A stretch of 64,000 nucleotides of DNA from Azonexus sp. (GTDB lineage: Bacteria; Pseudomonadota; Gammaproteobacteria; Burkholderiales; Rhodocyclaceae). The notes under the pieces are model-generated. The model had not been told where the DNA came from. It saw only the letters and a list, made by a program, of their open reading frames with translations, and did no database searches. Below, piece after piece: positions 1 to 64,000 of this stretch (within the stretch, counting starts at the first letter, position 1; each line of letters begins with the position of its first letter). The stretch covers positions 1 to 64,000 of the forward strand of contig JAGOBB010000004.1 in the NCBI GenBank assembly GCA_017983615.1. The letters run 5' to 3'. The position numbers and the translations under genes are program-made.

Positions 1-126
1 AATGTGCTGACCGTCAATGTAGATGGATACGACCGAGTGAGCAGTACCTCCACGGGAGGGTACCGTTACAAAATGAGAAACAGCCAGGTCGGAAATTTTC
101 TCTGTGCGCAAGCGCGGTACCTCTAA
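1..126 (+). CDS. possible C-terminal end of a gene that starts before the window
   Basis: The first reading frame is open from base 1 to a TAA at 124-126, giving 41 residues that end in CAQARYL. I do not recognise the sequence. It could be the tail of a real protein or a chance open frame; the length is too short to decide. No terminator hairpin is obvious after it. Confidence 0.3.
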   Translation, partial: NVLTVNVDGYDRVSSTSTGGYRYKMRNSQVGNFLCAQARYL

Positions 127-346
127 CTAATAGTAGACATCAAAATCGCCGTATAAGCAGACCGCACGCCAGCTAATCCGGCAAACACATCACCAGCAAA
201 CCCGCTCGCAGCAAGCATCGGCGGCTTCCGTTCAAATATTTTCATTGATATGCAATCGCAAAATGCGGCAGTTGAATTCATATGGCATTTTATCACCATG
301 CCATAGCCCTTCGCGCTCCCCATCTTCAACGTCCCCACCCGAAATC
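127..346. other. intergenic stretch, no gene seen
   Basis: About 220 bases between the possible gene tail and the patatin-like gene. It is richer in A/T than the genes downstream, as expected of a promoter region, but I see no clear operator, repeat or RNA gene. The frame of the patatin-like gene is open back to position 245, but that extension (low-complexity Ser/Pro) does not look like protein. Confidence 0.4.
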
Positions 347-1393
347 ATGGCAAACTCCACGGATTCCAATCGCATCAATCCCGCCATGACCAAACGCCCC
401 GCAAAATCCTCCCCCGCCACGCCACCGAAGACCATTGCCATCGCCTGCCAGGGTGGCGGCAGCCATACCGCCTTTACCGGGGGCGTGTTGCAGACGCTGT
501 TACGCGAGCTTGACCCGGCGCAGCATCGGATCATCGGACTTTCCGGCACTTCGGGCGGGGCGCTGTGCGCGGCGGTAGCCTGGTATTGGCTGCTGCAGGA
601 CAAGCCGGGGATGGCGGCCGAGCAGCTGACGTCGTTCTGGCAGAAGATGGCGACGACAAAGATTCCCGATGCCATCGCCAACCAGTTCATGGTCTGGATG
701 CAGCGCAGCGCGAGCTATCTGGCGCTGCCCGAACTCAGCCCCTACCAGTTGCCAAATTCCGGCCAGGATTATCTGGCCGGGATCATCGGGGAGCATATCG
801 ACTTCACCAAGCTGCCGGCGCTGATCGCGCCCGATTCGCCGCGCCTGATGGTGGGGGCGGTCGAGGTGCTGTCGGGCAAGTTCGCGACCTTTCGCTCGCA
901 CCACAGCCAGCCGGAAAAGCGGATCAGCCTGGCCGCGCTGCTCGCCTCGGCGGCGATTCCCGAACTGTTCCGCGCCGTAAAGATCGGCGACGGCGTGTAT
1001 TGGGACGGCCTGTTCTCGCAAAACCCGCCGGTGCGCGGTTTTCTGTCCGGTGTGCAGGAGCAGGATGCGAAGCCGGATGAAATCTGGGTGATCCAGATCA
1101 ACCCGGATAGCCGCTCGGCCGAGCCGACCAGCCTCGGCGACATCACCGACCGCCGCAACGAGCTTTCCGGCAACCTGTCGCTGAAGCAGGAGCTGTTCTT
1201 CGTCGAGCAGACCAACGACTGGTTGCGCAAGGGCTGGCTCAATGCGCCGCAATTCAAGCAGGTCGCGGTGCGCACCATTCCACTGGGCCTCGAACTCGAC
1301 TACCCTTCCAAGCTCGACCGCAGCCCGGCTTTCATCAATGCCCTGCTGGCCGAGGGCCGCCGCGCCGCCACCGCTTTCCTGCGCGACCTGTAA
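347..1393 (+). CDS. patatin-like phospholipase family protein
   Basis: A 348-residue protein of the patatin family, which cleaves acyl esters of lipids with a Ser-Asp dyad. Seen in the sequence: an oxyanion-hole loop QGGGSHTAFTGG near residue 36, the nucleophile motif GTSGG (Ser about residue 69) and the catalytic Asp in WDGLFSQNPP near residue 220. There is no signal peptide, so it is probably cytoplasmic. The start at 347 is a choice: an ATG at 386 (MTKRPAKSS) is equally close to the conserved domain, and neither has a strong ribosome binding site. The natural lipid substrate is unknown. The gene is followed after 25 bases by creA on the same strand. Confidence 0.85.
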   Translation: MANSTDSNRINPAMTKRPAKSSPATPPKTIAIACQGGGSHTAFTGGVLQTLLRELDPAQHRIIGLSGTSGGALCAAVAWYWLLQDKPGMAAEQLTSFWQKMATTKIPDAIANQFMVWMQRSASYLALPELSPYQLPNSGQDYLAGIIGEHIDFTKLPALIAPDSPRLMVGAVEVLSGKFATFRSHHSQPEKRISLAALLASAAIPELFRAVKIGDGVYWDGLFSQNPPVRGFLSGVQEQDAKPDEIWVIQINPDSRSAEPTSLGDITDRRNELSGNLSLKQELFFVEQTNDWLRKGWLNAPQFKQVAVRTIPLGLELDYPSKLDRSPAFINALLAEGRRAATAFLRDL

Positions 1394-1418
1394 CCCCTTC
1401 GCCGATCCGGTACCGACC

Positions 1419-1883
1419 ATGCGCCTCTTCGCCCCTGCCCTGCTGACCCTCCTGGCTTTCGCCGCCGCCCCTGTCGCCGCCGAGGAAATCGGTTGCGCGA
1501 CGACGACCTGGAAGCTGATCGGCGCCAACCACCGCGTCTGCGTCTATGCCTACGACGACCCGAAGGTTGCCGGCGTCACCTGCCACATCAGCCAGGCGCG
1601 CACCGGCGGCATCAAGGGCAGCTTCGGGCTGGCCGAGGATCCGTCGCAGTTTTCGATTGCCTGCCGCCAGGTCGGGCCGATCACCCTGCCGGCCAAGCTG
1701 CCGGAAAGCGAAGAAGTGTTCAGCGAAGACACCTCGATTTTCTTCAAGGAAACCAAGGTTCTGCGCTTCTACGACACCAAGCGCAACGTGCTGGCTTACA
1801 TGGCGATCAGCCGCAAGATCATCGAGGGCGCGCCAGCCAATGCCATTTCGACGGTGCCCATCCAGCCCTGGGGCGGCAAGTGA
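1419..1883 (+). CDS. creA: CreA family periplasmic protein
   Basis: A 154-residue exported protein with a clear signal peptide (LLTLLAFAAAPVAAEEIG). The mature part matches the CreA family in its conserved stretches VAGVTCHISQARTGG, EDPSQFSIACRQ and SIFFKETKVLRFYD. Three Cys pairs are compatible with periplasmic disulfides. CreA is widespread in proteobacteria but its biochemical role is not established. The ATG at 1419 begins the signal peptide; the longer upstream frame overlaps the patatin gene and is not needed. The stop codon overlaps the start of the next gene by 4 bases, so the two are probably translated together. Confidence 0.9.
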   Translation: MRLFAPALLTLLAFAAAPVAAEEIGCATTTWKLIGANHRVCVYAYDDPKVAGVTCHISQARTGGIKGSFGLAEDPSQFSIACRQVGPITLPAKLPESEEVFSEDTSIFFKETKVLRFYDTKRNVLAYMAISRKIIEGAPANAISTVPIQPWGGK

Positions 1884-2245
1884 GCCCCAAGACAGCGCTC
1901 GCCGATGTTGTCCCCTACATCACCCGGGACGGCTCGGAAATCCGCGAACTGCTGCACCCGAATCAGCATCCGGTGCGCCACCAGAGCCTGGCCGAAGCCG
2001 TCGTGCCGCCCGGCACTGCCACGCTGCTGCACCGGCACGCCCGCAGCGAAGAGATCTACCACGTGACCCGCGGCAACGGGACGATGACGCTGGGCGACGC
2101 CGTCTTTGCCATAGCGCCCGGCGACAGCGTCGTGATCGCGCCGGGGACGCCGCACCGGGTCGAAAACACCGGTGACGAACCCCTGCACATCCTTTGCTGC
2201 TGTGCCCCGGCCTACTCGCACGCCGATACCGAATTGCTCCCTTAG
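1880..2245 (+). CDS. cupin domain protein
   Basis: A 121-residue single-domain cupin. Both metal-binding cupin motifs are complete: HRHARSEEIYHVTRG (two His and one Glu) and GDSVVIAPGTPHRVEN (third His). The start is a GTG whose last bases form the TGA stop of creA (GTGA overlap), the only start that leaves an intact N-terminus without running through creA. The reaction is unknown; small cupins of this type may be isomerases, dioxygenases or binding proteins. The gene is followed directly by the distal half of a dispersed repeat. Confidence 0.85.
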   Translation: MSPKTALADVVPYITRDGSEIRELLHPNQHPVRHQSLAEAVVPPGTATLLHRHARSEEIYHVTRGNGTMTLGDAVFAIAPGDSVVIAPGTPHRVENTGDEPLHILCCCAPAYSHADTELLP

Positions 2246-2255
2246 GCCAGACGCG

Positions 2256-2299
2256 CCAATTTTGAATTTGGCCGTTTTTTGGGGCCGACCGTAGCATTT
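2256..2299 (-). repeat. dispersed bipartite repeat, copy 1
   Basis: On the minus strand the core AAATGCTACGGTCGGCC (2299 to 2283) is followed by nine A/T-rich bases, GGCC and AAATTCAAAA. It lies between two convergent genes (cupin on plus, esterase on minus). One of 13 copies in the window; see findings. Confidence 0.85.
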
Positions 2300-2347
2300 G
2301 GTTGCCGATGCCGCATGAGCGGCCCCTGGACACGTCCCTCGAAACCG

Positions 2348-3376
2348 CTAGCGCAAACGACGCTCGACCGCCGGGTCCAGGCCGGCCATGAAGGCCTCGA
2401 CCCGCCGGGTGTAGTCGGTGGCCAGCCCCAGTTCCTTGTTCAGCGCGCCGTGACTCATCGCTTGTTCCTCAACGCCGGCCTTTACGCCCAGGCTGTTGCT
2501 CTTCTCGGCGTAGGCGCGCGCCTGAGCGCAGGGGTCGTCCTTGCGGGTGGTCGAGCAGACGCCCAGCCAGGGGCCGGCGCTGCGGTCGATCTGATGGTAC
2601 GGCGAGGCGGCGATCCAACCCGCCTCGTCATCGCCGAAGGCTTCACGGTAGCGCGCCTTGAGGAAGGGGTAGATGTTGGGCATCTGGCGCACGACATCGA
2701 TGGCCCCGGCATCCAGCGACACGGTGCCGAGCAGCGGCGCCACGCCGTTGGCCTGGCGGATGCGGCGGTCGGCATTGACCAGCGACACGAGATGCGCGCC
2801 GGCCGAGTGCCCCATCAGGATCACCTTTGTCGGGTCACCGTGCCAGTCCCGGGCGTGTGCCTGCACGTAGGCGATGGCCCGGGCGACATGGTTGGCCTGG
2901 GCCAGCGCATTGCTGCCGTCGTTGACCATCGGGCAATTGACGGAAACAAAGACGAAGCCGCTGTCCGCCCAACGCGCCACCTTGTTCTCGGTCACGCCGG
3001 CAACCGCCTTGTCGCCCACGCACCAGCCGCCGCCGTGGACCATGACGATGACCGGCGCCAGGCCATCGCCGCCCTTCGCCGGCAGATACACATCCAGCTT
3101 TTCGCGCTGGCCACTGCCGTAGCCAACGTCCTTCAGATCGGGTTGTGGACCGGGTTTGGCGGCTGACGTCCGGGCCTGCAGACGGTCCACCCGCCGCGAC
3201 CAGTCAGCGCAGGAGAGCGCGTTGCCGCCCTGGCTCTCCGGGTCCGCGCTTTCCACAGCGCGCTCCTGCAGGCGTTCGCGGAGTCGGTCGCGCAAGGGGC
3301 CGGCCTGCAGATCGGTGACGATACCGGCCGCGATGGCGGCCAGCACAACGGCGCGGATGGGGAAAGATTTCGTCAT
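2348..3376 (-). CDS. exported alpha/beta hydrolase (HSL-type esterase)
   Basis: A 342-residue hydrolase of the hormone-sensitive-lipase type. Seen: signal peptide in the first 26 residues (IRAVVLAAIAAGIVTDLQAG), the oxyanion motif VHGGGWCVG and the nucleophile elbow MGHSAGAH, then a late Asp and a His (MSHGALNKE) able to complete the triad. The family hydrolyses short esters or peptides; substrate unknown. I start at 3376 because this places the signal peptide at the N-terminus; the frame is open 14 codons further. It stands alone on the minus strand between two repeats of structure, a dispersed repeat after it and a strong hairpin before it. Confidence 0.85.
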   Translation of the reverse strand: MTKSFPIRAVVLAAIAAGIVTDLQAGPLRDRLRERLQERAVESADPESQGGNALSCADWSRRVDRLQARTSAAKPGPQPDLKDVGYGSGQREKLDVYLPAKGGDGLAPVIVMVHGGGWCVGDKAVAGVTENKVARWADSGFVFVSVNCPMVNDGSNALAQANHVARAIAYVQAHARDWHGDPTKVILMGHSAGAHLVSLVNADRRIRQANGVAPLLGTVSLDAGAIDVVRQMPNIYPFLKARYREAFGDDEAGWIAASPYHQIDRSAGPWLGVCSTTRKDDPCAQARAYAEKSNSLGVKAGVEEQAMSHGALNKELGLATDYTRRVEAFMAGLDPAVERRLR

Positions 3377-3488
3377 GGCAGGCACTCCGTAAGACGGTGA
3401 CCGCCGGGCGGCGGCCAACCGATGGATTGGCCAGATTGTCGCCGCTTAATCCCGCAAATATCGCAACGGCATGGTAAGGAATTGTTGC

Positions 3489-3523
3489 AAATCGTTGCCG
3501 GGCGCCTGGCCCGGCAACGATTT
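3489..3523 (-). terminator. hairpin terminator after the penicillin-binding protein gene
   Basis: A perfect 15-base inverted repeat (AAATCGTTGCCGGGC and its complement) with a 5-base loop, 13 bases past the stop codon at 3536 on the minus strand. It ends in ATTT rather than a long T run, so termination strength is uncertain. Confidence 0.65.
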
Positions 3524-3535
3524 ACGCCTGCCCGG

Positions 3536-6500
3536 TCAGCCCTTGCACTTGCCCTCATCCGCCGGGCGATCCGAGACCAGCGGTCGCAGCACCGGTTCCA
3601 TCTGCTTCATGATCTGCACCGGTAGCGCCGACGTGAAGTCGTAGCCGGCTGCCTTCGAGCCGGGCACGAACGCCGTGACCACGCCGTAGAAGCGGTCGCC
3701 GAGGTAGAAGGCGAAGGTGGCGGCGCGGTTCATGACCTTGGCGCTGCGCACACCGCCGTCGGAACCGATGACCTTGGAGCGGTGGTCGCCGGTGCCGGTC
3801 TTGCCGCCGACGGCCAGCGGCTTTTCTTCGTGGTCGCGATAGGTGTCCTTGAGGCGGCGGGCGGTGCCGCTATTGACCACCCGCAGCAGGGCGCGGCGGG
3901 TGACCATGGCCACTTCGACCGGCATCACCCGCTCGCCGGCTTCCGGCTGACGCTTCAGGCGCGTTTCGTACGGCGTGTTGGCGGCAAACAGGAGTTCGTC
4001 GACGCGAATGGTTGGCCGGCGAATGCCGTCGTTGACGACGATACCCATCAACTCGGCCAGCGCGGCCGGGCGGTCGGCCGAACTGCCGATCGACGTGGCC
4101 AGCGAGGGGACCAGATGCTCGAACGGGTAGCCCAGACGCCGCCATTCCTCGGCGATGCGCTCGAAGGCGGCGACCTCGACGACGATGTCGATACGCACCT
4201 GCTGGGCGTGCTTGAAGCGCGGCGCGAACAGCCATTTCGAGGCGTCGCGGCGGGCTTCGACGCTGGCCGGCACGATGTCTTTCAGCGTCGCTTTCGGCTC
4301 GGTCTGCAGGTGCCGGACCAACCACAGTTCCAGCGGATGGACGCGGGCCAGGTAGCCCTGGTCGGCCAGGTTGTACTGGCGGGCGGCGTGGGCATCGAAC
4401 AGCTTGCGCAGGCCGGCATCGGTGCCCGCCTTGTCGCCCAGTTGCTTGCGCATAAAGGTGAGGAAGCTGGCGAAATCGCTCTTCGGCAGCACACTCAGGT
4501 AGGCGGCGGCCTGCGGGTTGGTTCGGGCCGGAACCGAGTCGCTGAGCACTTCGAGGCGATCTTCCGGCGCCACGTCGCGGTACTTGTGCCAGTAGGTGCG
4601 CAGGAAACCCAGCCCTTCGCGCTCGGCAAAGCGGTTCAGGAAGGCCTGGCGGGTCTCGTCGTCATCCTTGTCGCGCAGGCCGCGGGCCGGCGCATCGACT
4701 GCCTCGTAGGCGTGGTAATGGACGACGTCGTGCATGATGCGCACGAAGGAAAGATTGACCGACTGCTCCAGCGCCTCGGCAACGCTCGGGTTCTGGCCGT
4801 CGTCCTCGTGCTTGAAATTGCCGAAGCGGTGAATGCCGCCGCCGGTAAAGAAGGTTTCGCCGGGATTGGCCGAATAGCGGCGCTCCATGGCGGCTTCGAG
4901 CAGTTCTTCCAGGGTTGTGGCGGGCTTGGCGCGCAGGATGTCGATGGCCCAGTTGCTCAGGCGGTCGGCCGGGTGGCGCGGCAGCTTGGCCAGTTCCTCG
5001 GCCGGGACCGTACCGTAGCGCTTGTGCAGGTCGGCGACGACCAGCAGGTAGGAAACCAGCGTCCGGAACTTGGCGCTGGAACCGAGATCGAGCTTGGTGC
5101 CGGCGTTGATATCGAGCGGCTGGTCGAGGTTGTCGGCCTGGATGCGCAGCACGTTGGCGTTTGGCGTGCGCTCATAGAGGGTCAGGCTGTAATTGACCAG
5201 CTTGGGGTCGCCCTTGGCCAGCAGCCGGGCCTCCTTGAAGCCGCCGCAGGCCAGGAAGGCGGGATCGGCCATGCGGTTCAGGATGCGCGTCACGGCTTGC
5301 TGGCTGGGGCCGTCGAGCGTGCTGTGCGCGGTCAGGTCGTAGCGGTCGAGGGCATAGAGGTTCTCGACCTCGAGCAGATCGCCCAGCGTGCCGCGGATTT
5401 CATTGACCGCCTTGCGTTCGACGAAGGAGACCTCCTCGCCGGGCCGCGCCTGGCGAGCCGGGGTGATCTGCACCTTGAGCGCCGCCTCGCGCAGGTCGGC
5501 GGGAATGCGCTGGTCTTCGGCAAGCAGGCGGATGTAGCTGTCGGTCAACGTATTCAGGCGGCCGGTGGTGTCGCCGAGCAGGCCGGAGGGACGGCGCTGG
5601 GCGACGAACAGCGACAGCGCCTGCTTGAAGGCCTTGGCGCGCTCGGTCAGATCGGCCTTGGGATCGGCCAGCAATTGATTGACGCGGGCGAACTCCTGGC
5701 CGTACCAGGCCCACAGGCCGTCGCCCAGGCCATTGACCTCGCCGTAGCCCGGGATGCCGCCGAGCGGCACGGAATTGACGAAATCAAGCACGATGCGCCG
5801 GCGGGCCGGCAGGTTCTCCTCGCCATCCTGATAGGCGCGCAGCGCGGCCGACATCATCTGGTGGTACTTGTCGTTGGCGTTGTGGGTGCGCCCGCCCGGG
5901 GAGTGGCGGAACTTCTCGATCTGCGTCGCCAGCGTGCTGCCACCCGCCCTGCCCCCACCGAGGCCGACCTGGCGCATGGTCTGGCCGGCCGCGACGCGGG
6001 TCAGCCGCCCCCAGTCTACGGCCGGGTTGTGTTTCGGCGAGTCCGGATCGAGCAGGTCGCGGTTTTCGATAAACAGCAAGGCCTCGACCAGCACCGGCGG
6101 AATGGCTTCGAAAGCCGGATACTGCAGGCGCGGGTACTGGCTGTCGTAAAGCGCCTGGTTGTGGCGATCGAGAATGCTCAGGCCGGCCCGCGACTTCTCG
6201 CGGTAGATCGGGAAATGCCCCTCGCCGACGATGCTGCGGAAGCCGGCCGACTGCCGGGCCTGGGCGTCGATCACATAGCCGGCACCGGTCAGGCGTGGCA
6301 GGAAGCCGCGCAGCTGCGCGTAACCGAGACGCTGATCGTAGGGCCCGACGCTGGGCAGCCAGATGTCCTTGTCGCTGCCCGGTTCGACGGTCCAGGTCGA
6401 GGTCTTGGCCTGCTCGGTGAAATAGCGGGCCTGAAAGGTGGATTCCTGCAGTTCGTAGACCACGGCGCCAGCGGCTGCGACGAGGATGGCGAGCAAACCG

Positions 6501-6568
6501 AGGAAAAAATAAAGCTTCCAGCGCGTCGGCCGGGGGGTGAGGCTGGGTTGGGGATTGAGGCTGGCCAT
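3536..6568 (-). CDS. divergent class A penicillin-binding protein (glycosyltransferase plus transpeptidase)
   Basis: A 1010-residue membrane-anchored peptidoglycan synthase. One N-terminal membrane segment (FFLGLLAILVAAAGAVV) is followed by a family 51 glycosyltransferase-like domain with the catalytic Glu in FIENRDLL (about residue 168) and GGSTLATQIEK (about 209), then a transpeptidase domain with SSAK (about 497), SVN (about 603) and GGKTGTGD (about 923). Class A enzymes usually have ED in the first motif and are 650-850 residues long; here the motif is EN and there are long insertions, especially between SVN and KTG. It is probably active, but the glycosyltransferase half is atypical. Start 6568 is preferred over 6610 from the position of the membrane segment; neither has a good ribosome binding site. 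Confidence 0.85.
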   Translation of the reverse strand: MASLNPQPSLTPRPTRWKLYFFLGLLAILVAAAGAVVYELQESTFQARYFTEQAKTSTWTVEPGSDKDIWLPSVGPYDQRLGYAQLRGFLPRLTGAGYVIDAQARQSAGFRSIVGEGHFPIYREKSRAGLSILDRHNQALYDSQYPRLQYPAFEAIPPVLVEALLFIENRDLLDPDSPKHNPAVDWGRLTRVAAGQTMRQVGLGGGRAGGSTLATQIEKFRHSPGGRTHNANDKYHQMMSAALRAYQDGEENLPARRRIVLDFVNSVPLGGIPGYGEVNGLGDGLWAWYGQEFARVNQLLADPKADLTERAKAFKQALSLFVAQRRPSGLLGDTTGRLNTLTDSYIRLLAEDQRIPADLREAALKVQITPARQARPGEEVSFVERKAVNEIRGTLGDLLEVENLYALDRYDLTAHSTLDGPSQQAVTRILNRMADPAFLACGGFKEARLLAKGDPKLVNYSLTLYERTPNANVLRIQADNLDQPLDINAGTKLDLGSSAKFRTLVSYLLVVADLHKRYGTVPAEELAKLPRHPADRLSNWAIDILRAKPATTLEELLEAAMERRYSANPGETFFTGGGIHRFGNFKHEDDGQNPSVAEALEQSVNLSFVRIMHDVVHYHAYEAVDAPARGLRDKDDDETRQAFLNRFAEREGLGFLRTYWHKYRDVAPEDRLEVLSDSVPARTNPQAAAYLSVLPKSDFASFLTFMRKQLGDKAGTDAGLRKLFDAHAARQYNLADQGYLARVHPLELWLVRHLQTEPKATLKDIVPASVEARRDASKWLFAPRFKHAQQVRIDIVVEVAAFERIAEEWRRLGYPFEHLVPSLATSIGSSADRPAALAELMGIVVNDGIRRPTIRVDELLFAANTPYETRLKRQPEAGERVMPVEVAMVTRRALLRVVNSGTARRLKDTYRDHEEKPLAVGGKTGTGDHRSKVIGSDGGVRSAKVMNRAATFAFYLGDRFYGVVTAFVPGSKAAGYDFTSALPVQIMKQMEPVLRPLVSDRPADEGKCKG

Positions 6569-6727
6569 GAGTCGGGGGCAAAAATTGTGTCGAAGCACCA
6601 AGTGCTTCATTTTTATATTGGAAACGCTGCAAACGGCGGCCGCTATCGTATTTGCATGACACGGCGGTCGCCGTCATTCTACCCGCTCCCGGAACGGTTC
6701 AGGGATTGCCGCAGCGGCAAAAGCCAG

Positions 6728-6765
6728 AATGCTACGGTCGGCCGTTTTTTTGGGCCATTTTCAGG
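6728..6765 (+). repeat. dispersed bipartite repeat, copy 2
   Basis: Core AATGCTACGGTCGGCC at 6728-6743, a T-rich stretch, then GGGCCATTTTCAG. The distal half contains the stop codon (TCA on the plus strand, 6761-6763) of the desaturase gene on the minus strand. Confidence 0.85.
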
Positions 6766-7681
6766 AAGCGCCGCGTGGCAGGCGTTGCGCCGCAATCGGC
6801 CCGCGGAGCTGGCGGAAGACGGTGGCGAACCAGCCGCCTTGGTAGCCATTCCCGCTCTGCCGGTGCCATTCCGGCAACTGCTGCCAGGGCACCCGCGAGC
6901 GCAGGTGGTGGGCACCATGAAGGTTGAAGTGCAGGATCAGCCGGGAGAGCGCCGCCGGCAGTTCGAGATTGCGGGCGTAGCGGATATCGTCGAGCGGCGT
7001 CGCATAATGAAAGGCATTGTCGACGAGGCTGATCAGCAGGCCACGCCCGGCCACGGCCAGGACCAGCATCCAGGCGTGCTCGCCGTAGAGAGCGAAGGCG
7101 GCGGCATGGACGAGGATGATGGCCAGTGCTTCGAGGCGCGCATCGCGCAGGGTTTCGGCACTCAGCAAACGCTCGGCAAGTTCGCCGACAACATTGCACG
7201 GGCTGGCGATACGGTCGACCACGCGGCACGCCATTTTGCGCGGCAGCAGCACCAGCAGGCCGCCGAGCAGTTCGACCAGGTAAAGCCCGCCGAGCAGCCG
7301 GAAATAGTAGCCGAGCGTCGCGATCAGCCGATTGTCGCGGCCGGCGACATAGACCTCAGAGCGTTCCCGCTCGGTCCGGCTGTGCGCGTGGTGGAGCAGA
7401 TGGCCCCAGCGCAGCAGGTCGAACGGCGCGCCATAGAGCACCGCGTTGACGCGGCCGGCCAGCCGGTTCGTCCGGCGGTCCTCGAACATGACACCGTGGA
7501 TAGCCTCGTGGATGAAGGCCCACCAGGCATTGGTCAGCAGCACCCCGGGCAGCAGCAGCCAGCCCCAGCGTGGATCAAATGGCAACAGGAAGAGCGGCAG
7601 CAGGAAGAGCTGGTTGGCCTGAAGCGCCAGATGAAAGCCAGCCAACCGGGTGTTGCTGCGATACAGCGTGGATGTGGGCAT
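6761..7681 (-). CDS. membrane fatty acid desaturase
   Basis: A 306-residue integral membrane protein with the three histidine boxes of di-iron fatty acid desaturases: HEAIHG, HLLHHAH and HGAHH. Hydrophobic segments surround the boxes. It would insert a double bond in an acyl chain, in lipid or acyl-CoA form. It is the last gene of a minus-strand run behind btaA, btaB and a HAD phosphatase, with a 7-base gap, so it may act on acyl chains of the betaine lipid; that link is inference. An alternative start at 7705 would overlap the upstream gene by 17 bases. Confidence 0.85.
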   Translation of the reverse strand: MPTSTLYRSNTRLAGFHLALQANQLFLLPLFLLPFDPRWGWLLLPGVLLTNAWWAFIHEAIHGVMFEDRRTNRLAGRVNAVLYGAPFDLLRWGHLLHHAHSRTERERSEVYVAGRDNRLIATLGYYFRLLGGLYLVELLGGLLVLLPRKMACRVVDRIASPCNVVGELAERLLSAETLRDARLEALAIILVHAAAFALYGEHAWMLVLAVAGRGLLISLVDNAFHYATPLDDIRYARNLELPAALSRLILHFNLHGAHHLRSRVPWQQLPEWHRQSGNGYQGGWFATVFRQLRGPIAAQRLPRGAS

Positions 7682-7688
7682 CGGCCGT

Positions 7689-8396
7689 TCAGCGTTCGTG
7701 GGCATCGCTCATTTCGTCAAGATCGAGGGCATGGCGCAGCCGATGCGCAAATTCGTCGGGCGTCCGGGAAATGACTTCGGGCGGCACGCCGAAATCGTCG
7801 GTCAGGCGGCCGTGGTCCTCGAAGCCATAGGAGACGACGAGCGGATGCATCCCCGCGCCGAGCGCCGCCGTGTAGTCACGGTACTCGTCGCCGCAGGCGT
7901 AGGCGCGGGCCGGGTTGATGCCGTAGCCGTCACGAAGGGCGCGGAACTGCGGCAGCTTCTCATCGCCGAGCGGAATGCAGCGGATGAAATCGAGTCGGCC
8001 GGCATCGATGTCGTGGCGCACCAGCACGGTCGCCAGCGTGACTTCCGGCTCGATGGTGACATTGCGCGAAACGATACCGACGCGGATGTCGGCTCGTTCG
8101 ATCAGCGTCTGCAGCACGGCCGCGGCCCCCGGAAAGAGTTTCGCCTCGCCCCGATAGATGTCGGTCAGCGTGTGCTTGAGCTGCTTGCGGTTTTCCTTGT
8201 CGAGCTGCCGGCGCAAGTTCTTCGGGAACTCGCGCAGGCCGCCCAGGTATTTCAGCAGCTTGCGCCGACGCTGGAAGCGGCCAAGATCTCCGATATCCAT
8301 GCCGTGCTGCGAAAAAGCCTGTTCGACGGCATGAAAGGCGTCGATCAACGTGCCGTCGGCGTCGAAGATGACCAGGCGGTCGCGGCTGGCGTACAT
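7689..8396 (-). CDS. HAD-superfamily phosphatase
   Basis: A 235-residue haloacid dehalogenase-like hydrolase. Motif I is FDADGTLID at the N-terminus (nucleophile Asp about residue 12), motif II is the Ser of GIVSRN, and the acidic motif is CGDEYRDY. A helical cap lies between residues 25 and 90. The substrate cannot be read from the sequence. It begins one base after the stop of the btaB-like gene and ends 7 bases before the desaturase, so it belongs to the lipid operon. One possibility is dephosphorylation of phosphatidate to diacylglycerol for BtaA, but soluble HAD enzymes are not known for that step, so this is speculation. Confidence 0.85.
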   Translation of the reverse strand: MYASRDRLVIFDADGTLIDAFHAVEQAFSQHGMDIGDLGRFQRRRKLLKYLGGLREFPKNLRRQLDKENRKQLKHTLTDIYRGEAKLFPGAAAVLQTLIERADIRVGIVSRNVTIEPEVTLATVLVRHDIDAGRLDFIRCIPLGDEKLPQFRALRDGYGINPARAYACGDEYRDYTAALGAGMHPLVVSYGFEDHGRLTDDFGVPPEVISRTPDEFAHRLRHALDLDEMSDAHER

Positions 8397-8397
8397 G

Positions 8398-9105
8398 TCA
8401 GGCGACGCGCTCGCCGACGAAGATGTAGTACGGCGCCCGGAGGCCCGGCAGGTAGGGCACCGGCGCCCGGCGCTCAAGGCTGGCCTGCTCGGCGAACAGA
8501 CGACGCAGCATCGGCAGGTGTTCGGTCGACAGGTGCACGCCGTCGTGTGCGAACCAGCGGCGCCACAAACCGTTGCCCAGCCGGCTGCCGGCTGCCGGCA
8601 GATGGAAATCGACGACGCCGATGCGCCCGCCCGGCGCAAGCATGGCCTGCGCGTTGACGATCACCCGCGACCAGTCGGGAATCATGGTCAGCGCGTAGGA
8701 CATGAAGACGCAATCGACCGGCTGCTCGGGCCGCCAGGTCGTGGCGTCGGCTTCGATGACGCGGACGTTCGGGTGGTCGGCCGCCCGCTGGCGTGCCACG
8801 GCGAGCAGCGCCGGGCAGAGGTCGACCATCTCGAAACGGGCCAGCTGCCCTGCCCGCTCGCCGATCCGCCCCAAACTGCTGCCGGTACCGCAGCCGAGCT
8901 CGACGACGTGCGCGCCAGGCGGCAGATCGAGGCAGTCGATCAGCGCCTGTCGGCCATGCAGCAGACGGGCGCGAAAGGCGTCGTAGCGCTCGGCCTGCGG
9001 GGCGTAGAAGGCCTGCAGGCGGTCGGCGTGGCTGCCGGTTTTGGGCTGACCGCGCAACAGGCGCCACAGGATGCGGGCATCCGCCGCCAGATCAGGCGCG
9101 GCCAT
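8398..9105 (-). CDS. btaB: SAM-dependent methyltransferase, probably BtaB (diacylglyceryl-homoserine N-methyltransferase)
   Basis: A 235-residue class I methyltransferase with the SAM motif VVELGCGTGSSLG near residue 70 and the acidic loop FEMVDLCPALL. By itself it could methylate many things. The neighbour decides: it overlaps the btaA-like gene by 14 bases, the arrangement known from Rhodobacter sphaeroides where BtaB puts three methyl groups on the homoserine head made by BtaA to give the betaine lipid DGTS. The start at 9105 (MAAPDLAADAR) is chosen over 9180 because the longer form would be buried in btaA. Confidence 0.8.
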   Translation of the reverse strand: MAAPDLAADARILWRLLRGQPKTGSHADRLQAFYAPQAERYDAFRARLLHGRQALIDCLDLPPGAHVVELGCGTGSSLGRIGERAGQLARFEMVDLCPALLAVARQRAADHPNVRVIEADATTWRPEQPVDCVFMSYALTMIPDWSRVIVNAQAMLAPGGRIGVVDFHLPAAGSRLGNGLWRRWFAHDGVHLSTEHLPMLRRLFAEQASLERRAPVPYLPGLRAPYYIFVGERVA

Positions 9106-10333
9106 TGGCCGCCATCCTGGCGACGACGAAGCCGGCGTAGGTATGGACGCGGTCCTGAAGTTGCAAGCGGTCGGCGACATCGGTCTCGAAATCGAGCAAT
9201 TCGCCGAGCAGCAGGCGCTCCGGCCCCGCCCGCACCCAGTCGAGGAAAGGCGGGTTGGCGTGGGCGCTGCGCAGCAGCAGGCGGGCGTCCGGCGCCGCCC
9301 GCTCGAAGATGGCGTCCCACTCCTCGATCAGCGCCGCCGGGTAGTAGCAGCTCATCCAGTCCATGTGGTCGAGCAGCACGAAGCGCGTGATCGGGTCGCT
9401 GCCAGCCTGCAGGAACTCGGTGACAGTGCAGGTGTGCGGCTCGATGCAATCGACCAGGCCGCCCTTCAGCGCATTGAAATTTTCTTCCTTCAAATACGAC
9501 GGGCAACAGTCGCGGGTGTAGCTGCCGGTCAAATAGACGCGCCAGAAATAGTTGTCGCCGACCGGCAGGTTGCGGAAGACGTATTCAATGGCGTCGCGGA
9601 TAAAGCCGGAAACACCGCCCGGGTGCTGGCCCTGGACCAGCCGGCGCTGCGGATGCGGGACACCGAGCAGGCTCATGGTCAGCTGGCGGTTGAGCACCCA
9701 GTTGATGACCGGCGTCCACAATTCGGCAGCGATCTTTTCGTCGTAGATCCGGCGCTGCTCTTCGGGGCTGGTCGAGGCGAACAGTTCGGCAACGCGCTGG
9801 GCCAGCGCCGGGCGCATCCGGAAATAGGTGCGGAAGCCGCGCGCCACGAAGCCGGCCAGGCCGTGGAAGTAAAAGCTGCCGTGGCGGCTGGCGAACCAGT
9901 TGAAACGGCGGTCCCAGTAGGTTTTGGCGAACTCGGACAGCTCGTCGCGTAGCTGGTGCCGGTAGATGTTCTTGATGTTGGGGTGGAAGCCACTGCCGAA
10001 AATGGCGAAGAAGTCATCGAAGCCGAGCTTGCGGATACCGGCCATCTTCAGTTCGAGCAGCGCGTTCTGGCGCGGGTTGGCGTCGATGGCATAGACCTTG
10101 GCCGGCCCTTGCAGCGCGTAGTCCAGCGCATTGCAGCCGGCGCTGGTGATCACCATGACCGTGTCGTCCGGCCCGAGATGCAGGGCCTGGCGGTCGACAG
10201 CGGGGTCTTCCCAGCAGGTGTTGTAGACCAGCGAGCGGGAATAGAGTGCATCGAAGATCTTCTGGTCGATGCGATCCTTGAAGGTCAGGTTGAGCGCGGG
10301 GATGGAAAGGTTCTGTGGAGCGGGAGCGTTCAT
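9092..10333 (-). CDS. btaA: BtaA, S-adenosylmethionine:diacylglycerol 3-amino-3-carboxypropyltransferase
   Basis: A 413-residue protein of the DUF3419/BtaA family, close to the length of the characterised R. sphaeroides enzyme. BtaA transfers the aminocarboxypropyl group of SAM to diacylglycerol, the first step to the phosphorus-free betaine lipid DGTS. Conserved stretches include LVYNTCWEDPAVDR near the N-terminus, VITSAGCNALDY and YAIDANPRQN (SAM-binding fold), and LLDHMDWMS. The start at 10333 (MNAPAPQNLS) excludes an upstream extension that would run through a dispersed repeat. It is the first gene of a four-gene minus-strand operon. In other bacteria these genes respond to phosphate starvation; I did not find a convincing Pho box in the 140 bases upstream. 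Confidence 0.85.
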   Translation of the reverse strand: MNAPAPQNLSIPALNLTFKDRIDQKIFDALYSRSLVYNTCWEDPAVDRQALHLGPDDTVMVITSAGCNALDYALQGPAKVYAIDANPRQNALLELKMAGIRKLGFDDFFAIFGSGFHPNIKNIYRHQLRDELSEFAKTYWDRRFNWFASRHGSFYFHGLAGFVARGFRTYFRMRPALAQRVAELFASTSPEEQRRIYDEKIAAELWTPVINWVLNRQLTMSLLGVPHPQRRLVQGQHPGGVSGFIRDAIEYVFRNLPVGDNYFWRVYLTGSYTRDCCPSYLKEENFNALKGGLVDCIEPHTCTVTEFLQAGSDPITRFVLLDHMDWMSCYYPAALIEEWDAIFERAAPDARLLLRSAHANPPFLDWVRAGPERLLLGELLDFETDVADRLQLQDRVHTYAGFVVARMAANGRA

Positions 10334-10451
10334 GGTGGCGCGGTTCGAGTCGGAATCCCGCGAAAGTAAGCGTCCGGTGTTACGAACCCATGACAAACGC
10401 CCAATGATCGGACCGATTCCCGGTTTTTTCGGCCCCGGCTCGATGGAAAAA

Positions 10452-10491
10452 TCCTGATTTTTGCCCTTTTTTCCGGCCGACCGTAGCATTT
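10452..10491 (-). repeat. dispersed bipartite repeat, copy 3
   Basis: Minus-strand core AAATGCTACGGTCGGCC (10491 to 10475), then GGAAAAAAG, GGCA and an A-rich tail. It sits upstream of btaA in the intergenic region shared with the small gene at 10595. Confidence 0.85.
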
Positions 10492-10594
10492 GGCCGGTCG
10501 ACAAATTTGGATACAAATCGTCGCACAAAGGCAACGGGAAAAATTCCATTTCGGTACCAAACTGATTCTTTGATTACTTTCAAAGGAGTCTCCG

Positions 10595-10909
10595 ATGCAG
10601 CCCGAACCTCATTGGCAAGAACAGACTCGTGCCCGATTCATCGCCCTGTCCCGCCTCCACTTCGGCCTGGTCCAGCCGGCCGAAATCAAACCGCCACGCC
10701 GCGTAGCCGGCTCGACGCGCCAGATGCTCCGCTCGCTGCTCGTCGCCGGTTCCCTCGGCGCCCTGTTCGGCAGCCCGGCCTTCGCCAGCGAAGCCAGCCG
10801 CCAGACCGAACCCGGCAAACGCCACCCGAACAGCCACAGCTCGCGGCTCAAGGCCGACGACCTCCAGGCCCACGCCAACCGTTTATCCATCTACGGCAAA
10901 CATCGCTGA
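10595..10909 (+). CDS. small exported or membrane-anchored protein of unknown function
   Basis: A 104-residue protein preceded by a strong ribosome binding site (AAAGGAG, 8 bases before the ATG). The first 43 residues are soluble and charged, then a hydrophobic segment MLRSLLVAGSLGALFG ends in a signal-peptidase-like SPAFASEAS, and the tail is rich in His, Arg and Ser. It could be a signal-anchor protein or a protein with a long export signal. No family recognised. It lies 36 bases before the DegQ-like protease gene on the same strand, which suggests co-transcription. Confidence 0.65.
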   Translation: MQPEPHWQEQTRARFIALSRLHFGLVQPAEIKPPRRVAGSTRQMLRSLLVAGSLGALFGSPAFASEASRQTEPGKRHPNSHSSRLKADDLQAHANRLSIYGKHR

Positions 10910-10945
10910 TCGCTTTTCCACAAACCCACGCCACAAGAGGTGAAC

Positions 10946-12412
10946 ATGAAACGTAGTCCCCTGAAGATGACGGTCGCTGCCGTCGCCATCTCGGCCGCCC
11001 TGGGCGGCGCCTATTCGCTCGGCCAGACCGTCCCCTTCGCCAGCGCCCATGCCGCTGTCCAACCGGTCGCTGCCGTCGCACCGGCCAGCGCACCGGCCCC
11101 TGCCCCGGCCGGCCTGCCCGACATGCGCAGCATCGTCGCCAGCAACGCGCCAGCCGTCGTCAACATCAGCGTCACCGGCACGCGCAAGACGGCGGCCAGC
11201 CAGCCCGACCTCCAGCAGATGGACCCGAGCGACCCGTTCTATCAGTTCTTCCGCCATTTCCGTGGCCAGTTTCCCGAAGGCAACCAGCCGCTGCGCGGCC
11301 TCGGCTCCGGCTTCATTGTCACGGCCGACGGCACCGTGCTGACCAATGCCCACGTCGTAGACGGCGCCGAGGAAGTCACTGTCAAGCTCAATGACAAGCG
11401 CGAATACAAGGCCAAAGTGCTCGGCCTCGACAAGGCCAGCGACGTCGCCGTGCTGAAAATTGACGGCAAGAACCTGCCGACCGTAAAAATCGGCTCCTCG
11501 ACCAACACCCAGGTCGGCGAATGGGTGCTCGCCATCGGCTCGCCCTTCGGCTTCGACAGCAGCGCCAGCGCCGGCATCGTCTCGGCCAAGTCGCGCAACC
11601 TGCCGGACGGCAGCTACGTGCCCTTCATCCAGACCGACGTCGCGGTCAATCCCGGCAACTCCGGCGGCCCGCTGTTCAACCTGAACGGCGAGGTGATCGG
11701 CATCAATTCGCAGATCTACTCGCGCAGCGGCGGCTACCAGGGCCTCTCCTTCGCCATCCCGATCGAAGTGGCAATGAACGTCGAAAAGCAGATCCTCGCC
11801 CACGGCAAGGTCCAGCGCGGCAAGCTCGGCGTCACCATCCAGGATGTCAATCAATCGCTGGCCGACACCTTCGGCCTCGCCAAGCCGGCAGGCGCGCTGG
11901 TCTCCGCCGTCGAAAAAGGCAGCCCGGCCGCCAAGGCAGGCCTCGAACCGGGCGACGTGATCCTCGGCATCGACGGCAAGACTGTCGACAACTCCGGCGA
12001 ACTGCCCGCCGCCGTCGCCACCAAGCAACCCGGCGAATCGGCCCGCCTGCAAGTCTGGCGCAAGGGCGAAACGCGCACCATTGATGTCAAGGTCGGCAGC
12101 TTCGCCGATGAAAAGGTCGCCACGGCGGATAAGCAGCCCGCCGACAAAAGCCGCCTCGGCGTCGCCGTCCGCCCGCTGACCCCGGAAGAGCAGCGTCAGG
12201 CAGAGGTCAAGGGCGGCGTGCTCGTCGAGCAATCCGGCGGTGCCGCCGCCAAGGCCGGCATCCGCCCGGGCGACATCATCGTCTCGGTCAACGGCCAGCC
12301 GATCGCCGACATCGAGCAGTTGCGCGGCATCATCGCCAAATCCGGCAAGAAAGCCGCCATCCTGGTCGAACGCGGCGATTCGCGAATATTTGTGCCGGTC
12401 GATCTCGGCTAA
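10946..12412 (+). CDS. degQ: Do-family periplasmic serine protease (DegQ/DegP type)
   Basis: A 488-residue exported protease and chaperone for misfolded envelope proteins. After the signal peptide come a trypsin-like domain with the triad His (LTNAHVVDG), Asp (DKASDVAVLK) and Ser (NPGNSGGPLF), and two PDZ domains, the first starting at RGKLGVTIQDV and the second at KSRLGVAVRPL. Length and domain order are typical. The ATG at 10946 is 5 bases behind AAGAGG; a GTG at 10940 is less likely. A rho-independent terminator follows. DegP, DegQ and MucD cannot be separated from sequence alone; the symbol is a family label. Confidence 0.93.
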   Translation: MKRSPLKMTVAAVAISAALGGAYSLGQTVPFASAHAAVQPVAAVAPASAPAPAPAGLPDMRSIVASNAPAVVNISVTGTRKTAASQPDLQQMDPSDPFYQFFRHFRGQFPEGNQPLRGLGSGFIVTADGTVLTNAHVVDGAEEVTVKLNDKREYKAKVLGLDKASDVAVLKIDGKNLPTVKIGSSTNTQVGEWVLAIGSPFGFDSSASAGIVSAKSRNLPDGSYVPFIQTDVAVNPGNSGGPLFNLNGEVIGINSQIYSRSGGYQGLSFAIPIEVAMNVEKQILAHGKVQRGKLGVTIQDVNQSLADTFGLAKPAGALVSAVEKGSPAAKAGLEPGDVILGIDGKTVDNSGELPAAVATKQPGESARLQVWRKGETRTIDVKVGSFADEKVATADKQPADKSRLGVAVRPLTPEEQRQAEVKGGVLVEQSGGAAAKAGIRPGDIIVSVNGQPIADIEQLRGIIAKSGKKAAILVERGDSRIFVPVDLG

Positions 12413-12417
12413 CCCCC

Positions 12418-12449
12418 AAATAGGCCGCTCGAATGAACGGCCTATTTTT
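12418..12449 (+). terminator. rho-independent terminator after the Do protease gene
   Basis: AATAGGCCG and CGGCCTATT form a 9-base stem with a 9-base loop, followed by a T run. It begins 6 bases past the stop codon. Confidence 0.85.
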
Positions 12450-12481
12450 CATGTAACTGACCTCAAAATCCCGATGCGACG

Positions 12482-12514
12482 GTGCAATGCATTCCTCAAT
12501 GGAATGCATTGCAC
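12482..12514. promoter_or_regulatory. perfect 14-bp inverted repeat, probable operator
   Basis: GTGCAATGCATTCC is followed by a 5-base spacer and its exact complement. Each arm holds the 8-base palindrome AATGCATT, so the site is a palindrome of palindromes. It has no T run and lies about 100 bases before the hydrolase gene at 12616, so an operator is more likely than a terminator. The regulator is not identified. Confidence 0.6.
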
Positions 12515-12615
12515 GCGCCAAATTCGATTGAGTACAGCTGCAAACCGCCTTAATTTCGCGGTTATAGGCTGCTGTTTTGCACTTCGCAAAATGCTCGAAT
12601 TTGAAGGGAAGAACA

Positions 12616-13596
12616 ATGGGAAAGCCGCGCGAACAGGCCGTAGCAAGGTGCGCGAATGAAGGCGAGTCGATCACCATTTCAGCTCGGGATGGATACTCCC
12701 TCCATGCTTCAGTTTGGGCCTTCGACGCCCAGCCTCGGTACTCACCTCGACCAGTTGTAATAATCAATCCGGCCACATCGGTTCATAGCCGCTACTACGC
12801 GCGTTTTGCTGCCTTTCTGCACGCCAACGGGTTTGATGTGGTCACCTACGACTATCGCGGCATCGGCGGCTCCCGCCCCAAAACACTACGAGGCTTTGAT
12901 GCCGGCTGGATTGAATGGGGCACGCTGGACTTCGAAGGCGTCTTGAGATTTGTCGCCCAGCGTTTTCCCGGCCAGCCCGTACAGGTCGTGGCACATAGCG
13001 TGGGCGGGTTTCTGGTCGGTCTCGCGGAGTCGAACCATCTGGTCAGCCGCGTCTTCACCATGGGCGCGCAGTTCGCCTACTGGAAGGACTACGCACGCCA
13101 TCAGCGCTTGTCCATGCTTTGGCGTTGGCATGTGGTCATGCCTGCCCTGGCGCATGTCTTCGGGTATTTCCCGGGAAAGCGTCTAGGCTGGCTCGAAGAT
13201 ACGCCACGCGGGGTTGTGCACGACTGGACGGCGCGCCATCCGCGCTTTGAGGATGCCTATCGCAAAGGACGCCGCGCCATGACAGCCGAGCAAAGACTGC
13301 AACTTGTCGAACGCTTCTGCCAGGTCAAAGGCGAGACGCTCGCGCTGTCGATGACTGACGATGCATTCGGCACCATCCCTGCGATCCATCGACTGCTTGG
13401 CTATTTCCAGAATAGCCCGGCCCGCCATCTGCGGATTGCCCCAGGCGCACTCGGGTTAAGCGAAATAGGACATTTCGCCTTCTTTCAATCCCGCTTCGAG
13501 GACTCGCTCTGGCCGATCCCTTTGTCGTGGTTGCGCGATGCCCGGGTGCCCGACAATGCGCCCGGAGAAATGATCAGCCCAAGGCTGAAACGGTAA
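12616..13596 (+). CDS. alpha/beta hydrolase
   Basis: A 326-residue hydrolase with the elbow VVAHSVGGFL (Ser about residue 137), YDYRGIGGSR early in the fold and a late GHFAFFQ that may give the catalytic His. It resembles the large cytoplasmic hydrolases annotated as serine aminopeptidase S33-like; the substrate is unknown. The ATG at 12616 has GAAGGGAAG upstream. It stands downstream of a perfect palindrome and converges on the LysR gene, overlapping its 3' end by 23 bases. From here to 22 kb the GC content falls compared with the genes before. Confidence 0.8.
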   Translation: MGKPREQAVARCANEGESITISARDGYSLHASVWAFDAQPRYSPRPVVIINPATSVHSRYYARFAAFLHANGFDVVTYDYRGIGGSRPKTLRGFDAGWIEWGTLDFEGVLRFVAQRFPGQPVQVVAHSVGGFLVGLAESNHLVSRVFTMGAQFAYWKDYARHQRLSMLWRWHVVMPALAHVFGYFPGKRLGWLEDTPRGVVHDWTARHPRFEDAYRKGRRAMTAEQRLQLVERFCQVKGETLALSMTDDAFGTIPAIHRLLGYFQNSPARHLRIAPGALGLSEIGHFAFFQSRFEDSLWPIPLSWLRDARVPDNAPGEMISPRLKR

Positions 13597-14494
13597 GCCT
13601 TGCTTCGTCGAAAATCCAGTCGATCACGGCCTGAATCTCTTTGCGCGGCGAAGGATCGGCCTGCACCAGGCAGTAAATCTGGCTTGACCTTGGCCCCGCT
13701 TGCTGCGTATCCAGGGCAATGAGGCGCCCATCGTCCAGCATGTCGGCAATCAACTCTCGCCGCCCGAGAGCGATGCCCTGCCCGGCAAGTGCAGCGTGAA
13801 TCATTTGATCGTACTGATTGAAACGCAAGATTCCTTTCGGCTTGACGCCTGACCAGCCCAGCATTTCCAGCCACGTTTGCCATGACCACCATGGACGAAG
13901 ATCACCATCGAATTCGAGCAACACGGAATCGGCAATAGCCTCCGGATTGTCGAGTCGCTTGATACCCAAGGCGGGATGAGCGACCGGTGAAATAGTTTCG
14001 CCAAACAGGCGCCGTGCGCCTTCGGGAGCAGCCGATTCTGCACAATACCGGATCGCGATATCCCCCCCTTCCTTGCGCAGGTCGACAATCTGATTATTTG
14101 CCGACAGGCGGATTTCGATTTCCGGATTTTTCTGTTGAAACCGCCCCAAACGCGGCAGCAGCCACAGGCCGACGAAACCAACACTGGCGGTAACCGTCAC
14201 CGGTCGCTGCCGCAAGTTGTCCTGCATGGCACCGACGACATCCTGCAGTTGCTGCATCGAGTTATCAGCCACCCGAAAAAGGCGCTCGCCTTCCGCTGTG
14301 AAAGCGATGGCTCGATGGCTGCGCACAAAGAGCTTCACCCCCAGGCTCTCTTCCAGCCCGTGAATCTGCCGGCTCACCGCAGATTGCGTCAGGAACAGGT
14401 CCTGTGCGGCCAGCGTAATGCTCATACGCCGACCGACCGCGACAAACCCGCGGATCAGATCAAGGGATGGGATTTTGGCGAGTGGGATAGACAT
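13574..14494 (-). CDS. LysR-family transcriptional regulator (GcvA-like)
   Basis: A 306-residue regulator with an N-terminal winged helix (LAAQDLFLTQSAVSRQIHGL, recognition helix at about 28-48) and a LysR substrate-binding domain from about residue 95. The helix and the phrase VKLFVRSHRAIAFTAEGERL are typical of the GcvA-like branch. It is transcribed divergently from the MFS gene at 14617 with 122 bases between them, the usual arrangement for a LysR protein that controls its neighbour. It is therefore the likely regulator of the catabolic-looking cluster to the right; the inducer is unknown. Confidence 0.9.
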   Translation of the reverse strand: MSIPLAKIPSLDLIRGFVAVGRRMSITLAAQDLFLTQSAVSRQIHGLEESLGVKLFVRSHRAIAFTAEGERLFRVADNSMQQLQDVVGAMQDNLRQRPVTVTASVGFVGLWLLPRLGRFQQKNPEIEIRLSANNQIVDLRKEGGDIAIRYCAESAAPEGARRLFGETISPVAHPALGIKRLDNPEAIADSVLLEFDGDLRPWWSWQTWLEMLGWSGVKPKGILRFNQYDQMIHAALAGQGIALGRRELIADMLDDGRLIALDTQQAGPRSSQIYCLVQADPSPRKEIQAVIDWIFDEARLTVSALG

Positions 14495-14616
14495 TCTATT
14501 GGCTCATGTGAAACAGCGAAAAACTCGGTTGAGTATGACCTGAAACGGCATTCTAATGAGGATATGCAGGGATCGGCCAAAACAAAATAATTGCCCAGAG
14601 AGAATGTGATACTGAG

Positions 14617-15849
14617 ATGGAAAGATCAAATGACGCAGCTTGCTGGTGGCACCAAGCTTGGGTGTATGTCGTGGCAGGCGGCCTGATCATGGGGCTGGCG
14701 CTGGGGATTCGGCACGCGACAGGAATATTTCAGGTGCCGATTACGATGAGTAACGGCTGGACGCGCGAGGCCTTCGGATTCTCCATTGCCATGCAGAACT
14801 TGATCTGGGGTTTGGCCCAACCGTTTACCGGCATGCTGGCCGACCGGTTTGGGTCGCTGCGCGTCATTGTTGCCGGACTGATTTTCTATGCCATCGGTCT
14901 CGCCTGGATGAGCGTGGCCGCGACGCCATTGACGTTCACGTTGTCGGCGGGATTGTGCATAGGCGTCGCCCTCTCCGGTACTTCTTTCGGGGTGATTTAT
15001 GGCGCGCTTAGCCGAATGGTGCCGCCGGATCGGCGTAGCTGGGCGCTCGGCCTGGCAGGCGCAGTTGGTGGCTTTGGCCAGTTTGCCATGGTGCCGCTGA
15101 CTCAGGGATTGATCAATTTGCTGACCTGGTCGGGCGCACTGGTCGCCTTGGCGGTCACCTGCGCCGCTTTTTTGCCTCTGGCCTTGCCCATGCGTGAAAG
15201 CGCATCGACAACAGCTGTCCATGGCCCAGAACAGACGATGCGCGAAGCGCTGGCGGAGGCATTCCGGCATCGGGGCTTCTGGTTGCTGAACCTAGGCTTT
15301 CTGGCCTGCGGCTTCCAGTTGGCCTTCATCGCATCACACTTGCCTGCCTACCTGCTGGACAAGGGAATGTCGGGCAACGTGGCGGTCGCCGGACTGGCCA
15401 TCATTGCGTTGAGCAACGTGGCAGGTACCTATTGCTGCGGACTGCTGGGCGGCATGTACCGACGCAAGTACCTGCTCTCGGGCATCTATCTGGTGCGCTC
15501 CCTGGTCATGGCGCTCTTCGTCCTCTTGCCGTTGACCACCTGGAGCCTCTATCTCTTTTGTGCCGCCATGGGCTTCATCTGGCTGGGCACCGTGCCGCTG
15601 ACCAATGGCCTGGTCTCGCAGGTTTTTGGCGTGAAATACATCACCACGCTATTCGGTTTTGTCTTTTTTGGCCACCAACTGGGTTCATTTTTCGGTGTCT
15701 GGCTGGGTGGCTACATGTTCGACGTGACGAAGTCGTACGACCTGATCTGGTTCATCGGCATCGCCCTCGGGGTAATTGCCGCGCTCCTGCATTTTCCGAT
15801 CAATGACCAGGAAGTGCAACGACTCAGACTGGGCTATGGTGCGTCATAA
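14617..15849 (+). CDS. MFS transporter (oxalate/formate or monocarboxylate type)
   Basis: A 410-residue transporter with twelve predicted membrane segments and the MFS signature between segments 2 and 3 (GMLADRFGSLRV). The overall pattern resembles the monocarboxylate/OFA branch, so the substrate is probably an organic acid, which agrees with the enzymes encoded downstream. It opens a run of plus-strand genes; its TAA is immediately followed by the ATG of the EthD gene. Probably controlled by the divergent LysR protein. Confidence 0.88.
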   Translation: MERSNDAACWWHQAWVYVVAGGLIMGLALGIRHATGIFQVPITMSNGWTREAFGFSIAMQNLIWGLAQPFTGMLADRFGSLRVIVAGLIFYAIGLAWMSVAATPLTFTLSAGLCIGVALSGTSFGVIYGALSRMVPPDRRSWALGLAGAVGGFGQFAMVPLTQGLINLLTWSGALVALAVTCAAFLPLALPMRESASTTAVHGPEQTMREALAEAFRHRGFWLLNLGFLACGFQLAFIASHLPAYLLDKGMSGNVAVAGLAIIALSNVAGTYCCGLLGGMYRRKYLLSGIYLVRSLVMALFVLLPLTTWSLYLFCAAMGFIWLGTVPLTNGLVSQVFGVKYITTLFGFVFFGHQLGSFFGVWLGGYMFDVTKSYDLIWFIGIALGVIAALLHFPINDQEVQRLRLGYGAS

Positions 15850-16239
15850 ATGATCAAAATATCGTTCTGCCTTCGACGCCGGGCCGGGCTTTCCCACGCG
15901 GAATTCCTGGCGTACTGGAAAAACGAGCACAGTGCGCTCGTCCGGCAATACCGGAGCGTGCTGCGCATTGCGCAATACCACCAGTTTCATGTCGATTTTG
16001 GTCCCCTGACGTCGAAGCTGATGGCCTTCCGCGACTCGCCTGAACCCTACGATGGCATCGCGGAGATCTGGTACGAAAGCCGTAGCGCTCTTGAAACGCT
16101 CGGGCAAGATCCGGCAGCCAGGGCCGCCAGTCGACTTCTTCGGGAGGACGAAGAACGCTTCGTCGACCTGCAGAACTCCCCGATTTTTGCCGGGGAAGAG
16201 ATACCGCTGCTCGGCAGCAACCCAGGACCGCTTTTATGA
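15850..16239 (+). CDS. EthD-domain protein
   Basis: A 129-residue ferredoxin-like alpha-beta barrel protein. The N-terminal phrase RRAGLSHAEFLAYWKNEH is the EthD signature, and the later FVDLQNSP fits the family's C-terminal part. EthD proteins occur next to degradation enzymes; some are lactone or polyketide-like isomerases, others have no known reaction. It starts directly after the MFS stop codon, so coupled translation is likely. Confidence 0.8.
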   Translation: MIKISFCLRRRAGLSHAEFLAYWKNEHSALVRQYRSVLRIAQYHQFHVDFGPLTSKLMAFRDSPEPYDGIAEIWYESRSALETLGQDPAARAASRLLREDEERFVDLQNSPIFAGEEIPLLGSNPGPLL

Positions 16240-16250
16240 GAAGGAGCACC

Positions 16251-16532
16251 ATGCACTATGTATTGATCACCCATGAAGTCGAGTCATATCCAGCATGGAA
16301 GATCGTTTTTGACCGTGCCGCCGGCATTCGCAAGGACGCCGGAGAAATAAAGTATCAACTTCTGCATGTGGACAACAACACAAACGTCATTGTCCATTTC
16401 TCGCAGTGGTCCTCCCTGAGCAATGCGAGAGGCTTCTTTGAGTCCCCCGAACTGGAAAAAATCAGGCAAGAAGCAGGCGTGAAGGCCCCTTCGTTTATTT
16501 ATCTCAACGAAATTGAGCAAGCGGTCCTATAG
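16251..16532 (+). CDS. small ABM/Dabb-like ferredoxin-fold protein
   Basis: A 93-residue protein (MHYVLITHEVESYPAWKIVF) with the size and pattern of the dimeric alpha-beta barrel superfamily, comparable to antibiotic biosynthesis monooxygenase-like proteins. I choose the ATG at 16251 because AAGGAG lies 6 bases before it; an ATG at 16236 overlaps the EthD stop codon and would add five residues. Function unknown; its position between EthD and cupin genes suggests a part in the same pathway. Confidence 0.65.
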   Translation: MHYVLITHEVESYPAWKIVFDRAAGIRKDAGEIKYQLLHVDNNTNVIVHFSQWSSLSNARGFFESPELEKIRQEAGVKAPSFIYLNEIEQAVL

Positions 16533-16609
16533 CGCCAAGGGCAAGTTGCAGCCCACTCGGAAGCATTCAATCGACCTTCAAGCTGCCAAGCCATCCTAAT
16601 GGAGAAGTC

Positions 16610-17068
16610 ATGAACCCAACTGCCAGCAAACAAGGCAATAACTACAGTGTCGTCGAGATCGGTACCGCCGATCTATGGAAGGGTTACACCGCGCGACTCG
16701 GCGCGCTGCCTGGCATTGACGTACCAGGAAAATTATTTCTGCACCCGATTCTTGGTTTGACGGGCATGGAGGTTTCCGTGAACTGCCTGCGCGCAGGGAT
16801 GGCGCTCCCCTTCTACCATAAGCATCAGCGGCATGAAGAGTTGTATCTCTTCTTGCAGGGGAATGGCCAGTTTCAAGTCGATGGGGAAGTCATTGAAATT
16901 TCCGCGGGCACGATACTGCGTGTTGCTCCCGACGGCGAACGAACTTGGCGCAACAACTCCCGAGAGGACCTTTTCTATGTGGTCATTCAAGCAGTCGAGC
17001 ACTCGATAGGAGCAACTGGAACCGAAGATGGAGTCCTGGTTCAGCAAATAGTGGCCTGGCCCGACTGA
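16610..17068 (+). CDS. cupin domain protein
   Basis: A 152-residue cupin. Metal ligands are visible in FYHKHQRHEELYLFLQGNGQ; the second motif keeps only part of its consensus (SAGTILRVAPDGERTW) and the usual third His is missing, replaced near there by Arg/Thr. It may bind metal with an altered ligand set or not be an enzyme. It has a ribosome binding site (GGAG, 7 bases before ATG) and is the fourth gene of the MFS-led cluster. Confidence 0.8.
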   Translation: MNPTASKQGNNYSVVEIGTADLWKGYTARLGALPGIDVPGKLFLHPILGLTGMEVSVNCLRAGMALPFYHKHQRHEELYLFLQGNGQFQVDGEVIEISAGTILRVAPDGERTWRNNSREDLFYVVIQAVEHSIGATGTEDGVLVQQIVAWPD

Positions 17069-17135
17069 TCAAGTGATTTGCGGGCTGCTGCGCAGCAAAT
17101 GACATGAAAGTTGAATCAAACTGCAGAAAGGCACC

Positions 17136-17966
17136 ATGAAGACCCAAAAGGAAAAGGCGGAAATCTTCGAAGGCTTGCATCGCACTGGTCAGTGCTTCGT
17201 CATTCCCAACCCTTGGGATGCCGGCTCGGCACGCTTGCTCGAACACCTTGGCTGTCCGGCCTTGGCAACGACAGGCGCCGGTTTCGCGTTCTCGCAGGGA
17301 AAATCCGATCTCAGCATCAACGCGAAAGACATGCTCCCGCGCCTCTCCCTGCTATGCGCCATCACCAGTCTGCCTATTAGCGCCGACCTTCAAAACGGTT
17401 TCGGCCATGCCCCGGAAGCAGTAGCGACAACGATTACCGAAGCAGCCAAAACAGGCATTGTCGGCTGTTCAATAGAAGATGCATCTGGCGACCCCATGCA
17501 TCCAATCTATGATCTTGGACTCGCCAAAGAACGCATTCAGTACGCTGCATCAGCCGCCAAGGCGCTTGGTTTCAAATTCATGCTTACCGCTCGCGCCGAA
17601 AACTATTTCTACGGCAAGTTCGATCTGGCGGACACCATACTCAGGCTACAGGCCTATCAGGATGCCGGCGCAGATGTGCTATTCGCCCCAGGCGTGCAAT
17701 CAAAATCCGACATCCGAGCAATTCTCAGCTCGATTGATCGCCCCCTCAACGTACTTATGGGCCTGCAAGGAGAGCAACTTACGCTGGCCGAACTGAACGA
17801 ACTTGGCGTTGCTCGCGTCAGTCTGGGCGGCTCCCTGGCCAGAACCGCCTACAGCGCAATGATCAGTGCCATCGAGGACATCACGTCGACCGGGTGTTTT
17901 GGCTATGCGTGCAAGGCCATCTCCGGAAAGGAAATGAATGCCATCTTTGACCGCTCACACTCATAG
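17136..17966 (+). CDS. isocitrate lyase/PEP mutase superfamily enzyme
   Basis: A 276-residue member of the PEP mutase/isocitrate lyase superfamily (TIM barrel, Mg-dependent C-C or P-C bond chemistry on 2-oxo acids). Seen: NPWDAGSARLLEHLG near residue 26, SADLQNGFG (Mg-binding Asp) near 86 and GCSIEDASG near 110. It lacks the KKCGH loop of true isocitrate lyase and the EDK motif of phosphonomutase, so it is closer to the oxaloacetate decarboxylase/2-methylisocitrate-lyase-like branch. Typical products would be pyruvate plus a smaller acid. Its place behind an organic-acid transporter suggests the last step of a catabolic route. Confidence 0.82.
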   Translation: MKTQKEKAEIFEGLHRTGQCFVIPNPWDAGSARLLEHLGCPALATTGAGFAFSQGKSDLSINAKDMLPRLSLLCAITSLPISADLQNGFGHAPEAVATTITEAAKTGIVGCSIEDASGDPMHPIYDLGLAKERIQYAASAAKALGFKFMLTARAENYFYGKFDLADTILRLQAYQDAGADVLFAPGVQSKSDIRAILSSIDRPLNVLMGLQGEQLTLAELNELGVARVSLGGSLARTAYSAMISAIEDITSTGCFGYACKAISGKEMNAIFDRSHS

Positions 17967-17976
17967 GAGCAGCGTC

Positions 17977-18441
17977 ATGAGCCCGGAACAACGAATTTTG
18001 GAACTCGGTATCCACCTCCCCACCGGTAGCCTCCCCGCTGGCAACTATGTGTCCGCCATCCAGTCAGGGAACCTTCTCTTCACCTCCGGCCGGGCACCGC
18101 TACCAATCGACGGCTGCGCCGCCAGGGGGCAAGTGGGGCGGGAATATTCAATCATTGATGGCTACGCACTGGCGCGCTCCGCGTGTATCGATTTGCTCGC
18201 CGTCGTGAAGCATCAGCTTGGCTCGCTGGACAAGGTTGCCCGATTTATCGAACTACACGGCGCCATCAATGCCAGTCCTGAATTCGAAGACCATGCCAAG
18301 GTTCTGGATGGCGCCTCCGACCTGTTGGTAGAAATATTCGGCCCGGCCGGTGTTCATGTGCGCTCGGTTATTGGCGTCAGTTCCCTTCGCAATGGCGTAC
18401 CGCTCACCGTCCGGGCAACGGTGGAAGTTATATCCCAATGA
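17977..18441 (+). CDS. RidA family protein
   Basis: A 154-residue protein of the RidA/YjgF family: GNLLFTSGRAPL in the first half and VRSVIGVSSLRNGVPLTVRA in the second. RidA proteins hydrolyse reactive imines or enamines; this longer form (about 150 residues against 130) belongs to the YjgF-like subgroups of unknown substrate, and the usual catalytic Arg has a counterpart in VRSVIGV. ATG at 17977 is preceded by AGGAGCAG; the upstream frame overlaps the previous gene and is not used. Part of the MFS-led cluster. Confidence 0.8.
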   Translation: MSPEQRILELGIHLPTGSLPAGNYVSAIQSGNLLFTSGRAPLPIDGCAARGQVGREYSIIDGYALARSACIDLLAVVKHQLGSLDKVARFIELHGAINASPEFEDHAKVLDGASDLLVEIFGPAGVHVRSVIGVSSLRNGVPLTVRATVEVISQ

Positions 18442-18487
18442 AACCCCATACGTGTCGCCAGTCCCTTGCCAAAAAACACCCAAAAAA

Positions 18488-19051
18488 ATGAAGACATTCC
18501 TTCGTAGCGCATCAGAACTGGATGCGGGGAAGATTGCACTCCTTGTCAACCGCGCCTACAGACCATTGCCCCATGAGCGCGGCTGGACACACGAAGCGGA
18601 TTTGGTGACGGGCCGGAGAACAACTGAAGAACAAGTTCTTTCGCTTTTTTGCAGCCAATCATCCATTCTGGTAGCCCACCAGGATGCTGAAATCGTCGCC
18701 TGCGTCCATGTAAAAGCCAGCGAGTGCTCCGCTGAAATCGGCATGCTCGCCATCGATCCCGGTTACCAGACCAAGGGCTTGGGCAAGTTGATGCTCGAAT
18801 GTGCTGAACGCCACGCCATGGAGCAATTTGGCGCGACTGTTTTCAATATCTCTGTCTTGTCTTCACGATTGGAGTTGATCGCCTTCTACGAGCGACGTGC
18901 CTACATCCGGACCGGGCAAACGATGGCCTACCCGGTCTCTGCAGGGGTAGGCGAACCAATGGTGGATGGGCTTCGGGTGGAAACAATGACCAAGAAAATG
19001 GGCGCTGCTTCCCGCATCATCGACAATCCTCCCGAGCCGCTACCGGAATGA
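18488..19051 (+). CDS. GNAT-family N-acetyltransferase
   Basis: A 187-residue acetyltransferase with the acetyl-CoA-binding loop DPGYQTKGLGKLMLE near residue 90 and the later FYERRAYIRTG that closes the GNAT fold. Acceptor unknown. The ATG at 18488 follows a run of seven As and has no clear ribosome binding site, so the start is uncertain. It closes the plus-strand cluster; the genes after it run the other way. Confidence 0.82.
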   Translation: MKTFLRSASELDAGKIALLVNRAYRPLPHERGWTHEADLVTGRRTTEEQVLSLFCSQSSILVAHQDAEIVACVHVKASECSAEIGMLAIDPGYQTKGLGKLMLECAERHAMEQFGATVFNISVLSSRLELIAFYERRAYIRTGQTMAYPVSAGVGEPMVDGLRVETMTKKMGAASRIIDNPPEPLPE

Positions 19052-19091
19052 ATTGGCCAATCCCGATTCATGCATTTCAGGCGCTGTTTAC

Positions 19092-19616
19092 TCAATAAGG
19101 AGTTCCGTCCTTGTGCAGGAATCGCCACTTTTTATCCTCACCTAAAACGGCTTGCAGATCGTCATCCGGATAGGTGGCCGTATCACCCGGACTTCGATCG
19201 CCGACTTCAAGATAAACAACGTCGGCATCCGTCATATTGATCAGTTGATGTCCGTCGCCGGTTCCAGCCCGAAAACCGGCGCACATGCCTGGTGAAAGCG
19301 CCGTCGCGCCCGCATTTGTGACCAGCGTTGGATAGCCCTCAAGGACAAAAACGAACTCGTCCTGGCGACTGTGGGCATGGCGCAAGGCTGAAACAGCCCT
19401 GGGCGCAACGCGCGTCAGATTGACGCCGAAGTTGGTCAATCCAAATAGGTCGCCGAGCGGCTGTTTAACGCGCCCAACCATTCGTTCACGAAATTCGAGT
19501 GGATAACTTGAAGGGGTCACACGTGGCAAGGCGTCCTTGGCCGATATCGCTAATTTGAAACCCGTGTCTTCCATACCGGGCAAACAATTCCGTTCATTTC
19601 GCTTGGCGGGCATCAT
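19092..19616 (-). CDS. cupin domain protein
   Basis: A 174-residue cupin with a good first motif, RHAHSRQDEFVFVLEG, and a second motif in SPGMCAGFRAGTGDGHQLIN that supplies the last His. It resembles proteins annotated as negative regulators or transcriptional cupins without a DNA-binding domain. It is 3 bases downstream of the PEBP gene on the same strand. A start at 19574 is also possible. Confidence 0.8.
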   Translation of the reverse strand: MMPAKRNERNCLPGMEDTGFKLAISAKDALPRVTPSSYPLEFRERMVGRVKQPLGDLFGLTNFGVNLTRVAPRAVSALRHAHSRQDEFVFVLEGYPTLVTNAGATALSPGMCAGFRAGTGDGHQLINMTDADVVYLEVGDRSPGDTATYPDDDLQAVLGEDKKWRFLHKDGTPY

Positions 19617-19619
19617 GGC

Positions 19620-20174
19620 TCATCTTCCGTACACGGCGGTGATGCTCACCTTGTCGATAAGATGCGCATTGATCATGAAACCGGCGAAGGCAGCGGTGGC
19701 ATTTGCCGGAAGGTCTATCCTCGCCGTATTCAGCGCATAGACCGAAAATATGTATTTATGCGGCTTGTCGCCAACGGGAGGACAGGCTCCGCCAAAGCCG
19801 GGCTGACCAAAATCAGTCTGGACCTGCACGACCTCGCGGGGAAGCAGGCGCAGAGTCAAGTTTCCGGCCGACTCGGGCAGCATGGAGATTGTCGGTGGAA
19901 TATTGATCACGACCCAATGCCACCACCCGGAACCGGTCCTGGCATCGGGGTCGTAAACGGTTACCGCAAAACTTTTTGTTCCGGCCGGCGCATTGCGCCA
20001 GGCAAGGCTTGGGGAGCGATTTGCCCCATCGCAGCCAAAACCCTTTAGCACCTGATCGGATGACAACCAGCCGTTTGGCTTGATTGCCGGGATGCTCAGC
20101 GAGAATCCATCGGCCATGGCTGACATCGACGAAATCATCAGACAGGTGGCCAGAAAAAATCCGGGATGTGACAT
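19620..20174 (-). CDS. exported YbhB/YbcL-type PEBP protein
   Basis: A 184-residue phosphatidylethanolamine-binding-protein homologue (Raf kinase inhibitor-like). It has an N-terminal signal peptide (LATCLMISSMSAMADG) and the PEBP hallmarks SPSLAWRNAPAGTKSFAV, YDPDARTGSGWWHWV and PVGDKPHKYIFSVYAL. Bacterial members have no settled function; a ligand-binding role in the periplasm is likely. The start at 20174 follows CGGAGCTG and puts the signal peptide first. Forms a pair with the cupin gene. Confidence 0.88.
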   Translation of the reverse strand: MSHPGFFLATCLMISSMSAMADGFSLSIPAIKPNGWLSSDQVLKGFGCDGANRSPSLAWRNAPAGTKSFAVTVYDPDARTGSGWWHWVVINIPPTISMLPESAGNLTLRLLPREVVQVQTDFGQPGFGGACPPVGDKPHKYIFSVYALNTARIDLPANATAAFAGFMINAHLIDKVSITAVYGR

Positions 20175-20263
20175 GTAGCAGCTCCGCTGGTTGGTTACGT
20201 GAATTGTCCCCAACCACCTGCCAGATCAGTAGCCCATGAAAGCCAATTCCTGCGCCAGGACGC

Positions 20264-21151
20264 TCAACTCGACTCAGTCAGCTTTGATGGTAAAAAGCCA
20301 TAACGGACGCGGAAAGCCGCCGAAAACCGGCTGTGCGACTCGTAACCACAGCGTTGCGCGATATCTCCGACGGGCAGACTGGTACTTTGGAGAAGCACCA
20401 ATGCAGTCTCAAGCCGGACTTCCCGCACCAGATTTCCGACCGTCAAATTCAATTCCGACAGCCGGCGGCGCAGCGTACTCGAACTCACATGACACGCACT
20501 TGCCAATGAACCGACCGTCCACTCGGCATGGGGGCGCTGGGCAATTAGCCTGCGTATGCGATCTGGCCAGGTCAGTTCTTCGGGCGATTTGATGACGCAT
20601 CCCAGTTCCGCCAACATCAACAAGACCTCGATCACCCGGTGATTCCTCAAGACCCCCGACGTATCGGGCGAGGCGATGGCATCGGCAACCCTCAATAAAA
20701 TCTGCTCGAAGTCCGGGGTCACCGACAAATTGAAGCAGTCGGCAATTGGCTGCGACAAAAAGGTTGCCCGGTAAGACGCGTGAAACGCTTGAATGGCCCC
20801 TTCGCCAAACTGGAGGACAAATGCCTCATAGCGGCCATGCTGCGCGGGATCGTTAATGACGTCCCACTGGGTGCCTCTTGCCAATACGACGGCTTCTCCC
20901 GTCCGGATCTCATTTTCTTCCCCGGCCCGTATCAGGGTCTTGACCCCTTTTCGAACCCAGATCAGTACGTCATCGCGCACGGTTACCGTAGCCACCCGAT
21001 GGCGAATGCGGGTCGATATCAGGCAGGAGGCCGCTGCTGAAAATTCATCCATGGAAAGTACCAAGCTCAAAACATGATTGTGCCCTATCGCTCCGGCGAC
21101 ATTCACTCGACTTTGCTTGAAGCTGCAGCCAGTTTCATTCCGCTGGCGCAT
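20264..21151 (-). CDS. AraC-family transcriptional regulator
   Basis: A 295-residue regulator: an N-terminal sensing domain and two C-terminal helix-turn-helix motifs (WTVGSLASACHVSSSTLRRR and VGDIAQRCGYESHSRFSAAF). It is divergent from the dienelactone hydrolase gene, with under 100 bases between, and probably regulates it. A start at 21052 (MDEFSAAAS) would leave more room for a promoter and is a fair alternative; neither start has a clear ribosome binding site. Confidence 0.88.
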   Translation of the reverse strand: MRQRNETGCSFKQSRVNVAGAIGHNHVLSLVLSMDEFSAAASCLISTRIRHRVATVTVRDDVLIWVRKGVKTLIRAGEENEIRTGEAVVLARGTQWDVINDPAQHGRYEAFVLQFGEGAIQAFHASYRATFLSQPIADCFNLSVTPDFEQILLRVADAIASPDTSGVLRNHRVIEVLLMLAELGCVIKSPEELTWPDRIRRLIAQRPHAEWTVGSLASACHVSSSTLRRRLSELNLTVGNLVREVRLETALVLLQSTSLPVGDIAQRCGYESHSRFSAAFRVRYGFLPSKLTESS

Positions 21152-21237
21152 GTCAAAGTCAAAATTTCTCGGTTGAGCATTGGAGAGAGATGTCGCCCAA
21201 TGAAGCGCTTGTTGTCAAACCGTTCAGGAGCGTAACG

Positions 21238-22059
21238 ATGGCGGAACAGAGCATTCATGTAAAAGATCGCCTTGGCGATTTTCTCCAAAGGGAAATTTCG
21301 TTAAACGGAATTTCCAAGCGTGTTTATGTCATGGGCAATGGTCCCGCGGTCATCGTGATGCCGGAGATGCCCGGCATCAGCCCTCAACTAGCTCGGTTTA
21401 GTCGCTGGGTCAGGGATGCCGGATTGACCGTCTACATGCCATCGCTCTTTGGGCGAGATGGCGATGTAGCAAGTGCCGACGAAGGTGTGGCCATTTTCAA
21501 ACGCGCCTGCGTTACCGCCGAATTCAGAGCCTTGGCCGCCAATGAAACCAGCCCAGTCACAGTCTGGTTGCGAGCCCTGGCCAGGCTCGCGCATGAGGAG
21601 TGCGGCGGGCCGGGGGTTGGCGCGATCGGGATGTGCTTCACCGGCAATTTTGCGCTGACGATGATGCTTGAACCCTCGATGCTCGCCCCTGTGCTCTCCC
21701 AGCCTTCCCTGCCCCTGAACGAGCCGGATGGCCTGGAAATAGCTCCCGACGACCTTATCGCGGTCAAGAATCGCCTTGATCACGAGAATCTGACTGTTTT
21801 GGCCTATCGCTTTCAAGGCGACCGTTTCTGCACTGCCCAGCGCTTCGCCGCCTACTCGAAAGCCCTGGGCGACCGCATCGTCACCCGGGTACTCCCGGAC
21901 AGCGCCGCCAATCCGGAACCCCCGCCATTCTTTGAGAAGGTGGTTGGGTGCCCGCACAGTGTCGTGACCGCGCATCTGATTGATGAAGCTGGCCAGCCAA
22001 CCACGGCAGCACGGGACGAAATATTGTCCTTCTTTACCCGAAAACTTCTGCCAGACTGA
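21238..22059 (+). CDS. dienelactone hydrolase family protein
   Basis: A 273-residue hydrolase with the Cys nucleophile motif GAIGMCFTGNFAL near residue 136, MPEMPGISPQ as the oxyanion region and a late His in GCPHSVVT. These match the dienelactone hydrolase family, which opens lactone rings in aromatic catabolism; this member is longer than classical DLH (about 235) and the true substrate is unknown. The ATG at 21238 follows GGAGCG. A terminator hairpin lies directly after the stop codon. Confidence 0.85.
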   Translation: MAEQSIHVKDRLGDFLQREISLNGISKRVYVMGNGPAVIVMPEMPGISPQLARFSRWVRDAGLTVYMPSLFGRDGDVASADEGVAIFKRACVTAEFRALAANETSPVTVWLRALARLAHEECGGPGVGAIGMCFTGNFALTMMLEPSMLAPVLSQPSLPLNEPDGLEIAPDDLIAVKNRLDHENLTVLAYRFQGDRFCTAQRFAAYSKALGDRIVTRVLPDSAANPEPPPFFEKVVGCPHSVVTAHLIDEAGQPTTAARDEILSFFTRKLLPD

Positions 22060-22065
22060 CAGAAA

Positions 22066-22096
22066 AAACAAGAGCCCCGTTGGGGCTCTTTTCTGG
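22066..22096. terminator. bidirectional rho-independent terminator
   Basis: AAGAGCCCC and GGGGCTCTT form the stem around a 3-base loop. A T run follows on the plus strand and an A run precedes it, so it can serve both the hydrolase gene and the convergent YecA-like gene. Confidence 0.85.
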
Positions 22097-22132
22097 GCAA
22101 TTGCTGCCTGAAACCAGCTTACAACGCGCCGA

Positions 22133-22828
22133 TCAGTTCAGCTTTTCCGGGCTGCCGCAGCACTGCTTGAATTTCTTGCCGCTACCGCAGGGGCACGGGT
22201 CGTTGCGGCCGGGTTTGGCGTCTTCGCGCTGCACGGTGCCGCCACTGCGCTTGTTACGCCAGAAGTTGTAAAGGGTCTGCACGATGACCGGCAGGTTTTC
22301 CTGGATATCGGCCACCAGACGGGCTTCTTCGGCGGGTGGAAACCAGCGTTCGCCGTTCTTTTCGGCGTCTTCCTTGAGCATGCCGTTGAGCATGAACAGC
22401 GGTTCGAGCAGTTCGGAAAGGTCATCGGCGTGCTTGCCGGCCAGTTCGTACCAGTCGCCGGCCAGACCGGCGCCGAAGACATAGGAATCTGCCCAGGCTT
22501 CGTAGTCGTAGGTCTCGCAGCTTTCATCCAGCGGATAAAGGATGGGGGCTATGGTTTCGTCGTTGAGCAGCGCAGCGGCGAGATCGTTGTTCAGGCGCAT
22601 CAGCAGTTCCAGCGCGGCTTCGACATCGGGGTCGCCCCCTGCCGCCAGTCCCTCGCCCAGCGCTTCGGTCAGCCAGACGGCCGGCGCTACCGGCTCGGGA
22701 GCGCTGACCACGGCGCACAGCATGGCCTGGATTTCGTCGAGGCGCATCGCCTCACCCTGGAATACTTCGGCTTCGAGCAGTTCTTCAAGCCGGTCGAGAT
22801 CGGCGTCGGTCAGGGGATTCGGGTTCAT
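22133..22828 (-). CDS. YecA/UPF0149 family protein with C-terminal SEC-C zinc motif
   Basis: A 231-residue protein: an acidic UPF0149 (YgfB/YecA) domain over most of its length and the C-terminal zinc-binding SEC-C motif [19 protein letters not shown]. The same motif ends SecA and ribosome-linked factors, and E. coli YecA was linked to ribosome/SecA interactions; the exact role here is unknown. The start at 22828 ([10 protein letters not shown]) is chosen because upstream sequence is antisense-like and lacks conserved protein features. Confidence 0.9.
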
Positions 22829-22904
22829 CTTTGTGGTCCTGGGCAATTGCGGAATGATAGCCCAGAACGGCCCGGCCCGCAGCCTCAGGCTGACTGCACA
22901 GCCC

Positions 22905-23477
22905 TTACGGCAGCCCGACTTGCACCGGCAGATCGACATCCTTGAGCACGCCGGGATCGAGCACCGGACAATTGACCAGCGCCGCCCGATGCGCGTCGAG
23001 AATGGCCTTGCCACCCTGGTCACCAGTCAGCGCCAGCAAGGCGTCCAGATGCTCAGCAGAAAAGCCGACCGGGTGGCCCGGAAGCCCGTCATGAAGGGGC
23101 CGGGCCAAGGTCGCCCCGCCCAGCATGGCATCGAGCACGGCGCGATAGCTGGCCGGCTGGATGTAGGGCATGTCGGCCAGCACGACCAGCCAGCCAGCGG
23201 CGTCGGCGCTGGCTGCGACGCCAGCCGCCAGGCTGTGGCCCATGCCCTGTTCCGCCGCATGGCAGATGACGGTGGCCAGCCCGGCCTCGGCAAACAAGCC
23301 GGCCAGCACTGTGTCGTCCGGGCGGATGACGACGAGGCTGCAGGGGCAGGCGGCGGCCAGGTTGCGTGCTGCGGCGAGCGCCATCGGCGTGCCATCGGCC
23401 AGCGGCTGCAGCCGCTTGTCACTGCCGAAGCGACGGCTGCTGCCGGCAGCGAGCAGGATGCCGACAATCTTCTTCAT
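22905..23477 (-). CDS. mocA: MocA-like molybdenum cofactor cytidylyltransferase
   Basis: A 190-residue nucleotidyltransferase of the MobA/MocA fold. The nucleotide loop [15 protein letters not shown] is at the N-terminus and [10 protein letters not shown] holds the metal-binding Asp. In molybdenum-hydroxylase operons such proteins attach CMP to molybdopterin to make the MCD cofactor. It overlaps the xdhC stop codon by 4 bases and is the last gene of the IorA-IorB-XdhC-MocA run, which supports that role. Confidence 0.85.
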
Positions 23478-24481
23478 TCGACCCGACAGGCGTAGGGATC
23501 GGCGAATGCTACGGTCGCCCTCAAATTTAGGCCATTTTTGACAGCGGTCATCTCGGCCAGGATGGCGACGGCGATTTCCGGCGGCGTCCGGCTGCCGATG
23601 GGCAGGCCGACCGGGCCGTGCAGGCGGTCCACTTCAGCCTGCGAGAGGTCGAAATACTGCAGCAGCCGTTCACGGCGTTTGCCGTTATTGGCCTTCGAAC
23701 CCAGCGCACCGACGTAGAAGGCCGGCGACTTCAGCGCCTCGAGCAGCGCCAGGTCGTCGAGTTTGGGGTCATGTGTCAACGCGACGACTGCGCTGCGCGG
23801 GTCGAGATTCAGCGCGCTGACGGCGTCGTCGGGCATCTCGGCGACGCGCTCGGTGCCCGGCACGTCCCAGCCGTCGGCGTACTCACTGCGCGGGTCGCAA
23901 ATGTAGACGTGATAGCCCAACGCCTGCGCCATCGTCGCCAGGTAGTGCGAAATCTGCCCGGCGCCAATGATCAGCAACCGCCAGGCCGGGCCGTGCAGGG
24001 TGACCAGCGTCTCGCCGTCCCACTGCTGGCTGTCGCCGGCAGCGCCCCCCTCCAGACTGACCTCGCCCGTCGCCAGCGCCACCCGCCGATGCACCAGCTG
24101 GCCGGTGGCAATGCGCTGGGCGAGATGGTCGAGCAGGCCGGTATCCGGCGCCGGCTCGAGCACCAGTTCCAGCGTGCCGCCACAGGGCAGCCCGAAGCGA
24201 TGCGCCTCGTCGGCCGTCACGCCGTAGCGCAGCAGGCGCGGCGCGGTGTTGCCAACTTCGCCGGAAAACTCGCCGGCAACCGCCCGGCGGATCAGGTCGT
24301 CCTCGATGCAGCCGCCGGAGACCGAACCCTGCACCTGGCCGTCGTCGCGCAGGATCATCCAGGCACCCGGCGGCCGCGGGGCGGAACCCCAGGTCCGGGC
24401 GACGGTGACCAGCGCGAAGCGATGCCCGGCCGCGGCCCAGCGACGGGCGGCGGCAAGGACTTGCGTATCCAGACTGTCCAT
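23474..24481 (-). CDS. xdhC: XdhC/CoxF-family molybdenum cofactor insertion protein
   Basis: A 335-residue XdhC protein, which carries and protects molybdenum cofactor and delivers it to xanthine-dehydrogenase-type enzymes. Seen: SVSGGCIEDDL (XdhC/CoxI domain) near residue 50 and a Rossmann domain LLIIGAGQISHYLA from about 185, with HDPKLDDLALLEALKSPAFYVGALGSK typical of the C-terminal half. It starts one base after the IorB-like gene. The last 20 codons contain a dispersed repeat copy, which reads as LRATVAFADPY in this frame, so the repeat has become part of the protein. Confidence 0.9.
   Translation of the reverse strand: MDSLDTQVLAAARRWAAAGHRFALVTVARTWGSAPRPPGAWMILRDDGQVQGSVSGGCIEDDLIRRAVAGEFSGEVGNTAPRLLRYGVTADEAHRFGLPCGGTLELVLEPAPDTGLLDHLAQRIATGQLVHRRVALATGEVSLEGGAAGDSQQWDGETLVTLHGPAWRLLIIGAGQISHYLATMAQALGYHVYICDPRSEYADGWDVPGTERVAEMPDDAVSALNLDPRSAVVALTHDPKLDDLALLEALKSPAFYVGALGSKANNGKRRERLLQYFDLSQAEVDRLHGPVGLPIGSRTPPEIAVAILAEMTAVKNGLNLRATVAFADPYACRVE
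23505..23542 (+). repeat. dispersed bipartite repeat, copy 4 (inside xdhC)
   Basis: Core AATGCTACGGTCGCCC at 23505-23520, A/T-rich spacer, then TAGGCCATTTTTGAC. The gene reads the opposite strand, where the core encodes ATVAF. Confidence 0.8.
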
Positions 24482-24482
24482 C

Positions 24483-26693
24483 TCAGGCCACCAATTCGGC
24501 GGTGTTGAACGGCAGTCGGCGCAGGTGCTTGCCGGTGGCTGCGGCGATGGCATTGGCAACCGCCGGGGCGAGCGGCGGCACGCCCGGTTCGCCGATGCCG
24601 GTCGGCGGCGCGGCGGACGGCACGATATGGACCTCGACCCTGGGCATGTCGGCGATGCGCAGCAGCGGGAAGCCGTCGAAATTACCCTGCTCGACGCGGC
24701 CTTCCCTGAGCGTAATTTCCTCGTACAGCGAACTGAGCGCGAAACCGATGCCGCCTTCGACCTGCGAGCGGATGTTGTCCGGATTGATGGCCGTGCCGCA
24801 ATCGACGGCGCTGACGATGCGATCGACCTTGACCGAGCCATCCTTTTTCACCGTCACTTCGGCGACATGGGCGACGTAGGAATTGAAGGATTCATGCACT
24901 GCCACGCCCCGCCCCCGCCGTTCGCCGTCCTTTGCCTTCAAGGGCTGACCCCAGCCGGCTTTCTCGGCAGCCAGCTTGAGCACGCCGGCATGGCGCGGAT
25001 GTTCGGCCAGCAGCTCCAGGCGCAGGGCCACCGGGTCCTTGCCGGTCGCCGCCGCCACCTCGTCGAAGAAGGTTTCGGTCGAAAACGCCGTGTGCGACGA
25101 GCCGACCGAGCGCCACCACAGTACCGGCACGCCGATATCGGTCGGCGTATGCAGGTCGACCGTCAGGTTGGGGATGGCATACGGCAGGTTGGCGGCGCCT
25201 TCGACCGACACACCATCGATGCCGTCCTTGACCAGCATCTTCTCGAAGGGCGAGCCGATCAGGATCGATTGCCCGACCAGCCGGTGCCGCCAGCCGGTCA
25301 GCTGGCCCTTGCCGTCCACTGCCGCTTCCAGCGTATGGTGGAACAGCGGCCGGTAGTAGCCGCCACGCATGTCGTCCTCGCGCAGCCAGACCAGCTTGAC
25401 CGGCGCGCGGCCGTTGATCGCCTTGGCAATCTGCGCCGCCTCGATCACGTAGTCGGAGTCCTTGCAGGCACGCCGGCCGAAGCTGCCGCCGGCGTAGAGC
25501 ATGTTGATCTTGACCTGTTCCGGCTTCAGGCCGAGCACGTGGGCCAGGCCGTACTGGTCGCCGGTATGCAGCTGCTCGCCGTTCCAGACCTCGCAGCCGT
25601 CGGCGTCGAGCTTGACGACGCAGTTCATCGGCTCCATCGCGGCGTGGGCAAGGTAGGGGAAATCGTAGGACGCGCTGATCACCTTGGCGGCGCCGGCAAA
25701 GGCCTGACCAGCATCGCCGGTCTGCTTGGCGAGCAGCCCGGGCTTTTTGGCCAGCTCCTTGTAGCGGGCGAGGATTTCATCGCTGCCCAGCTTGAAGGCA
25801 GCGCTTTCGTCCCAGACCACCGCCAGGGCATCGCGGCCCTTCTTGGCACTCCAGGTGTCCTTGGCCAGCACGGCGACGCCGGTCGGAATCTGCACGACCT
25901 CGACGACACCCCTGACCGCCTTGGTCTTGCTGGCGTCGAAGGATTTGACCTTGGCCCCGAAAGTCGGCGGATGGGCGACGACGGCGACCAGCATGCCGGG
26001 CAGGAAAACGTCCTGGGTGAATTTCGCCGTGCCGTTGGTCTTGGCCGCACTGTCCTTGCGCCTGGCCTGCTTGCCGATCAGCCGGAAATCCTTGGGATCT
26101 TTCAGCTTGACCTCGGCCGGCACGGTTTCCTGCGCCGCGGCTTCCGCCAGTTGCCCGAAACTCGCCTTGCGGCCGCTGGCCGGGTGGCTGACCACACCGT
26201 CACGAACGACGATGTCGGCGGCGCCGACCTGCCAGCGTTTGGCGGCGGCCGAGACCAGCATGGCCCGCCCGGCGGCGCCGGCCTTGCGCATCTGTTCCCA
26301 GGAATTGGCCATCGCCGTGCTGCCGCCGGTGCCCTGCGCCGGGCCCCAGAACAGGTTGTTGTAGCGCTTGGCATCGGCCGGCGCGCCTTCGACGCGGACC
26401 TGCTTCCAGTCGGCATCGAGTTCCTCGGCCAGGATGGTGGCCAGGCCGGTGTAGGTGCCCTGCCCCATCTCCAGGTGCTTGGAGATAACGGTCACGCTGT
26501 TGTCGGCACCAATGCGCAAAAAGGCATTCGGTTCAAAGGTCACCGGGGCAGCCAGGCCAGCGCCTGCCTTGCCGGGGCCGGCGGCGGGCAGCGTGGTGGC
26601 GGCAATTGCCGGCAGGCAGAAGCCCAGCGTTAAACCGGCGCTGCCTTGCAGGAAACGGCGGCGGCTGAGGTTTTCAATATTGATCTCTGACAT
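24483..26693 (-). CDS. iorB: molybdopterin-binding subunit of a periplasmic aldehyde/isoquinoline-type oxidoreductase
   Basis: A 736-residue xanthine-oxidase-family large subunit, of the isoquinoline 1-oxidoreductase beta type. A Tat signal ([11 protein letters not shown]) directs the folded enzyme to the periplasm. Cofactor-binding phrases include [36 protein letters not shown] and the C-terminal [13 protein letters not shown] with its catalytic Glu. It forms a two-subunit enzyme with the 2Fe-2S protein encoded next; there is no FAD subunit, so electrons probably go to a cytochrome. The substrate, an aldehyde or N-heterocycle, cannot be told. ATG at 26693 follows GGAGATC. Confidence 0.88.
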
Positions 26694-26703
26694 GTCGATC
26701 TCC

Positions 26704-27162
26704 TCAGGCCAGCGTCTTGGCGGCTTCGTGGATGGCCGCGCGGATGCGGACGTAAGTCGCGCAGCGGCACAGGTTGCCGGACATCGCGTCGTCGATGTCG
26801 GCATCGGTCGGCTTGCGGTTGTGGCTGAGCAGCGCCACGGCGCTCATGATCTGGCCGGACTGGCAGTAGCCACACTGCACGACGTCGAGCTTGCGCCAGG
26901 CCTCCTGCACCGCCTTGCCTACCTTTCCGGCATCGACGGCTTCGATGGTCGTGATCCTGCGCCCGATGGCCGACGACACCGGCGTCATGCAGGCCCGCAC
27001 CGGCGCACCGTCGAGATGCACGGTACAGGCGCCGCACAGCGCCTGGCCGCAGCCATATTTGGTGCCGGTCATCTGCAGCGTGTCGCGCAGCACCCAGAGC
27101 AGCGGCGTATCCGGCTCGACATCGGCCTTGACCGCCTTGCCATTCACATTCAGTTGGATCAT
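26704..27162 (-). CDS. iorA: 2Fe-2S subunit of the molybdenum oxidoreductase
   Basis: A 152-residue small subunit with a plant-type 2Fe-2S cluster site ([15 protein letters not shown] plus a further Cys) and a second helical cluster domain ([10 protein letters not shown] and NLCRC). It passes electrons from the molybdenum site of the large subunit. It has no export signal and would travel with the Tat-targeted partner. First gene of the iorA-iorB-xdhC-mocA operon; 11 bases separate it from iorB. Confidence 0.92.
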
Positions 27163-27340
27163 CTGCAGGCTCCTCGTAGGGGTTGGGGTAACGGCGATCG
27201 TCGTCGCCGGTTTATGCCTTTCAGTTTGGGCGCGGCAGGGGTCGGTGCGTTAACCGGAAAATCCGGATTTATTGCCTGATCCTCCAGAATCGCACCGCCA
27301 CTGCTCGTCAGCCGGCGGCAAAACCGCTAATCTGACCGGC

Positions 27341-28333
27341 ATGGATATAGCCGCTCAGACCACCGCGCCCGCGATTGATTCCGCCGCACTGGAAACCGAC
27401 CTGCTGGCCAGCCAGCGCGAGGAACTCGCCGACATCATCCGCCGCCATTGCCTCAGCGACGGCGCGCAGCCGACTCCCATCCCCGGCCTGACGCTGTTCC
27501 GTGGCTCGGCCTGCAACGCGCCGAGCTGTGCCGTCATGGCCTCGATCTTCGCGATGATGGCCCAGGGCGCCAAGCGCATCCTGGTCGGCGACGACGCCTA
27601 CGACTACGACGCCCGGCACTACCTGATCACCTCGGTCGACCTGCCGATGTTCTCGCGCATTACCCACGCCTGCGCTACCCAGCCCTACCTCGGCCTGGCG
27701 CTGAACATCGACCCGCTGAAAATCAGCGAACTGGCCGCCGCGATACCGCGCAACCGGGCCCCGGAAGCCGTCGACCGCGGCATTGCCGTCGGCCTGCTGA
27801 GCGCCGAGATACAGAACGCCGCGCTGCGCCTCGCCCGCCTGCTCGACACACCGACCGACATCCCGGTGCTCGCCCCGATCATCGAACGCGAACTGCTCTA
27901 CCGCCTGCTCACCGGCGCCCTCGGCGGGCGCCTGCGCCAGGCCGTGGTCAGCGGCAGCCACAGCCACCAGATCGTTCGCACGATCGACTGGCTCAAAGCC
28001 AACCTCGACCAGCCGGTCAGCATCGACCAGCTGGCCAGCCTCGCCACCATGAGCAAGTCATCGCTGCACCACCATTTCAAGGCGCTGACCACGATGACGC
28101 CGCTGCAATACCAGAAGCAATTGCGCCTGCACGAGGCGCGCCGGCTGATGCTGCTCGCCGACCACGACGCCGCCTCGGCTGCCCACCGGGTCGGCTACGA
28201 AAGCCCCTCGCAATTCAGCCGCGAGTACCGCCGCATGTTCGGCACCCCGCCGGCCCGCGACGTCGCGCAGTTGCGTGTGATTGACAGCCTTCCGGCAGAA
28301 GCGCCGGAATTCCCGGCAAATGCTACGGTCTGA
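27341..28333 (+). CDS. AraC-family transcriptional regulator (DUF/AraC_N type)
   Basis: A 330-residue regulator with an AraC_N sensing domain ([16 protein letters not shown]) in the first half and two C-terminal HTH motifs ([20 protein letters not shown] and [22 protein letters not shown]). It is divergent from the iorA operon with 178 bases between and is the natural candidate to regulate it. The start at 27341 is chosen since the upstream 23 codons lack conserved character. The last codons, NATV and the TGA, are formed by a dispersed repeat copy. Confidence 0.88.
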
Positions 28334-28355
28334 CCCAAAAAACAGGTAAAAACAA
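28318..28355 (+). repeat. dispersed bipartite repeat, copy 5 (covers a stop codon)
   Basis: Core AAATGCTACGGTCTGACC, A-rich spacer, then AGGTAAAAACAAAATGG. The TGA stop codon of the AraC gene (28331-28333) is inside the core's GGTCTGACC, and the tail runs into the start of msrB. Confidence 0.8.
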
Positions 28356-28356
28356 A

Positions 28357-28755
28357 ATGGCAAAAATCGAGAAAACCGACGCCGAATGGCGCGCCCAACT
28401 GGACGACGAGCAATACCGCGTCACCCGCCGAAAAGGCACCGAACAAGCCTTCACCGGCCAATACTGGGATTGCCACGAGGACGGCACCTACCGCTGCATC
28501 TGCTGCGGCGCCCCGCTCTTCCGATCCGAGACCAAGTTCGACTCCGGCTGCGGCTGGCCCAGCTTCCATACCCCGAACGACGAAAAGCTGGTCGATGAGC
28601 ACGTCGACCGCAGCTTCGGCATGGTCCGCACCGAAGTCACCTGCCACGACTGCGGCGCCCACCTCGGCCACGTCTTCGACGATGGCCCGGCCCCGACCGG
28701 GCTGCGCTACTGCATCAATTCGGCTTCACTGAAGCTGGAGAAGGACGACTCGTAA
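28357..28755 (+). CDS. msrB: peptide methionine (R)-S-oxide reductase
   Basis: A 132-residue MsrB, which repairs methionine-R-sulfoxide in proteins with thioredoxin as reductant. Zinc Cys pairs (CICC and CHDC) and the catalytic phrase RYCINSASL near the C-terminus are present, with the substrate-binding CGWPSFHTP in between. Length is standard and there is no signal peptide, so it is cytoplasmic. The gene starts 23 bases after the AraC stop codon, just beyond the dispersed repeat. Confidence 0.95.
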
Positions 28756-29091
28756 GACGTTCAGGGCGAAAACGCCCCCTGGCCTCAAGTCGGCCAACGG
28801 AACAATTGTCGACATTAGCCCCCCCTCACTGAGCTACCGGTTCTAGGTTGGACCAGTGCATTCGGCGCAATCGCCGGGAAGCCCTAGGCCCATGCCTCTC
28901 GCGACTGGGCGCCTGGCATCTCCACGCGCATGCATGCTTGCCATCGACGCGCCCAAAGGCGCTTCAAGATAGGCCCCCCACAAATCGGTCAAATATCCCA
29001 CAATCGCTAAAAATCCCAAATTCGCATAGAATATCAACACCATAAAACTTTCCGATTCTCCGGACCGTAAAGCGCGAGTGTGTTCATCATC
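28756..29091. other. 336-base intergenic region, no gene seen
   Basis: Between msrB and the hybrid kinase gene. A short hairpin (CAGGGCG, AAAA, CGCCCCCTG; 28762-28781) follows msrB and may be a weak terminator without T run. The last 120 bases are A/T-rich and probably hold the promoter for the kinase. I found no tRNA, repeat copy or conserved small ORF. Confidence 0.5.
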
Positions 29092-32000
29092 ATGAAGCCT
29101 TTCCAGTTCCAGCCCAGCCAGCGCCTCTACCACCTCGCATCGCTGGGATTCTTCGTGATCATGGTCGGTGCCATGGTCATCAACGCGGCGTTTGCCAACT
29201 ACCACCCGGACACCAACCCTGTGATCGGCGGCAGCGATAGCCACCTGCGCTTCTACGCCGTCACACTCGCTCTCGTTGGCGCCATAGGGATGTTCATCTC
29301 TTATTTCAGAGGTCATAAGCTGGCCTTGAAACTGAGCACATTGATCGCCGCAATCACCGTAGCGTTCGGCCTGCAGTCACGGGCCTTTGATTTCGCCATT
29401 CCGCAGGCCATCTGGATACCCTTCATCCTTGCTTTAACCGTCACCCACCTGCGCTGGTCTTTTCTGGTCTTTGCCTTTACGGTGCTGGCCGTCGTATTTC
29501 GTTTCCCCAACGCCTTCCAGGTAGCCAATGGCATTCCAGTCACCGCGGTCATTCTGACCTTGCTGATTATCAGCCGCCTGATTCAGGACCTGCTGGTCAA
29601 GAATGCCTTGGCAGCCGAGGAAAAAAGTCGCGAAATGGCGGCTCAGCTTGCCGAGCAGAACGAACTGCTGAAAGTTGGCCAGGATGCGCTGGATGCCGTT
29701 CTGGCGGCCATTCCCGACATCCTCATCGAGATGGATGAAGCGGGCACCTATTTGATGATTCGGACCCAGAATCATCGTTACCTGGGAATGCCGGCCGAAG
29801 AATTCATAGGGCGCAGTGCCAGGGATATTCTCTCGGCCCGTGCCGCAGCCACCGTTTACCAGGCGCTGGAGGAGGCCAAACATCAGGGCTTCAGCTATGG
29901 GAAGGTGGTCAGAATTTCCTTGCCAGAAGGCCATATCTGGCTCGAACTTTCCGTGTCACGTAAGGACGGCACTGGCACCAACGGTCATCGCTTCATCATG
30001 GTTTGTCGAGATATTACCGACCGATATCACGCCGAAGAGGAAGCGCGGCGGCTTTCACAGATCATTGAGCAAAGCCCAGAATCGATCGTCATGACCGATC
30101 GCAATGCACGAATTGTCTATGTTAATTCCGCATTTACGGAAATTTCCGGTTATTCCGCGCAGGAGGCCGTTGGCCACAGCCCGAAATTCCTCGGCTCAGG
30201 CAAAACGCAGCCATCGCTGAAGCAGGATTTGTGGCTGACCCTGAAGCAGGGCAAGGTCTGGCGCGGAGAATTCTTGAATCGCCACAAACACGGACAGGAG
30301 TACATCGAACAGTCCATCGTTTTGCCACTGCGTGACGCATTTGGAAGCATTACGCACTACGTTGCCATAAAACGCGACATTACCGCGCTCCGCCAACAGG
30401 AAGAAGTGATCGCCCGCGACCGGCGACGGCTGAAGAATGTCCTTTCCGGCACTGGCGCCAGCCCCTGGGAATGGGACGTCATGGCTGGCAAATTGTTGCT
30501 TGACGAGAATTCGGCTCAAATGGTCGGACTTACCATGGCCGACTTCGGGGATGACCATCTTCAGGTCTGGCGGAGCCGGATACATCCGGACGATTGGCCA
30601 CGTGTCGAAAACCAGCTGGCCGAGCACATCGAAGGTGATACCGATCGCTTTGAAAGCGAATACCGCATCCGGCACGCAGACGGGCGTTGGCTCTGGATAC
30701 AGACACGCGGCAAGATCATTGACTGGAATAGCGACAATGCCCCGCTGACCATGTACGGCATCCACTTGGATATTTCCGTGGAGCACAACTCGGAAGAGCA
30801 GCGCAAGTATCTGGAAGGATTGCTCTATTCGGCGATCGAGGTAATCGGAGAAGGCTTTTCCGTCTATGATCCAGACGACCGCCTGGCATGGTGCAACGAG
30901 GAATATCGTCGCCTGTACGAAATCTCGGCCCCCTCCCTCGTTCCGGGAACCTCGTTCGAGGAGATCGTGCGTTACGGAATCGAACGGGGTCAGTATGCCG
31001 ACGCCATGGACAATCCCGAGGCATGGCTCGAACAACGTATTGAGGCGCACCGCAAGAGCGAATCCAATCTGATCCAGCGATTGCCGAACGGTCGGTGGCT
31101 TGACGTCCGTGAACGCAAGACGGCCGATGGGTCGACCGTCGGTTTTCGTATCGACATTTCCGAGTTGATGGCAGCCAAGCAAGCTGCCGAAGCGGCAAAC
31201 CGTGCCAAAAGTGAATTCCTGGCCACCATGAGCCATGAAATCCGCACTCCGATGAACAGCATCCTCGGCATGGCTCAGGTTCTTTCTGGCCAGGACGTCA
31301 CCGATCCACGTAGCCGTGAATACGGACGGGTAATCCTCGAATCCGGTCGCACGCTGATGTCCATACTCAACGACATCCTCGACCTCGCAAAAGTGGAAGC
31401 CGGACGGATCGACCTGGATCGCAAACCCTGGTTACCTGACCAACTCGTCCGGGATATTCTTGACCTCTTCCAGGGGCCCGCCCACACCAAGGGACTGGCT
31501 ATCGATGCCAGCTGGCATGGCCCGGACCAACGCATCTACTTGGCCGACGCGCACCGATTGCAGCAAATGCTGTCCAATCTCGTGTCAAACGCGATCAAAT
31601 TTACCGCGACAGGTTCGGTGACTATCGCTATTCGTGAAATCGAAGAAAACCAAGGCACCGCCATCCTCGAATTTTCCGTCACTGACACCGGCATTGGCAT
31701 TCCTGCCGATAAGCAGTCCACACTATTTGTTCCGTTCAGCCAGGCTGACAGCTCGACCAGTCGGCGTTTTGGCGGAACCGGACTCGGCCTTTCCATTGTC
31801 CGCAATCTTGCCGAGCAGATGGGCGGACGAGTGGGCCAAGAGAGCCAGGAGGGCAAGGGAAGTCGCCTGTGGTTCCGAATCGCCGCTCCGCTGGCCCCAG
31901 CCAGTGCTGACGGGGGCGATTCCGCCCAACGCCAACAGCCGGCCCTGAGCGCCTGCTACTCGGGCCAGGTGCTGGTGGTCGAAGACAATGCATTGGAACG

Positions 32001-32616
32001 CAAAGTCATCGGCACCCTGCTTACCCGCCTCGGTCTAAGTGTCGCCTTTGCCAACGACGGCCGCGCAGCCATCCAGCTCGCGTGCGTCAGTCCCCGCCCC
32101 GCTCTGATCCTGATGGACTGCCTGATGCCGGAACTCGACGGCTATGCCGCTGCAGAAGCAATTCGTCAGCAGGAGATCGACCTTGGCCTGAATCGGCTCC
32201 CCATCTTCGGAATCAGCGCCTTGGCCTTCAAGGAAGACCGCGAGCGGTGCATCGAATGCGGCATGGATAATTTCCTGTCCAAACCGTTTGCTGCGACTGA
32301 ATTGCGCAAATTGCTCGGCACCGTTTTCACGCAGGAAACCTCAATGGATTTTCCTTCCGAAGAGCCCTCAGAGACTGCCCGCTCCTTTGATCGCGAAGCG
32401 TTGCGGCAGGCCGTGGAGGCGCTGGAGCCGCTGCTCGAAATGGGGAAGTTCGACGCCCTGGAGCGCTTCGCCGAGCTTCAGTCCATCGCCGCAGGCACCG
32501 ACATCAGCCACGAGATTGACGATATTGGAAATGCCGTCAAGGCCTTCCAGTTTCGACCTGCACTCAAACGCCTTCGGGCGTTGTTCGACACCCCGTCCGA
32601 GAGGATCGCACCATGA
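29092..32616 (+). CDS. membrane-bound multi-PAS hybrid sensor histidine kinase
   Basis: A 1174-residue sensor. About six membrane segments fill the first 170 residues, followed by a linker helix and four PAS domains (about 190-310, 320-440, 450-570 and 570-690). Then come HisKA with the phospho-His in TMSHEIRTPMN (about 715), the ATPase domain (SNLVSNAIKFT, GTGLGLSIV) and a receiver domain with acceptor Asp in LMDCLMPELDG (about 1008). The last 90 residues are helical but lack a clear HPt histidine motif. Its TGA overlaps the start of the GGDEF gene by 4 bases, so both probably form one signalling unit. A GTG at 29080 is an alternative start. The signal is unknown. Confidence 0.9.
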   Translation: MKPFQFQPSQRLYHLASLGFFVIMVGAMVINAAFANYHPDTNPVIGGSDSHLRFYAVTLALVGAIGMFISYFRGHKLALKLSTLIAAITVAFGLQSRAFDFAIPQAIWIPFILALTVTHLRWSFLVFAFTVLAVVFRFPNAFQVANGIPVTAVILTLLIISRLIQDLLVKNALAAEEKSREMAAQLAEQNELLKVGQDALDAVLAAIPDILIEMDEAGTYLMIRTQNHRYLGMPAEEFIGRSARDILSARAAATVYQALEEAKHQGFSYGKVVRISLPEGHIWLELSVSRKDGTGTNGHRFIMVCRDITDRYHAEEEARRLSQIIEQSPESIVMTDRNARIVYVNSAFTEISGYSAQEAVGHSPKFLGSGKTQPSLKQDLWLTLKQGKVWRGEFLNRHKHGQEYIEQSIVLPLRDAFGSITHYVAIKRDITALRQQEEVIARDRRRLKNVLSGTGASPWEWDVMAGKLLLDENSAQMVGLTMADFGDDHLQVWRSRIHPDDWPRVENQLAEHIEGDTDRFESEYRIRHADGRWLWIQTRGKIIDWNSDNAPLTMYGIHLDISVEHNSEEQRKYLEGLLYSAIEVIGEGFSVYDPDDRLAWCNEEYRRLYEISAPSLVPGTSFEEIVRYGIERGQYADAMDNPEAWLEQRIEAHRKSESNLIQRLPNGRWLDVRERKTADGSTVGFRIDISELMAAKQAAEAANRAKSEFLATMSHEIRTPMNSILGMAQVLSGQDVTDPRSREYGRVILESGRTLMSILNDILDLAKVEAGRIDLDRKPWLPDQLVRDILDLFQGPAHTKGLAIDASWHGPDQRIYLADAHRLQQMLSNLVSNAIKFTATGSVTIAIREIEENQGTAILEFSVTDTGIGIPADKQSTLFVPFSQADSSTSRRFGGTGLGLSIVRNLAEQMGGRVGQESQEGKGSRLWFRIAAPLAPASADGGDSAQRQQPALSACYSGQVLVVEDNALERKVIGTLLTRLGLSVAFANDGRAAIQLACVSPRPALILMDCLMPELDGYAAAEAIRQQEIDLGLNRLPIFGISALAFKEDRERCIECGMDNFLSKPFAATELRKLLGTVFTQETSMDFPSEEPSETARSFDREALRQAVEALEPLLEMGKFDALERFAELQSIAAGTDISHEIDDIGNAVKAFQFRPALKRLRALFDTPSERIAP

Positions 32617-33941
32617 CCCAACGCAAACCCCGCATCCTGGCCATTGACGACATGCCTGGCAATCTTTACACCCTGGGCACGGCACTCACCGGCGAATTCG
32701 ACCTGGAGATTGCCACATCCGGAAGCCAGGGGCTTGCGATGGCCGCACACTCGGTACCAGACCTGATCCTGCTCGACATCATGATGCCGGACATGGATGG
32801 GCTGGAAACCTGCCGTCGCTTCCGCAGCAATCCTCGGCTGGCGAAGGTTCCGGTCATTTTTCTGACAGCCCTGACCGACACGGACTCGGAAGTCACCGGG
32901 CTAAATCTCGGTGTCGCGGACTACATCACCAAGCCATTTCATCTGGATATCGTCAAGCTCCGTATCAGGAACATATTGAAGCTGATGACACTGAATCGCG
33001 AATTGCAAACCAGCGAAGAGCGCATGCGCTTCGTACTGGAGGCCACGGGCGACGGCATCTGGGACTGGGAGATCGAATCCAACCGAGTGTCACACAATGA
33101 CGCCTGGTGTCGCATGGTCGGCCTCGACAACAGTTTCCTCCAGCACCCCCTGAGTGCCTACGTTGAGCTCATCCATCCGGATGACCTCGCATCCGTCGAA
33201 GAAGCACTGGACCATAGCGCCAACAACAATACGATTTTCAATGCCGAATATCGCTTGCGACACGGTGATGGGCATTACTTCTGGGTCTCGGACACAGGAC
33301 AGGTTGTCGCCCGTGACACCGACGACAAGGCCACACGGATGGTTGGCTGTGTGAAGAATATCGATGACCGAAAACGGGCGGAAGACGATGTTCGCCTCCT
33401 GGCCTTTTTCGACCCGCTGACCGAACTCCCGAATCGTCGCCTGTTGATGGATCGTCTGCAGCAAAGCATCATCCGGAGTGATCGCAATAACACCCTGGGT
33501 GCCCTGTACTTTCTGGATATGGACAGATTCAAGCAGTTGAATGATCAGCATGGACACGCCATGGGCGATGCCCTGCTCATCCAGGTGGCCTCCCGACTCC
33601 GAAGCCAGGTCCGTGAGCAGGATACCGTAGCGCGCCTGGGCGGGGATGAGTTCGTCGTATTACTAGATAACCTGCACCCCGATCAGGCAACCGCCCTCGA
33701 GATCGCTACCCGGATCGGGGAAAAACTGCTGACAACGCTGAACGCGCCCTACAAACTCGGCGCAATGGATTACCCCAGTACGCCGAGCATCGGCCTGACC
33801 CTGTTCGGCGGCTGCAGGGAAAGTATGGATGACATTCTCAAACGTGCTGATGTGGCCATGTACGAAGCGAAATATGCGGGACGGAATACCCTGCGCACCG
33901 TCATAGCGGACTTTAATCAGCCTCCGACTTGGACAAATTAG
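32613..33941 (+). CDS. response regulator with PAS and GGDEF domains (diguanylate cyclase)
   Basis: A 442-residue protein: receiver domain (residues 1-125, acceptor Asp in LLDIMMPDMDG), PAS domain (about 130-260) and GGDEF domain (about 270-435). The active site RLGGDEFVVLL is intact and an RxxD inhibitory site (REQD) sits five residues before it, so it should make cyclic di-GMP with product inhibition. There is no EAL domain. The 4-base overlap with the hybrid kinase gene suggests the kinase, through its receiver or by direct transfer, controls the cyclase. Confidence 0.93.
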   Translation: MTQRKPRILAIDDMPGNLYTLGTALTGEFDLEIATSGSQGLAMAAHSVPDLILLDIMMPDMDGLETCRRFRSNPRLAKVPVIFLTALTDTDSEVTGLNLGVADYITKPFHLDIVKLRIRNILKLMTLNRELQTSEERMRFVLEATGDGIWDWEIESNRVSHNDAWCRMVGLDNSFLQHPLSAYVELIHPDDLASVEEALDHSANNNTIFNAEYRLRHGDGHYFWVSDTGQVVARDTDDKATRMVGCVKNIDDRKRAEDDVRLLAFFDPLTELPNRRLLMDRLQQSIIRSDRNNTLGALYFLDMDRFKQLNDQHGHAMGDALLIQVASRLRSQVREQDTVARLGGDEFVVLLDNLHPDQATALEIATRIGEKLLTTLNAPYKLGAMDYPSTPSIGLTLFGGCRESMDDILKRADVAMYEAKYAGRNTLRTVIADFNQPPTWTN

Positions 33942-33986
33942 AAACGATGGGAAAGACCGACGGTAAGCCAGAAGCCCCCTGGAGGG

Positions 33987-34562
33987 TCATGTCCGATCGG
34001 AATCTTGCACAGCCCTATAGCGCGGGCAACTGACCAGATGGTCGTTGACCATCCCGGCCGCCTGCATGAAGGCGTAGCAAATCGTCGAGCCGACGAATTT
34101 GAAGCCGGCGCGGGCCAGGGCTTTGCTCATGGCGTCGGATTGCGCCGTTTTGGCGGGAACTTCTCCCAGCGATGAGCGGGCGTTCTGGACGGCGACGCCA
34201 TCAACAAAAGACCACAGGAAATCGCTGAACGATTGCCCCCCGGCGGTCAGCGCCAGGTAGGACCGGGCATTCCCGATGGTGGCGGCAATCTTGGCGCGGT
34301 TGCGGATAATGCCGGGATCGGCCAGCAGGGCGGCGACTTTCTGGTCGTCGTAGCGGGCGATCTGCTGCGGATCGAAGCCGTCAAATACCTGCCGGTAGTG
34401 CGCCCGCTTCTTGAGCACGGTGGCCCAGGACAAGCCGGCCTGGGCGCCTTCGAGGATCAGTAGTTCGAACAGGGCGCGGTCGTCGCGCAGCGGCACGCCC
34501 CATTCCGTGTCGTGGTACTCGCGGTAGAGGTCGAATCCTTCGCACCAGGGGCAGCGTTCCAT
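33987..34562 (-). CDS. tag: DNA-3-methyladenine glycosylase I
   Basis: A 191-residue base-excision repair enzyme that removes 3-methyladenine from DNA. It begins MERCPWCEGFDLYREYHDTEWG, close to the family N-terminus with its zinc-binding Cys and the base-pocket residues, and ends with the zinc ligands HLVSCPRY. I start at 34562 because family members begin MERC; an ATG one codon upstream is equally possible. The gene is alone between the convergent GGDEF gene and tpm. Confidence 0.94.
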   Translation of the reverse strand: MERCPWCEGFDLYREYHDTEWGVPLRDDRALFELLILEGAQAGLSWATVLKKRAHYRQVFDGFDPQQIARYDDQKVAALLADPGIIRNRAKIAATIGNARSYLALTAGGQSFSDFLWSFVDGVAVQNARSSLGEVPAKTAQSDAMSKALARAGFKFVGSTICYAFMQAAGMVNDHLVSCPRYRAVQDSDRT

Positions 34563-34614
34563 CATTATGCTTCCGTCAAGAAAACACGCAGTGTAGCGTG
34601 GAGCACCGCCAGCG

Positions 34615-35253
34615 TCAGGCCTGCCGCAGCAGCCAGACATGCTCGGTTGCAGGGCACTTGCCGCGCAGGCCGCCGGCCACATCGACGCTGGCCAGCAGCG
34701 TCAGCTCGCAAAGCGGCTCGTAGAGGCGATGAACTTCATCGGCGCAGACGGCGAACGGCGGGCCGTTTTGCAGGCGCTGGTCGTATTCGTAGGCGATCAG
34801 CAGTTGGCGGGCGCGGTCGGTGATGGCGACGAGGTGCTCGGCGTAGCGCTGACGCATGGCGGCGGGCAAGGCGACCAACGCCGCCCGGTCGTAGACGGCA
34901 TCGACCTGGCCAAGTTCGCTGGCGGTCAGGTCGAAGATATCACCGCAATAGATGTCGACATCTTCGACGGCAAAGCGGGTCAGCGGGCCGATCTGTGTGA
35001 TGCCCGGCTGCAGGTCCATTTCCGCAAACAGCTGCTCGACGGCGAGCCGGCTCAACTCGGCGCCGACGACCCGATAGCCGGATTGCAGCAGCCAGAGGAT
35101 ATCGCGCGTCTTGCCGCAGAGCGGCACGAAGACACGGCTGCCGGCCGGCAGCTTGAGTGCGCCGAAATGATCGAGCAGCAACGGGTTGAAGTCATCCTGG
35201 TGAAAAGCGATCTCGCTCTTTTCCCATTTCGCGTGCCAAAAGCTTGCTTCCAT
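34615..35253 (-). CDS. tpm: thiopurine S-methyltransferase
   Basis: A 212-residue SAM-dependent methyltransferase of the Tpm family. Characteristic phrases are FWHAKWEKSEIAFHQ at the N-terminus, FVPLCGKTRDILWLL (SAM site), GAELSRLAVEQLF and YDRAALVALP. Bacterial enzymes methylate thiopurines and can methylate selenium or tellurium oxyanions. Same strand as tag, 53 bases upstream of it, and 16 bases after the AraC gene. Confidence 0.93.
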   Translation of the reverse strand: MEASFWHAKWEKSEIAFHQDDFNPLLLDHFGALKLPAGSRVFVPLCGKTRDILWLLQSGYRVVGAELSRLAVEQLFAEMDLQPGITQIGPLTRFAVEDVDIYCGDIFDLTASELGQVDAVYDRAALVALPAAMRQRYAEHLVAITDRARQLLIAYEYDQRLQNGPPFAVCADEVHRLYEPLCELTLLASVDVAGGLRGKCPATEHVWLLRQA

Positions 35254-35268
35254 TTTGAAACTCCGTGG

Positions 35269-36081
35269 TCAGTCGTTAGTCGGCTCGCCGGCGGGCGGCG
35301 AGCTGCGTTCGTTCATGAAACGGCCGGGCGGCACGCCAAAGGCGCGCTTGAACATGGCCGAGAAGGCGGCCTGGCTGGCGTAGCCGAGTTCCGCCGCGAC
35401 TTCGCCGCAGGGGCGGCCGCGGCCGATCAGGTCGAGCGCCCGGGCCAGGCGCAGTTGCTGGCGCCAGGCGCCGAAGCTCATTTTCAGTTCGCTGGCGAAC
35501 AGCCGGGCCAGCGTCCGCTCGCTGGCACCGACGCGGGCCGCCCACTCGGCCAGCGACAACGGCGATGCAGGATCGTCGATCAGCGCGCCGCACAGCGTCT
35601 GCAGCCGGCGGTCGGCAGGAAGCGGCAGGCCGAGCGAGAGCGGCGGCGCCCGGCCGATCTCGGTGAGAAGCAGGCGGATCATCAGGTCGCGGCGCGCCTC
35701 GTCGCCCGCCTCAACCCGGCTGATCGCCTCGACCAGCGTGCGCATCAAATCGGACACCTCGATCACCGAACAGGCATCGAGCGGCAGCGGCGCGGCTTCG
35801 GCGTCGACATAGACGGTACGCAGTTCGACCTCGCCGAGGGCGACGACCTCGTGCTCGATGTGCGGCGGAATCCACACCGCCCGAAAAGCCGGCGCCAGCC
35901 AGGCCATGCCGGCCGCTGCGATGCGCAGCGCGCCGCGCAGCGGAAAGGCAAGTTGCGCCCAGTCGTGGCTGTGCAGCGGCACATGGACATCGGGCGGCAG
36001 ACGGCGCTGGTTGACGGTCAGCGGCTCATCCGGTGTCGGCGCCCGGCGTGGACAGGGATCGAAAGACAAGTGTGTCAGCAT
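35269..36081 (-). CDS. AraC-family regulator with cupin-type sensing domain
   Basis: A 270-residue regulator of the NimR/YeaM kind: an AraC-like cupin domain (HVPLHSHDWAQLAFPLRGAL) in the first 140 residues and a C-terminal pair of HTHs (SLAEWAARVGASERTLARLF and CGEVAAELGYASQAAFSAMF). It is divergent from an MFS efflux-type gene, 85 bases apart. Known relatives repress the adjacent transporter, so a local repressor is likely. Confidence 0.9.
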   Translation of the reverse strand: MLTHLSFDPCPRRAPTPDEPLTVNQRRLPPDVHVPLHSHDWAQLAFPLRGALRIAAAGMAWLAPAFRAVWIPPHIEHEVVALGEVELRTVYVDAEAAPLPLDACSVIEVSDLMRTLVEAISRVEAGDEARRDLMIRLLLTEIGRAPPLSLGLPLPADRRLQTLCGALIDDPASPLSLAEWAARVGASERTLARLFASELKMSFGAWRQQLRLARALDLIGRGRPCGEVAAELGYASQAAFSAMFKRAFGVPPGRFMNERSSPPAGEPTND

Positions 36082-36165
36082 TGAGATAATTTTTGTCCGA
36101 TTGTCGAATATACGTCAATAGCCGGCGACATAAACTGTCTGGCCGGATACCCCTGCCGCCGCCCG

Positions 36166-37371
36166 ATGACCGCCGAAACCCTGCCCTCCCCTGTGCCCCG
36201 CGATATCGAAACCATCTCCCTGATCGGCTTCGTGCATGGCGTTTCGCACTTTTTCCACCTGCTGCTGCCGCCGCTGTTTCCGTGGCTGATGCAGGAATTC
36301 GGGCTGTCCTTCACCGGCATCGGGGCGACGATGACGGTTTTCTTCGTTGTTTCCGGCATTGGCCAGGCGGCGGCGGGTTTTCTCGTCGACCGCTTCGGCG
36401 CCCTGCGCGTGCTGGCGGCAGGCATTATGTGCTTTGCGCTGGCCGGCGTCGCGCTGCATTTCGCCACTGGCTACGCGTCATTGATCGTCGTCGCAGCACT
36501 GGCGGGACTGGGCAACAGCGTCTTCCACCCGGCCGATTTTACGGTGCTCAATCACCGCGTGTCGCAGGCGCGGCTGGGTCATGCCTTTTCGGTGCATGGG
36601 CTGTCCGGCAACCTCGGCTGGGCGGCGGCGCCGATCTTCATGACCGGCATCGCCGCGGTTGACGGCTGGCGCAGCGCGGCGCTCGGCGCCAGCGCCGTCG
36701 CCCTGCTCGCCCTCGCGCTGCTGCTGTGGCGCCGGCAGGCGCTGGACGATGTCGAACCGCCGACCCACAAGGCTGACGGCGATGCCGGACCAACCTTCGC
36801 TTTCCTCGGCGTCAAAGCGGTCTGGCTGTGCTTCCTGTTCTTTTTCCTGATCACCGCCGCCTTCGGCGCCATCCAGAATTTCGCCAGCCCCATCCTGCAG
36901 GCGGTCTACGGCCTGTCGCTGACGACCGGCGCGGTGGCGCTGTCGACCTATCTGACGGCGGGCGCCGTCGGCATCGTGCTCGGCGGCTTCCTGGCGCAGA
37001 AGCAGGCGCAGGACACGCTGATCGCGCTGGCCCTCGGCGTCGCCGCGCTGCTGGCGGTGCTGCTCGCCAGCGGCTGGCCGCCGGCCTGGAGCGTGCTGCC
37101 GCTGATGGCCGGCATCGGCTTCTGCACTGGCATTGCCGGGCCGTCGCGCGACCTGCTGGTCCGCCGCGCGGCGACGGCCCGCTTCGGCAAGGCGGCCTAC
37201 GGACGCGTCTATGGCTTCGTCTATTCCGGCCTTGATCTCGGGCTGGCGACGGCGCCGCTGATTTTCGGCGGGTTGATGGACGCTCGCCGCTTCGGCGAAG
37301 TGCTGATCGGCGTCGCGATCCTGCAGACGCTGGCGATCTTCAGCGCGCTACGGGTCGGGAAGACCGTTTGA
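36166..37371 (+). CDS. MFS transporter
   Basis: A 401-residue transporter with twelve hydrophobic segments and the MFS loop motif GFLVDRFGALRV after segment 2. The start of the protein (IETISLIGFVHGVSHFFHLL) resembles the FSR/fosmidomycin-resistance-like branch, so export of small toxic molecules is plausible. It faces the AraC regulator across an 85-base divergent promoter region. Its stop codon is 5 bases before a dispersed repeat copy. Confidence 0.88.
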   Translation: MTAETLPSPVPRDIETISLIGFVHGVSHFFHLLLPPLFPWLMQEFGLSFTGIGATMTVFFVVSGIGQAAAGFLVDRFGALRVLAAGIMCFALAGVALHFATGYASLIVVAALAGLGNSVFHPADFTVLNHRVSQARLGHAFSVHGLSGNLGWAAAPIFMTGIAAVDGWRSAALGASAVALLALALLLWRRQALDDVEPPTHKADGDAGPTFAFLGVKAVWLCFLFFFLITAAFGAIQNFASPILQAVYGLSLTTGAVALSTYLTAGAVGIVLGGFLAQKQAQDTLIALALGVAALLAVLLASGWPPAWSVLPLMAGIGFCTGIAGPSRDLLVRRAATARFGKAAYGRVYGFVYSGLDLGLATAPLIFGGLMDARRFGEVLIGVAILQTLAIFSALRVGKTV

Positions 37372-37375
37372 AGGC

Positions 37376-37415
37376 AAATGCTACGGTCGGCCCTAAAAAA
37401 CGGCCAAAATCAAAA
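37376..37415 (+). repeat. dispersed bipartite repeat, copy 6
   Basis: Core AAATGCTACGGTCGGCC, spacer CTAAAAAAC, then GGCCAAAATCAAAAT. Lies between the convergent MFS and radical SAM genes. One of the most complete copies. Confidence 0.9.
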
Positions 37416-37423
37416 TCCGCCCG

Positions 37424-38314
37424 CTACAACCCTCGCGCCCATGTCGGGCGCAGGTTGGCTGCTTCCGGCGCGGCGATGGCCTGGCGGACTTGCTGCAGCA
37501 GGCGGTCCTTGTCGGCGCCGAGCGTGCCCTTCAGCACCAGCCAGTTCGAGGCGTGATCGCTGCGGAAGACCGTGCGCTTGAGGTCGAGCACCGACAGGAA
37601 GCGCTCCATCTCGACGAACAGTTCGTGCTGATCCAGCGGCGCCCAGCCGGGAAAGCCGGCGCGGAAGCGTTCTTCGCCGAGCGGAAAGCTGACGACCAGC
37701 GTTGCCAGGTATTCCGGCTGCGTCGCGTTGGCCAGTCGGGCCGAATTCTCGGCATGCTGCATCGCCAGCGCCTTGCCGCCGAGGCCGTTCAGGATCATCA
37801 CCGAACGGGTGATGCCGGCGGCCCCCAGCTTGTCGAGCGCCTCGCGGGTGGTCTCGAATGTTTCGCCCTTGTTCACCGCGGCCAGCACCTGGTCGTCGCC
37901 AGATTCGGCGCCGACATAGACCATCTTCAACCCGGCTGCCGCCAGTTCATTTATTTCGGCCTGCGATTTCTTGCGCAGGTTGCGCGGCAGGCAGTAGCTG
38001 GAAATCCGGCGCACCGCCGGCAGATGGGTGCGGATCGCCTCCAGGATGGCGAGCAGGCGCCGGGTGGGCAGGACCAGCGCATCGCCGTCAGCCAGGAAGA
38101 CGCGCCGGATGTCGGCGCCGTAACGTTGGCCGGTCAGGCGGATGCTTTCCAGCACCTCGTCTTCGTCGCGCGCCCGGAATTTCTTCTGCGGCGCGGTGTA
38201 CATCTCGCAGAAGGTGCACTGATTCCACGAACAGCCGTCGGTGACGGGCAGGATCAGCGATTCCGCTTCGCTCGGCGGGCGGTAGACCGGCTCGACGTAG
38301 CGGATCGGGATCAT
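37424..38314 (-). CDS. radical SAM protein
   Basis: A 296-residue radical SAM enzyme. The 4Fe-4S motif is CSWNQCTFCEMY (CxxxCxxC, about residues 28-35), followed by FLADGDALVLPTRRLLAIL and KMVYVGAESGDDQVL, phrases common in the HemN/Elp3-like barrel proteins of unknown function. It ends without an added domain. The start at 38314 overlaps the stop codon of the thioesterase gene by 4 bases, so the two are coupled; a joint role is not evident. Confidence 0.85.
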   Translation of the reverse strand: MIPIRYVEPVYRPPSEAESLILPVTDGCSWNQCTFCEMYTAPQKKFRARDEDEVLESIRLTGQRYGADIRRVFLADGDALVLPTRRLLAILEAIRTHLPAVRRISSYCLPRNLRKKSQAEINELAAAGLKMVYVGAESGDDQVLAAVNKGETFETTREALDKLGAAGITRSVMILNGLGGKALAMQHAENSARLANATQPEYLATLVVSFPLGEERFRAGFPGWAPLDQHELFVEMERFLSVLDLKRTVFRSDHASNWLVLKGTLGADKDRLLQQVRQAIAAPEAANLRPTWARGL

Positions 38315-38739
38315 GCCGCGCCGACCTTGGCGAGAAAGCCCGGCGGCACGGCGGCCGGCTTGCGGGCGGCGTAGTCGAAAAAGACGATGCCGTGCTTGCC
38401 GCGCGCCACTTCCCGGCCGCTGGCCTGCTCGCTCATGCGCCAGACCAGGTCGCAGCCGTATTTGCTGAAATCGTCGGCGGCCATCTCGACGACCATGGTT
38501 TCGCCGTGGAAGGCCTCGGAACGGTACTGCGCCGCGACATCGGCGACGATGATGCCGACGCCCTCGACATCCAGCTCGCTGTAGTCCAGCGACTTGAAGA
38601 AACGCACCCGGGCCTCGCCGACCAGCGCGATCAACTGCGCGTTGTCGAGGTGGTTGCCGTAATTGATGTGGCCGATATAGACCGGCAACTCGGTTGAAAA
38701 CAGGAAGGATTCGGGCAGCTCGATTTTGATGCGCGGCAT
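38311..38739 (-). CDS. hotdog-fold thioesterase
   Basis: A 142-residue hotdog protein of the acyl-CoA thioesterase type. The region VYIGHINYGNHLDN corresponds to the active-site helix start, but the Asp usual in 4-hydroxybenzoyl-CoA thioesterases is not at its standard place, so catalysis may use another acid. FHGETMVVEMAADDFSKYGCDL and GIVFFDYAARK fit the fold. It is co-translated with the radical SAM gene. The frame upstream of 38739 is open but antisense-like. Confidence 0.82.
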   Translation of the reverse strand: MPRIKIELPESFLFSTELPVYIGHINYGNHLDNAQLIALVGEARVRFFKSLDYSELDVEGVGIIVADVAAQYRSEAFHGETMVVEMAADDFSKYGCDLVWRMSEQASGREVARGKHGIVFFDYAARKPAAVPPGFLAKVGAA

Positions 38740-38817
38740 GATGGCTGAGGGTTCGCAGGCAAAGCCCCATTTTAGGGGCTGCGGCGTAAAATCAGGGAAA
38801 CCACCCGGAAATTCGCC

Positions 38818-39180
38818 ATGAAAGCCATCGACCACAACCGCCTCGACAAACTCGTCATTGACGCCCGCAAAGCGGCCGACCAGCGCGCCGAGGGCTATCG
38901 CGAACGCGCCCTGAAGATCTACCCGTGGATCTGCGGCCGCTGTGCCCGCGAATTCACCGTCGCCAACCTGCGCGAACTGACCGTGCACCACCGCGACCAC
39001 AACCACGACAACAACCCGGCCGACGGCAGCAACTGGGAGTTGCTGTGCATCTACTGCCACGACAACGAGCACCAGAAGCAGATCGAAGCCGACCGCGGCT
39101 ATACCGACAGCAGCACACGCGGTGGCGGCGCCACGCACAACCCCTTCGCCGCACTGCAATCGCTGCTGAAGAAGGACTGA
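38818..39180 (+). CDS. yajD: YajD-like HNH endonuclease family protein
   Basis: A 120-residue protein matching YajD: Cys pair CGRC, the HNH core LTVHHRDHNHDNNP and the second Cys pair CIYCHDNEH. HNH proteins cut DNA or RNA, but YajD has no proven substrate. The ATG at 38818 follows a short promoter-size gap; yjbQ begins 5 bases after its stop, so the two are an operon. Confidence 0.92.
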   Translation: MKAIDHNRLDKLVIDARKAADQRAEGYRERALKIYPWICGRCAREFTVANLRELTVHHRDHNHDNNPADGSNWELLCIYCHDNEHQKQIEADRGYTDSSTRGGGATHNPFAALQSLLKKD

Positions 39181-39185
39181 CCCGC

Positions 39186-39599
39186 ATGGCCGAGCAGCAT
39201 CGCGTCGCTATCAATACCCAAGGCCGCGGTTCGCTCGAGATAACCGGCGAAATCGCCGCCATCGTGCGGAATGCTACGGTCGATGCCGGAATTGCCCATA
39301 TTTTCGTGCGCCACACCAGTTGCGGGCTGGCCATCACCGAGAACGCCGACGCCAGCGTCCGCCGCGATCTCGAAACCCTGATGCAGCGCTGGGCGCCGGA
39401 CGGCGACCCGGCCTACCGCCACGACCTCGAAGGCGACGACGACATGGCCGCCCACGCCCGCTCGCTGCTCACCGGTGTGTCGCTGAGCGTGCCTTTTGCC
39501 GACGGCCGCTTGCTGCTCGGCACTTGGCAGGGCATCTACCTGTTCGAGCACCGGGCGCAGGGGCATAGGCGGGAGTTGATCGTCACCCTGACCGGCTAG
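39186..39599 (+). CDS. yjbQ: YjbQ/UPF0047 family protein
   Basis: A 137-residue protein with the family phrase HIFVRHTSCGLAITENAD and the C-terminal LGTWQGIYLFEHRA. E. coli YjbQ has weak thiamine-phosphate-synthase-like activity; the true role is open. Codons 28-34 (RNATVDA) are written by a dispersed repeat, just upstream of the conserved HTSCG motif. Start at 39186; the longer frame overlaps yajD. Confidence 0.93.
   Translation: MAEQHRVAINTQGRGSLEITGEIAAIVRNATVDAGIAHIFVRHTSCGLAITENADASVRRDLETLMQRWAPDGDPAYRHDLEGDDDMAAHARSLLTGVSLSVPFADGRLLLGTWQGIYLFEHRAQGHRRELIVTLTG
39270..39306 (+). repeat. dispersed bipartite repeat, copy 7 (inside yjbQ)
   Basis: Core AATGCTACGGTCG at 39270-39282 with ATGCC after it, a short spacer, then GCCCATATTTTC. 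The core reads NATV in the yjbQ frame. The distal half is degenerate but keeps position and A/T-rich character. Confidence 0.7.
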
Positions 39600-39611
39600 C
39601 CGGCTGCTCGG

Positions 39612-40007
39612 CTATTTCAGAAATTCGATCTTGCGCGCCGGATCGACACGGGTCAGGTAATAGCTGCCGTCCTCGCCCTTGACGATGAAGGCGCACCAGT
39701 CCTCGGTATCCCGCCGCCACTCGATCTGAACGCAGTACTTGCCCTCGTCGTTGATGCGCCAAGAACCAGGCGCCGAACTGGCTCTCATACCCATCGCACC
39801 GCCATGTTTCTTGTTGTCCGTCGACGCGACAAACTTGCCGCTCGGATCGTTCCGCCAGCGCTGCAGACTACCGGACCTGGTCAGGTAGCTCGATTCCGTA
39901 TTCGTCACCAGCGCAGTCAATTCGTCCTTGCTCAGGCGGAGTCCTGCCTCTTCGGCCAGCACCGACGAACAAAGCATGGCAACCAGAACGCTCGAAAAGT
40001 ATCTCAT
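39612..40007 (-). CDS. exported DUF995-like protein
   Basis: A 131-residue secreted protein. The signal peptide is MRYFSSVLVAMLCSSVLAEE; the mature part ends in GSWRINDEGKYCVQIEWRR and WCAFIVKGEDGSYYL, which resembles the DUF995 family of small periplasmic proteins. Function unknown. Start 40007 follows GAGGAGAAG; the longer upstream frame is not used. It is alone, convergent with yjbQ. Confidence 0.75.
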   Translation of the reverse strand: MRYFSSVLVAMLCSSVLAEEAGLRLSKDELTALVTNTESSYLTRSGSLQRWRNDPSGKFVASTDNKKHGGAMGMRASSAPGSWRINDEGKYCVQIEWRRDTEDWCAFIVKGEDGSYYLTRVDPARKIEFLK

Positions 40008-40084
40008 CAGTCTTCTCCTCAAAGCATCATGCATAACGATAGCCACAATAGCGCCAAAAAATTGAAGTGCTGTAAACATACGTC

Positions 40085-41134
40085 TCAGTCGGCCGTCCCC
40101 TGCCCGGCCACTACACCGCAGGCGTGGCAGAAGCGCGAGAAGGCGCTCTTGCGCTCGTTGCACATGCCGCAATGGTCGAACAGGCAGATGCCGCAGTGGG
40201 GGCAGTAGTCGATCGCCGTGTTGGTCAGGTCCACCGGCCGTTCGCAGCCGGGGCAGACTTTCTTGGCGAGCCGGGCCAGCGCGGTGTCGTAGCTCAGTTC
40301 CTTACGTCGCTCGACATCGGGCATCGCCTCGGCCTGCTTCTGTTTTTCCAGGTAGCGGTTGAGCGCAATGATGGCGTAGCGACCAACCAGCACGGTGATG
40401 ACGATGCCGACGACGTAGCGCACGTAGCCGCCGTAGCTCGGCAGGTAGGGCACGAGCTCGACGAAGAAGGCGAACAGCGCAAAGTAGATGAAACCCCAGA
40501 CGAACGGCCACCACGTGCTCTGGCGCTTTTTGGCAAAAAGCCAGCCGGCGACGACGAGCAGCGGCAAAGTCAGCATCAGCCGGTAGGCAAAGACGCGCAG
40601 TTCCTGATCGCGCTGTTCGACGTTTAATTTGACCGAGGCGGCGTCCTGCAGCACCTGCAGTTCGCGCTGGGCACGCCCCTCGGCCTGGTGCGCGTCTAGC
40701 AGGCTCTGTTGCTGGCGCTCGACGTCGGCCAGCGCCTTGCGTTCGAGGATCTTCAGTTCGTCCAGCGCCTGCGTGCGCTCGATCAGTTCGCCGTCCTGCT
40801 CCGGACGCTTGGTGGCGTGGCGGGTGGCCAGCCAGTTGTTGAAGGTTTCGCGCGCCGCCACCGAGTTGGCCCGGGCGCCATTAAGTTTCAATTGCGCCTG
40901 GTCGTGCGCTTCCTGCGCCGTCCGGCTGCTTTCCTGCAGCGCCTTCAATTCCGTGCGCAGCGCGGTAGCCGCCGGTTTGTCGATGAAATCGTCCAGCGTG
41001 TAGTGATGCTCAACCTTGGGCAGGTTATGGACGATCGTCCCGCCCAAGCCGATCAGGAAGCTGGCGAAGACGAAGGCGACGATCCACAGCCCGAAACGGA
41101 ACCATTTTTCCGACAAACGTAGTGCCTTGCTCAT
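40085..41134 (-). CDS. membrane protein with coiled coil and C-terminal zinc ribbon
   Basis: A 349-residue protein. An N-terminal membrane segment ([20 protein letters not shown]) is followed by a long coiled coil (residues about 55-175), three to four further membrane segments (about 180-270) and a C-terminal zinc ribbon pair with six Cys and two His ([28 protein letters not shown]). I do not recognise a family function. It overlaps the DUF808 gene by 4 bases (ATGA) and is probably co-translated with it. Confidence 0.75.
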
Positions 41135-42057
41135 GCCATCTCTCCCTTGCTCATCCGTTTGCGCGCCGCGCCAAAAGCCAGCACGGCCGCCAGCGCCAAT
41201 GCCCCGCCGACGATGCCGACCACCGCGTCGAGCGCCATTGAAACCACCCCGCCCAGCATCCCGGTCAGCGCCGCAACCTGTTCGATGCCGTGATGCACCG
41301 GCGGCAGGCCATGCGTCAGGATGCCACCGCCGACCAGGAACATCGCCGCCGTGCCGACGACGCTCAGGGTCTTCATCAGCTTCGGTGCCGCCAGCAGCAG
41401 GCCCTTGCCGACGATCTTGGCCGCCCCGCTGCCCTTTTGCAGCAGCCAGGCGCCCACATCGTCCATCTTGACGATACCGGCGACGATGCCATAGACGCCG
41501 ACCGTCATGATCAGGCCGATGCCGGCCAGCACGGTGAATTGGGTACTCAGCGGCTGGCTGGCCACAGTCCCCAGGGCGATGACGATGATTTCGGCCGAGA
41601 GCACGAAATCGGTGCGGATCGCGCCCTTGATTTTGTCCGCCTCGAAAGCCGCCAGATCGACCGTTTCATCGGCCACCGCGGCGAGTTCTTCAGCGTGGTG
41701 TGCGGCATCGTCGGCGGCGCTATGCAGCCACTTGTGGGCCAGCTTCTCGACACCTTCGAAACAGAGATAGAGGCCACCGATCATCAGCAGGGGCACCACG
41801 GCCCACGGGATGAAGGCGCTGATCGCCAGCGCAGCCGGCACCAGGATCAGCTTGTTCTTCAGCGAGCCGACGGCGACTGCCCAGACCACGGGCAACTCGC
41901 GCTCGGCGGCAATCCCGGCCACCTGCTGCGCATTCAGCGCGAGGTCGTCGCCGAGCACGCCGGCCGTCTTCTTGGCCGCCACCTTGGTCAGGATCGCGAC
42001 GTCGTCGAGGATCGTCGCGATGTCGTCGATCAGGGCAAGCAGGCTGGCGCCAGCCAT
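41131..42057 (-). CDS. DUF808/YedI family membrane protein
   Basis: A 308-residue membrane protein that fits the DUF808 (YedI) family: N-terminal [20 protein letters not shown], then [20 protein letters not shown], and about five hydrophobic segments with [13 protein letters not shown]. Function of the family is unknown. Start at 42057 ([11 protein letters not shown]) matches the family start. First gene of a two-gene operon with the zinc-ribbon membrane protein. Confidence 0.88.
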
Positions 42058-42189
42058 CTCAGCGCGCTCCGGCGGACGCGGCAAGCGTCAGGGCGATGGC
42101 AACGGGCAACGAAGACTCCATGGGCTTTCCACTGGCGATAAAGGAGCGTCGATTATGCCACGGGCCTGCTTCAAGGCCGCGACACCGGC

Positions 42190-42229
42190 AAATGCTACGG
42201 TCGGCCGGAAAAAAGGGCCAAAATCAAAA
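42190..42229 (+). repeat. dispersed bipartite repeat, copy 8
   Basis: Core AAATGCTACGGTCGGCC at 42190-42206, spacer GGAAAAAAG, then GGCCAAAATCAAAAC. Lies in the gap between the TPR-methyltransferase stop and the DUF808 start, both on the minus strand. Confidence 0.9.
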
Positions 42230-42240
42230 CCGGCCCAGGG

Positions 42241-43554
42241 CTAAATGGCAGCCCGACGCCGCGCACTGACCACCCAGCCTTCCACCCCGAGCCCGGCTTC
42301 CTGACGAAGAATTTCGGGCGCCATGGTCATCACCTCGAAACCGGCGGCGGCCAGCGCCGCCCGCACATGGCCCGGCGCATGCGCGTAGCGCCCGTTGAGT
42401 TGCAGGCGACAAGGCAGCGCCAGGTCGGCGTCGAGCGCTTCGACCGTGAACACCAGCCAGCCCCCCGGGCGCAGGGCGCAGGCGGCGGCGGCAAACACGC
42501 CGTCAAGCCGGCCGAAATAGCACAGCGTATCGGCCGAGACAATGGCGTCGAAGCGGGCCGGTTGCGTGTCCAGGTAGTAGGTCAACTCGGCCTGGTGCAA
42601 CACATCGTAAACATGACGCGCCTGGGCCCGACGCAACATGCCGGTCGACAGGTCGCAGCCGGCCAGGTAGGCAGCCCATGGCCGCAGTCCTGGCCCGCAC
42701 AAGCCAGTACCGCACCCGGCGTCGCAAATGTCGAGACGGGCCTCGGCCCTGCCCAGTGAAGCCGCCAGGCAGGCGACGACGTATTCCGGGGCGCGATAGT
42801 CGAGCCCTTCCAGTTGCGCGTCGAAACTGGCGGCAAAACCGTCAAAGACCTGGGTGACGTAAGCGTCGCTGGCCCGCTCGGGCGCCAGCCCGCCGACACA
42901 GGCGGCGAGCAGATGCTCGACGACCGGATTGCCCGGATCTTCCGCCAGCCATTCGCGCAGCAAGCTCGCTGCCCGCTCACGCTCGTCGAGCATCATCAGG
43001 GCGCGAATCACTTCCTGGCGGGTCTGGACCGCATCCGGCAACAGCGCGATGGCGCGGCTGTTGGCGACCAGGCCGTCGTGGACGCGCCCCAGTTCGAGCA
43101 GGGTCCGCGACAGGTTGTACCAGCCGCCGCCCATATCCGGCTGCAGGTCGATGGCCTGGCGCGCCGCCTCCTCGCTGGCGATCAGCGCGCCCTTGCGGCG
43201 GTACAGCGTGCACAGGTTGTTGAGGGCCTGGGCCGTCGTTTCCGCGCTGGCCTCGGCATCGATGACGCGCCGATAGCAGTCTGTAGCCTCGTCGAGATCG
43301 CCGCCGAGCAGATGGATGTTGCCGAGGTTGTTCCAGGCCCCCGGCTGCCGGGGCAAAAGGTCGAGCGAGTGCCGGATCAGCGCGATCGCTTCATCGACTC
43401 GGCCCTGCGCGTGGCGCAGAACGCCGAGGAAGTGCAAGGCATCAGGCAGTGAAGGCGAGGTGGCAAGCACCGCCTCCAATCCGCGATCCGCAGCATCGAG
43501 GTTGCCGTCGCGCAAGGCGGCGACCGCCTCTGCCAGCAGTTCGGCGGTGGTCAT
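42241..43554 (-). CDS. TPR-repeat methyltransferase
   Basis: A 437-residue protein. Residues 5-215 are tetratricopeptide repeats (LPDALHFLGVLRHAQGRVDE and GAWNNLGNIHLLGGDLDEA among them) and residues 230-437 a class I methyltransferase with SAM motif ICDAGCGTGLCGPGL and a CDLSTGML acidic loop. Proteins with this layout are poorly characterised and may methylate a protein bound by the repeats. ATG at 43554 follows GGAGGCGG. It lies 31 bases after an hcp gene on the same strand, so they are probably co-transcribed. Confidence 0.85.
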   Translation of the reverse strand: MTTAELLAEAVAALRDGNLDAADRGLEAVLATSPSLPDALHFLGVLRHAQGRVDEAIALIRHSLDLLPRQPGAWNNLGNIHLLGGDLDEATDCYRRVIDAEASAETTAQALNNLCTLYRRKGALIASEEAARQAIDLQPDMGGGWYNLSRTLLELGRVHDGLVANSRAIALLPDAVQTRQEVIRALMMLDERERAASLLREWLAEDPGNPVVEHLLAACVGGLAPERASDAYVTQVFDGFAASFDAQLEGLDYRAPEYVVACLAASLGRAEARLDICDAGCGTGLCGPGLRPWAAYLAGCDLSTGMLRRAQARHVYDVLHQAELTYYLDTQPARFDAIVSADTLCYFGRLDGVFAAAACALRPGGWLVFTVEALDADLALPCRLQLNGRYAHAPGHVRAALAAAGFEVMTMAPEILRQEAGLGVEGWVVSARRRAAI

Positions 43555-43585
43555 CCCCGCCGCCTCCGCTTTCCCGGGCAAGCCC

Positions 43586-44062
43586 TCAGGTCACCTTGCC
43601 CTTTTTCACATCCCACGCCATGCCGACCGGCGTTCCCGGTTTGCCCTTGGCATCCGTCGGCGTGTAGGAAAAGTCGATGTAGGCATAGTTGAGCGCCACT
43701 TCCTCGACCATCCCGCCGTCGCGGTCGCCAGCTACCTGAACCGAGGTGACCAGGATTTCCTTCATCGTGACCTTGAAGAAATCCTTCTGCTTGTCGCCGG
43801 CCTTACGCGCCGTCAGCCAGGCCTGCTTGATGTGCTTGCCCATGGCCGCCTGCTTGGCCAGTTGCGGCGAGGCCTTGTCATAGAGATGAACGATGTTGAG
43901 CGCACCGGGCTGCGGCTTGCCACTACCGCTGCCGCTCCCCCCTGGGGCCGGTGCCGAGGTCAGCCCCCAGTTCCAGGAAACGAGATCAATCTCGCCCTTG
44001 TGATCGACGTGCGTCGATTCGCCGTCGATACCGTCGAACTTGATATGAAAATCCATTGCCAT
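43586..44062 (-). CDS. hcp: Hcp-family type VI secretion protein (orphan)
   Basis: A 158-residue Hcp1-family protein: MAMDFHIKFDGIDGES at the start, HKGEIDLVSWNWG and VTMKEILVTSVQVAGD inside, DFSYTPTDAKGKPGTP at the end. Hcp forms the tube of type VI secretion and carries effectors. No other type VI gene is in the window, so it is an orphan copy. The ATG at 44062 follows GGAGGTG; the longer frame is not used. The TPR-methyltransferase gene follows directly. Confidence 0.9.
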   Translation of the reverse strand: MAMDFHIKFDGIDGESTHVDHKGEIDLVSWNWGLTSAPAPGGSGSGSGKPQPGALNIVHLYDKASPQLAKQAAMGKHIKQAWLTARKAGDKQKDFFKVTMKEILVTSVQVAGDRDGGMVEEVALNYAYIDFSYTPTDAKGKPGTPVGMAWDVKKGKVT

Positions 44063-44201
44063 GATGACACCTCCGTCAGCAGAACGTGTTGCCAATAAGG
44101 ATCGATGCCCCAAGTGGACAGCGTCCGCGTGAAATCGATCCAATGATCATACACCTACAGATTACAATGTCATTGCAGCTGCGCGATTAAACGCTGGCAC
44201 C

Positions 44202-44399
44202 TCAACTCTCGTCGCCAAGCGAGAATTCGCGGATCCACGTGGCGCGGCGGTCGATCTGCGACCGGCGGTCAACGAGGACGGCGCCCTCGTTGGTCTGGTA
44301 GGGCGGCGGGCCGATACGGGTGCTGACACGACGATCCGGACCGCGCGGACGATCGCGCCCGATCTTTCCCGACGACGAAGAATCTTGATCCTTTTCCAT
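44202..44399 (-). CDS. small basic protein with DRR repeats, unknown
   Basis: A 65-residue protein (MEKDQDSSSSGKIGRDRPRG...) with three DRR triplets (GPDRRV, LVDRRS, QIDRRA). Charged, no membrane segment. ATG at 44399 follows GGAGAG. I do not recognise a family; the ribosome binding site and distinct composition support a real gene, but it is short. Confidence 0.55.
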   Translation of the reverse strand: MEKDQDSSSSGKIGRDRPRGPDRRVSTRIGPPPYQTNEGAVLVDRRSQIDRRATWIREFSLGDES

Positions 44400-44487
44400 G
44401 ACGGCTCTCCGGAATGCCACGACCCATCATTATGCCACGATGCTATCCCGCGCGACCTCCTGAAAAACGCTAGAATCCCGCCCGCGG

Positions 44488-44528
44488 CAATTGCTACGGT
44501 CGCCTCCCTTTTTGGCCCTATTTTCAGA
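44488..44528 (+). repeat. dispersed bipartite repeat, copy 9
   Basis: Core AATTGCTACGGTCGCC (one change, T for A, in the first half), T-rich spacer, then GGCCCTATTTTCAG. It ends 6 bases before the parE start codon. Confidence 0.8.
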
Positions 44529-44533
44529 AGCGC

Positions 44534-46483
<1,950 letters not shown>

Positions 46484-46489
46484 GGCCGG

Positions 46490-47341
46490 CTACCTGACGA
46501 CGCGCAGGCCGTCAGCGTAGTCGCGGGAGTATTGCGAACTGGCCAGGTCAAGTACCTGGGCGATCCGCTCGCTGCTCGTCGCTACATTCTGGACGGCCAT
46601 GTCGTCGCCTTTGCCTGCCACCCCGAGACGGCTGATGGCGCTGTCGAAAAATATCCACTGCATTCTGGCCAGCCCGATGGCATCGCGGCTGGCTGATGAA
46701 TTCTCGCGAGCCGTTGCCAGTTCGTCCAGGCCAGTGGCAAATTCCTTGCGAGCTTGTTCGATGTCGACAGTCACCCCCTGCGAACGATTACCGCTCTGAG
46801 CCAGCAGGTAAAGGCGCGCCAGGCGCTGGGACAGCATGTTGAGGCGCGATGACAGATCAAGCAGGCGGCCGACCGGGGCTTCGCCCTCGGCTTCGATCAA
46901 CATGCTCAGCTTGCCGGTGTGAAGCATCAGTTCGTCGGCCAGTTGATTGACGCGCTCGGCGCTGGCCGGGCTGGGTGCATGGTGCAAGGCCGTGCGCATT
47001 TCCTGCCAGACCGTCCCACTGCGGTTGAACACGCGCTGGACACCGGGCTTTCCGGCATAGCGCCCAAGGCGTCCGAATTCGGCATCAACCTCGCGCATGG
47101 AGGCATCGATCTGCTGCATGGCCTGCGGGGCATTCAATCCCATGCCGGCCTGCTGGTAAAGCTTGGCCAGCCGCTGCGACTGCATGCGCAGGCGACCGGC
47201 ACTGACGATATCGCGTGAAATCTGACCGGCATCCGCATTGCTGCCGGCCTGCGGCACCGCGTGGGAAACGGAGGTGGCAAATAAAATGACAAGCAGCAGA
47301 ACGGCTTGAGCAAACCTGGGGACGACAAGAATTTGAAGCAT
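46490..47341 (-). CDS. exported protein with PilJ/NarX-type sensory domain
   Basis: A 283-residue protein with an N-terminal hydrophobic signal (AVLLLVILFATSVSHA) and two copies of the PilJ N-terminal four-helix motif: VSAGRLRMQSQRLAKLY and LSSRLNMLSQRLARLYLL. The domain usually sits in front of a chemoreceptor or kinase; here nothing follows it, so it is a free periplasmic sensor or binding protein. It converges on parE with a 6-base gap. Start at 47341 puts the signal first. Confidence 0.8.
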   Translation of the reverse strand: MLQILVVPRFAQAVLLLVILFATSVSHAVPQAGSNADAGQISRDIVSAGRLRMQSQRLAKLYQQAGMGLNAPQAMQQIDASMREVDAEFGRLGRYAGKPGVQRVFNRSGTVWQEMRTALHHAPSPASAERVNQLADELMLHTGKLSMLIEAEGEAPVGRLLDLSSRLNMLSQRLARLYLLAQSGNRSQGVTVDIEQARKEFATGLDELATARENSSASRDAIGLARMQWIFFDSAISRLGVAGKGDDMAVQNVATSSERIAQVLDLASSQYSRDYADGLRVVR

Positions 47342-47438
47342 CCTGAAACAATGTGAGTAGTTGGCGGAGGCGCATTGGAACACCCAAATATGTCACGCCC
47401 TTTACAAGCGCACCGCTTGACCTATCATTCGCCCCACC

Positions 47439-49349
47439 ATGCCCGACGCTTCCCCCCGCATCCTCTCCGTCATCCCGCCGATGACGCAGCTCAACACGCC
47501 CTACCCGGCGACCGCCTACCTGACCGGTTTCCTGCGCTCGCGCGGCTTTCACGCCGAGCAGACCGACCTGGCCCTGGCTTTGGTTCTGGAACTGCTGTCC
47601 ACGGCCGGCCTGCCCAAGCTCAAGACGGCAGCCGAGGCCATTCCGCCAAAGAAGCGTTCGAACACGCTGAAGACCTTCCTCAACCAGTACGACCGCTACC
47701 TGGCCAGCATCGTCCCTGCCATCGCGCTGCTCCAGGGTCGCGACGGGTCGATTGCCCACCGCATCTGCAGCCGCGCCTTCCTGCCCGAGGGGCCGCGCTT
47801 CGCGTCGCTCGACAACTACATCGACGAAGACGGTGGCGATCCGCTGGCCTGGGCGTTCGGCTCATTGGGCGTGCAGGACAAGGCGCGCCACCTGGCCACC
47901 CTTTACCTGGACGACCTGGCCGACGTGATCCGCGAGGCCGTCGACACCCGTTTCGAGTTCGTCCGTTACGCCGAATCGCTGGCCCAGAGCCAGGCCAGCT
48001 TCAATCCGCTGGCCACCGCGCTGGCCGCGCCGCCAACGCTGATCGACACCACTTTGCAATTTTTGGCCAAAAAAGCCATCGACCGTAGCATTCCGGACAT
48101 CGTGCTGATTTCCGTGCCCTTCCCCGGCTCGGTCTATGCTGCTTTCCGGATCGCCCAGACGATCAAGGCCGCGAACCCGAAAGTCGTCACCGTACTCGGC
48201 GGCGGCTACGTCAATACCGAGTTGCGCGAACTCGCCGAGCCGCGCGTCTTCGACTACTTCGACTACGTCACGCTCGATGACGGCGAGAAGCCGCTGCTCG
48301 CGCTGTTCGAACACATTGCCGGCCAACGGCCAAGGCTCAACCTCCTCCGCACCTTCACCCGGGTCGACGGGCAGGTCCGTTACTTCAACAGCAGCGAGCC
48401 CGACATCCCTTTCGAGGAGGTTGGTACGCCGACCTGGGACGGCCTGCCGCTCGACCGCTACCTGTCACTGCTCGACATGCTCAATCCCATGCACCGGCTG
48501 TGGTCCGATGGGCACTGGAACAAGCTGACCGTCGCCCACGGCTGCTACTGGAAGAAATGCAGCTTCTGCGACGTCAGCCTCGACTACATCGGCCGCTACG
48601 ACGCGGCCAGCGCCAGCACGACGGTCGACCGCATCGAGCGCATCGTCGCCGAGACCGGCCACAGCGGCTTTCATTTCGTCGACGAAGCCGCCCCGCCCAA
48701 GGCCCTGCGCGCCCTGGCCGAGGAGTTGCAGCGGCGCAACCGGGCCATTTCCTGGTGGGGCAACATCCGCTTCGAAAAATCCTTTACGCCGGAACTTTGC
48801 CTGCAACTCGCCGACAGCGGCTGCATCGCCGTCTCCGGCGGCCTGGAAGTTGCCTCCGACCGGCTGCTCGATTTGATGAAGAAAGGCGTCTCGGTCGACC
48901 AGGTCGCCCGCGTCACGCGCGCCTTCACGGACGCCGGCATCCTGGTCCACGCCTACCTGATGTACGGCTTCCCGACGCAGACGGTGCAGGACACGGTCGA
49001 TGCGCTGGAATACGTCCGCCAGCTATTCGCCGAAGGCTGCATCCAGTCCGGCTACTTCCATCGCTTCTCGTGCACCGTCCATTCGCCGGTCGGGCAGAAT
49101 CCGGCCGAGTACGGCATCAAGCTGCAGCCCTTGCCGCCCGGCAAATTCGCCAGGAACGACGTGCATTTCATCGACCCCACCGGCGTCGACCACGACCGAC
49201 TCGGCAAGGCGCTGAACAAGGCGCTCTATAACTACATGCACGGCATCGGGCTGGACGAGGACGTCCGTGCCTGGTTCGACGACCGCGTACCGAAGCCGCG
49301 CGTCGGCCGCCACTTCATCGCCAAGGCGCTCGGCGCCCGATACGACTGA
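47439..49349 (+). CDS. radical SAM protein with cobalamin-binding-like N-terminal domain
   Basis: A 636-residue radical SAM enzyme. Residues 1-300 form a Rossmann-like region (VIPPMTQLNTPYPATAYLTG, DIVLISVPFPGSVYAAFRIA, VVTVLGGGYVNTELRELAEP) of the B12-binding type, though the DxHxxG loop is not evident. The barrel follows with CYWKKCSFCDVSLDY (CxxxCxxC, about 368-375) and HFVDEAAPPKALRAL. Such proteins act on methylation or anaerobic biosynthesis; the substrate is unknown. One base separates it from the next gene. Codons 211-218 (KKAIDRSI) contain a dispersed repeat copy. Confidence 0.85.
   Translation: MPDASPRILSVIPPMTQLNTPYPATAYLTGFLRSRGFHAEQTDLALALVLELLSTAGLPKLKTAAEAIPPKKRSNTLKTFLNQYDRYLASIVPAIALLQGRDGSIAHRICSRAFLPEGPRFASLDNYIDEDGGDPLAWAFGSLGVQDKARHLATLYLDDLADVIREAVDTRFEFVRYAESLAQSQASFNPLATALAAPPTLIDTTLQFLAKKAIDRSIPDIVLISVPFPGSVYAAFRIAQTIKAANPKVVTVLGGGYVNTELRELAEPRVFDYFDYVTLDDGEKPLLALFEHIAGQRPRLNLLRTFTRVDGQVRYFNSSEPDIPFEEVGTPTWDGLPLDRYLSLLDMLNPMHRLWSDGHWNKLTVAHGCYWKKCSFCDVSLDYIGRYDAASASTTVDRIERIVAETGHSGFHFVDEAAPPKALRALAEELQRRNRAISWWGNIRFEKSFTPELCLQLADSGCIAVSGGLEVASDRLLDLMKKGVSVDQVARVTRAFTDAGILVHAYLMYGFPTQTVQDTVDALEYVRQLFAEGCIQSGYFHRFSCTVHSPVGQNPAEYGIKLQPLPPGKFARNDVHFIDPTGVDHDRLGKALNKALYNYMHGIGLDEDVRAWFDDRVPKPRVGRHFIAKALGARYD
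48056..48093 (-). repeat. dispersed bipartite repeat, copy 10 (inside the radical SAM gene)
   Basis: Minus-strand core AATGCTACGGTCGATGGC, six Ts, then GGCCAAAAATTGC. Read on the plus strand it encodes AKKAIDRSIPD. Confidence 0.8.
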
Positions 49350-49350
49350 C

Positions 49351-49719
49351 ATGCGCGTCCGCGACGACACCCCGCCAAGCCCGCGCGGCATCCGCGTGGC
49401 GCTGATCTTCGCGCTGGCCGCCGAACGCCTGACCGCCTTCTACGAACATCGCCAGTGGCTGACCGAAGCACAAGGTGCGACGCTCGCCGCCGATTGGCTG
49501 TCCCGCTCGAAAAGTACCCTGCCGCTGGCCGAACGCCGGCACCTGTCGGCGCTCAGCGACCAATTGGCCCGCCAGATCGAAACCACCCTGTCGCGTGAAG
49601 CCGGCATGTACACCGCCCACGAAATGATGGAATCGCTGGACCCCAACCACCATTCCGAAATCGCCGAATCTCTGATGGTCGAGTGCGAACGCCTGCTTGA
49701 CGAGCACGTCGGCGGCTAA
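49351..49719 (+). CDS. hypothetical protein coupled to the radical SAM gene
   Basis: A 122-residue soluble protein without signal or membrane segment, rich in Ala, Leu and Glu (helical). Phrases such as LTAFYEHRQWLTEAQG and AGMYTAHEMMESLDPNHH are not ones I recognise. The ATG is one base after the radical SAM stop codon, so the two are certainly one transcript; a partner or substrate protein is possible. A bidirectional terminator follows. Confidence 0.7.
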   Translation: MRVRDDTPPSPRGIRVALIFALAAERLTAFYEHRQWLTEAQGATLAADWLSRSKSTLPLAERRHLSALSDQLARQIETTLSREAGMYTAHEMMESLDPNHHSEIAESLMVECERLLDEHVGG

Positions 49720-49724
49720 AGCGC

Positions 49725-49756
49725 AAAAAAATGGCCCGCGAAAAGCGGGCCATTTT
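49725..49756. terminator. bidirectional rho-independent terminator
   Basis: ATGGCCCGC and GCGGGCCAT form the stem, A run before and T run after. It separates the converging 49351 and DUF3597 genes. Confidence 0.88.
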
Positions 49757-49776
49757 GCAGATGCCGGAGCAAATCC

Positions 49777-50166
49777 TTAAAGCAGTTCGGCCGGAATGTT
49801 GCCGCCGTTCGCCGCCAGTTTCTGCAGCACCGTCTTGTGCAACCACATGTTCATCTGGGCCGAATCGCCCATCTTGTCGGCCGGGCAACCAAGTTCGGCA
49901 GCCAGTTCCTTGCGGACTGCAAGGCTGCTATCCAGGCCCAGCAGCTTCAACAGATCGACAATGGAAGTTTTCCAGTTGAGCTTCTCGGCATGTGCCGCAG
50001 CCATGCCTTCCAGCTTGGCCACGACGTCTACCGCACTGATTGCCACCGGAGCAACCGGGGCCGGGGCCGCTACGACTTCCACGCCGGCCGGCGCCGCTTC
50101 GGCGACAACTTCCTTCTTTTCATCGCCAAAACCGAGCTTGGACAAAATGCTGCTGAAAATTCCCAT
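49777..50166 (-). CDS. DUF3597 domain protein
   Basis: A 129-residue protein. It begins MGIFSSILSKLGFGD, then an Ala/Pro/Val-rich linker, and ends in the conserved DUF3597 block: DVVAKLEGMAAAHAEKLNWK, SIVDLLKLLGLDSSLAVRKE and MNMWLHKTVLQKLAANGG. The family resembles LysM-free tail proteins of unknown role. ATG at 50166 follows GAGGAGG at ideal distance, clearly better than the longer upstream frame. Confidence 0.88.
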   Translation of the reverse strand: MGIFSSILSKLGFGDEKKEVVAEAAPAGVEVVAAPAPVAPVAISAVDVVAKLEGMAAAHAEKLNWKTSIVDLLKLLGLDSSLAVRKELAAELGCPADKMGDSAQMNMWLHKTVLQKLAANGGNIPAELL

Positions 50167-50330
50167 GTAACCTCCTCGATACGAACAAAAAGTCCCGGTG
50201 AATCCGGAACGCCAACCGATACTAAGCAAAATCGAAGACAGTTTTGGTGAAGTTATATGAAAGCTTTTTAACAATTCCCTACCTTCGCCCGAACCCAACG
50301 GCTACCTGACTGCATTTCAGTGACCACGCG

Positions 50331-50370
50331 AAATGCTACGGTCGGCCATAAAATTTGGCCAAAAACAAAA
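50331..50370 (+). repeat. dispersed bipartite repeat, copy 11
   Basis: Core AAATGCTACGGTCGGCC at 50331-50347, spacer ATAAAATTT, then GGCCAAAAACAAAAA. Its distal A-rich end is also the T run of the terminator for the minus-strand lipoprotein gene. Confidence 0.9.
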
Positions 50371-50389
50371 AGGGCGCCAGCGGCGCCCT
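50361..50389 (-). terminator. rho-independent terminator after the CsgG-like gene
   Basis: AGGGCGCC and GGCGCCCT form a stem with a 3-base loop; on the minus strand it is followed by TTTTTGTTTTT. It starts 21 bases after the stop codon at 50410. Confidence 0.85.
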
Positions 50390-50409
50390 CGTGCGTGTTC
50401 AGCCGAAGA

Positions 50410-51246
50410 TCACTTGACCTTCAACTGACCGCCACGTCCCAGGCCACCCTTGACGTCCTGAGCCTTGTAGTTGCGCAGCGCGATGACCATCTTGTTGTAG
50501 GCGTCGGTAAATGCGGCAACCGTCGCCTTGCCTTCCGGCGTATGCGAAAAGCCGCTCAGACCACCCGCAGCGCCGCCACCGAAGGCACCCAGCGCAGCCC
50601 CGTAATTGGTGGCTGTCGCATTGCCTTCGGAAATGGCGATCTGGACGCCGGAACGAATATCGAACATCGTCAGGGTCACAACCGACACCTTGCTTTCCAT
50701 GCCAGCAGCGACGGCGCCCGCACCGCGACCGACCAGGCCGCCAAGCGCACCGGCCACCTTGCCGGTCGATGAGTTGTCGATGATGATCGATGGCTCCATG
50801 TAGTAGTCCGCCGCAACTCGCTGGCCCTTCTGCTGCTTGGAGCCGGCACGGAACTCGCCGGAGTTGCGCTGCTTGTCGGTAATCGCCGAAATCTTGCTTT
50901 CCGTCCGGTTGTTGCCGATCGAAGTGATCACGAAGCAGTTGGATTGCTGCACGGCCAGGCGAATCAGTGGCTCGATGGTGGTTACCTTGGTCGCCGCGCC
51001 GAAACTGGCGTACCAATCCTTGCCGCGACCATCGTCGACAGCCAGCGTGCCGAGCGTCTCACTACAGCGTTCAAGGGAGGAGTTGGCCCCGGCGCTGGTT
51101 GCGCCGCCGGCTGCACCACTGACCGCCGTGGCCTCCGGCGATCCGGTGGTCACTGACCCGCCGCTACCCGGCGTCACGCAGCCGCCGAGGAAATAAGTTG
51201 CGGCGAGCAGGCCCGCCATACCGAACACGTTCTTCTTGAGGGTCAT
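50410..51246 (-). CDS. CsgG-like outer membrane lipoprotein
   Basis: A 278-residue lipoprotein: signal peptide with lipobox FLGGC (Cys about residue 23), a Gly/Ser/Thr-rich linker, then a region resembling the CsgG family (FVITSIGNN, QKGQRVAADYYMEPSIII, VSVVTLTMFDIRSGVQIAIS) and Gly-rich hydrophobic patches (GALGGLVGRGAGAVAAG). CsgG forms export pores for curli; these relatives are often stand-alone outer membrane proteins of unknown function. It follows the Sel1 gene by 24 bases in one transcript. Confidence 0.78.
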   Translation of the reverse strand: MTLKKNVFGMAGLLAATYFLGGCVTPGSGGSVTTGSPEATAVSGAAGGATSAGANSSLERCSETLGTLAVDDGRGKDWYASFGAATKVTTIEPLIRLAVQQSNCFVITSIGNNRTESKISAITDKQRNSGEFRAGSKQQKGQRVAADYYMEPSIIIDNSSTGKVAGALGGLVGRGAGAVAAGMESKVSVVTLTMFDIRSGVQIAISEGNATATNYGAALGAFGGGAAGGLSGFSHTPEGKATVAAFTDAYNKMVIALRNYKAQDVKGGLGRGGQLKVK

Positions 51247-51269
51247 CTCACTACACTCCTGTTAAAAAT

Positions 51270-51863
51270 TCAGTAACGGCCATCGCGGTCATACCAGCCA
51301 TTGTTGTACCAATGCCACTGGTATTCGTACCTGCTTTGCCAGTAGCTGTTCCAGTTGGCTTTTTGCGAATCGACCCAGCGGCGATAAGCAATTTCGTCCT
51401 TCTTGGCCTTGCTCGCCTGGCCCAGCAGCCTTTTGGCCTCCTTGTCGCCACGCCCGGCGGCGATAGAAAACCATTTTTCCGCCTCGGCCGGATCGGAACC
51501 CATTTCCTCCAGGCCCATCAGATAAAGCTTGCCGACGGCGACCTGCGCCTTGAGATTGCCTCGTTCAGCCGCATCGCGCATCCAGGTCAATGCCTGATAG
51601 CTGTCCTGCCGGACCCCGTCCCCCCGAAAATAGCGCAGGCCAAGATCGTAAGCCGCACGCGGATCCTTCTCGGCCAAGGCAATCAACTGGGCAGCGCGGC
51701 GTTCGGCCTGTGAATCACCACCGGCACTTGGGTTGAAAGTGGACGAACTGCGCGGCCGGTCCGAACAACCGGTGTCGTCACAAATCCGGATCGTTGCTTC
51801 GCCATTCTGTTGTGCCAGGGCAAGCGCGCAAACGAAATAGAGAAGAGCAGGCAATCTATTCAT
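51270..51863 (-). CDS. exported Sel1-repeat protein
   Basis: A 197-residue protein with an N-terminal signal (LLYFVCALALAQQ) and two Sel1-like repeats (AAYDLGLRYFRGDGVRQD and AQVAVGKLYLMGLEEMGSD) followed by AEAEKWFSIAAGRGD. The tail is rich in Trp and Tyr (YQWHWYNNGWYDRDGRY). Sel1 repeats bind other proteins. It precedes the CsgG-like gene by 24 bases; a joint envelope role is likely but unproven. Confidence 0.85.
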   Translation of the reverse strand: MNRLPALLYFVCALALAQQNGEATIRICDDTGCSDRPRSSSTFNPSAGGDSQAERRAAQLIALAEKDPRAAYDLGLRYFRGDGVRQDSYQALTWMRDAAERGNLKAQVAVGKLYLMGLEEMGSDPAEAEKWFSIAAGRGDKEAKRLLGQASKAKKDEIAYRRWVDSQKANWNSYWQSRYEYQWHWYNNGWYDRDGRY

Positions 51864-52127
51864 GGCAAGACCCTAAAATCGATGATCGAAGACCGTTGCC
51901 CGAAAATCTAGCCAAGCGACAACTTGAAAGTCTTTACAGACCTCGATTATCCCGACAACATTTTGGTAAATCAAGGAAGTCGACGCTGTTTCGCCGGTCC
52001 CGTGACTCATCGAAACATCGACCCCAAGGGTTCGCCAAAGTTCTGAAAAATGGGGGATAGCGCAGCTGGCTGAGCCAGATGCTGAACGGCGCCAAGCATC
52101 GGGTGCCCGCAAGCGCGGTGGGCCCAA
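51864..52127. other. 264-base intergenic region, no gene seen
   Basis: Between the Sel1 gene and the kinase gene, both on the minus strand. The left half is A/T-rich and probably holds the promoter of the Sel1/CsgG pair. I found no repeat copy, no hairpin with a T run and no small ORF with a ribosome binding site. Confidence 0.45.
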
Positions 52128-53354
52128 TCAGGCCATTGGCAATGAAATCTGAAAACGACTGCCGACACCAGGCGTACTCTCGGCGGCTAGCTGCCCTCCC
52201 ATCAACGCCACAAGTTGCCTGACCAGCGTAAGGCCCAGCCCCATGCCACCAATGCGGCGAGTAGCGCTGCCATCGATCTGCTGAAACGGTAGCAGCCCTT
52301 TGTGCAATTGCGCTTCGGTCATCCCGGCACCGGAATCCGTCACCGAAAACTCAATTGCGCGATCGTTGGTGCCGACCGAAAATTGAATCAGCCCATGCTC
52401 CGTAAACTTGAGCGCATTGGACAGCAATTTATCCAGTACCTGGTGCACCCGCTTGCCATCCACCGCAGTCTCGAGGTCGGGCTCCGTATTGCGCTCCACT
52501 TCGAAGTAGAGCCCCTTGTCGGCAATTCGGGATGTCCACTTACCGGCCACTTCATCGATCAGCTTTGTCACCGAACAAAGTGCCGGATTCAGGACCAACC
52601 TGCCACTTTCAACGGCCGAGAAATCCAGGACCGTATCAACGATCTTTAAAAGGCGCTCACCGGCTTCACCGACTTTCTGCGCATGCGAGCGAGCCCGTTC
52701 GATATCTTGTGTTCGTCCCCCAAGGCGCGCCAGCCCGAGAATCTGGAAAATCGGGGTGCGCAGTTCGTGACTCATGTTGGCGATGAATTCGGATTTCAGG
52801 GCGGAGAGATGTTCTGCCGCCTCAAGCGCCTGAGCACGGGCCTGGGCTATTGCCTGCAGTTCCTCGTCGGCCTGCTTGCGTGCAGAAATATCTTCCATCG
52901 AACCCAGAAAGTGGGTGATATCGCCCGTATCGTCATGAACAGGAACAATCGAGACAAACACCCAGCGCCGTTCTCCTGAGCCGGAGGTCAAGAAAAGATC
53001 GCCCGACCAGGGCAAACCAGCCACCATCTGCTCTTCGACGACTGCATAGCCGGCCCCCTTGCGGACGAGTGCCCATAGTATCTCGGCGGTTTTCCCGACA
53101 AGCTCGCCGCTGGCCATGCCAGTGAGCGTCAATAACATCCCGTTGGCGTATTCGATATGTCCGCTCCGGACGGCAATGAATATGCCCCGCGGCGATTGCT
53201 CTACCGCCAGAACAAGATTCTTGACGTTGGCGACATTGCGACGCAACTCCGGGTAATACGTCTTGCGAAACGAATTTTCGCCCAGTCCGATAACCTGCCG
53301 CCGATGGGCCTCCCAGTCATCGTCAGGTGGCGCTTCGTCAAAGGGCTTCGGCAT
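52128..53354 (-). CDS. PAS-domain sensor histidine kinase linked to ErcA
   Basis: A 408-residue cytoplasmic kinase: N-terminal helical region, one PAS/PAC domain (about 45-165, SPRGIFIAVRSGHIEYANG), HisKA with MSHELRTPIFQIL (about 215) and an ATPase domain (LSNALKFTEHG, IGGMGLGLTLVRQL). It has no membrane segment or receiver domain. It overlaps the end of the ErcA-like gene by 17 bases, so the two are translated together. In Pseudomonas aeruginosa ErcA is encoded with the kinases ErcS and ErcS' that control ethanol oxidation; this kinase occupies the same place. Confidence 0.88.
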   Translation of the reverse strand: MPKPFDEAPPDDDWEAHRRQVIGLGENSFRKTYYPELRRNVANVKNLVLAVEQSPRGIFIAVRSGHIEYANGMLLTLTGMASGELVGKTAEILWALVRKGAGYAVVEEQMVAGLPWSGDLFLTSGSGERRWVFVSIVPVHDDTGDITHFLGSMEDISARKQADEELQAIAQARAQALEAAEHLSALKSEFIANMSHELRTPIFQILGLARLGGRTQDIERARSHAQKVGEAGERLLKIVDTVLDFSAVESGRLVLNPALCSVTKLIDEVAGKWTSRIADKGLYFEVERNTEPDLETAVDGKRVHQVLDKLLSNALKFTEHGLIQFSVGTNDRAIEFSVTDSGAGMTEAQLHKGLLPFQQIDGSATRRIGGMGLGLTLVRQLVALMGGQLAAESTPGVGSRFQISLPMA

Positions 53355-54489
53355 AGATCACCCGGAGATCCGAGGCCGTCGCACGACGCGGGTTGGTGTA
53401 AATGCAGGAGTCGGTTACCGCGTGGTCCGCCAGATCTGCGACCGCACCGCGGGAAACACCGCGATCGGCCAGACCACCTTCGACCCCTACCGCAGCGCGC
53501 AAAGCATGAATATCATCCATGATCCGGCGCAGCTTTTCCTGATGTGTTCCCTGCTTCATTTCCAGCCCCAATGCCTCACCAATCTGGACAAAGCGATCTT
53601 CGGACCCATGAAAGTTGAAATCGACAACGGCTGGCAACAGCAAGGCGTTGCACTCACCGTGGGCCAAATCCAGATACCCGCCGAGACTGTGTGCCATGGC
53701 GTGGGTTGCCCCCAGACTGGCATTGGAGAAGGCCATGCCCGCCTGCAGACTGGACAACATCATCTGCTCCCGGGCCTTCAGGTCGTCAGGCTGCAGGACC
53801 GCCTGCTGAAGACTGACCCGAACACCGCGAACTGCCGCCAGGGCATGAACATCGGACAAGGGAGAACTGGCAGACGAAACATAGGCTTCGATGGCATGGG
53901 TCAGCGCATCCAGCCCCGAAAAGGCGGTGAGGCTGGGGGACATCGTCACGGTGGTTTCCGGATCTACGAGCGCCACGTCCGGCACGACGATCTTGCTGAT
54001 GATAGCCACCTTGGTGCGGCGCGCCACCGCGTTGATGATTGCGAATTGCGAAATGTCGGCAGCAGTGCCGGCCGTCGTGGGAATGCAGATCAACGGCGGT
54101 CCAGGCAAGGGAATGGCATCCACCCCTTCATAGTCGAGAATATGCCCACCATTGGCGATCACAACCGAAATTCCCTTGGCGCAATCGATGACACTGCCAC
54201 CGCCAAGGGCAATGATCACATCGCACCCTGCTGCCCGGTAAAACTCAACCCCAGCCATCACTTCATGGTCTCGGGGATTCGGCGTGATATTACTGAACTG
54301 TACGTAGCTGATGCCGGCTTCGTCCAGGTCGGTTGCTAACTCCGTCAGCCAACCCGCAGCAATCACGCCGGGGTCTGTCACGACCAAGACCCGCTTGGCG
54401 TTCAGATTGCGTCCGTACATGCCCACCTTGTGCCTTGCACCGACGCCGAAAATGAATTCCGGCACGACGAATTTTCGTAGTTCAAACAT
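53338..54489 (-). CDS. ercA: ErcA-like iron-containing alcohol dehydrogenase
   Basis: A 383-residue group III alcohol dehydrogenase. NAD site ALGGGSVIDCAKG; metal ligands in GLDALTHAIEAY (Asp, His), GATHAMAHSLGG (His) and LDLAHGECNALLL (His) are all present, so it could still be catalytic. Length and close link to a PAS kinase match ErcA, which has a regulatory role in ethanol oxidation in Pseudomonas. The sequence CIPTTAGTAADISQFAII is near-canonical. It is the first gene of the operon; the region upstream is A/T-rich. Confidence 0.85.
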   Translation of the reverse strand: MFELRKFVVPEFIFGVGARHKVGMYGRNLNAKRVLVVTDPGVIAAGWLTELATDLDEAGISYVQFSNITPNPRDHEVMAGVEFYRAAGCDVIIALGGGSVIDCAKGISVVIANGGHILDYEGVDAIPLPGPPLICIPTTAGTAADISQFAIINAVARRTKVAIISKIVVPDVALVDPETTVTMSPSLTAFSGLDALTHAIEAYVSSASSPLSDVHALAAVRGVRVSLQQAVLQPDDLKAREQMMLSSLQAGMAFSNASLGATHAMAHSLGGYLDLAHGECNALLLPAVVDFNFHGSEDRFVQIGEALGLEMKQGTHQEKLRRIMDDIHALRAAVGVEGGLADRGVSRGAVADLADHAVTDSCIYTNPRRATASDLRVIYAEAL

Positions 54490-54720
54490 GGCGCTCCGAT
54501 ATCGCTTATGACGAATGGACTATATCGAAATATATACCCCACAAACCAATAAATCAATAAATTCATCGAAATTAACAACATGCATTCACACATCCATTCC
54601 AATTGACCAGTCAACATGAACGTAAGGCATCCACAGAAGCTCCGAAGCCTTGCCTTCCCATGGTGATAGGTGCCCGACTTCAGGTACCATCCGCGGGGCT
54701 TGCCGACAAGACGACTCACC

Positions 54721-57099
54721 ATGACCGACCAATTGAAACTATTCGACCCCGATGCACCGCAAGCGCCCGCCGAGCCGGCGCAACACCATGCAACGCCGGC
54801 TTCACCGATTGAAGATCCCATTTCAGATTCGGCCGGCGTGCCCCCCATCCCCCCCGCCGCCAGCGGACCGGCCGACGACATCCCGCCGCCCGCCGAATAT
54901 GCCGCCCGCCGCTATCTCGAATACGCAATGAGCGTCGTCACCGGCCGCGCCCTCCCCTCGGCCGCCGACGGTCAGAAGCCGGTACAACGCCGCATCCTCT
55001 ACGCCATGCACCGGATGGGCCTGTATAAGAGCCCGCGCCACGTCAAATCGGCACGCGTCGTCGGCGACGTGATCGGTAAGTATCACCCGCACGGCGACTC
55101 CTCGGTCTATGACGCGATGGTCCGCATGGCCCAGGACTGGAGCCTGCGTTACCCGATCGTCGACGGTCAGGGCAATTTCGGCTCGCGCGACGGCGACAAC
55201 GCCGCCGCCATGCGCTACACCGAAGCACGTCTGACGCCGATCGCCGAACTGCTGCTCGCGGAAATCGACGAAGGCACCGTCGACTGGAAACCCAACTACG
55301 ACGGCGCCAACGACGAACCGGCGCTGTTGCCGGCTCGCCTGCCGTTTTGCCTGCTCAACGGTGCTTCCGGCATCGCCGTCGGCATGGCCACCGAAATTCC
55401 GGCCCACAACCTGCGCGAAGTGGCCAATGCTACGGTCGCCCTGATAAAAGACCCTAATTTCAGCGAAGACGATGTGCTGGCGATGATTCCCGGCCCCGAC
55501 TACCCGGGCGGCGCGCAGATCATTTCGTCACCCGAGGAAATCGCCGCCACCTACCGCACGGGGCGCGGCAGCCTGCGCGTCCGCGCCAAATGGAAAATCG
55601 AGAATCTGGCCCGCGGCCAGTGGAAGCTGGTCATCACCGAACTGCCGCCGGGCGTCTCGACGGCCACCGTAATGTCGGAAATCGAAGCCTGCTCCAACCC
55701 GGTGGCCAAGGAAAAGGCCGGCAAGAAAGTGTTTACGCCAGAGCAGCTGAACCTGAAAGCGGCCTTCCTGTCGGCCATTTCGGAATCCGGCGTGCGCGAC
55801 GAATCTGGCAAGGAACACGCCATCCGCCTGGTCATCGAGCCGGCCAGCTCGCGTCAGGGGCAGGACGACCTGATCCGCCTGCTGCTCGCCCACACCAGCC
55901 TGGAAACCAACGCCTCTATCAACCTGACCGTCCTCGGCGTCACCGGCACGCCGCGCCAGGCCTCGCTCTATTCGATCATCGCCGAGTGGTGTCGCTTCCG
56001 GCTGGCCACCGTCGAACGACGCACGCGCCACCGCCTGACCGCCGCCGAAAAGCGCATTCACATCCTCGAAGGCCGGCAGGCGATCCTGCTCGACATCGAC
56101 AAGGTGATCAAGGTCATCCGCGAATCGGACGACCCTAAAGCCGACCTGATCGCCCATTTCAAGCTCTCCGAGATCCAGGCCGAAGACATTCTCGAAATCC
56201 GCCTGCGCCAGCTGGCTCGACTGGAAGGCATCAAGATCGGTGAAGAACTGGCCAGACTGCGCGAAGAAGCCGCCGGCCTGAACAAGCTGCTCGATTCCGA
56301 AGAAGCGCTGCGCGCCTGCGTCGCCGCCGAAATCGAAGCCGACGCGAAGAAATACGGCGACGATCGCCGGACCTTCATCGAAACCGCCGAAAAGGTCACA
56401 ATGTCGGACGCCAAAACCGTCTCCATTGTCGACGAGCCGACCACGCTGATCGTCTCAAAGCATGGCTGGCTTCGTTCGCGCACCGGCCACAACATCGACC
56501 CGACGCAACTGACCTTCCGTTCCGGCGACAGCCTGCTCGCCTGCCTGCCCTGCCGCACCGTCGACCACCTGATCCTGCTCGACACCGGGGGCCGCGCCTA
56601 TTCCATCGCTGCATCCGACATTCCTGGCGGCAAAGGCGACGGGATCCCGGCCACCTCGCTGGCCGATTTCCAGGATGGCGGCAAACCCTGCCTGGCTCTG
56701 GCGGTTTCCAGCGAAAAACTCTATCTGGTCGCCGCCGACGGCGGCTACGGCTTCCGCTGCCAGGGCAGCGACTTTCTGTCCCGCGGCAAGGCTGGCAAGG
56801 CCTTCCTGACCCTCGGCGACAACGAAGCCCCGGCCGTCTTCATGCCCTCCCCGGCGACCGGCGAAATCGCCTGCGTGACCCGCGATGGCCGCGCCCTGGT
56901 CTTCAACGTCGAAGAAATCCGCCTGCTCGCCAAGGGCCGCGGTCTCAAGCTGATCGACGCCGACCCTGGCAAAACCGCGCTGGAAGACATCGTGCCGGTC
57001 GTCGACGGCATCGCCGGCAAATTGAAGGGCGAGCGCCTCGAAATCTGCCGCGGTAGCCGCGGCGGCAAAGGCAAGCCGATCAAGGCGCCCCGCAAGTAG
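54721..57099 (+). CDS. parC: DNA topoisomerase IV subunit A
   Basis: A 792-residue breakage-reunion subunit of topoisomerase IV. The QRDR region is [18 protein letters not shown] to [19 protein letters not shown]; the catalytic Tyr is in [12 protein letters not shown] (about residue 168). The C-terminal half carries the beta-pinwheel repeats (for example [20 protein letters not shown] region), shorter than in GyrA and without the GyrA box. The first 60 residues are a Pro/Ala-rich extension. The dispersed repeat at 55426 encodes [11 protein letters not shown] within the DNA-gate region. Starts at 54721; the longer frame lacks support. Confidence 0.95.
55426..55465 (+). repeat. dispersed bipartite repeat, copy 12 (inside parC)
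   Basis: Core AATGCTACGGTCGCCC at 55426-55441, spacer TGATAAAAG, then ACCCTAATTTCAGCG. Both halves are kept although they lie in a conserved reading frame, where the core reads NATVAL. Confidence 0.8.
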
Positions 57100-57107
57100 T
57101 TGCAGCC

Positions 57108-57146
57108 AAATGCTACGGTCAATGCCAAAAACAGGGCAAAATGCCC
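57108..57146 (+). repeat. dispersed bipartite repeat, copy 13
   Basis: Core AAATGCTACGGTCAATGCC, short A-rich spacer, then AGGGCAAAATGCCCC. It begins 9 bases after the parC stop codon. The end also contains GGGCAAAATGCCC, a small hairpin. Confidence 0.78.
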
Positions 57147-57272
57147 CGTTTATCATTGGCGGACCGCCTGGCCAAATGACATCAATCGCCAAATATCTCA
57201 CGGATCAGATACGCCGTTCGTCATAGACTTCCTTCAACCAGACGGGTTCTGGTTAGAAGCGGGAGTCGCAAC

Positions 57273-57584
57273 ATGACGTATTTCACCCCGACACAACTCG
57301 CCTCACTCGAGGCGACAGCCACCTCGGCAGCGAGCTATATCGACCTCTGTGACAGCGGTAGCCACTATGTTCGCCTCGATCCAGCGCACTACCGCACATG
57401 CGGCCAGATACTGTCCCGAATTTTTTCCGTAGTCGACGCCCGGCAAGACTTTTCGGACTTGCTTCAACAATCTGCAGCCGCCCGGGAAATGGTCGAATCG
57501 ATTGAAATCCGCCGCCATCTCGCCATCAGCCGACTGGTTTTCTACCCCGAACTTTCCGCCCTGATCTGCCGCGTCAGCGCCTAA
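57273..57584 (+). CDS. hypothetical protein
   Basis: A 103-residue soluble protein of unknown family, mostly helical (IEIRRHLAISRLVFYPELSAL). No signal peptide or membrane segment. ATG at 57273 follows AAGCGGGAGTC, a moderate ribosome binding site. A terminator hairpin follows the stop codon. It could be a small regulator, but nothing supports a function. Confidence 0.6.
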   Translation: MTYFTPTQLASLEATATSAASYIDLCDSGSHYVRLDPAHYRTCGQILSRIFSVVDARQDFSDLLQQSAAAREMVESIEIRRHLAISRLVFYPELSALICRVSA

Positions 57585-57631
57585 CCGGCACGGTCCGCGC
57601 CGCCTGCGCTCAAATCCGGTTCTTCCGCCCA

Positions 57632-57662
57632 TAAAAAAACCGGGGCATTTGCCCCGGTTTTG
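57632..57662. terminator. bidirectional rho-independent terminator
   Basis: AAACCGGGGC and GCCCCGGTTT form a 10-base stem around a 4-base loop, with A and T runs on both sides. It separates the 57273 gene from the converging phasin gene. Confidence 0.88.
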
Positions 57663-57682
57663 CTTGAACCAGTCCGTGAGGA

Positions 57683-58231
57683 TCAGGCAGCCTTCTTGCC
57701 CTTCGGAGCGGCCACGTTGGCAGCCTTCAGGGTGGCGCTGGTAGCAGCGGCAACGCTGGCTTCAGCAACTTCAGCAGCTTGCTTGGCAGCCTTGTTCAGA
57801 CCTTCGTAAGCTTCGTTGGCCGACTTGATGGCGGTCTTGACGGCGGCAACGGCGACTTCGGAACCAGCCGGAGCGGAAGCCAGGGCCTTTTCGACCAGGC
57901 CGGAAACGGTGGCGTTGGTTTCAGCAACCTTGGTTTCGACTTCCTTGGCGATCTTGTCCTTGGTTTCGGCAGCGATGGAGATCACGTTACGCGAGTACTC
58001 CAGGCCCTTCTCGATGGACGGGGTAGCCAGTTCCTTCTGCAGGCTGACGAAAGACTGGACGTCCTTGGCACCCAGCAGGGCGGTCACGTTGGACATGGCG
58101 GTTTCGAAAACCGAACGGGCAGCGGCCAGGTTCAACAGGGCCAGACGCTCGATGCCGTCGAAAGCGGTGTTCGTGAAGAACAGGGTGAAGTTGATACCGG
58201 ACTTGGCGAAATCTTCGGGCTTGGTAAACAT
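57683..58231 (-). CDS. phaP: phasin (PHA granule-associated protein)
   Basis: A 182-residue phasin, which coats polyhydroxyalkanoate storage granules. MFTKPEDFAKSGINFTLFFTNTAF starts the phasin_2 domain; a long amphipathic helix (KDVQSFVSLQKELATPSIEKGLEYSRNV) and an Ala/Lys/Glu-rich tail follow. Length is standard. ATG at 58231 follows CAGGAGA. Two palindromes of the PhaR operator type lie in the next 120 bases upstream. The window has no PHA synthase, so that must be elsewhere in the genome. Confidence 0.93.
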   Translation of the reverse strand: MFTKPEDFAKSGINFTLFFTNTAFDGIERLALLNLAAARSVFETAMSNVTALLGAKDVQSFVSLQKELATPSIEKGLEYSRNVISIAAETKDKIAKEVETKVAETNATVSGLVEKALASAPAGSEVAVAAVKTAIKSANEAYEGLNKAAKQAAEVAEASVAAATSATLKAANVAAPKGKKAA

Positions 58232-58276
58232 GGTGATTCTCCTGAGGTTGGGGTGATTTTCTTGCCGCGTAATCCA

Positions 58277-58293
58277 TGTTGCACTGCAGCATG
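58277..58293. promoter_or_regulatory. PhaR-type operator, proximal
   Basis: GCACTGCAGC is embedded in TGTTGCACTGCAGCATG, 46 bases upstream of the phaP start. PhaR repressors bind TGC-rich sites of the form CTGCN3-4GCAG upstream of phaP; this one is close to that. PhaR itself is not in the window. Confidence 0.6.
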
Positions 58294-58334
58294 ACTTCAT
58301 TCTAATCAGGGAATTTCAGATGTCAACCGCTTTT

Positions 58335-58347
58335 GGTGCACTGCACC
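58335..58347. promoter_or_regulatory. PhaR-type operator, distal
   Basis: GGTGCACTGCACC is a perfect 13-base palindrome with a central C, 100 bases upstream of phaP. It shares GCACTGCA with the proximal site. It may be a second PhaR site or shared with the Sir2 gene region. Confidence 0.55.
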
Positions 58348-58386
58348 ATTTCTCGCGAATCTGCCTGTTGCAAAAATACAAATGGC

Positions 58387-59181
58387 TCAACCGGCTTGTG
58401 CGTCTAAGCCCAGCCTGCGGACAATTCCAGCCATCGCAGCGGCCGCGCCAAGTGGCACATAGAAATCGACAATATCACTCAACTGCGTTCTAGCCGGATT
58501 GATTTCCACGGTCGGAATACCGCTCGCGGCGGCCAGCACAACCGGCTGCACGATATACGGAAACACGCTGGACGTTCCGATGGTGAATACGATGTCGAAA
58601 CCTTCCTGAAAGGCGTTGATGAAACGATCCAGCTCATCCTCCGGCAGTGCCTCGCCAAACAGCACCACCTTGGGCCGCAATACGGCACCACACTCGGGGC
58701 ACAAGGGGGGAACCTCGCGACCATTCATATCCACCACAGATTCGTAATAGCTGCACGCAGTACAGATAAGCTCTTGCAAATTGCCGTGAATCTCGACGAT
58801 GTCGCCGCTACCTGCGGCCCGATGCAGGCCATCGACATTTTGGGTAAACACCATGACCCGGTCGAAATGCTTCTCCAGACAGGCAATCGCCCGATGCGCC
58901 GCATTCGGCTGGGCACCCCGGCAGTTTTCCTCGATCTGGATCAGGTACTTCCATGTAATGTCCGGATGCAGGGCGAAGACCTCGCCGGACAACGCTTCCT
59001 CAATGTGCAGCCCCTCGGCTGTTGGCTCGCTGTCATACAAACCGCCTACACCACGATAGGTCGGCAAACCGGAATCGGCCGAAATTCCCGCCCCTGTGAT
59101 GAACAAAGCGCGCCGCGCGCGCTTCAGATGCTCGGCAACCGCATCCAGCGTGGCCTCGACGGACGGGATATCGGCAGACAT
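58387..59181 (-). CDS. cobB: Sir2-family NAD-dependent protein deacylase
   Basis: A 264-residue sirtuin that removes acetyl or other acyl groups from lysines with NAD. All core motifs are there: GAGISADSGLPTYRG, FTQNVDGLHRAAG, the catalytic His in VEIHGNL, zinc Cys pairs CTACSYY and CPECGAV, and LFGEALPE. Residues after GAGIS and the Tyr/Arg pair of class III sirtuins (desuccinylases) are not clearly present, so deacetylase is likelier. The start is at 59181. The gene is 12 bases behind the FliL-like gene on the same strand. Confidence 0.9.
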   Translation of the reverse strand: MSADIPSVEATLDAVAEHLKRARRALFITGAGISADSGLPTYRGVGGLYDSEPTAEGLHIEEALSGEVFALHPDITWKYLIQIEENCRGAQPNAAHRAIACLEKHFDRVMVFTQNVDGLHRAAGSGDIVEIHGNLQELICTACSYYESVVDMNGREVPPLCPECGAVLRPKVVLFGEALPEDELDRFINAFQEGFDIVFTIGTSSVFPYIVQPVVLAAASGIPTVEINPARTQLSDIVDFYVPLGAAAAMAGIVRRLGLDAQAG

Positions 59182-59191
59182 TCGGCCTAGC

Positions 59192-59593
59192 TTACTGAAT
59201 CAGGAACTTCGTAAACAAGACTTCCTTGATACCCGTCTTCGCATCCTCATGAATCACATGATTGGCCAGCTCGATGATTTCCTCGATCAACTCCTTTTTG
59301 CCTTCCAGAGTCCGCAGCTTGGCCGCTTCCTTCCCGGAAAGCAGCAGGATGATCTCATGCTGCAACCTCGGTTTATAGCCAGAAAGCAAATGTGAAGCCT
59401 CAGGCGTCGCCCCCTCGAAGATCAAACCAAACTGGAGGTAGTTGTCCTTACCCAGATTGACCGTAAAAACCATGGGCTCACCGCCCCCGCCACCGCCATG
59501 ATCGTTGGCCAGCGCCGACAAGGGCAGCATGGCGCAAAGAACGACCAGCGCAGGCGCCACGAAAATGCTCACAATCCGGGAAAAGACATTCAT
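59192..59593 (-). CDS. FliL-like exported protein (orphan)
   Basis: A 133-residue protein resembling FliL: a hydrophobic N-terminus, a Gly-rich linker, then YLQFGLIFEG, HEIILLLSGKEAAKLRTLEGK and the C-terminal IKEVLFTKFLIQ, which fits the FliL end. True FliL has a membrane anchor; here the N-terminus looks like a cleavable signal peptide (MLPLSALAND). There are no flagellar genes around it, so it may be a stand-alone relative. Confidence 0.75.
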   Translation of the reverse strand: MNVFSRIVSIFVAPALVVLCAMLPLSALANDHGGGGGGEPMVFTVNLGKDNYLQFGLIFEGATPEASHLLSGYKPRLQHEIILLLSGKEAAKLRTLEGKKELIEEIIELANHVIHEDAKTGIKEVLFTKFLIQ

Positions 59594-59672
59594 AACGGTC
59601 CTAGGTACGCAAAGCCGATCGGAAGAATGGAAGCCTCGCCTGGAGGCCCCGAACTTTATACCGCCTGAAAAT

Positions 59673-59697
59673 GAAAAAAGCCACCATCAAGGCGGCT
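59673..59697 (-). terminator. terminator after tRNA-Arg
   Basis: AGCCGCC and GGTGGCT (minus strand, one G-T pair) form the stem, followed by TTTTTTC. It lies just beyond the 3' end of the left tRNA-Arg. Confidence 0.7.
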
Positions 59698-59713
59698 CTT
59701 CACAGTTTTTTGT

Positions 59714-59790
59714 TGGCGCGCCCGGAGCGATTCGAACGCCCGACCCTCTGGTTCGTAGCCAGATACTCTATCCAACTGAGCTACGGGCGC
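59714..59790 (-). tRNA. tRNA-Arg (anticodon ACG), copy A
   Basis: 77 bases, cloverleaf complete: acceptor stem GCGCCCG/CGGGCGC, D arm AGCTCAGTTGGATAGAG, anticodon arm TCTGG-CTACGAA-CCAGA with ACG, variable GGGTC, T arm GTTCGAATC and an encoded CCA. ACG reads CGN Arg codons after modification to ICG. Identical to copy B. Confidence 0.97.
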
Positions 59791-59796
59791 GCTGCC

Positions 59797-59829
59797 AAAA
59801 AACAAAAGACCAACCGCTAGATTGGTCTG
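59797..59829 (-). terminator. terminator-like hairpin between the two tRNA-Arg genes
   Basis: On the minus strand, AGACCAA and TTGGTCT form the stem and TTTTGTTTTTT follows. It would end or pause transcription after copy B. A direct repeat TTGGTCTGA/TTTGGTCTGA adjoins it. Confidence 0.6.
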
Positions 59830-59840
59830 ATTTGGTCTGA

Positions 59841-59917
59841 TGGCGCGCCCGGAGCGATTCGAACGCCCGACCCTCTGGTTCGTAGCCAGATACTCTATCC
59901 AACTGAGCTACGGGCGC
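59841..59917 (-). tRNA. tRNA-Arg (anticodon ACG), copy B
   Basis: Same 77-base sequence as copy A, including CCA, 50 bases upstream of it. The pair arose by tandem duplication. No integrase or attachment-site repeat is near it. Confidence 0.97.
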
Positions 59918-59981
59918 GCTGTCAGAGCCGCGCATTATACGGACAGATCGGTAGAATGCAAGGGTTTTCAGGAAAAAACCG

Positions 59982-60248
59982 ATGTCCACAATCCGTGTCC
60001 GAATGCCGAAATACCCAGAGTGCTGGTCAAGTTGCGGCTCGTGCGCGAGCGGAAACGTGTTTATTCTCGAACTGCTGGTCAAAGCCGGCGACATCGTTGC
60101 CCGCGACGACAACATCCTGACGCTGGAGACCGGCAAGGTGGCGCTGGACATCCCCACACCCCACGCCGGCCGGGTCATCGAAATCCATGTCACAGAGGGC
60201 GATACAGTCGCTGAAGGCGCGCTACTGGTAACGCTGGAATCAGCCTGA
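59982..60248 (+). CDS. stand-alone biotin/lipoyl carrier domain protein with Cys-rich loop
   Basis: An 88-residue single biotinyl/lipoyl domain. The carrier Lys is in LETGKVALDIPTP (about residue 51), with GRVIEIHVTEGDTV in the second half. The N-terminus is unusual: MPKYPECWSSCGSCASGN contains three Cys in a CxxxCxxC spacing, not part of normal lipoyl domains. It could bind a metal cluster or form disulfides. No dehydrogenase, carboxylase or glycine cleavage partner is nearby. The ATG at 59982 lacks a strong ribosome binding site. Confidence 0.78.
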   Translation: MSTIRVRMPKYPECWSSCGSCASGNVFILELLVKAGDIVARDDNILTLETGKVALDIPTPHAGRVIEIHVTEGDTVAEGALLVTLESA

Positions 60249-60284
60249 ACAGGGATGTGAACCCTCCCGTATCGTCCCCTGCCC

Positions 60285-60626
60285 TCACTTTGGGAGATCG
60301 ACCTCCATCGCGTTGCGCACTTCGCGCACGCCCCGCACGCCGCTGGCCAAGTCGAGCGCCCGGCGCAGCGCATGCTCGTCGGGTACCGAACCCGCAACGG
60401 TAACGATAGCCGCTTTTGACACCACGCGAATCTGAGAACCCGCCAAGCCGATATCGGTGCGCAGGAGTGTCTCGACCTTGTCGGTCAGCGCCGCATCCAA
60501 GGCCTCGGTACTGGCGACCATCGCGGCCAGTGTTTTAGGATCATCGGTGGCAAAGGCAGAAAGCCCGAGGCCAACAAATGTGGCAACGGCAAACAGTGTG
60601 GCAACCAGGAGATTACGTTTGAGCAT
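60285..60626 (-). CDS. exported BON-domain protein
   Basis: A 113-residue protein with signal peptide (ATFVGLGLSAFATDD) and one BON domain (VETLLRTDIGLAGSQIRVV to GVRGVREVRNAMEV). BON domains bind membranes or phospholipids and are common in osmotic-stress proteins. It converges on the lipoyl-domain gene and shares no operon. Confidence 0.85.
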   Translation of the reverse strand: MLKRNLLVATLFAVATFVGLGLSAFATDDPKTLAAMVASTEALDAALTDKVETLLRTDIGLAGSQIRVVSKAAIVTVAGSVPDEHALRRALDLASGVRGVREVRNAMEVDLPK

Positions 60627-60791
60627 GGCAGATCCCTTCTTGTAGTGGATGCCAAGACGTATTGCGAACTCCGTGCCAGCTAAAACATTTCTCTAATAAT
60701 CAATTGACTAGCTACACACCCGCCTTGCCTGGAGAGGCCATCAGTCGTGCTGCGGCGACACCTCATCGCCTGCACCCAAGCACGCCCCCGA

Positions 60792-62201
60792 TCAGCGCTC
60801 TGCGGCTCCTTCGCTCTCGCTGCGAAACATGGCCGGCGTCAAGTCGTGTTTCTGCAACAGCCGGTAGAACTCCGTGCGATTGCGCTCGGCAATCCGTGCG
60901 GCATCAGCGACACTGCCATCGGTCAGTTTCAACAGCTGGACGAGGTAGTTGCGCTCGAAGCGCTGTTTGGCATCGGCATAGGTCAGCGCATCCATGGCGG
61001 GGACCCGCAGCGCGCGCTGGACGAGTGTCAGCGGAATCAGCGGCGTGGAAGTCAGGGCGCAGCTTTGTTCAACCACGTTGAAGAGTTGTCGGACATTGCC
61101 CGGCCATGATGCTGTGGCCAGCGCTTCAAGGGCTTCCGGAGCAAAGCCGTTGACCGGTTTGCCATACTTGCCGGCCAGCAACTGGACGAAATGCGACGCC
61201 AGCAACGGAATATCCTCGCGCCGCTCGTCAAGGCGCGGCAGATTCAGCGAAACGACATCAAGTCGGTAATAGAGATCCTCGCGGAACTGGCCCTGCGCCA
61301 TGGCTGCGTCCAGATCGCGATGGGTCGCTGAGAGCAGGCGAACATCAACCGGCTCCGCCTTGGTCGTACCGACGGGCCGGACGACGCGCTCCTGCAGTAC
61401 CCGCAGCAACTTGACCTGCAGCGCCAGCGGCATGTCGCCGATTTCGTCGAGGAACAGCGTACCGCCGTTGGCTGCCTGGAACAAACCAACGCGGCTTGCA
61501 CCTGCGCCGGTAAAAGCACCTTTGGCATGCCCGAACAGCTCAGACTCAAGAAGTTGTTCGGGAATTGCACCGCAGTTGATGGCCACAAACGGCCCCTTCG
61601 CCCGCGGGCTGGCCCGGTGAATAGCGCGTGCCAGAACCTCCTTGCCAGTGCCGCTTTCGCCACGAATCAGTACGCTGGCGTCGGAGGCCGCCACCATGCG
61701 TGCCTCGGCCATCAATTCGGCCATGCGGCTGCTACGGAAAACCACACCAGCCATCCAGGCATCGTCACCCTGTACCGTTGCGGGTACCTCGTCGCCAACC
61801 GGCGAGGTCGGCGCCGACAGCAACAGGGCACGATCGATCTTTTCGAGCAGTATCTGGCTATCGAAGGGCTTGGTCAGGTAGCCGAAAACACCTCGGGACG
61901 TTGCGTCGACCGCATCGGGGATGTTTCCGTGCGCCGTCAGCAGGATGACCGGCAGCGTTGGTCGTGTCCGTCGAACCTCCTCGAACAAGGCGAGGCCATC
62001 CTGGCCGGGGAGGCGCACATCGCTGACCACAACCCGAGGCGGGTCAACAGCGATCTGGGCCAGCGCCTGCTCCGCCGAGCCCACGGCGGTTACCCGGAAG
62101 CCCCTCGCCCGCAGGCGCATGGTCAGCAGGCGCAGGATATCCTCGTCGTCATCGACGACCAGCACATGAGCGCCGGCAGAACGTGATGCCGGCACCGTCA
62201 T
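60792..62201 (-). CDS. glrR: GlrR-type sigma-54-dependent response regulator
   Basis: A 469-residue NtrC-family activator: receiver domain (VVVSDVRLPGQDG), AAA+ domain with GESGTGKEVLARAI, the sigma-54 contact loop GAFTGAGASR, and DEIGDMPLALQVKLLRVLQE, and a Fis-type HTH (VADAARIAERNRTEFYRLL). In enteric bacteria GlrR activates small RNA and envelope genes. Order here, glrR-qseG-glrK on one strand, is the same as in E. coli. The start at 62201 overlaps the qseG stop codon by 4 bases. Confidence 0.93.
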   Translation of the reverse strand: MTVPASRSAGAHVLVVDDDEDILRLLTMRLRARGFRVTAVGSAEQALAQIAVDPPRVVVSDVRLPGQDGLALFEEVRRTRPTLPVILLTAHGNIPDAVDATSRGVFGYLTKPFDSQILLEKIDRALLLSAPTSPVGDEVPATVQGDDAWMAGVVFRSSRMAELMAEARMVAASDASVLIRGESGTGKEVLARAIHRASPRAKGPFVAINCGAIPEQLLESELFGHAKGAFTGAGASRVGLFQAANGGTLFLDEIGDMPLALQVKLLRVLQERVVRPVGTTKAEPVDVRLLSATHRDLDAAMAQGQFREDLYYRLDVVSLNLPRLDERREDIPLLASHFVQLLAGKYGKPVNGFAPEALEALATASWPGNVRQLFNVVEQSCALTSTPLIPLTLVQRALRVPAMDALTYADAKQRFERNYLVQLLKLTDGSVADAARIAERNRTEFYRLLQKHDLTPAMFRSESEGAAER

Positions 62202-62749
62202 CGCTTGATGCCTCCAGGCCTGAGGGCTGGTGGCCGAGGCGTCAGGGTGCGCTCGATATCGGCAAGGCTGTCGAGCTTTTCCTGCAGTTCGGTCGCCTTG
62301 CGCTGGCTGTCCTTCAACTGCAGCCCCTGTTTTTCCAGTTGGGCTTCGAGTTTGGTCCGCTCCAGGTAGTTGTCGGCAATCTCCCGGGCCAGCGGGTGAA
62401 AGGCAATTGCCGCCGGTTCGGTCGATTTCAGGACGCTGTCGAGGAGCGACAATGCCTTGCCCAGATCCTGCTGAACTCGCGGATGCCCGAGCAGCATCGC
62501 CATTCTGACCTGGGTATAGGGTGTCTGCGGAACGGCGACGAGCACCATGCGCTCCCGTCCGAGTTCGGCCGGCGTCATTCGCGACAAGCCCTGGTAATAG
62601 ACCAGCGCCGCTTCCGGCGATGGATCGTCCTGACGCGCCGCAGGCTTCTTGGCCGGCGGCGTCGTGCAACCGCTCACCACCAACATGAATGCGGTCACCC
62701 AGGCCAACCTTGCCAGTCGGCCGCACAAAGAATGTTTGTTACTGCTCAT
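62198..62749 (-). CDS. qseG: QseG-like outer membrane lipoprotein
   Basis: A 183-residue lipoprotein between glrK and glrR, the position of QseG (YfhG). The lipobox is VVSGC (Cys about residue 28); then a helical TPR-like region (EAALVYYQGLSRMTPAELGRE) and a coiled coil ending in DIERTLTPRPP. QseG interacts with the sensor GlrK in E. coli. Start at 62749 overlaps glrK by 11 bases; the longer frame is antisense to it. Confidence 0.8.
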   Translation of the reverse strand: MSSNKHSLCGRLARLAWVTAFMLVVSGCTTPPAKKPAARQDDPSPEAALVYYQGLSRMTPAELGRERMVLVAVPQTPYTQVRMAMLLGHPRVQQDLGKALSLLDSVLKSTEPAAIAFHPLAREIADNYLERTKLEAQLEKQGLQLKDSQRKATELQEKLDSLADIERTLTPRPPALRPGGIKR

Positions 62750-64000
62750 CAGGTATTTCCACACAAAAATGGGCGCCCGCAGCCTGCGGGAGAAGATAGA
62801 CCGCGCCACCCATGGCACGAACCAGTTCGCGAACAATGGACAAACCGACACCGCTCCCCTGCCGCGGCGCCGGTGCCATACGCTGCCCCTGGACGAAGGG
62901 GTCGAAAATACGCTGGCGATCCTCCTCGGCAACACCCGGTCCCTGATCGATGCATTCGAAGCGCCAGAGTCCATCGACATGCGTGGCGTTCAGGCGGATT
63001 TCCCCGCCCTCAGGACTGAAGTCGATCGCGTTCGACAAGAGATTGTCCAGAACCACTGTCATTTTTTCAGCGTCGAGCATGGCCACCTCATCGGCAGCCT
63101 CGACAACGACCTTGAGTTGTCGGGACTGGCTATGCAGTTCGCGGCGCTGGGCCACCGAGGCCAGCAGCTTGCGCGGCTTGACCGGCGCGATCTGTAGCCG
63201 GCGTGCCTCAAACGCGGCGGCGTTGAGCGTCAGCAGGCTTTCGATTTGCTCCTGCAAGCCACGGACATTGTGCTGCAGGATATCGACCACCTCACGCTGG
63301 CCCGATGCGAGCGGCCCCGGCACCTCTTCCCGCAGCAGGGAAATCCCCTCCTTCAATGCGGTCAGCGGCGTTTTCAGTTCATGCGACACGTGCCGGAGCG
63401 CCCGCTCACGATCGGACTCAAGTTCTGCCAGCCGCTGGCGGAGCCAGTCGAGACGCTTGCCCAACTGGCGCAAGTCGGCTGGCCCACCCACCTTGACCGC
63501 TTCGTCAAAGCGACTGGCGCCGAGGCGGATGATCGCCTGCTCCAGATGGCGTACCGGCCGGACCAGCCACCACCCCATGGCCAGCGCAACCAGCAGGGCG
63601 CCGAGCAGCGCCAGGCCAATTCTGGCACCCAGTTTCAGACGATTGGCTTCCAGCAGCTCCAGGGATTTGCGATTCTGCGCTTCTATCCAGCGTTGCCCGC
63701 CCTGCTTTAGAAGGCCGTTCAATTCGGCCATGCGCCCGAGCAGCGGGATGATTTCAGCCTGGGGAATATTCTGTTCGAGGCCGCTACGCAGGGCTTCGGC
63801 GACCATCCGCCAACCGCCCAGCAAAGGAATCAACGGCTCGGCGGAGATCGCATCAAGACGGTCTACAACGACCAGGGATTGCGCCAGATGCTCGTCGAAG
63901 CGCTGGCGAAATACCGGGTTGTCGAGCACCAGATATTGGCGGGCACTCCGCTCGATATCGACCGTACGCTCACCCAGTTCCTGGATCGCAGCCGTCAACT
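62739..64000 (-). CDS. glrK: GlrK-type sensor histidine kinase (5' end missing)
   Basis: At least 419 residues of a membrane sensor kinase; the frame is open to the window edge, so the N-terminal membrane segment and start lie outside. Visible: periplasmic four-helix sensor, a membrane segment (LALLGALLVALAMGWWLV), HAMP linker, HisKA (HVSHELKTPLTALKEG) and HATPase_c (LLSNAIDFSPEGG, GSGVGLSIVRELV). With qseG and glrR it forms the GlrKR system. Confidence 0.9.
   Translation of the reverse strand, partial: LTAAIQELGERTVDIERSARQYLVLDNPVFRQRFDEHLAQSLVVVDRLDAISAEPLIPLLGGWRMVAEALRSGLEQNIPQAEIIPLLGRMAELNGLLKQGGQRWIEAQNRKSLELLEANRLKLGARIGLALLGALLVALAMGWWLVRPVRHLEQAIIRLGASRFDEAVKVGGPADLRQLGKRLDWLRQRLAELESDRERALRHVSHELKTPLTALKEGISLLREEVPGPLASGQREVVDILQHNVRGLQEQIESLLTLNAAAFEARRLQIAPVKPRKLLASVAQRRELHSQSRQLKVVVEAADEVAMLDAEKMTVVLDNLLSNAIDFSPEGGEIRLNATHVDGLWRFECIDQGPGVAEEDRQRIFDPFVQGQRMAPAPRQGSGVGLSIVRELVRAMGGAVYLLPQAAGAHFCVEIPDEQ

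What the first reader, a model, noticed from the sequence alone, without database searches (positions are those of the whole stretch)
2256..57146. A 13-copy bipartite dispersed repeat with the architecture of a DNA uptake sequence
The core AATGCTACGGTCGGCC (in the form AAATGCTACGGTC) occurs at 2283, 6728, 10475, 23505, 28318, 37376, 39270, 42190, 44489, 48081, 50331, 55426 and 57108, ten on plus and three on minus. A random 11-mer would be expected about 0.03 times in this window. After the core comes an A/T-rich segment of 6-10 bases, then GGCC (or a near form), then a second A/T-rich segment, at the same distance from the core within one or two bases. A fixed-length core plus two phased A/T-rich segments is the layout of the Haemophilus uptake signal, but the core differs from AAGTGCGGT and from the Neisseria ATGCCGTCTGAA. 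This would be an undescribed uptake-type or chromosome-organising signal in Rhodocyclales.
Basis: partly seen in the sequence, partly recalled or inferred. Interest (0 to 1): 0.92.

Follow-up and report, generated by a model that had tools for sequence, protein, structure and literature searches.

The report
Uptake-signal-like DNA motif in Azonexus
A genus of water and soil bacteria marks its own chromosomes with hundreds of copies of a short DNA signal, differing from species to species, that looks like the "take up my own kind's DNA" tag known from the Haemophilus and Neisseria families.

Summary
The repeat is real. The window has 12 exact ATGCTACGGTC and one single-mismatch copy; the 2.92 Mb assembly has 468 (234 per strand), reversed control 0. 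Each copy is a ~41-bp motif: a sharp core, then A/T tracts about one and two helical turns downstream, with background flanks. It is not a mobile copy. Relatives in the genus (Azonexus/Dechloromonas, inferred; Rhodocyclales) carry dialects around CGGTC: 43 of 76 genomes by my threshold. In 285 genomes of 67 other genera CGGTCRACC never exceeds 326 copies (607-1215 in 9 of 12 genus members sampled), though some exceed their own control. The far A/T tract recurs in all ten dialect genomes checked; the near one is weak in several. One homologous site carries different species' dialects. Copies favour intergenic and convergent gaps, are over-evenly spaced, and are depleted from two insertions in comEC. 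Best reading: a third lineage of DNA uptake signal, like the Pasteurellaceae USS in layout and sharing CGGT. Not shown: uptake, receptor. Against: motif presence does not track comEC integrity, and two fragmented motif-bearing genomes lack the pilin hits. An isolate (Azonexus sp. R2A61, 1,054 GCGGTCRACC) makes it testable.

The parts
2259..2299 (-). motif copy, core 2287-2297, convergent intergenic gap
   Evidence: exact core
6727..6767 (+). motif copy, core 6729-6739, intergenic
   Evidence: exact core
10451..10491 (-). motif copy, core 10479-10489, near the start of a DUF3419 gene as called
   Evidence: exact core
23504..23544 (+). motif copy, core 23506-23516, coding, antisense to its gene
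   Evidence: exact core
28318..28358 (+). motif copy, core 28320-28330, last codons of an AraC-type regulator gene
   Evidence: exact core
37376..37416 (+). motif copy, core 37378-37388, convergent intergenic gap after an MFS gene
   Evidence: exact core
39269..39309 (+). motif copy, core 39271-39281, inside a UPF0047 gene
   Evidence: exact core
42190..42230 (+). motif copy, core 42192-42202, intergenic; this block alone aligns to many places in G245 and G263
   Evidence: exact core
44489..44529 (+). motif copy with one core mismatch (A to T at the first core base), upstream of a GyrB/ParE-family gene
48053..48093 (-). motif copy, core 48081-48091, inside a B12/radical-SAM gene; the homologous site carries other species' dialects
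   Evidence: exact core
50331..50371 (+). motif copy, core 50333-50343, intergenic; the aligned block of G245 begins at a motif copy in the same place
   Evidence: exact core
55425..55465 (+). motif copy, core 55427-55437, coding
   Evidence: exact core
57108..57148 (+). motif copy, core 57110-57120, intergenic
   Evidence: exact core

Best explanation
The repeat is a DNA uptake signal of a naturally transformable bacterium of the Azonexus/Dechloromonas group, working like the Haemophilus USS. A surface DNA receptor, most likely a minor type IV pilin, would contact the core (dialect arm + CGGTC + RRC) and read the A/T tracts one and two turns downstream as a rigid or bendable segment. Pilus retraction would pull the bound DNA to the outer-membrane pore, then ComEA and ComEC would bring in a strand for RecA-dependent recombination. 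Because tagged fragments are taken up preferentially, recombination keeps correcting core mutations and spreads the tag through the genome, and each species drifts to its own dialect. Shown: the motif, its genome-wide excess, its geometry, dialects at a homologous site, distribution, and presence of competence genes. Inferred: receptor binding, biased uptake, and drive.
For: 468 exact 11-mers, 234 per strand, control 0. 90 exact cores against 13 one-mismatch cores in 484 kb (7.3 expected by chance; 9 of the 13 have the A/T tracts), the 'unusually strong consensus' described for USS and DUS (PMC1626085 passages). Selecting only on the distal part A5-6.GGCCAAAA gives 17 distinct places, 16 with the exact core at the expected distance (30 of 32 overlapping matches, control position 0). 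Aligned on the core alone, the A/T peak at about +23..+26 from the C of CGGTC recurs in ten dialect genomes and the one at about +11..+16 is strong in four and weaker in the rest. 43 of 90 sites intergenic against 8.6% non-coding DNA (p 2e-22), 17 in convergent gaps against 1.0 expected. Spacing too even: 2 of 68 gaps under 1 kb against 13 expected, 0 of 2000 simulations as low. Dialects: 43 of 76 genus genomes have GCTACGGTC, ACGGTCRACC or GCGGTCRACC at >=100 copies and >=2x reversed control (tallied in 60); 39 reach four-fold (recounted by hand). The coding site at 48081 reads as other dialects in other species; three species have no motif there over the same aligned length. Around two comEC insertions 2 of 29 motif cores lie in 77 of 190 kb of island, p 6e-5. 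ComEC match in 75/76 (68 over cut-off), ComEA over cut-off in 67/76, GspH/FimT in 69/76, all found in G000. Two consensus patterns: 0 matches in viral contigs.
Against: No uptake experiment in this genus came up in my searches. Motif presence does not track comEC integrity: motif+ 35 intact/7 broken, motif- 21 intact/7 broken, Fisher p 0.54, six genomes left out as unclear. Motif-negative genomes as a rule also have ComEC, ComEA and minor pilins. Two motif-bearing genomes, G263 (the G000 dialect; 470 contigs) and G257 (870 contigs), have no PF16732 and no PF12019 match, and G263 no ComEA match either. ComEC and ComEA models also ring in 12 and 9 of 14 control genomes, so their presence is weak evidence. 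No receptor identified: the ComP_DUS hits are PilE-like pilins of two classes that do not follow the dialects; G000's solved-structure matches are ordinary pilins. Density in G000 (one exact core per ~6 kb) is below the ~1/kb of Haemophilus and Neisseria. The islands are also poorer in G+C than their flanks, which lowers the expected count somewhat. Gene calls come from my own simple caller. G000 is an 86%-complete assembly whose consensus could hide variants.
Confidence: 0.8

Rival explanations
1. A chromosome-organising or nucleoid-protein binding site (segregation, anchoring, replication polarity) scattered over the genome.
For: Over-even spacing, an intergenic bias and phased A-tracts would suit an architectural protein. 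Lack of a link to comEC integrity fits this as well as it fits uptake.
Against: No strand polarity: 234/234 genome-wide, and 9/6 and 43/32 forward/reverse in stretches of opposite GC skew. Half the copies lie inside genes. Dialects diverging between congeners and few one-mismatch copies are unlike regulatory or architectural sites. Depletion in mobile islands is neutral between the two.
Confidence: 0.1
2. A transcription terminator or RNA-level element at gene ends.
For: 17 of 43 intergenic sites lie in convergent gaps. In R2A61 and G147 part of the copies are long palindromes (arm >=8 in 16% of 19 and 19% of 37), some followed by A/T runs.
Against: In G000 the core is not palindromic, there are no inverted pairs within 60 bp, and 47 of 90 copies are coding, in both orientations. 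Both orientations occur in convergent gaps (10 and 7). At gathering thresholds Rfam has no match in the window beyond two tRNAs. Terminator use would be a secondary co-option, as reported for USS/DUS (PMC1852404 passages).
Confidence: 0.04
3. A copy-and-paste element (REP/MITE-like).
For: Very sharp consensus and hundreds of copies.
Against: Flanks at background right outside about -3..+38, best flank identity 0.52. At site 48081, species without the motif align over the same length (one coding site, where insertions would be disfavoured anyway). Half the copies are inside genes. Two consensus patterns have no match in viral contigs.
Confidence: 0.02
4. A former uptake signal: the genus inherited tagged genomes, but many present species no longer use it.
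For: 33 of 76 genomes lack the three tested patterns; comEC is broken in 7 of 42 classified motif-bearing genomes.
Against: In G000 exact cores outnumber tract-bearing one-mismatch cores about ten to one (90 against 9), which suggests recent maintenance. Different species keep sharp, different dialects.
Confidence: 0.04

Closest known systems
Uptake signal sequence (USS) of Pasteurellaceae (Hin AAGTGCGGT, Apl ACAAGCGGT)
   Same: Core of 9-11 bp followed on the 3' side by two A/T-rich segments about a helical turn apart; hundreds of copies on both strands; far more perfect than one-mismatch copies; dialects. The inner core GCGGT overlaps CGGTC here, and many species of this genus have GCGGTC (PMC1626085 and PMC12616744 passages).
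   Different: Betaproteobacterial order Rhodocyclales, not Pasteurellaceae. Distinct arms and an added RRC(C) after CGGTC. From the published numbering the A/T tracts lie about 6 bp further from the core, with 11 rather than 12 bp between them (my inference). Some dialects are palindromic. Uptake not tested.
DNA uptake sequence (DUS) of Neisseriaceae (eight dialects)
   Same: Genome-wide tag with several species dialects around an invariant core in a betaproteobacterial family (PMC3630211 passages).
   Different: Unrelated core (CTG); no flanking motifs in DUS (PMC1626085 passage). The ComP_DUS Pfam hits here are PilE-like and do not identify a ComP orthologue.
REP/BIME palindromic repeats (definition recalled)
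   Same: Short, many copies, often intergenic.
   Different: No copied flanks, half coding, dialect change in place at one site.

Membership tests
DNA uptake signal (USS/DUS kind) | Short core at genome-wide excess, no strand bias | tested here: met
   468 copies, 234/234, reversed control 0
DNA uptake signal (USS/DUS kind) | Perfect copies far outnumber one-mismatch copies | tested here: met
   90 against 13 (7.3 expected by chance) in 484 kb
DNA uptake signal (USS/DUS kind) | Related species carry dialects around a shared inner core | tested here: met
DNA uptake signal (USS/DUS kind) | Arises by substitution, not insertion | tested here: inconclusive
   one coding site only: three species without the motif align over the same 51 nt; flanks at background argue the same way
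DNA uptake signal (USS/DUS kind) | Host has the transformation machinery | tested here: met
   G000 has ComEC, ComEA, GspH/FimT and PilE-like hits; genus-wide 75/76 ComEC (68 over cut-off), 67/76 ComEA over cut-off. Presence does not separate motif+ from motif- genomes, and G263 lacks three of the four hits
DNA uptake signal (USS/DUS kind) | DNA bearing it is taken up preferentially | not testable with these tools
   needs an uptake competition experiment
Pasteurellaceae USS | Inner core GCGGT | tested here: not met
   G000 has ACGGTC; GCGGTC occurs in other species of the genus, e.g. 1054 GCGGTCRACC in G246. The part shared across dialects is CGGTC
Pasteurellaceae USS | Two A/T segments 3' of the core at fixed helical spacing | tested here: met
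   met in G000 and strongly in G210, G243, G244; in the other six genomes the far segment is clear and the near one weaker; phase to the core differs from Pasteurellaceae
Pasteurellaceae USS | Occurs in Pasteurellaceae | tested here: not met
   named relatives include Azonexus/Dechloromonas records, Rhodocyclales
Neisseriaceae DUS | Core CTG within a 10-12-mer | tested here: not met
   core is CGGTC-based
Neisseriaceae DUS | ComP receptor | tested here: inconclusive
   PF16732 over cut-off in 70/76 and in 0 of 14 control genomes, but the 20 hits I extracted are PilE-like pilins of two classes

The most novel reading that the evidence does not exclude
Uptake specificity in this genus and in Pasteurellaceae is one ancient system: a homologous minor pilin (FimT/ComN type) reads CGGT plus two helically phased A/T tracts across beta- and gammaproteobacteria, and the arms have diversified into dialects that act as present-day transformation barriers between sister species.
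Probability: 0.15. Interest if true: 0.93.

Novelty: new variant of a known kind. Interest (0 to 1): 0.84.

Why it matters
[quoted passage not shown] A third, environmental lineage with about 40 tagged genomes and at least six dialects in one genus would make open questions testable: how uptake specificity evolves, whether dialects isolate species, and which pilin reads the tag. It also offers a cultured isolate in which to test them and predicts how to transform it.

Tried and rejected
Receptor search: PF16732 (ComP_DUS) and PF12019 (GspH/FimT) across the genus, extraction of 20 PilE-like and 12 FimT pilins and one solved-structure search gave ordinary minor pilins in two arrangements that do not follow the dialects; no receptor is claimed.

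Motif against competence: comEC integrity did not separate motif+ from motif- genomes, so I do not use it as support. The 'broken' list (14 genomes) was made by hand; six genomes were left out.

Limits of the outside control: at least 16 of the 285 other-genus genomes reach 100 copies of CGGTCRACC and twice their reversed control (e.g. 230 against 72 in G103, 103 against 26 in G055), so on that 9-mer the two-fold rule does not separate genera; the separation is in absolute number (at most 326 against 607-1215) and density (by my reading at most about 70 per Mb against 183 or more). Low-level signals outside the genus are not excluded. De novo k-mer search in ten genomes of other genera (2 x 20 kb each) found no CGGTC-type signal; at least two had unrelated repeats. 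Different uptake tags in other genera cannot be excluded.

Small samples: six genus genomes (G112, G203, G218, G250, G232, G199; 40-98 kb each) gave no motif de novo. G203's top 8-mer was CGGTCAGC (22 against 6.4 expected), but it has no phased A/T tracts. G232 nevertheless counts as motif+ genome-wide (517 GCGGTCRACC against 73), so small samples can miss a dialect.

Rejected readings: replichore-polar signal (no strand/skew link), Rfam RNA, phage-borne repeat.
Full report
OBSERVATION. The window holds 12 exact ATGCTACGGTC and one single-mismatch copy, ten on + and three on -. In the whole assembly (G000, 2.92 Mb, 34 contigs, 86% complete) the 11-mer occurs 468 times, 234 per strand, and the reversed pattern never; the 13-mer AAATGCTACGGTC occurs 232 times against 0. 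The listed places lie on many contigs, so it is a property of the genome and not of this window.

ANATOMY. From 86 exact sites in 464 kb the consensus is (c)AAATGCTACGGTC GGCCcc AAAAAA n GGCC AAAATc.AAA, about 41 bp; columns beyond about -3 and +38 are at background. No pair of 90 copies shares a flank (best 60-nt identity 0.52, mean 0.27). The two A/T tracts start 11 bp apart, about one helical turn. Selecting on the tail alone (A5-6.GGCCAAAA) gives 17 distinct places, 16 of them with the exact core at the expected distance (one search had counted overlapping matches, 30 of 32, and a control position gave 0). One-mismatch cores number 13 with 7.3 expected by chance, against 90 exact; 9 of the 13 have the A/T tracts and so are probably true variants.

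DISTRIBUTION. With a simple gene caller of my own, 43 of 90 sites in 484 kb are intergenic while 8.6% of bases are non-coding, and 17 lie in convergent gaps where about 1 is expected. The 47 coding copies lie in both orientations (25 same strand, 22 opposite) with a preferred frame: 19 of 25 same-strand copies fall in one frame, mostly read as N-A-T-V. Spacing is more even than random placement (CV 0.64 against 0.87; 2 of 68 gaps under 1 kb against 13). Orientation does not follow GC skew. In the window the longest gap (10.5 to 23.5 kb) covers a block of accessory genes.

DIALECTS. Named relatives place the genus in Azonexus/Dechloromonas, order Rhodocyclales; this is inference, the genome itself is unnamed. 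G000's own 11-mer is at background (0-5 copies) in the other 198 family genomes sampled. But GCTACGGTC, ACGGTCRACC and GCGGTCRACC are strongly enriched in other species of the genus: by the threshold of at least 100 copies and at least twice the reversed control in at least one pattern, 43 of 76 genomes carry it and 33 do not; 39 of the 43 reach four-fold (recounted by hand from the same calls). Dialects read from sequence include ATGCTACGGTCGGCC (G000; G245 and G263 share its blocks), TGCTACGGTCAACCGG (G244, G215), TTCCACGGTCAACCGG (G210; G244 and G210 both hold a mixture of these two arms), TTTTCACGGTCGACCGTG (G147), CTGCGGTCAACC (G266) and CTGCGGTCGACCGCAG (G246). CGGTCRACC stays at or below 326 copies in 285 genomes of 67 other genera, against 607-1215 in 9 of the 12 genus members in that sample; at least 16 of the 285 nevertheless exceed their own reversed control two-fold, so a weak signal elsewhere is not excluded. 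G246 and the genome of the isolate Azonexus sp. R2A61 give identical counts (549/505, control 76/68), so I take them as the same genome; it has 1,054 GCGGTCRACC and, in 60 kb, 40 GCGGTCGAC.

SHARED GEOMETRY. Aligned on CGGTC, ten dialect genomes selected only by the core show an A/T peak at about +23..+26, with a G/C dip before it. The nearer peak at about +11..+16 is strong in G000, G210, G243 and G244 and weaker in the other six. Six of the ten samples are small (5 to 13 sites). The distances do not change while the arms do, which argues for one recognising protein family.

HOMOLOGOUS SITES. At 48081, inside a B12/radical-SAM gene, the homologous position reads TTGCTACGGTCAACCGGAATTTTGGCC in G244/OSL_B.mb.10 (same sequence there), TTCGCACGGTCAACCGG in CTSoil_121, TCTCGCGGTCGACCGC in R2A61, TTTTCACGGTCGACCGTC in a D. 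aromatica MAG, TATTGCGGTCGACCGT in Azonexus GS18, and no motif in three others, all over the same aligned length; G245/AG28 aligned only in part there. This is a single coding site. A second conserved site with variable arms is visible in the minor-pilin neighbourhood of six genomes. The site at 50333 is matched in G245: the aligned block (84.7% over 268 nt) begins at a motif copy.

MACHINERY. ComEC is found in 75 of 76 genomes (68 over cut-off; 12 of 14 control genomes also match), ComEA over cut-off in 67 (9 of 14 controls match), GspH/FimT pilins in 69 (4 of 14 controls), and the ComP_DUS Pfam family in 70 with 0 of 14 controls; G000 has all four, its FimT cut by a contig end. Two motif-bearing, fragmented genomes do not fit: G263 and G257 have neither pilin hit, and G263 no ComEA hit. 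The ComP_DUS hits I extracted are PilE-like minor pilins of two classes, not demonstrated receptors. comEC integrity is unrelated to motif presence (35/7 against 21/7 intact/broken, p 0.54, 70 genomes classed by hand, 6 left out). This is a result against a simple story, although recent loss would not erase a tag.

FOREIGN DNA. Around two large insertions in comEC (G243 and G230), 2 of 29 motif cores (ACGGTCRAC) lie in 77 kb of island and 27 in 113 kb of flank (p 6e-5); the islands are 4-9 points lower in G+C. No contig of the viral collection matches either of two consensus patterns.

COMPARISON. Passages of PMC1626085 describe for Pasteurellaceae a core, two A/T segments 3' of it about a helical turn apart, many more perfect than mismatched copies, and origin by mutation; the first three are met here and the last is supported by one site. 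Passages of PMC7811141 say that GCGG is crucial for uptake in H. influenzae and that A/T-tract shape affects it. The core overlaps in CGGT, the phase of the tracts to the core differs by about 6 bp (my inference), and the host is a betaproteobacterium. PMC12616744 (passages) states that only Neisseriaceae and Pasteurellaceae are known to discriminate in this way. Searches for uptake-sequence terms with Rhodocyclales, Rhodocyclaceae, Dechloromonas and Azonexus, for uptake sequences in general, and for the 11-mer itself showed no report of this motif (listings, of which one search showed 40 of 281; no preprints and few subscription journals are held). Passages of the D. aromatica RCB genome paper (PMC2907700) call it likely transformationally competent on the strength of tra genes and mention no uptake motif.

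VERDICT. A third lineage of uptake-signal-type sequence with species dialects is the best reading (0.8, unchanged after checking). Biased uptake and the receptor remain to be shown by experiment.

Noticed in passing
G243:C1:2720419-2763735 (L247-L249); also comEC in G230, G199, G250, G207, G241, G268: comEC is interrupted in several genus genomes, in these seven with pieces 23-64 kb apart; over all the broken cases breaks recur near profile positions 147, 161-166 and 590. In G243 the inserted DNA carries a rve/Mu-type transposase, TniB and TniQ genes and a C5 DNA methylase: a Tn7/Tn5053-like element (label recalled) sitting in a competence gene.
   Followed up: partly
window 12616-22059: Block of accessory genes (LysR, MFS, cupin, PEP mutase, GNAT, DLH) with weak coding scores in my caller and no motif; probably acquired DNA.
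   Followed up: partly
G182 stretches L064-L065; G057 stretches L070-L071: Other genera show unrelated repeated k-mers: TGTGGGAGGGGTCTTCTG-like in G182 and ATAAGTAGTGTCA in G057.
   Followed up: no
G147 and G246 motif copies: In some species the core GGTCGACC is palindromic and a minority of copies extend to long perfect inverted repeats, some followed by A/T runs, suggesting double use as terminators.
   Followed up: partly
G000:C23:9-703 (L090): Minor pilin pair (GspH/FimT and PilE-like) at a contig end; in other genomes the same families sit either side by side or several kb apart.
   Followed up: partly
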